Shown: positions 1 through 22,338 of the stretch, in pieces | Numbering within the stretch: the stretch's first letter is position 1 | How the letters are laid out: each line of letters starts with the position of its first letter | The notes under the pieces: generated by a model | The model's database searches: none | Told to the model about the DNA's origin: nothing | The model's input: the letters and a program-made list of their open reading frames with translations, nothing else | DNA from: Leucogyrophana mollusca | Lineage: Eukaryota; Basidiomycota; Agaricomycetes; Boletales | DNA length: 22,338 nucleotides | Reading direction: 5' to 3' | Assembly (NCBI GenBank): GCA_021014945.1 | Contig: MU266687.1 | Coordinates: forward strand, 1-22,338 | Position numbers and translations under genes: made by a program

Positions 1-718
1 CTTTGTGCCGTATGGCTGTCACCTTTCCGGGTATCCCGATGACAGCTTTCCTATCCGCAGTGTGCGGTGTGGTAGTGCGGCATTGGGAAAATTCTTGTGG
101 CACATAGCTTTGACAGCTTTCCGTACACAAGTGGTGGTTTTGCTGCCCGTTGTCTGTTCTTAATTGATCTACAGTAGCCAGAGCCACGTGAATGTATACC
201 TGCCACGAAGGAATGTATTGGCTTGGCATTTTTCCTCCTCCTCAGTTGTGCATGCAGTGCGAAAGGTGCGTGGCAGGCATTCATTTTGGCTTTGTGACAG
301 GCTTTGTAAGTTATGTGGTTTATCTTAATTTATTGTGCATAATGATTAAATAATAATTGGTCAGCTCGTGGCAGTTACCTGCACATCTGCGGGGCATTCT
401 TGGTACGTCCCAGATCCTCTTGGTACGTCCCAGGTCTTGATTTTTAGGTACTTTCACCTCCCGCTCAACTACCTTCACTTTTCAGTCAGCTGCCTTCAAC
501 ATCGCTGACCTACTCGCAGTCACAGGTACGTGCGGGTGGCTCGCGGCGGCTACCTGCTCTTCCACGGAACGTTCTTGGTACATCCGGGGTTTTGATTTTG
601 TAAGTACTTTCACTTCCTGCTCAACTACCTTCACTCCCCAGTCAGCCGCCTTCAACATCGCACATTCTTGGTACGTCCCAGACTTGTCCCAGACCTTGAT
701 TGGGGACCCTCGCTTCTA
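1..718 (+). repeat. Left terminal inverted repeat and subterminal repeat region
   Basis: Bases 1-357 equal the reverse complement of 21982-22338 with no gap and two mismatches (A244 versus G, G261 versus A when read on this strand). From 358 to about 718 the match continues with substitutions and small gaps. The inner part holds four copies of a motif close to TTCTTGGTACGTCCCA (about 397-412, 417-432, 572-587, 665-680), each followed by similar tracts rich in CAACTACCTTCAC and CAGTCAGC. The outer part holds three copies of TGWCASCTTTCC (17-28, 40-51, 111-122). These arrays are likely transposase-binding regions by analogy with CACTA subterminal repeats; that role is inferred. Confidence 0.95.
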
Positions 719-775
719 GATACCACGTCGTACATGTCTGTCTGATTCATGTCCGAATGTCCCACACAATGTAAA

Positions 776-2367
776 TTACATCCACTGCATCCACTCTGAA
801 AGATTTTCAATCCAAGGCAGCACGATGGCAATGCTCAAAACTATAGCGATGGTGATATCTGTGTAAAGGCGTAGATTAGATGCCTTGTGATTTGGTCAGA
901 AGGGATGGTGATGGGGTACAATCTATGTACGAACCTGCTCGCCTTCCGTCGAGGCAGTGCGCAGTCGCGAGAGGACAGAGTAAGTCTCTTGACCCTCCCA
1001 AAGCTCAATATACGGACCATCTTCCTTCGAAGATGAAGCTGTCGCAATGATATATTTCGTTCTTGGTACTCCGGGTGATGCCTCCTGTTTTGAACATAAG
1101 CATCCCACAGACTGGGGGCAAAGAATATACTCACAGCGATCGATAAGACAGTGTGACTGTCCATGTCTGTGTCTGCAAGATGGTCGTATGAGTCTGGATG
1201 TGCTGAAGGGCATACGTACCTGGATGATGGAGGGTCTGCAAAAGCTCCCCAGTCTGTATGTCCCACATGCAGATCTTACCGACTGTACTACCTCCAAGCA
1301 AGACTCTTCTGTTGTGAATGAACTGGACTGGAACGCGAAGGTGCATAGCAACCTTGTGGCTCAGGGACGCCAGCGGCGTGCCGGAAGCGAGATTGTAAAG
1401 GTCAAATCTGGTGGAGATATTGGACACCGCAAGAAGCTGCCGGTCTGCAGCAATGCTCGTACTTCCTCTGATGCTTTGATTAGAGAGCAGTCAGTTAGCT
1501 CAATGGGAAAGGTGCATACATGTCAGTCTTGATGGTGATGAGACGGGCTGCCTTGGCTTGATCAACATCCCAAAATCTGAGGCGTCGTTCGTTAATGATA
1601 TGTTCAACAATAATACTACTTACACGATGCCATGGTGGATGTAAGAAACCATCAATATATTCGGCACGTGCGCGGTAGTAGGCCAGTGCAAGGAGCAAAC
1701 AAGGACTTCGGCGCTTACACTGGCGCCTATCATCGGCGGGTCGTCCACCCTCGACACTGGCGTCCAACGGTCTATGGGATAATCAGATGGGTGCGAGTGA
1801 CGACGCACGGCACATTCACCTTCGTGATCAGTGAATCTCCATATGTGGACTTCGTCGTGGGCACCGGTGGCGACAAGCTCACCACAAACCGCCAAGCATT
1901 CTACCGGATATGTGTGAGCCTCGTACACCGTCGCGCATAACTCTTCCTGGTCTTCCTGGTCATAATTACAAGAGCACTTGCAGGCAGTTGACACGTACCT
2001 GAACCACCTTCACAGAGACGACGGCCCCATTTGTCAAACCCACAAGGAAGCTGACTTCCGAGGGCGGCACCGCCGCCACCGAAACCACACCAGCTTTGCA
2101 CTCGACAACAAAAAGAAGGCGGCTCGTTTTGCTTGACCACACAGTGACCTTGCCGTCCAACCCTCCAGCAGCAAGCAATGTTCCTCGTGGGCTGAAGGTC
2201 AAACAAGTTATGGTGTCGGTATGTTCTCCATACATGCGGCGGCGAGATCTGTAGTGAAGTGGCATTTTTGTCGTGGGGGTATATGGTGGGGGGAGATCAT
2301 GGCCATGATGACCGTGGCGAATTGGCAGTCGTGTCTGCGCTGAGTTCGTGGTTCCACTTCCGTCCAT
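776..2367 (-). CDS. WD40-repeat protein (about seven blades) with hydrophobic C-terminal segment
   Basis: Seven exons keep one frame: 2367-1999, 1955-1624, 1576-1520, 1473-1220, 1172-1135, 1084-931, 858-776. This gives about 428 residues ending in TAA. (A second 3' splice site in intron 1, with exon 2 from 1946, is also in frame.) The chosen start gives MDGSGTT; an internal Met at 2265 begins MPLHYRSRR, just before the first blade. Blade-like units are visible: HTDTITCLTFSP..GKVTVWS, the following VVSVAAVPP stretch, HTYPVECLAV..EVHIWRF, ..GIVFWDVDQ, LLAVSNISTRFDLYNL, VLLGGS..KICMWDIQTG and YIIATASSSKE..IELWEG. That makes about seven, a full beta-propeller, which is a protein-binding scaffold. 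The last exon encodes ITIAIVLSIAIVLPWI about 12 residues before the stop, a possible tail anchor. That exon depends on a GTACAT donor at 930. The gene is divergent from the SUN gene. Its specific partner is unknown. Confidence 0.82.
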
Positions 2368-2808
2368 TGTTCTTAATACTCCGATTGTCATTCCACGTGT
2401 GGATACGCGTATACAAGCGCACCGCGAGTGAGAATCATGCCCAACGCTCGCAATCTCAGCTCTTCCCACTCGCAAGGTAATGTCCAACGCTTTGAGGTGG
2501 TCATCACACGGCTGATCATGTACCCCCTCCGCAAATCTAAAGTACCATCATGATTTGAAGAACACCACATCCCGTAGTCGATCACGACCATGACCAAGGC
2601 AGACGAGTGGACGATCGTCGCGATGGGCTAGAGATCCAACAGGACCGGCAGTTAATGCGCTGAGTAGGTCTATCTCTCTGTAATCGGAGAGTTTCTAGCT
2701 GACAACCGGCCCTACTGGCAAGCTTACCGCCCTTCTGTCCAAGTCAGGTGTGTCCAGTCTGCTGACTGTCATATGTGCTCTGCCCTGATCACAATCGATC
2801 CTATTTGA
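2368..2808. other. Divergent intergenic region between the WD40 and SUN genes
   Basis: This stretch separates two divergently transcribed genes and should hold both promoters. I see no convincing exon. An ATG at 2773 is in frame with the SUN reading frame but meets TGA at 2806-2808. A possible intron ending TTAG at 2824 would allow an upstream first exon that I cannot identify. Confidence 0.4.
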
Positions 2809-4005
2809 ATTGAACGCTACTTAGAGAGTTGGAGCAGCTATGTGTGGGGCTCTCGCCGTCCCCATCAAAATTTACCGGATATAACTGAAGAAGCTGACAT
2901 CGCTCGTTTGTTTGATTCACAAGTTACTCGCCACGCGTCCGATGGCCACACCCTGCAACCACCCAGACCTACTGGGACTCGGTGGCGAATCCTGGACATT
3001 ACCATTACGGCCTCCTCCATTATTGTGCTCTCCGCACTGCTCATGTATTGCTCCTTTCTGGCGAAAATTGTCGTCGCACCATCGCCAGATGCACAGGGAC
3101 GATTCGAAGGCCTCGGCCCCATTTCTTCCCGTGTTGGTTGGTTACGACGGAACACACACTATCCTGATCATCACACCCCATCCCTTGAAGACGCACTCCA
3201 TGTCCATGACATGAACACACGCCTAGCCCGCCTGGAAGACGCTGTTGTCTCGTTGCAGTCACGCAGTGAGCAGATAAGCTTAGAGGCGGCACGACTTGCT
3301 GAAACAAACGCAAAATGCACCGATGTGATGGGAGCTCATGCGAGGCGCCTGTCAACGGTAGAAGCCGCCATATCCAGCGACGAGGCCGCACGTCCGGATT
3401 TCGCTTTGCGCTCTGGAGGGGCTTGAATCATCCCCGAGCTCACGTTGTTGTCTGATCAATCCCCTTCTTGGCCTTTTAACTCGTTGCGTAGCCGAAACAA
3501 CGTAGCCGGCAATTCTCCCGACATTGTTTTGGTTGATGACCTTCATGTTGGGTCTTGTTGGCGTTTCAAGGGCACCTCAGGCCAGCTTGGCATCGTCCTC
3601 CCTGTCCCCGTCATTATCTCGCATATCACAGTCGACCACGTGTCCCGGAAATATACCCCATTGACCAACCTCGCTCTGCGCACCATCATCATCTGGGGCG
3701 TCGTCGACGCTCCAGAGAACCTCGAGAAGCTGGAGAGGCGAACTGCAAACGTGTCAGCCAAACTCACTGAACTCATTGGAGACAGGTCGGGTCCCCCAAT
3801 CACTGGACACTTCCAATTCACCCCCCTAGCTATATTTGACTATGATATTCACGCCAACTCGCATATCCAAACGTTTCCCCTGCTTGACGACATCCTGGGA
3901 CTGAAGATGGACTTCGGTGTAGTGGTTGTAGAGATAGTTGATAACTGGGGCTCGGAAGCTTGGACATGCCTCCATCGTGTCCGTATTCATGGTGAACAGA
4001 AGTAA
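2809..4005 (+). pseudogene. SUN-domain (Sad1/UNC-84) nuclear-envelope protein, interrupted by in-frame TGA
   Basis: SUN proteins sit in the inner nuclear membrane and bind KASH proteins across the perinuclear space. One frame runs from 2809 to the TAA at 4003-4005, broken by TGA at 3424-3426. The part before the stop has a soluble head, a membrane segment (ITASSIIVLSALLMYCSFLA, about 2998-3066) and a heptad-like region (LARLEDAVVSLQSRSEQISL, about 3220-3285). The part after it is a SUN domain: VGSCWRFKGTSGQLGIVL, HVSRKYTP, IQTFPLLDD and a terminal TCLHRVRIHG. The TGA falls in the entry to the SUN domain (ALRSGGA*IIPEL), where Arg (CGA) would fit family sequences as I know them. No intron with acceptable splice sites removes it. 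No ATG opens this frame after the TGA at 2806-2808; codon 2842 is GTG. The gene is therefore probably dead, or makes a protein without the SUN domain. Its 3' end faces the end of the Q-rich gene. Confidence 0.85.
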
Positions 4006-4132
4006 AGGAAGTAAAGCGCGGTTTTATGTATCTCAAATTCAAATTATACATCATACGGAATGGAAATATCGGGTGCATCAAAACCCATGCCAGTGGGGAA
4101 AAGCTACCGTCCGACGGATATAACAATCAACC

Positions 4133-7100
4133 TTATAGTTCACTGTCGTCAATGTCAAAATTGTAGTCCTCTTCAACAACTCCCAGTCTTTTCGTCTGCC
4201 AAGGACGCAACGACAAGAGCCAAGTGGGGTTATAGCAATTCCGTGGAAGGTGCTTCGGAGCCAATCCGGGGTTGCTACGTGTACTCTGTATGCGGGTGCG
4301 GGGTGGGTTTCCGGCAGTTGCGCGTTTCCCACCTAGAGGGCATCTCCAATCTTGCCGATATATATGATCGAGGCGGTGTAAAAAGATGGTAAACTCATCG
4401 CTTCGCCACGCCGGACTTATAATCCGATAGTGCTTAGGAGCAGGGGGTCTAGGATTCCCAGCAGGAGTGGGGACATTGACATTCGAATCGTCGGCATCGG
4501 TGTGCATCTGGTTGTCATCACAATCTGTTTCATCGTCACTCATAGCCTGCCGTGTCAGCCGCGTGAATAGGCTCTTGGTGTGGCGTCTGAGGGTCTCTCT
4601 CGATTTGCAAGCCTTGAAGCGGCTGTCATACAACTTGTGCAAAGCATTGTGTTAGTATATATAAGGAAAGAGATCCTAAAATGTTCAACCTACTGTGTCT
4701 TTTCTTGCATTCTGTGCTTGTCGTTCCAGGCGAGCTTTTCTGGCCTTCTTTGATGGCGGAGCGAGGGAGGCTTTATATGTTCTTCGTAAATGGCCCACGC
4801 GGCTGCCCAGGGCAGCACCGACTTTTGCCTCGTCGACAAAATGCGAAGGAATACGGTACTTGTCGAGGAACCCGCTCTTGTGACGGATCAAAAGATACTC
4901 CACGAATACGTCACGCGCTAACTGGTTATAATGTTCTCATTATCAAGATTTTTGATCTTCAACATCTTGAGTAAGACCTTACGAACAGCTTTCTGTAAGA
5001 GGTGTCAGGATGTAACAGTATCATTTCCAAGGCACGCACCAAAAGTACAGGCCATGATGGATCGTCCTTGAATTTTTGGCGGCTACTGCCAGTTCGGTGG
5101 CACTCCTGATCCGAATCGTCCTCAGAGGTGCTTTTGGAGTCGTCCCGGACAACTCTCTGCCTTCGTCGTTGAGTACGGCTGGTGTGTTTGATCGCAGGTG
5201 GCTCGGGTATATCTATCACCTTCGCTTGACCCTCTTGGCGTTTCACCACCTCCAAGACGTCCCCCATGACAGCCAGCGACTTGTCGAACCACTGAGCGAG
5301 GCCGTTCATGCCCTCAAGGACATTAGCAAATCTGAATCCATTGCCGGGAAGCCCATTATCCCCCTCCTGCAACACAGTTCAGGCAGGCTTCTACATGACA
5401 CGCAATGACAATAACTCACTTCCATGACAGCATCGACGTCCCTCAAACGATTATAATCAGAATTTTGAGCTCCGGCTTGAGGATATTCCGTCGGGCCAAA
5501 GTTAGAGACAGATGCGGGGTGCTGCGAGGGTTTTTGCGCTCCGGCCTGCGGATTCTGAGCTCCGGCCTGAGGATATTCTGTCGGCCCAAAGGATGCGGAG
5601 TGCTGCGAGGGTTTTTGAGCTCCGGCTTGGGGATATTCCGTCGGCCCAAAGTTAAAGACAGATGCGGGGTGCTGCGAGGGCATAACATGATGGTTCGACC
5701 GCGGATATTGCATCAAAGTACCAGGAGGCTCCGACTGTAAGTCTCAAAATTAGTTTGGCTCGTGCATAGCTGCTTGCCTGACTCACTATCTGGGGCTGGT
5801 TATGCGGTCTGGTGATGAGGTACTGCAGGGCTGAGCCTTGCAAGGGAGGTATGATCTGGGTGTATGGGGCCTGGTTGTGCAAACCTGGGTGCTGTGCCAC
5901 CGATTGAGATGTATACTGGATTTGAGAAGCTGGGTTCTGTGTCGCCGAGCCATAGGCAGTTGTCTGTGATTGCGTCAGATGAGCTGAAATAGAAGGCTGG
6001 GATGTCATTGCTTCAGATGAGCTGCCACACAACATCTAGGCGTCTGCTCACTGTCTGGAAGCAATCTGATGTGTGCTGGCTCTGCGAACCTGGGTACCAT
6101 GTCATTGAGCCAAATGGAGCTGTCTACTACTACGTCGGACGGGTTACCATTATGGCTCGGCTGTTCACTCACCATCTGAGAGTACAATTGTGATGAATTG
6201 GGGTAGTTTTGCGAGGTAGGAAAGTGTGTCGAAGGGGCGACCTGGGACGTCTAGGATCACTTAGGATGAACTTATCATAAAACATCTAGCTAGACGCCCA
6301 CTCACTGCCCGGGCGTTCGGATGCGAAATGTAGTTTTGCGAGCTAGGAAAATGGGTCGAGTTCAGGTGTGCAGCTGTCGAGCCACTGTGGAGGTCTTGCA
6401 GCTGGTGTTGCAACTGGTGTTGTGCTTGACTGGAATATACTTGTGACACGTGCAATGCAGTAATGGCAGGGGGGGCGACCGGCTACATAGCAAAAGTTAG
6501 AATTCAGACCCGAATCGAACACTGGTGGGACTGACGTAGCCTGTGTAGTCAACAGTTCCCAGGTACTAACAGTGCCATTAGTCCAGAGGTCAGCGGAGTA
6601 GTACTTGTAGAACCGCTTGGTTACTTGCCTTCGACTGCTCGGCACCCGCATCACGAGGACGATCAACAGTGACTGGGGCGCAGATTAAAGGGCCCGGAGC
6701 ATTGCTATGACCAGCAGAAGCGGAAGCAGCTTGAAATGGCGACCTACTGTAAAACTCGGTGCCAGCAACCGCCCGTGAATTGGGCTGACCGATGGGATGT
6801 AAAGCGTGGTCAACCACTATTCCTTGGTTCATCCCTTCGACCAAGGATTCTCCAAGTTGCGTCTGTGATGGCGGCACTGGTAGTGCCCTGCCACGGACTT
6901 GTTGTGAAATGAAACCGGGCATAGAGCCACCTGTGTTGGTGGGGGTTCGTGCGCCAGGGGGCTGCTGATGAAAAGGGGGTAAACACGGCTGTTAGTTAGA
7001 TGCAAGTATAAAAATAAAACACTTACCACAGAAGGCTGAGAAACGTACGTGGTTGACAATGAGCGTCGCTGAGACACTGACGGTGGCGGCATCGAGCCAC

Positions 7101-7882
7101 CTGGTATGCAAATGGTTGCCGATGAGCGTTGCTGGGACTCAGGCAATGGCAGCACCGAGTAACCTGTGTTGATGGGAGTCGGTGCGCCAGGGAGCTGCCG
7201 ATGAAATAAAGAAGTAAATACGGCTGTTGGTTGGATGCAAGTATAAAACACTTACCGCAGAAGGCTGAAGTATGGGCGTGGTCGACAATGGGCGTTGCTG
7301 AGGTTCCGGCGGTGGCAGCATCGAGCCACCTGTATTGATGGGGGTTCGTACACTGAACTGGAACTGGGAGTGTTGAGGTATTGTCGACGGCAGCACGGGT
7401 GATGGGTGCTCGAGTGGCGGGAGTTGCTGTCAAGTGAAAGGATATAAAGTTTCAAATTATGTTCAAAATAGTGAATTATTGTCATGCACGCTGTTCATGA
7501 AAAGCGCTGGTGTCAAATGCGACATCCCTCGGGGCACCGGCTTGATGTATCGATCTTTACTGAAATTATGAATTGACAGCGGCAGGGCGCATGCCTGCGG
7601 GATGGTCAGCATATCGGCGGGCCCCAAAAACAACATACACATGGACTGACAATTTGCTCGTCTTCAGAAGAGGACCCACTCGAATGCTCTTCCGGCTCTG
7701 TAGGATCGCGACCGTCAGCTTATACTCATAGAGACCTAGTTAGATTAAAGCTACAGATTTACAGGGTACATTCTTACCGAAGTCCTTCTGAACTTGCGAC
7801 CAGGTGAACGGACCGGGTTTCGTGTCGGAGGAGGAGGGGTGGTACGTTTTCGAGGGTTGATCTCCCGTTCGTGCAGTGACAT
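4133..7882 (-). CDS. Large Q/P/S-rich protein with conserved C-terminal block, 16 exons, function unknown
   Basis: I do not recognise the family. Exons: 7882-7778, 7695-7651, 7594-7490, 7426-7256, 7194-7027, 6961-6629, 6565-6536, 6482-6306, 6250-6173, 6123-6052, 5996-5787, 5734-5420, 5366-5040, 4992-?, ?-4694, 4633-4133. Every intron I can place is phase 0, and the one at 6628-6566 is GC-AG. The product would be about 975 residues. It starts basic (MSLHEREINPRKRTTPPPP), has an acidic stretch (SSGSSSEDEQ), then long Q/P/S low complexity with repeats, then a basic-acidic region (SRTQRRRQRVVRDD). The C-terminal block includes FVEYLLIRHKSGFLDKYRIP, LYDSRFKACKSRETLRRHTK, YRIISPAWRSDEFTIFLHRL, LPRNCYNPTWL and VVEEDYNFDI. 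Low complexity plus a folded C-terminus suggests a regulatory or DNA-associated protein, but that is only inference. Near 4930 the frame either shifts or uses an alternative intron, so the gene may be damaged. Confidence 0.72.
5466..5680 (-). repeat. Coding tandem repeat in exon 12 of the Q-rich gene
   Basis: Three long copies and one short degenerate copy of a 60-70 bp unit encode GPTEYPQAGAQ plus KPSQH(P/S)AS with small variations. The unit is recognisable on the plus strand by GATATTC(C/T)GTCGG followed by GCTGCGAGGGTTTTTG. Copies differ in length by multiples of three, so the frame is kept. This points to growth by in-frame slippage or unequal exchange. Confidence 0.85.
6915..7350 (-). 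repeat. Duplicated exon-intron cassettes in the Q-rich gene
   Basis: Exon 4 plus its intron (7426-7195), exon 5 plus its intron (7194-6962) and the start of exon 6 share the same sequence. Each has a coding motif like TPINTGGSMLPPPEPQQR. Both following introns start GTAAGTGTTTTAT, contain ACTTGCATC and AACAGCCG, and end in CATC..CAG. Whole exon-intron units were duplicated, and phase 0 at both borders kept the frame. Confidence 0.8.
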
Positions 7883-8527
7883 ATAGGACCTGAGGGAGGA
7901 TGTTTCGTGATCAGTGGCACGGAGGAGACACGGCATATTTATGCTCGGGGCAACAAAGAAATACAACACACAAAGAGGTTTTGTCATCACGCGGTGGCTT
8001 GGGCGGAGATCACGACCACGACGGCCAGCGATCATAAATTGATGTGTCAGCGATGTCCAGAGAGCGTGATCTGGGCCGGGGTGGGGATGCTACGTGCGCA
8101 TGCTTGACGTTCATCATCGTCCATTTAGTCACCAATTGTCACTGCGTGATCTGAACGATGACCGTCAAGCTTCAGAATTCAACAATGCCAAACAAACAAA
8201 CACAAGCCATCGACACAATGCCAAACAAACAAACACAAGCCATCGACACCCGAGTGGCGAGCAACGACATTAATACATGTACTGCAGTTTCTTGTAATTA
8301 GATATCGGTCATTACAAACCACGAAATAGAGACGATGGTGGTACAGATATAAATAAATAGCGCTGCTGGATGGCGCATCCCGAGATTAGCGGTGGAGAGA
8401 AAAGACACACAGGTATTACTGGGTGCAAAAGAGAGCACAGAAAGAATATGGAAATCATCGAGAAATGTATGAACAATCAGCCAAACCGATGAGGACTTAA
8501 GGTGGCTTCATGGACTGACCATTGGTG
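7883..8527. other. Intergenic region upstream of the Q-rich gene
   Basis: This lies between the 5' end of the Q-rich gene and the 3' end of the LRR gene, both on the minus strand. No coding exon is convincing: the open frames here are short and lack family-like sequence. It contains the 33-bp tandem duplication at 8183-8248. It probably holds the Q-rich promoter and the LRR 3' UTR. Confidence 0.5.
8183..8248. repeat. Perfect tandem duplication of 33 bp
   Basis: Two identical 33-bp copies (8183-8215 and 8216-8248) begin CAATGCCAAACAAAC and end CATCGACA. Perfect identity suggests a recent slippage event in non-coding DNA. Confidence 0.95.
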
Positions 8528-9598
8528 TTACAAAAAAGCCGCCTCGTCGGCTGGGACTATTCTTCCTTCAGTCACCCATTCACCCTCCTGAGGTCCACCG
8601 ACGCGGTTCCAATGGATGAGGACTTCATCATCAGAGTATGCAAGATACCAAAGAGTGACATGTCGAAGACTCGGATGACGCCCGTGACCACGAAGCGAGC
8701 AAGCTGCATGACCAGCCCAACGCTGGATGAGTTTCTTCTCTTCGTTCACGTCCCCTGGTGTCTGAACAAGCGTAGCAGTAGTGAGTAGCTGCAGGTGAGC
8801 GAGGGACGGGAGGGAACGAAGGTCCCTCACCCACCGACTGAAGTCGTCGTGAGTGGCTCTCGGGTGTGGGTGTGCATCCCCTTCCTGGGTGTAATTGTAT
8901 TAACAAGGTGACATGGAATCTGGAGAGCCACACAAACTCGCCTGCAGCGGCCTCTCGACGAGCTTGAGTGCGTATAGTTTGGGTAGGCTTTGGGCCACGC
9001 GTCGTAGGACATCACGTTCGCCGGGGTGGAACTCCAAGTCGAGGGACGAAATGGTGGGGCAGGATGCGAGAGAATCGAAGAAAGGTGAAAGCGAAACCTT
9101 TAAATCGCAGTTGCCTGCGAGCCCACGGCGAACGACAGGTTTAGCGGTGGCCCTGAAGATACGGTTCCTGCTAATAATGGGAGATATGCAAGGGTGTGGG
9201 CGTGTGACCGTCCTTAACGTTGGCAAGCTGACGTCCAGCGAACTACATCGGTCGCCAACGTGACATGGACCGATCTCCAGCGCATCGAGCTCCGGAAGTT
9301 TGGTCAGAAAATCGACGATAGAAGTGTGGGGTACATTGGTGTTAAACACCTGAAGGTTTGGAAACAAGAGCCCAGATAGAAACCGGAGTGCACGAGTCGC
9401 GGACACGCCTTCCACATCCAATGTCAATATGACTAGGTTGGTGCATTGAAGGAGAGAACTCCGAAGCTTGTGGAAGGGAGGGTTGGGGCCGTCGAAGCCG
9501 ATTCTGACACCAAGAGCGGCCGGAGCCACCTCTTTGTTGTAGGTGATGATGGCGAGGAAACAGTCGACCTCTAGCTCACGCACGAACGTCTGGGAGAT
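8528..9598 (-). CDS. Leucine-rich-repeat protein of the agaricomycete F-box type, 5' end unresolved
   Basis: Two exons are clear: 9598-8942 and 8884-8528, joined through a 57-nt GC-AG intron (CAG|GCGAGT). The only GT donor nearby would break the frame. The 338 or so residues carry irregular LRR units: CTNLVILTLDVEGV, FPNLQVFNTNV, LPELDALEIGPC, CPTISSLDLEFH, LPKLYALKLVERP, LPSLAHLQLL and HPSLRHVTLWYL. The tail ends VPADEAAFL and TAA. Such LRR tails usually follow an F-box, where the protein recruits substrates to SCF ubiquitin ligases. Upstream, an intron 9728-9599 would link to an exon ending RTRSGVKQ. No F-box is recognisable there, and a 19-bp minisatellite interrupts the region, so the 5' part may be lost or rebuilt. 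The F-box link rests on the style of the LRRs only. Confidence 0.65.
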
Positions 9599-9728
9599 CT
9601 ATAAAACAGTGAATGTTAGTGAAGGGGAGGGTGGAGAACCACTAGCGTTACTGTAGCTCTTTGTGCAAGTGCCATCTAACGCGCAGTTAAGATCTTTGTC
9701 GTTGAAAGGAGTGACGAGAAGATCATAC

Positions 9729-10393
9729 CTGTTTGACTCCGCTTCGAGTGCGGTAGTGAGTATAAACCGGGGCTGGCATACTTGTAGCGTATCGAGATAG
9801 AGGAGGAAGATAATGATAATTAGATGTGAATGTGGCACACGAAGGTAGAAAGCAAGAGGACGCATGAGGGTCTTTATGTGTTCTCCTCTCCTTTGTCCAT
9901 GATCGATTTGATAGCTTCCGAGTCGTGCCCCAGCTTCCGAGTCGTGCCCCAGCTTCCGAGTCGTGCCCCAGCTTCCGAGTCGTGCCCCAGCTTCCGAGTC
10001 GTGCCCAATTTCTTGTATATATTGGTTCATGTCCCGAATGCGAGATACTCGTGCGGGGGAACCTTGATTGTGATTGCCTGAACATGTAGGATCAGACGTG
10101 GAGACACTGGAAGGGATCGTGAAAGGGCCAACGCGGGCGGAACGCGCATGCGCAGTAGCAATGGATCCTGCGTCCGATGATCAACCGCGGTCGTGTTCAA
10201 TACTGGTGGCATTGATACTGATGATCGTGATCGTTGATCTTGCCCGTACATAAACAGCTAGTTAAGTGTTGTTGATCAATCCCGACGTTTCTCACGCCGC
10301 CCGACCACAAGTGGCGATTTTGTTTGATCATGATACATATATGATAGATGTGGGGCAAAGCCGGATGGGTATATATCTCACATGATCATGGTC
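9729..10393. other. Unresolved 5' region of the LRR gene and spacer to the transposase
   Basis: Minus-strand frames are open here (for example 10085-9729, ending RTRSGVKQ and in phase with the LRR exon). They run through a 19-bp minisatellite that keeps more than one frame open, so openness is weak evidence of coding. I see no F-box motif. From about 10252 to 10393 I see only AT-rich spacer. Confidence 0.35.
9913..10007. repeat. Minisatellite, 19-bp unit, five copies
   Basis: Five head-to-tail copies of AGCTTCCGAGTCGTGCCCC start at 9913, 9932, 9951, 9970 and 9989; the last lacks its final base. The unit is not a multiple of three, so a reading frame through it would cycle through all three frames. 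All copies are identical over the shared length, which implies recent expansion. Confidence 0.95.
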
Positions 10394-10401
10394 AAGTCTG
10401 T

Positions 10402-13400
10402 TCACGCAGAGACGTCAATATGATCAGAGACCGCGCAGTACTGATCAGTCATGAAACTTACCCTGTCTAGAGATTTCACCACAATGCACTCCCTCTCAAT
10501 CCCGGGTGGTACGTACACGAATGAGCTGAAATGTGATACGACGTCGGATACCTTCAAGACATGCGTTTGGGACTTCAGGTTGTTGTAGTATAACTGAACC
10601 CCAAGGTGCTCGATGGCACGATAAGGGTCGTACGCCTGGTCGGAGACGGACAAGCTCTGAAACTCCTTAACCGCAAGAAACGGTTCAACGACGGAGTGAC
10701 CACCCTCCAACCGGCGGTGAAGAAATATCTGAACTATCTGCCCAGCAACAGCAGGTCTTGGCTGTCCAGCGACTTCAGAGGGGTGGAACAGCACAAACAA
10801 ATTGCCGACCGAGCTGCTTTGAACCGATAACGAGACACTGTCCTTCTTGACGCTCCGAACAAAGCGCACCTGGTAGTCCAGAGGCTTGGATTTGGCGTTG
10901 CTGGTATCCCACCTTGAGAAGTGGGAGGCCGGTGTTGTAATACTTTTGTTGATCCGGTCCAGGAGCGCATCGTAGATACAGTCGGATAGATCTTCCATGT
11001 GTCTTTCATCTAAAGTTGACCCTTCGATTTCGGAAACCCCTTCGGTGCTCGAGACAGACAAGATACTGTCAACAATCGACTCGTGGTTCACGAACGTTTT
11101 CTGAAACGACTCGCAAAGCCTTCGAAACTCTGCAGTGTCTGGAAATTTGATACTACTGGCGAGTGCGCGTAAGTTTGCAGCCATGCAAAAGTATCGTGCA
11201 AACGTCATCTCCATCTCATCTGTAATCATTTCAGCACCACAGCCTGTAGACAAGTATCTGGAGGGACATTTGACCTACCGACTTTGTTGTTGGTTGTGAC
11301 ATCCCGCATGATTCCGTTGTAGCGTTCGAAAGGGAAAGCCCACCATGCATGGACTGGACCGAAGAGCAGGAGGCAATCGTCGAGATGAAGTGATAGATGG
11401 TGATTCGGCACCAGATCGTGATCCGAGAATAACTCGCGAAGGGCTTGGAGATATCGAGTCATGTGGCGCGTGTAGATATCGATTCTGGTGCGCGAAGTTG
11501 ACCTGCGAGTAGCTGTTTCCACCGCGATCACGAGGTCACAAAAATTGCGCAGGAGATTCTTCTCCCTCTCCAAAACCCCACTACCTCCCCAGATACGAAC
11601 AAGGGTGATGGTGAGTGATACAGTGAATACACTGCGCCATTGGTCCGCCTTCAGCTTCCTGTGACTTGGACTGCCGAAGTTGTGGGGAGGTCGTGCCATC
11701 CAGGACGGAAATGTCGTGCGCTTGAGATCAGCCTGTATTTGATCGAGGAGCTCTTTACCCAGTACGGTGAATTTGGAGAAATCAACGACAGCCTCAGAAC
11801 CGCTGAGGACGAAGTCCTTCATGGCCACGTCCATCACAGCTGGGATGCGTATTGGAGTGCCCGGATTGGCACGCCGCTAAGGTAAAACCATCAATCTTCG
11901 AGTTGCACAATTGGTGGATGCGGGAACTTGGAAAAGTATGACCTACCCAGTCTAGCATCGCCTGCATATAAACGTTCTTCGTGAATGATCCAGTCACCGG
12001 GATTTCGTTGAGCTGAGCGATCGCGGATAAATACCCTCTCCGTAACCGTTTCAGTCCATTTTCCGACAGTTTCTCTAAGGCTTTTTGTCCCCTTTCCAGC
12101 CACATGGCCTGGTCCTCGGGAGTATGAGCCTTAACCCTCTCATTCGTCTTCTCGCTGACTTTGATGTTTAGGCCCCACACATTGCAGCAGTGATGTTGAA
12201 ACTCGCCCAGAAAGAGATTGTGCATGGAGTCAACGACTGTGAATTTGGTGACATCCCAGTACGTCAAGCGGAGCAGCTCGGACCACCTCAATCCACGGCG
12301 TTCGAACACCTTTTCGCGGTTGGCCTGATTACGAGCATTTTTCCAGCGTTCAGCATCTATCTTATGCTCTTCGAAGGTCCGTCGTGGCCAGGATGCTTTA
12401 ACCAAATTTGAGATCTCCTTCCTCGGCAAACGGCAAAAGGAGCAAAACTGCTCCTTGGCGGGACCAGCAAATCCAGCTGTTTTGCGGGTGGCAGGTAAAT
12501 CGCAGACTAATGGCCCCAGGGCACACCGCACGAGCCTCCCGAATGGCCTAGTCCATGTCCGTTTGAGTATGACGCCATGTTTCCACAGTTGCACCAAATC
12601 GTCGACAAGAGGCCGTAAGATGTGATTGATGTGATGCAGAGAGGGCTCCTTTGGACCGGGAATAACACCAACAAGATAAACGTTCTCGAGCTTATATTGA
12701 AGGTGCGTGGGGAGATTGAGACACACCATATAGATGGCCCCGGTCGAGTGCGATTTCCCAGCCTGCTTGTTTCCGTAAGGATTGAACCAATCCACAAAAA
12801 GGCTGAACACCAGGTGGGCCGCGCCAGGCGTCGAAATCAAAAAAGGCTTCCCGTCTGGAGCCTTGAGCTCAGCCAGCCCGACAGCATCTCATATATCCTT
12901 TCAACTATCGTCTTCAGAGGGCGTTGGAGTCCAGGCTCCATCCATCAACCCCTCGAGGCCGGGCCTGGAAAACAAACGCGCTAGCCAGGAGGCCATAGGC
13001 TGATAGCCGTAGACTTTGATGGGCCTTTGACCCGAAAGAGGTTTTCCCCTCTCTTCCCTCCGAAGTAGCTGTGTTCCGCAGAGGTCATCGGCAGGTGTTT
13101 CGCGGAACGTACATTCCTTGGGATACGGCATTGGGTAGCTATGGTCAGGTTTGTAGGTGGAAAAACACTTAGGGCAACACGCATATTCGACTAGATGGGG
13201 CTCCAAGTCGAATTTGGACAGAGTGCTTCGAAGATCCTTAGGTAAGTTCTTGAGTAGCTGGTACTCTTCGTTGGTGATGTTCGATGGCGTGGATTTATTT
13301 CCTTTGCTGAACCAGAACGTGGCAGCTATTATTGCCCGCAAGGCGGCAAGCATGAAGCCACTGTTTGCTCGGGATACTCCGGCAAGAACGTGTAGGACGA

Positions 13401-14429
13401 CCACGAGGAAACATGCAGCCAGTAAGATTGGGTTCGTTGGCAGTCGAGGGTGATTGAATAGATGATCTAATGACCACGAATCAGTTGGATGTGGTGGATG
13501 AAAGACGTGGGGCCAACCTGTAGACAACAATGCCGGCCCAGCCATATACTTTAGGCTCTCGGTAGCCATGGCTTCGGCTCTGAAAGCCAACCACTGCTGC
13601 TCCTTCATCTCGTTCAAGCGCTCGAGCTCCTGAGACACCCTCTTGTTCATCGCGGAACACCTTCCTTCTACATCTTGACTGCCTTCGCTTTTGAGATCGT
13701 CGAGTATTCTTGCAGTTTCTGTAAGCCACCCCAGGTATATGACGTAGTCACCATTCGCAGGATTAGAATCAGATGCAAACGATGTGACCCCTCGCAATGC
13801 ATCCGCTTCGTTGAAAGAGAGGCGATGGGCACTGAGTTTGAAGGAACGACAACGGTGGTCCAGGTCAGAATTCAAAGATGCGATCACTCGCAAGGCCCGG
13901 TCTACTGCTGCACCCTGAGTGAGATTTGAGTGTATCGGCAAAAGATTAATGAAAATTGTGGTGCATGCGCACCTGCAAGCCACCTCCAGAGGAGACATTG
14001 GTATCTATAGATATTGCCGCAGACAAACTTAAGGACTGGATCCTCCGGCGCAAAATGAGATCAATCCGAGATGTCTATAAATCAAAGAAAAAAGAAACTC
14101 ACGTCACAATCTCCGGGGGGATGTCCGCCCCGATTATCGCGATTGGCTATTTCGCGGTCGCGTTGCCGCACAGGTAACTCAGTGTCGCACTTGGGCTTGG
14201 GGGATAGCGTGGCCGCAAAGATGGAATGTCGGGCCTTGGTTCTGTCTCCCTCTGCGCGCAGCTGCTTCTCTTCCCATTCGGAATGTTTTTGCTGATGTCG
14301 ATGCCACTGATTTGGAGGTAGCAATTTCCTGCATACCTCAGTACCATCGTCGTTGACGAATACACCCTTTCTACATTTATAGCATTGACAGTGCTTCAGT
14401 TGGGGGCCGCCGTCGGAGGAGTCAGACAT
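10402..14429 (-). pseudogene. Plavaka/Tnp2-like (CACTA-related) DDE transposase with two in-frame TGA codons
   Basis: This is the likely mobility enzyme, cutting the element at its TIRs. Exons: 14429-14103, 14035-13973, 13914-11947, 11876-11279, 11219-10402, about 1,257 codons. The N-terminus has a Cys cluster (HCQCYKCRKG...VCRK...W..H). Near residue 375 is CCPKCFSTYKPDHSYPMPYP...CTF...DLCGTQL, a putative zinc-binding cluster. The Tnp2 core includes FVDWFNPYGNKQAGKS (about 504), YLVGVIPGPKEPSLH, FCSFCRLPRKEI, TVVDSMHNLFLG (about 689), NHHLSLHLDD and FPFERYNGIM (about 968). The acidic residues in DWF, VVDSMH and FERYNG are my candidates for the catalytic triad. TGA codons at 12903-12901 and 12891-12889 lie in exon 3 between MDGAW and LKAPDGKPF, which stay in one frame. 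No usable intron removes them. A donor after SLDR (GTAAGT) could change the last residues. The 5' side has TATA-like AT-rich DNA near 14525. Confidence 0.93.
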
Positions 14430-14602
14430 TTGTGATGATGAACTGGGATCGACAACAACTTTCAATTTGAGACTGTGGCGGGTGGCAGCCGGTTGAAATT
14501 GTACGAATCAATACTATCATGATTATATATATTAATTGATAGATACGTATACGGCTCGCGAATGTGGTTGTGGATTATATATATGGAATCTACTTAGATC
14601 TT

Positions 14603-16419
14603 TTAGTCGAGCTCGTCGAGCTCGGCTTGGGCGCTAGCCTTCCGTGCATGCCAGAGACCCTCGGAGCATTCGGTTAGCTCATGTTTTCCTTTCCCCAACA
14701 TCACAGGCAGTCTGAGCGACATGAGCTTCTGGATCTGATCCAATTCCTCGGCCGATCCATATCCTTTGACTGATTCTAAGGCAGGAAAGAGTAGCCGGAC
14801 GTTGGGTAAGTCATTGTCATGAGTTGTTCTCGCAATGGCGACTTGATCATGAACCTGTTGTGTATTTTCGAACAGAAGGGCGAGTAGGCTGGCTGGTGCA
14901 GTATCGAAGAACTCCAGCTGCCGCACCGCTGTGTAAGCGCCTGCCAATTCCTCCCATATGACTGGTGGGACTTCGACGGACGGCTCGACAGTGATTTGGA
15001 GGTGCTCGACCCCCGAAGTAGGGAGCGCACAGCAAAGTCTAGATAGAAACGGCATGAGGGAGGCCATCATGGCGCTTCCCCAAAAGAGCGAGAGTCTGAG
15101 ACAAGGGCTAGACATCCTGTTGTCACTCCCGAGACCAAGCAAAAAAGCGAGTGTTCCATCCAGACGATGTGAACTCGGGATATCGTGATCCCGCTGAAAG
15201 CTGTCATCAGAATATCTCCCGTTGCAGGGCCTCTAACGGGAGGAAATGTGGCCCCACGGTCAACGCCTCCGTCGAAAGTAAAATCGCGAATCGCATTTGG
15301 GGGAGCGACGAGGCCGGAGAGGAAATTTACGCAGTCGACGTAATCGCCTTGCAATTCGAGATGTTTCAAGTGGTTGAACGCCAAAACGTGCTTCTCAGAA
15401 AAGGGAGCAGGCGCAATGTTGGAGACAACGTGTATAAGAGCAAGATTTCGCAATAAAGGCAAACGGGCCAATACAGCAGATAGCTGGCTCGAAGTAGGCT
15501 TGGCGGTGGGGGAGACACAAGTAATGCTGAGTTCGGTTAGGGTTCGGAAGGCGAAGGCGCTCCAGTCCACATGGAAACCTTCTAATTTGACGCGACGAAG
15601 ACAAGGCGCATCCATCGTCAACAATCCAGTGGGCAATTCGATAACGTCTGATGTGTCTTCATCGTGGATATGTCCGTCGTTGATCAATTGCAATGACTCC
15701 AGGTGAGGTGCGCACCAACTGAATAGTGGCAAGACCTCAAGCAACGTAGCTTGATCAGCAAGCAGGGTGAGACAACGAATTCTGGAAAAGGAGCGGATGG
15801 CTACGGCGATGTTACGAGTCACTTGTGGGAGTTGATCGCCGCAGGAACGAAGGTTTGCCTGCACATCAAGCGGAGTAGCCGCAGACCGACTAAGCTTCTC
15901 TCTCAGCCAGCGTTTGGTATCTCTCATCGGATCTATAGCGAGACTCCAGAAGATCGAATCTCCGAGGGCAACAGAACGCCAGCGGCAGCAAACACGCGTG
16001 ACGATCCTGGATGTATCATCACAACGGTCACACAGAAGCGGGTCGCAACAACCATCAACAGCGAGTCGGAAGATGTGCGACAGCACTTCAGTGGGGAGAG
16101 AGTACACAGGGGCGAATGTGTTCCGGCGGGCATTAAGGTATCGCAGCGAGGTGTATAAAGCCAGTCAACGAGATCTAGACACCTCGCAATCTTCATGATC
16201 TTGATCAAGCTGACGTATAGCCAACTTCACGTTCTGTACACGCTGATCGATCACGAGGCATGCTGCAAGCTTGACAGGAAGCGAATAGTCGATCGGTGAA
16301 TGAAAGATCGTCCGCCACAGATTCAAGAATAATACTAGAGGCCATACATCTAGAGTCAGCTCATGTAAGATCGACGTCAGGTTGACTTGATCACCTGTGA
16401 AACCGGGTAACGAGAACAT
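14603..16419 (-). pseudogene. F-box/LRR protein, interrupted by one in-frame TGA
   Basis: F-box proteins bind Skp1 and bring substrates to the SCF ubiquitin ligase. The frame runs 16419-15238, then a 44-nt intron (GTTAGA...CTGAT...TTTCAG, 15237-15194), then 15193-14603. Upstream is a helix (DQRVQNVKLAIRQLDQDHED), then YLNARRNTFAPVYSLPTEVL followed by SHIFRLAVDG and CCRWRSVAL, the usual layout of agaricomycete F-box proteins. LRR-like units follow: SRIRCLTLLADQA, APHLESLQLINDG, APCLRRVKLEGF, LPLLRNLALIHV and FNHLKHLELQGD. TGA at 16167-16165 splits the helix from the F-box (SRSR*LALYTSL). There is no acceptor AG before the F-box that could splice it out, and no Met between the stop and the F-box. 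CGA (Arg) is the simplest ancestor. The first exon start (ATG 16419) is my choice; the leading 45 residues are not typical. The gene lies upstream of the transposase on the same strand. Confidence 0.87.
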
Positions 16420-16859
16420 CGATGCCACAGTACTACTGTAATGCGGTTTTCTGGAGCAGAGCCGGGTGGCTACGCAGCAAGAATGGTGAAGCTATAGCGA
16501 GTTATATCTGCGAGAAATTATATTATAATCTGTGAGAGATGCGCCAAAAATTCAAACCTTTTATATCAACAATATTGCGCATGGTTGTGGTTGTGGTGAT
16601 CATGTGTGGTTGTGGACGCTGTTTGTTTGATCGGTGTGGACGTTGGACGTGAAATCTGTTCACGGTTTCGCCATGGGTTAATTAATCGTGGTGGGTCTGT
16701 GGCTGAGCATTAACGGCCATGTTTGCCCGCTGATTGCCGCGATAGCTAAGGACTTGCCACGGCTTCCTATCTTCGTCTCGATTTTGGCTTTACACCAGTA
16801 AGTCCGTGCTCATGCTCACAATCATCGACCGCGCGTTGTTCATTCAATATTATTTGACC
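16420..16859. other. Divergent intergenic region
   Basis: This stretch separates the F-box/LRR gene (-) from the unknown gene at 16860 (+). It holds AT-rich stretches (about 16512-16530, and TTTTATATCAAC near 16559) and a GT-rich tract with repeated GGTTGTGG (about 16580-16620). Promoters for both genes are expected here. I see no exon. Confidence 0.4.
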
Positions 16860-17792
16860 ATGGCCAGTGGCTACGCCTCCACCTCAAATTCGACCCCGGG
16901 CTTTTCAAGTGAAGACACGTTTAAGTGGCAACATCAACGAGCCGACACGTTTGAAAGTCCCGAATCCCAGCTGGGTTGCAGGCCAGGAGACTGTGCAACC
17001 CACTATCCTGCGATCTTTTCCTCCAGGGAGCCAGGCAGAGCCCCTCCAAGTCAGGTTTTGTGGACCTGTGTGCGTAGTATTTGACCTTCTCTCACTCAGT
17101 CGCAGTCTCACATGTACGTCCCTACTTATATACAGCCCATTAGTTCTCAAGAATCACAGACTCCTGACAATGCGAAGCCAAAGATGCGCTCCCCTACAGC
17201 CGAGCGTGACGTGAAACCAATGTCGGTGACCACGTTTATATTGTTCATTCCGCATTTCAGCCCACATCTTTCAAAAGTGTTGCTGAGCCTTCCCTGGAAG
17301 CAAACGCGACTCCTTCAGCTGATCAAGGCGCGTCGGCCCCACTACCTGACGATATAAAGGTAAGGTACCTTTTTTTGGCGTACACCTAACTAATGAATGC
17401 AGGTATCTCCTCGCAAAACCCACAAGTATTGTGGCGGTGAAGGTGGTTATGCTTGGTTTGATTCCCAATCTCCCGCGCGTCTTCAATCCCCTCCACCATT
17501 CGAACAAGAAGCAGGAGTCACAGAAGGAGATGTTTACGTCCATTGGGTTGGGACAGACTGCACACAATGTCAAATTTGGGTGTGGTCGCGTTCGGATGGT
17601 GGTGGTTCCGAGGTGGATCGGCTGTACTGGAAAGCTGTTGCTAATGGGCATCGTCCGAGGGGGACAGGGAGGTATCTCGTGGTCACGGACAAAGGTCAGC
17701 CATCCTTAGTTCAGGAGGCCACATGGAAAAAACAATATTCGCGCAAAGAGACACCTATCATGCCACCCTCATCATACACGTCATCCAAATGA
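16860..17792 (+). CDS. Unknown protein, about 267 residues, four exons
   Basis: I do not recognise it. Exons 16860-17054, 17106-17225, 17261-17359 and 17403-17792 join in phase 0 throughout and end in TGA. The second intron is only 35 nt, so that junction is the weakest part of the model. The first 140 residues are S/T/P/Q-rich and look disordered (MASGYASTSNSTPGFSSED; ISSQESQTPDNAKPKMRSP). The last 130 are denser, with a core around GDVYVHWVGTDCTQCQIWVW, a later LYWKAVANGHRPRGTGRYLV, and several Trp and Cys. This could be a small beta-rich domain. There is no signal peptide or membrane segment. It is followed on the same strand by the coiled-coil gene. Confidence 0.6.
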
Positions 17793-18071
17793 TATATACC
17801 ACATATTAAATCGTATGTATACGTTTCAGAATCCACGGCCATCATGGTACGATTGCGGCATGTGCGATCCGTTGCGATCTCGCAACAAAGGGCATCCTCG
17901 TGCCACCACAACCACGAATTCGTGGTTCGGGATTTCATGCAAGATTTAGAACACCGAGCACGACCCTGTACACAACAAATTCCAGCTCGCGACCACCATG
18001 ATCGATATCCAGGTGTGTGGCAATTATGTGTAGCAATTCACTCAACCTCGCTCTCCACGTAGTCTGGCAAA
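17793..18071. other. Spacer upstream of the coiled-coil gene
   Basis: This contains an open frame from ATG 17844 that reaches GATCGATATCCAG|GTGTGT. It could be a 5' exon of the next gene, but the splice phase does not match the frame starting at 18072. I therefore leave it uncalled. TATA-like sequence (GATATATACC) lies near 17791. Confidence 0.35.
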
Positions 18072-19299
18072 ATGCGTATTTGCCAAACGACCGAATTTGG
18101 AATCCTCCTCGACGCGCTCAAGGAAACATTACACTGTACCGACGGATGCGCCACCAACGACAACGAGGTTTACACTCTTCCCGGTAAATCTGTAGTTGAC
18201 ATCATGCAGAGGTTTGCGTCCACGATATTGGCCAAAAGCCCCTATGCCATGACGCTCGTATCGATGCTGGCCAAGGATCATAAAGCTAACAAAGAGCTCG
18301 TGTCTGATCTCGGGGCTTTGATGATGGATCCTTGCCGCGAGGTCCAGCTTACGTGCAGACGGCTGCTTTACATCATCTTGGACGTGTACGACTCACCGTT
18401 CAAGATGGATTTGGATGCAGTATCAATCATGTCAAGTCGGGCTATGCCTGGCCCGCCGAGGGTTGTTGAGCCGGGCGTTCCGGCCGCCGTCTCAGCTGGC
18501 CACGAAAGTGAGTCATCCTCGCTGATCGCTTATAACGGGTGGTTGGATGACCGTGAGGTGCAGATTGTATGGTGGCAATTCAGACGGGTTTACGCATGAT
18601 CCGCCAGGAGATGAACCCGCGCTTAGACGCTTGGGATTCATGGATGCAACAAAAGGAGGATGAGTTCGCCAAGTGGGAGGAAGAACGGAAGTTGCAGCGT
18701 CAGAAGCTGAAAGGACTCACTACTCAGGCAGTTCAGTTTACATAATTCCACCGTCCAACGCTCTCTAACAAGTGAATCCAGAATGTGAATTGCAATACGA
18801 TCAGTCACTTGGAACAGTTAGTCGCCTCCCTCCAGCGCTCATTCGAAGATCTTGGACAAGAGCTCCGGCGGAGTGCACAGACAAGGATTGGTGGGTAGCG
18901 AATCCATAATTTAGCGATCTAAGCCTCACTCACCCCGTCACAGACGGCCTGAAGCGATCACAACAACGTGTACTCATAGAAAGCCATGCCACCAATCAAG
19001 CCCAAATGCGGCTGAAATCCCGACTGTCCAAGGTCGAGCGGGGGTTATCAGTCGTGCAAGGAAAGCACAAAGCGCAGGTGTCAGACCTTTCCAACATCGT
19101 AGAGTCGACTCAACTGATGCAGAGGGACCTTACACTGCTGCGAACTGACCACACACGCTTCAGGAGGGACCTTGAGGATTATCTAGAGGCCCGTAACTCA
19201 ACTCCGATGTCACCATCTGACGAACAGCCTTCTACTCGCGGGGGCTCAAATGGCGGGATAGTCGTAAATAATCTCGCTGATGAGCTCTGGCCAGGATAG
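18072..19299 (+). CDS. Coiled-coil protein of unknown function, four exons
   Basis: Exons 18072-18507, 18564-18730, 18782-18890 and 18944-19299 join in frame (phases 1, 0, 1) and give about 355 residues ending in TAG. The N-terminal third is helical and globular (FGILLDALKETLHCTDG, VVDIMQRFASTILAKSP, EVQLTCRRLLYIILDVYD). The remainder is charged and heptad-like (MQQKEDEFAKWEEERKLQRQ, HLEQLVASLQRSFEDLGQEL, MRLKSRLSKVERGLSVVQGK, LRTDHTRFRRDLEDYLEARN). A long coiled coil suggests a structural or tethering role. I cannot name the family. The end near 19299 may not be the true 3' end, because 130 bases later a membrane-spanning frame opens on the same strand. The start could also lie further upstream. 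Confidence 0.7.
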
Positions 19300-19505
19300 C
19301 GACGGAGAGGTGAGGTCTCCCACGTTTATGGAATCCGAGAGATAAATTGATGTCGAACCGCCCAGACTTCTGTTATATCCTCCAACGAAGTACGTTCCTG
19401 GGCAATCTACTGTGAACTCGTCATTTCTTGGACTCACAACCTTTTCCCACACAGTTTGCTCCATCCACGCTCGTCTCCACGATTGCTTCTGTTCTTATCG
19501 AGCCC

Positions 19506-19739
19506 ATGGCGTTCATTATGTCCCCGGTGATCCCACACTTGCCTGTGGCGGCGTCTAGTCAGTCTATTCCCTCACTCAAGGCCGCAAAGCAACTGTACTG
19601 TCGCCGTCTGCGTGTTTCTGCTGTCATAATTGTTCTTTTCGTGGCCTTAGGGACACTCTTCTTCATCCCTGGAGTCCCATCATCACAACTCGCCCAAGAC
19701 GAACGACCAATCTGGAGGCAGCTGTATGCAGGTGCATGA
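19506..19739 (+). CDS. Small protein with one C-terminal transmembrane segment, or last exon of the coiled-coil gene
   Basis: From ATG 19506 the frame gives 77 residues. A 3' splice site CACACAG at about 19455 would extend it upstream (FAPSTLVSTIASVLIEP). After a basic stretch (KAAKQLYCRRLR) comes VSAVIIVLFVALGTLFFIPG, a clear membrane segment, then about 21 residues to TGA. With the coiled-coil gene just upstream on the same strand, a spliced product would be coiled coil, membrane anchor and short tail. I could not find an unambiguous donor: candidates lie at about 19263 and at GAG|GTGAGG near 19310. So the two are listed separately. Confidence 0.45.
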   Translation: MAFIMSPVIPHLPVAASSQSIPSLKAAKQLYCRRLRVSAVIIVLFVALGTLFFIPGVPSSQLAQDERPIWRQLYAGA

Positions 19740-19801
19740 CGCGAGTTCAAGCGAGATACTTAGATAATATTTAAATAGCGTATGCCTAGAGGACAATGAT
19801 G

Positions 19802-19930
19802 TATCCATGCATTCGCTTGATACTTAGATCGTAACGTGTTATCCATGCATTCGCTTGATATTTAGATCGTAACGTGTAGCCGCGGTTCTACCTTATCTAG
19901 ATCGTAACGTGTAGCTGCGGTTCTACCTAG
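19802..19930. repeat. Nested tandem repeats between convergent genes
   Basis: A 38-bp unit beginning TATCCATGCATTCGC occurs twice (19802-19839, 19840-19877) with one difference. Its tail, TAGATCGTAACGTGT, is then reused in a 35-bp unit ending CGGTTCTACC (about 19863-19893 and 19898-19928). The array fills the gap between the 3' ends of the membrane ORF and the 369-residue gene, so it may lie in their 3' UTRs. Confidence 0.9.
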
Positions 19931-19932
19931 AC

Positions 19933-21195
19933 CTAGTTGGATGACATCCCATCATCCTCGCCGAAGCGGACACGCTTGGAGGGCCTCCCTGCCTCATCTT
20001 GTACAGGGGAGGATCCGGGTTCACTCGTACTAACCGCAACAGTGGCACACCCGTTCCGGCAGCGAGGCCGGACGAGGTAGTTGCCATGCCTATCAAGAGC
20101 ACCGCCTCGAAAAATTGCCGGAGCCATCGCAAGGCCGAATGCATTGTAACCAACGTCCTGACGAACGGGTGGCGTAATGGGTCCAGACGAGGCGTCCGAG
20201 TCAACGGGGGACGAAGATGGGGTTGCGGGTAAGGTGTTCGAGTGAGCAGGAGACAAAGTTGGGGATCCGAAGGGAGTGAACATAGGATCAACGACTGCTG
20301 GAACAGAGATGAAGGTGACTTCATCTACCGCCATGGCCGCGGCTGGAGCATCGCCCTCAGCGACAGTGGAAGAGGGTAGCGCTGAGTCCGTGGCAGTGAT
20401 GACAGTGGGCGCAGTACTAGGGCCGACAGCAGAGACGCCCGCCGCGCCATCGGATTCAGGGACGGGAGACCGCGGCACTGCGCTCGTAGTTGCATTGGTG
20501 CTGACAACAGACGAAGTCTGACCAGTAGTCGCACCGGGCACAACGATAGGTTGGGCTGTTTTGTTCGCCGGCTTGAAGATATTTGTCGATAATTTCAGGG
20601 GCCCTGGCCATTCAAATGGCACCGTAAACCCTGTCCAAGCTTCACGAAGGTTGGATGAAGTGAACCCCACACCACATCTGACGTCATAATTGCCCTTGTC
20701 TGAAAGTCGCAGGAAGGAGTAGATAGTACCCTCATCGTAAAAGTGAAGGTTGACTCGCTCGCCCGTGCGTTGTCGCTCCAGGCGCACAACGGCTTCCTAG
20801 AAGATGGCCCAACTTAGATATCAAAAGTAGATTACATAAAATTGAATCTTACATCTGAGGTGTAAACGAGGTCGATTGCGACAGGGTCGCTTGGGTCTTT
20901 GAGGCGGTGGACAATGGAGTGAATGCCATCCTTGACCAAGAGCCAGGCTAATCTGCGAGTTAGTCAACGCAGAGAAGAGGAAGAGGAAAACTTACGAGAG
21001 TTGACTTTGTCACTTCCGATAACCAAAATAGACGCCGCGGTAGGATCGTCCATGCGTTTGTCTGTAGTACCCCAAGGATGGGACACACCCGCACGGGTGG
21101 TCGCGTACAAGATTTCGGCACTGTACATAAAGATAAGCCTGAAGTCTGAGATGGAGACGTTGAGAATACCTATTAAGGCGACTAAAATTGACCAT
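19933..21195 (-). CDS. Unknown 369-residue protein with globular N-terminus and disordered C-terminus
   Basis: I do not recognise the family. Exons 21195-21170, 21120-20996, 20947-20853 and 20796-19933 join in frame and end in TAA. The first 145 or so residues look folded: AEILYATTRAGVSHPWGTTD, ASILVIGSDKVNS, WLLVKDGIHSIVHRLKDPSD, NLHFYDEGTIYSFLRLSDKG, and EAWTGFTVPFEWPG. The rest is S/T/P/A-rich and disordered, ending in a basic-acidic tail (RPSKRVRFGEDDG) that could act in nuclear localisation. A TATA box lies about 90 bp upstream of the chosen ATG, which supports this start. The third exon uses the second of two nearby AG acceptors, because the first would create a stop. This is the gene closest to the right TIR. 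Confidence 0.72.
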
Positions 21196-21284
21196 ATTGA
21201 TGAAGAGATGACTTTGAGAGCTGGAAGTGGCTGGTGCGAGTGTAGATGGTGGTTGAAGGACGTCGCAGATCGCAGATGGTCGGG

Positions 21285-21292
21285 TTTTTATA
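21285..21292 (-). promoter_or_regulatory. TATA box of the 369-residue gene
   Basis: On the minus strand the sequence reads CCCTATAAAAACCC, with TATAAAAA at 21292-21285. It lies about 90 bases upstream of the ATG at 21195, which fits a short 5' UTR. Confidence 0.55.
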
Positions 21293-21360
21293 GGGCTGGA
21301 GGGTGGCGTGAGGAGTGGGCGTCCTTTGTGACGCAAGTGAAGGGGGCGAGTGGCATTTGA

Positions 21361-21640
21361 GACAAAGGAGTTGATTATGAGGTCGACGTGGTCCGGGGTG
21401 GCGCCGGCGGTGGGTTGAGGGAGTGAGGTTCGGGATGGCGAGTGGTGGGACGATGTGTCTGGGGACTATGTGTCGGGGGTCGGGGTAGGCGAGGTGGCAT
21501 GACGGCGACTCCGGTGACTCGGGACGATGGGGTCGGGGGTGACATTTGGGACGGCGAGGTGGTGTGACGGTGACGCTAGAGCTAATGGACGTTGCGGATG
21601 TCGAAGGCAGCTGACTGAAAGGTGAAGGTAGTTGAGCAGG
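21361..21640. other. G-rich spacer inside the right TIR
   Basis: This strand is rich in G runs, with loosely repeated GGTCGGGGGT and GGCGAGGTGG(C/T)(A/G)TGACGG motifs. The left end has no counterpart. I see no gene. Confidence 0.5.
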
Positions 21641-22338
21641 AAGCGAAGGTCCCTAAAAATCAAAATCTGGGACGTACCAAGAATGTGCGATGTTGAAGGC
21701 GGCTGACTAGGTAGTTGAGCGTTGAGCGGGAAGTGAAAGTACTTTAAAAATGGAGATCTGGGACGTACCAAGAATGTCCGTGGAAGTGCGGGTAGCTGCC
21801 ATAGCCACCCGCACGTACCTGTGACTGTGAGTAGGTCAGCAATGCTGAAGGCAGCTGACTGAAAAGTGAAGGTATCTGAGCGGGAAGTGAAGGTAGTTGA
21901 GCGGGAGGTGAAAGTACCTAAAAATCAAGATCTGGGACGTACCAAGAATGCCCCACAAATGTGCAGGTAACTGCCACAAGCATTATTATTTAATCATTAT
22001 GCACAATAAATTAAGATAAACCACATAACTTACAAAGCCTGTCACAAAGCCAAAATGAATGCCTGCCACGCACCTTTTGCACTGCATGCACAACCGAGGA
22101 GGAGGAAAAATGCCAAGCCAATACATTCCTTCGTGGCAGGTATACATTCACGTGGCTCTGGCTACTGTAGATCAATTAAGAACAGACAACGGGCAGCAAA
22201 ACCACCACTTGTGTACGGAAAGCTGTCAAAGCTATGTGCCACAAGAATTTTCCCAATGCCGCACTACCACACCGCACACTGCGGATAGGAAAGCTGTCAT
22301 CGGGATACCCGGAAAGGTGACAGCCATACGGCACAAAG
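21641..22338 (-). repeat. Right terminal inverted repeat and subterminal repeat region
   Basis: This is the inverted copy of 1-718. Bases 21982-22338 match the left end with two mismatches (22095 and 22078); 21641-21981 match with substitutions and gaps. Three inverted copies of the TTCTTGGTACGTCCCA motif lie at about 21669-21684, 21760-21776 and 21933-21949, against four on the left. The three outer TGWCASCTTTCC motifs are mirrored at 22311-22322, 22288-22299 and 22217-22228. Confidence 0.95.

Follow-up and report, generated by a model that had tools for sequence, protein, structure and literature searches.

The whole stretch of DNA analysed here (the window) is one complete contig of 22,338 bp, C361, from the Leucogyrophana mollusca assembly, which consists of 545 contigs and 32.3 Mb. 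Most probably it is the bulk of a large EnSpm/CACTA-type transposon of at least 22.3 kb, and belongs to a group of 20–32-kb elements with a multi-gene backbone. This backbone would comprise a tnp2 transposase, a WD40 protein, and genes A and D, accompanied in three of the four elements by a second WD40 protein (WD40-2), a RING-type gene, and gene E. The SUN and F-box-like genes of C361 would then be extra load.

The contig begins and ends with terminal inverted repeats (TIRs) of 357 bp with two mismatches: bases 1–243 are identical, positions 244 and 261 differ, and identity then continues to 357. The inverted repeat extends inward for another ~330 bp, to 685 on the left and 21663 on the right, as a series of diverged modules, giving 90.6% identity over 689 columns overall. 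Subterminal repeat modules of the kind expected in EnSpm/CACTA elements were found inside the TIRs at 393–685 and 21597–21947. Between the TIRs lies one transposase, together with about nine further gene models, eight of them multi-exon, which bears out the first-pass annotation in its description of matching TIRs, one transposase, and about nine spliced genes. The models, whose exon borders are provisional, come from a small custom gene finder, for which 28.6 kb of open frames served as training set; its first run fused adjacent genes, and a second run supplied the models used. The features are as follows:

1..357, + strand, left TIR to the contig edge (arm comparison)
358..685, + strand, left subterminal region, a diverged inverted repeat of repeated modules (arm comparison)
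776..2367, − strand, WD40-1, backbone gene, seven-exon model (PF00400, 37.3 bits)
2590..4005, + strand, SUN-domain gene with a hydrophobic segment, a coil-like stretch, and Sad1_UNC (PF07738, 68.5 bits)
4133..8035, − strand, gene A, backbone gene, 16-exon model (relatives in the assembly)
8528..9865, − strand, LRR-like gene, tentative (gene model; best Pfam match 18.9 bits, below the cut-off of 27)
10392..14429, − strand, tnp2-type DDE transposase gene with two in-frame stops (PF02992 Transposase_21, 56.1 bits, above the cut-off of 28.6)
14603..16164, − strand, F-box-like gene, tentative (open reading frames; model 14603–15927; PF12937, 19.3 bits, below the cut-off of 24.3)
16812..17792, + strand, one or two small genes of unknown kind (gene model)
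18072..19740, + strand, unclassified gene, hydrophobic segment close to the C-terminus (gene model)
19933..21145, − strand, gene D, backbone gene, relative-supported part only; the gene-finder model extended into the TIR (short matches to siblings)
21597..21981, − strand, right subterminal region, the inverted counterpart of the left modules (arm comparison)
21982..22338, − strand, right TIR to the contig edge (arm comparison)

WD40-1 has relatives within the assembly on C285, C384, C381, and C215. All four element models of WD40-1 and all three of WD40-2 have a hydrophobic segment close to the C-terminus, as flagged by a hydrophobicity scan that is not specific and also marks stretches of the transposases. 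The SUN gene has a single other match in the genome, on C219 at 42%; it is this gene that has been adduced for the nuclear-envelope idea described below. Gene A combines a long low-complexity N-terminal part with a conserved C-terminal part, and its relatives were found on C285, C384, C350, C433, and C215. It belongs to no Pfam family, and a large protein search returned 2,432 candidates, none of them at E 0.001. No Pfam family was detected for gene D, for the region 17397–17792, or for the scanned exons of the gene at 18072..19740.

The class of the element is indicated by its transposase. Besides the PF02992 domain, its exons contain CSFC and HLSLH, which correspond, as read by eye, to the C(2)C and H(3-4)H motifs of the CMCT clade. 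DUF4218 scored 22.3 bits (cut-off 27), and PF18759, by which Plavaka transposases are recognized, scored 18.1 bits (cut-off 26.3), both below threshold. The closest relative is a Serpula lacrymans protein (53%), and within the assembly relatives occur on C381, C285, C384, and C509. Fungal EnSpm elements have CAC..GTG ends and a 3-bp target-site duplication (TSD), while the termini are TGT..ACA in PlavakaA and CATCA..TGATG in PlavakaB (Kojima 2025, PMC12730594).

Both ends of C361 start with CTTTGTG (CTTTG..CAAAG), not CAC, and the contig carries no host flank. As these ends match neither EnSpm nor Plavaka termini, they suggest a contig stop inside the TIR. C361 thus probably stops inside its TIRs, with the true ends lying beyond the contig and cut off by assembly on both sides. 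The first-pass annotation regarded the window as closed by its TIRs, but for a whole contig this says only that the contig stops there. An interpretation of the start as a PlavakaA end was rejected, since the TGT at position 4 would require an inverted, not a direct, flank. The TIR is single-copy, with no second site in the 545 contigs; the subterminal region (query 400–800) has no other match in the assembly, and no contig in it overlaps the ends of C361 or of C384. Four tandem copies of the telomere repeat TTAGGG were not found anywhere in the assembly. Searches of C361 against a phage collection and Rfam gave no match, and two scans of viral contigs gave nothing useful.

Insertion into a chromosome could be followed in a sibling element. 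Contigs C350 and C433 both begin with the 95-mer of the C381 ends, share exactly 1,312 bp (R), and then diverge. The resulting element, E381, has the structure rc(R)-C381-R, in which the ends overlap C381 by 95 bp; it is 22,667 bp long with 1,312-bp TIRs, while C381 alone has 20,233 bp. The shared piece, read inward, starts CACTACAGGCATTCTCGG, and the termini of E381 are CACTACAGG...CCTGTAGTG. Both host junctions are present, and ATG stands outside each end in direct orientation as a 3-bp TSD. One flank contains an Alg6_Alg8 open frame 1.2–2.0 kb from the junction (114.7 bits) and in the other there is a KDZ transposon (190.3 bits), which places E381 in a chromosome. With TIRs, a CACTA terminus, and a TSD in host DNA, E381 shows clear signs of transposition into the chromosome. 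The perfect identity between its TIRs could be partly due to assembly collapse; their outer 400 bp occur within the assembly on C350 and C433 only. An empty site, one of the checks suggested in the first-pass annotation, was sought for E381 with up to three mismatches allowed and had no match in the assembly.

The CACTA..TAGTG ends of E381 together with its 3-bp ATG duplication fit EnSpm/CACTA and not Plavaka. This result, like the PF18759 score, speaks against the Plavaka label of the first-pass annotation, although the CTTTGTG edge of C361, which also differs from Plavaka termini, is perhaps not a true end. It supports the broader proposal of a large basidiomycete TIR element that carries about ten genes, among them one for a DDE-type transposase. 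We infer that C361 has the same type of ends as E381, and its assignment to EnSpm/CACTA is very likely as part of the whole explanation given above.

Two further siblings, C285 (32,260 bp) and C384 (19,979 bp), start and end, like C381, with their own inverted repeats. In C381, as in C384, the two ends match over exactly 95 bp; in C285 a 140-bp match at 95.7% contains 95 identical bases. An overlap length of precisely 95 bp points to de Bruijn assembly with K = 96, the value used by ALLPATHS-LG. This suggests that the contigs C381, C384, and C285 stop inside TIRs that continue beyond them. Plain 95-base assembler overlaps were also considered for the ends of all four elements; they hold for these three but fail for C361, whose arms are identical over 243 bp. 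The true ends of C285 and C384 were not found, and a search for a CACTA terminus of C285 in C463 (2,000 of 14,088 bases) revealed one unconvincing CACTA at 13589.

The gene contents of C361, C285, C384, and E381 were compared all-against-all, with C381 read whole and C215 represented by 3.3 kb and two ends. Rows of the C361 transposase (query start 10400–14600), self-matches, and queries outside the four elements were left out. The transposase, WD40-1, and gene A occur in all four elements. Gene D does so as well, by short matches of 37–93 aa: the C361 copy directly matches C285 and, more weakly (5e-4), C384, and E381 is reached only through these two. WD40-2, gene E, and the RING-type gene are present in three elements and absent from C361, and gene G is present in two of the four. 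The RING domains in the proteins from C384 and E381 score 28.7 and 27.2 bits, respectively, against a cut-off of 21. The backbone genes had no match in any of five control stretches (the two flanks, C360, C362, and C1) or in four further 6-kb stretches of the L. mollusca genome. C215 has gene A and WD40-1 and no PF02992 match. Gene order varies between the elements.

If these genes form a backbone, then we can ask: Were they inherited together or captured separately? In the transposase tree, C361 pairs with the Serpula lacrymans protein (support 100/99), and C285, C384, and E381 form a separate clade (100/100). The identities of three proteins agree in making C384 and E381 the closest pair and C361 the outlier. 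For this pair they reach 52% in the transposase (versus 36–43%), 47% in gene A (versus 31–33%), and 54% in WD40-1 (versus 23–31%). Such concordance agrees better with joint descent of the genes than with their capture one by one.

A WD40 profile search of database proteins recovered the L. mollusca copies P0125 (C361), P0121 (C381), and P0122 (C384); the C285 copy of WD40-1 was not among the 120 of 283 hits listed. Among the same 120 hits, the best relatives outside L. mollusca belong to Hygrophoropsis aurantiaca, on contigs of 23,530, 8,627, and 9,057 bp, and further relatives come from Pisolithus, Suillus, Rhizopogon, Paxillus, Artomyces, Amanita, Trametes, and Coprinopsis. Lower-ranked hits are generic WD40 proteins. 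Among the hits listed, WD40-1 relatives are found across many Boletales and, outside this order, in a few mushrooms.

The C361 copy itself looks damaged or partly decayed, judging from its reading frames, unless unusual splicing removes the stops. Its transposase frame has in-frame stops at 12901–12903 and 12889–12891, and its SUN gene has one at 3424–3426. The gene finder spliced round all three through weak sites, and the transposase segment skipped in this way is conserved in relatives. The sibling transposases (C285, C384, and C381) are open in the gene models. Because its transposase frame is interrupted, C361 is probably unable to move on its own protein.

How free is the load of these elements? 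The first-pass annotation compared the window with Starships; in its strong form this idea would make the element a gatherer of arbitrary cargo in which a DDE transposase replaces the tyrosine recombinase. The SUN, LRR-like, F-box-like, and unknown genes, found in C361 only, are in line with this, and the SUN and F-box-like genes are absent from all three siblings. C285 likewise holds about 10 kb missing from the other elements, including a 503-aa protein without a Pfam match. However, not every gene can be counted as unrelated cargo, as that annotation had it, since the WD40, A, D, and transposase genes recur in the siblings. With four genes common to four elements, a portion of the supposed cargo is conserved backbone and differs in this from the free load of a Starship, and because they diverge together much of the load appears to be inherited. 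Copies that combine identical ends with another load, which that annotation also suggested looking for, were not found in the assembly, where the TIRs of C361 and of E381 are each unique. We therefore consider arbitrary gathering improbable.

Still less probable is that C361 represents ordinary chromosome lying between inverted copies of a small repeat, with the transposase belonging to an unrelated small element. C361 indeed shows no TSD, its TIR lacks a CAC terminus, and its SUN and F-box-like genes resemble host genes. Yet the TIR region is unique and so is no dispersed small repeat in the L. mollusca assembly; on three more contigs the same genes lie between inverted repeats of other sequence, and E381 has a TSD as well as CACTA ends. 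Linear plasmids or viruses, extrachromosomal and bounded by terminal repeats, would account for four contigs terminating in inverted repeats, C361 and C384 without flank, but this is very improbable, as E381 is joined to host DNA at both sides, which refutes it for that element, the Pfam matches of the C361 exons scanned include neither a DNA polymerase nor any further replication gene, introns are present, and the 95-bp ends resemble assembler overlaps.

For a transposon of the EnSpm/CACTA type, movement would proceed by cut and paste. The transposase would bind the long TIRs and the subterminal repeat modules and cut at CAC..GTG ends, and insertion would make the 3-bp duplication; terminus and duplication were both seen in E381 only. 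The other genes can be assigned only putative roles. Gene A may be a TNPA-like helper, a suggestion based solely on its place beside or in the TIR. A more far-reaching, speculative reading, which we regard as rather unlikely when all its parts are taken jointly, is that these elements form a separate class of giant transposons in mushrooms, with a backbone that predates the split of two transposase lineages and was inherited as a unit across Agaricomycetes. The membrane-anchored WD40 proteins, the RING ligase, and genes A, D, and E would on the same tentative reading be a self-help kit, which might fight host silencing or tie the element to the nuclear envelope. If so, the kit would let the element survive and spread between nuclei.

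A cut-and-paste CACTA element usually has no more than one or two genes. The L. mollusca elements resemble fungal EnSpm/CACTA elements of the CMCT clade in their tnp2/EnSpm-related transposase with C(2)C and H(3-4)H motifs and, for E381, in CAC..GTG termini with a 3-bp TSD (PMC12730594), but differ in their size of 20–32 kb and multi-gene backbone. The carried genes named in the main text of that paper are TET/JBP dioxygenases, and neither WD40 nor RING occurs there. Plavaka elements, common in mushrooms, have a related transposase, but PF18759 is below cut-off in C361 and the E381 termini are different. The nearest case found is an oversized CACTA with several ORFs, the enlarged En/Spm of the red alga Chondrus crispus, 16–20 kb long with 4–5 ORFs (cited in PMC6431247). 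It comes from another kingdom, and the L. mollusca elements are set apart from it, by description, by about ten gene models and a length of up to 32 kb. Starships, for which there is also a report from a basidiomycete, Tremella fuciformis (PMC13066641), are similar in size and gene load. The L. mollusca elements differ from them in having a DDE transposase, long TIRs, and a 3-bp TSD, and no tyrosine-recombinase captain is among the Pfam matches of the 19 C361 exons scanned. No description of multi-gene CACTA elements in mushrooms was found in the literature searched, in which subscription journals were thinly covered.

In short-read assemblies such elements fall apart right at their TIRs or within them and so escape notice. 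The spread of WD40-1 relatives makes it possible to test directly, in long-read genomes that already exist, whether the backbone travels with TIRs. A group of 20–32-kb CACTA elements with a conserved backbone of four to seven genes, including the transposase, in a wood-rotting mushroom would give fungi a second, DDE-driven route to giant elements beside the Starships.

In the 22,667-bp sibling element E381, the 3′ exons of backbone gene A lie inside the terminal inverted repeats (C350:1-1312 and C433:1-1312), so that the left end holds a second, truncated copy of those exons. A KDZ transposase with a CxC2 cluster has been found on C433 at 3.7-5.2 kb from the contig start, which places it about 2.4-3.9 kb away from the junction with E381.

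Tandem and direct repeats were detected in the window and on C350:

window 9913-10007, short tandem repeat of 19-bp units
window 8182-8247, short tandem repeat, two copies of a 33-bp unit
window 19802-19928, short tandem repeat of 35-38-bp units
C350:19228-21413, direct repeats that have diverged and follow one another in a long array, with a register of about 135 bp

Four consecutive TTAGGG units are absent throughout the whole assembly; telomeres are therefore either missing from it or built of another repeat.

A relative of the RING-type backbone gene lies at C463:12936-13387, about 0.6 kb beyond the end of C285, which indicates that the element on C285 extends into C463. On the 49.5-kb contig C215, gene A adjoins WD40-1 (C215:4764-8048), and the exons of gene A share 69-82% identity with those of the C285 copy. 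No PF02992 match was found on C215, and this locus is perhaps an element without transposase. The tnp2 transposase on C509 (about 124-5591), flanked by weak inverted repeats, forms a unit of about 5.5 kb with no matches to WD40, gene A or gene D, and this unit is a small relative with a single gene.
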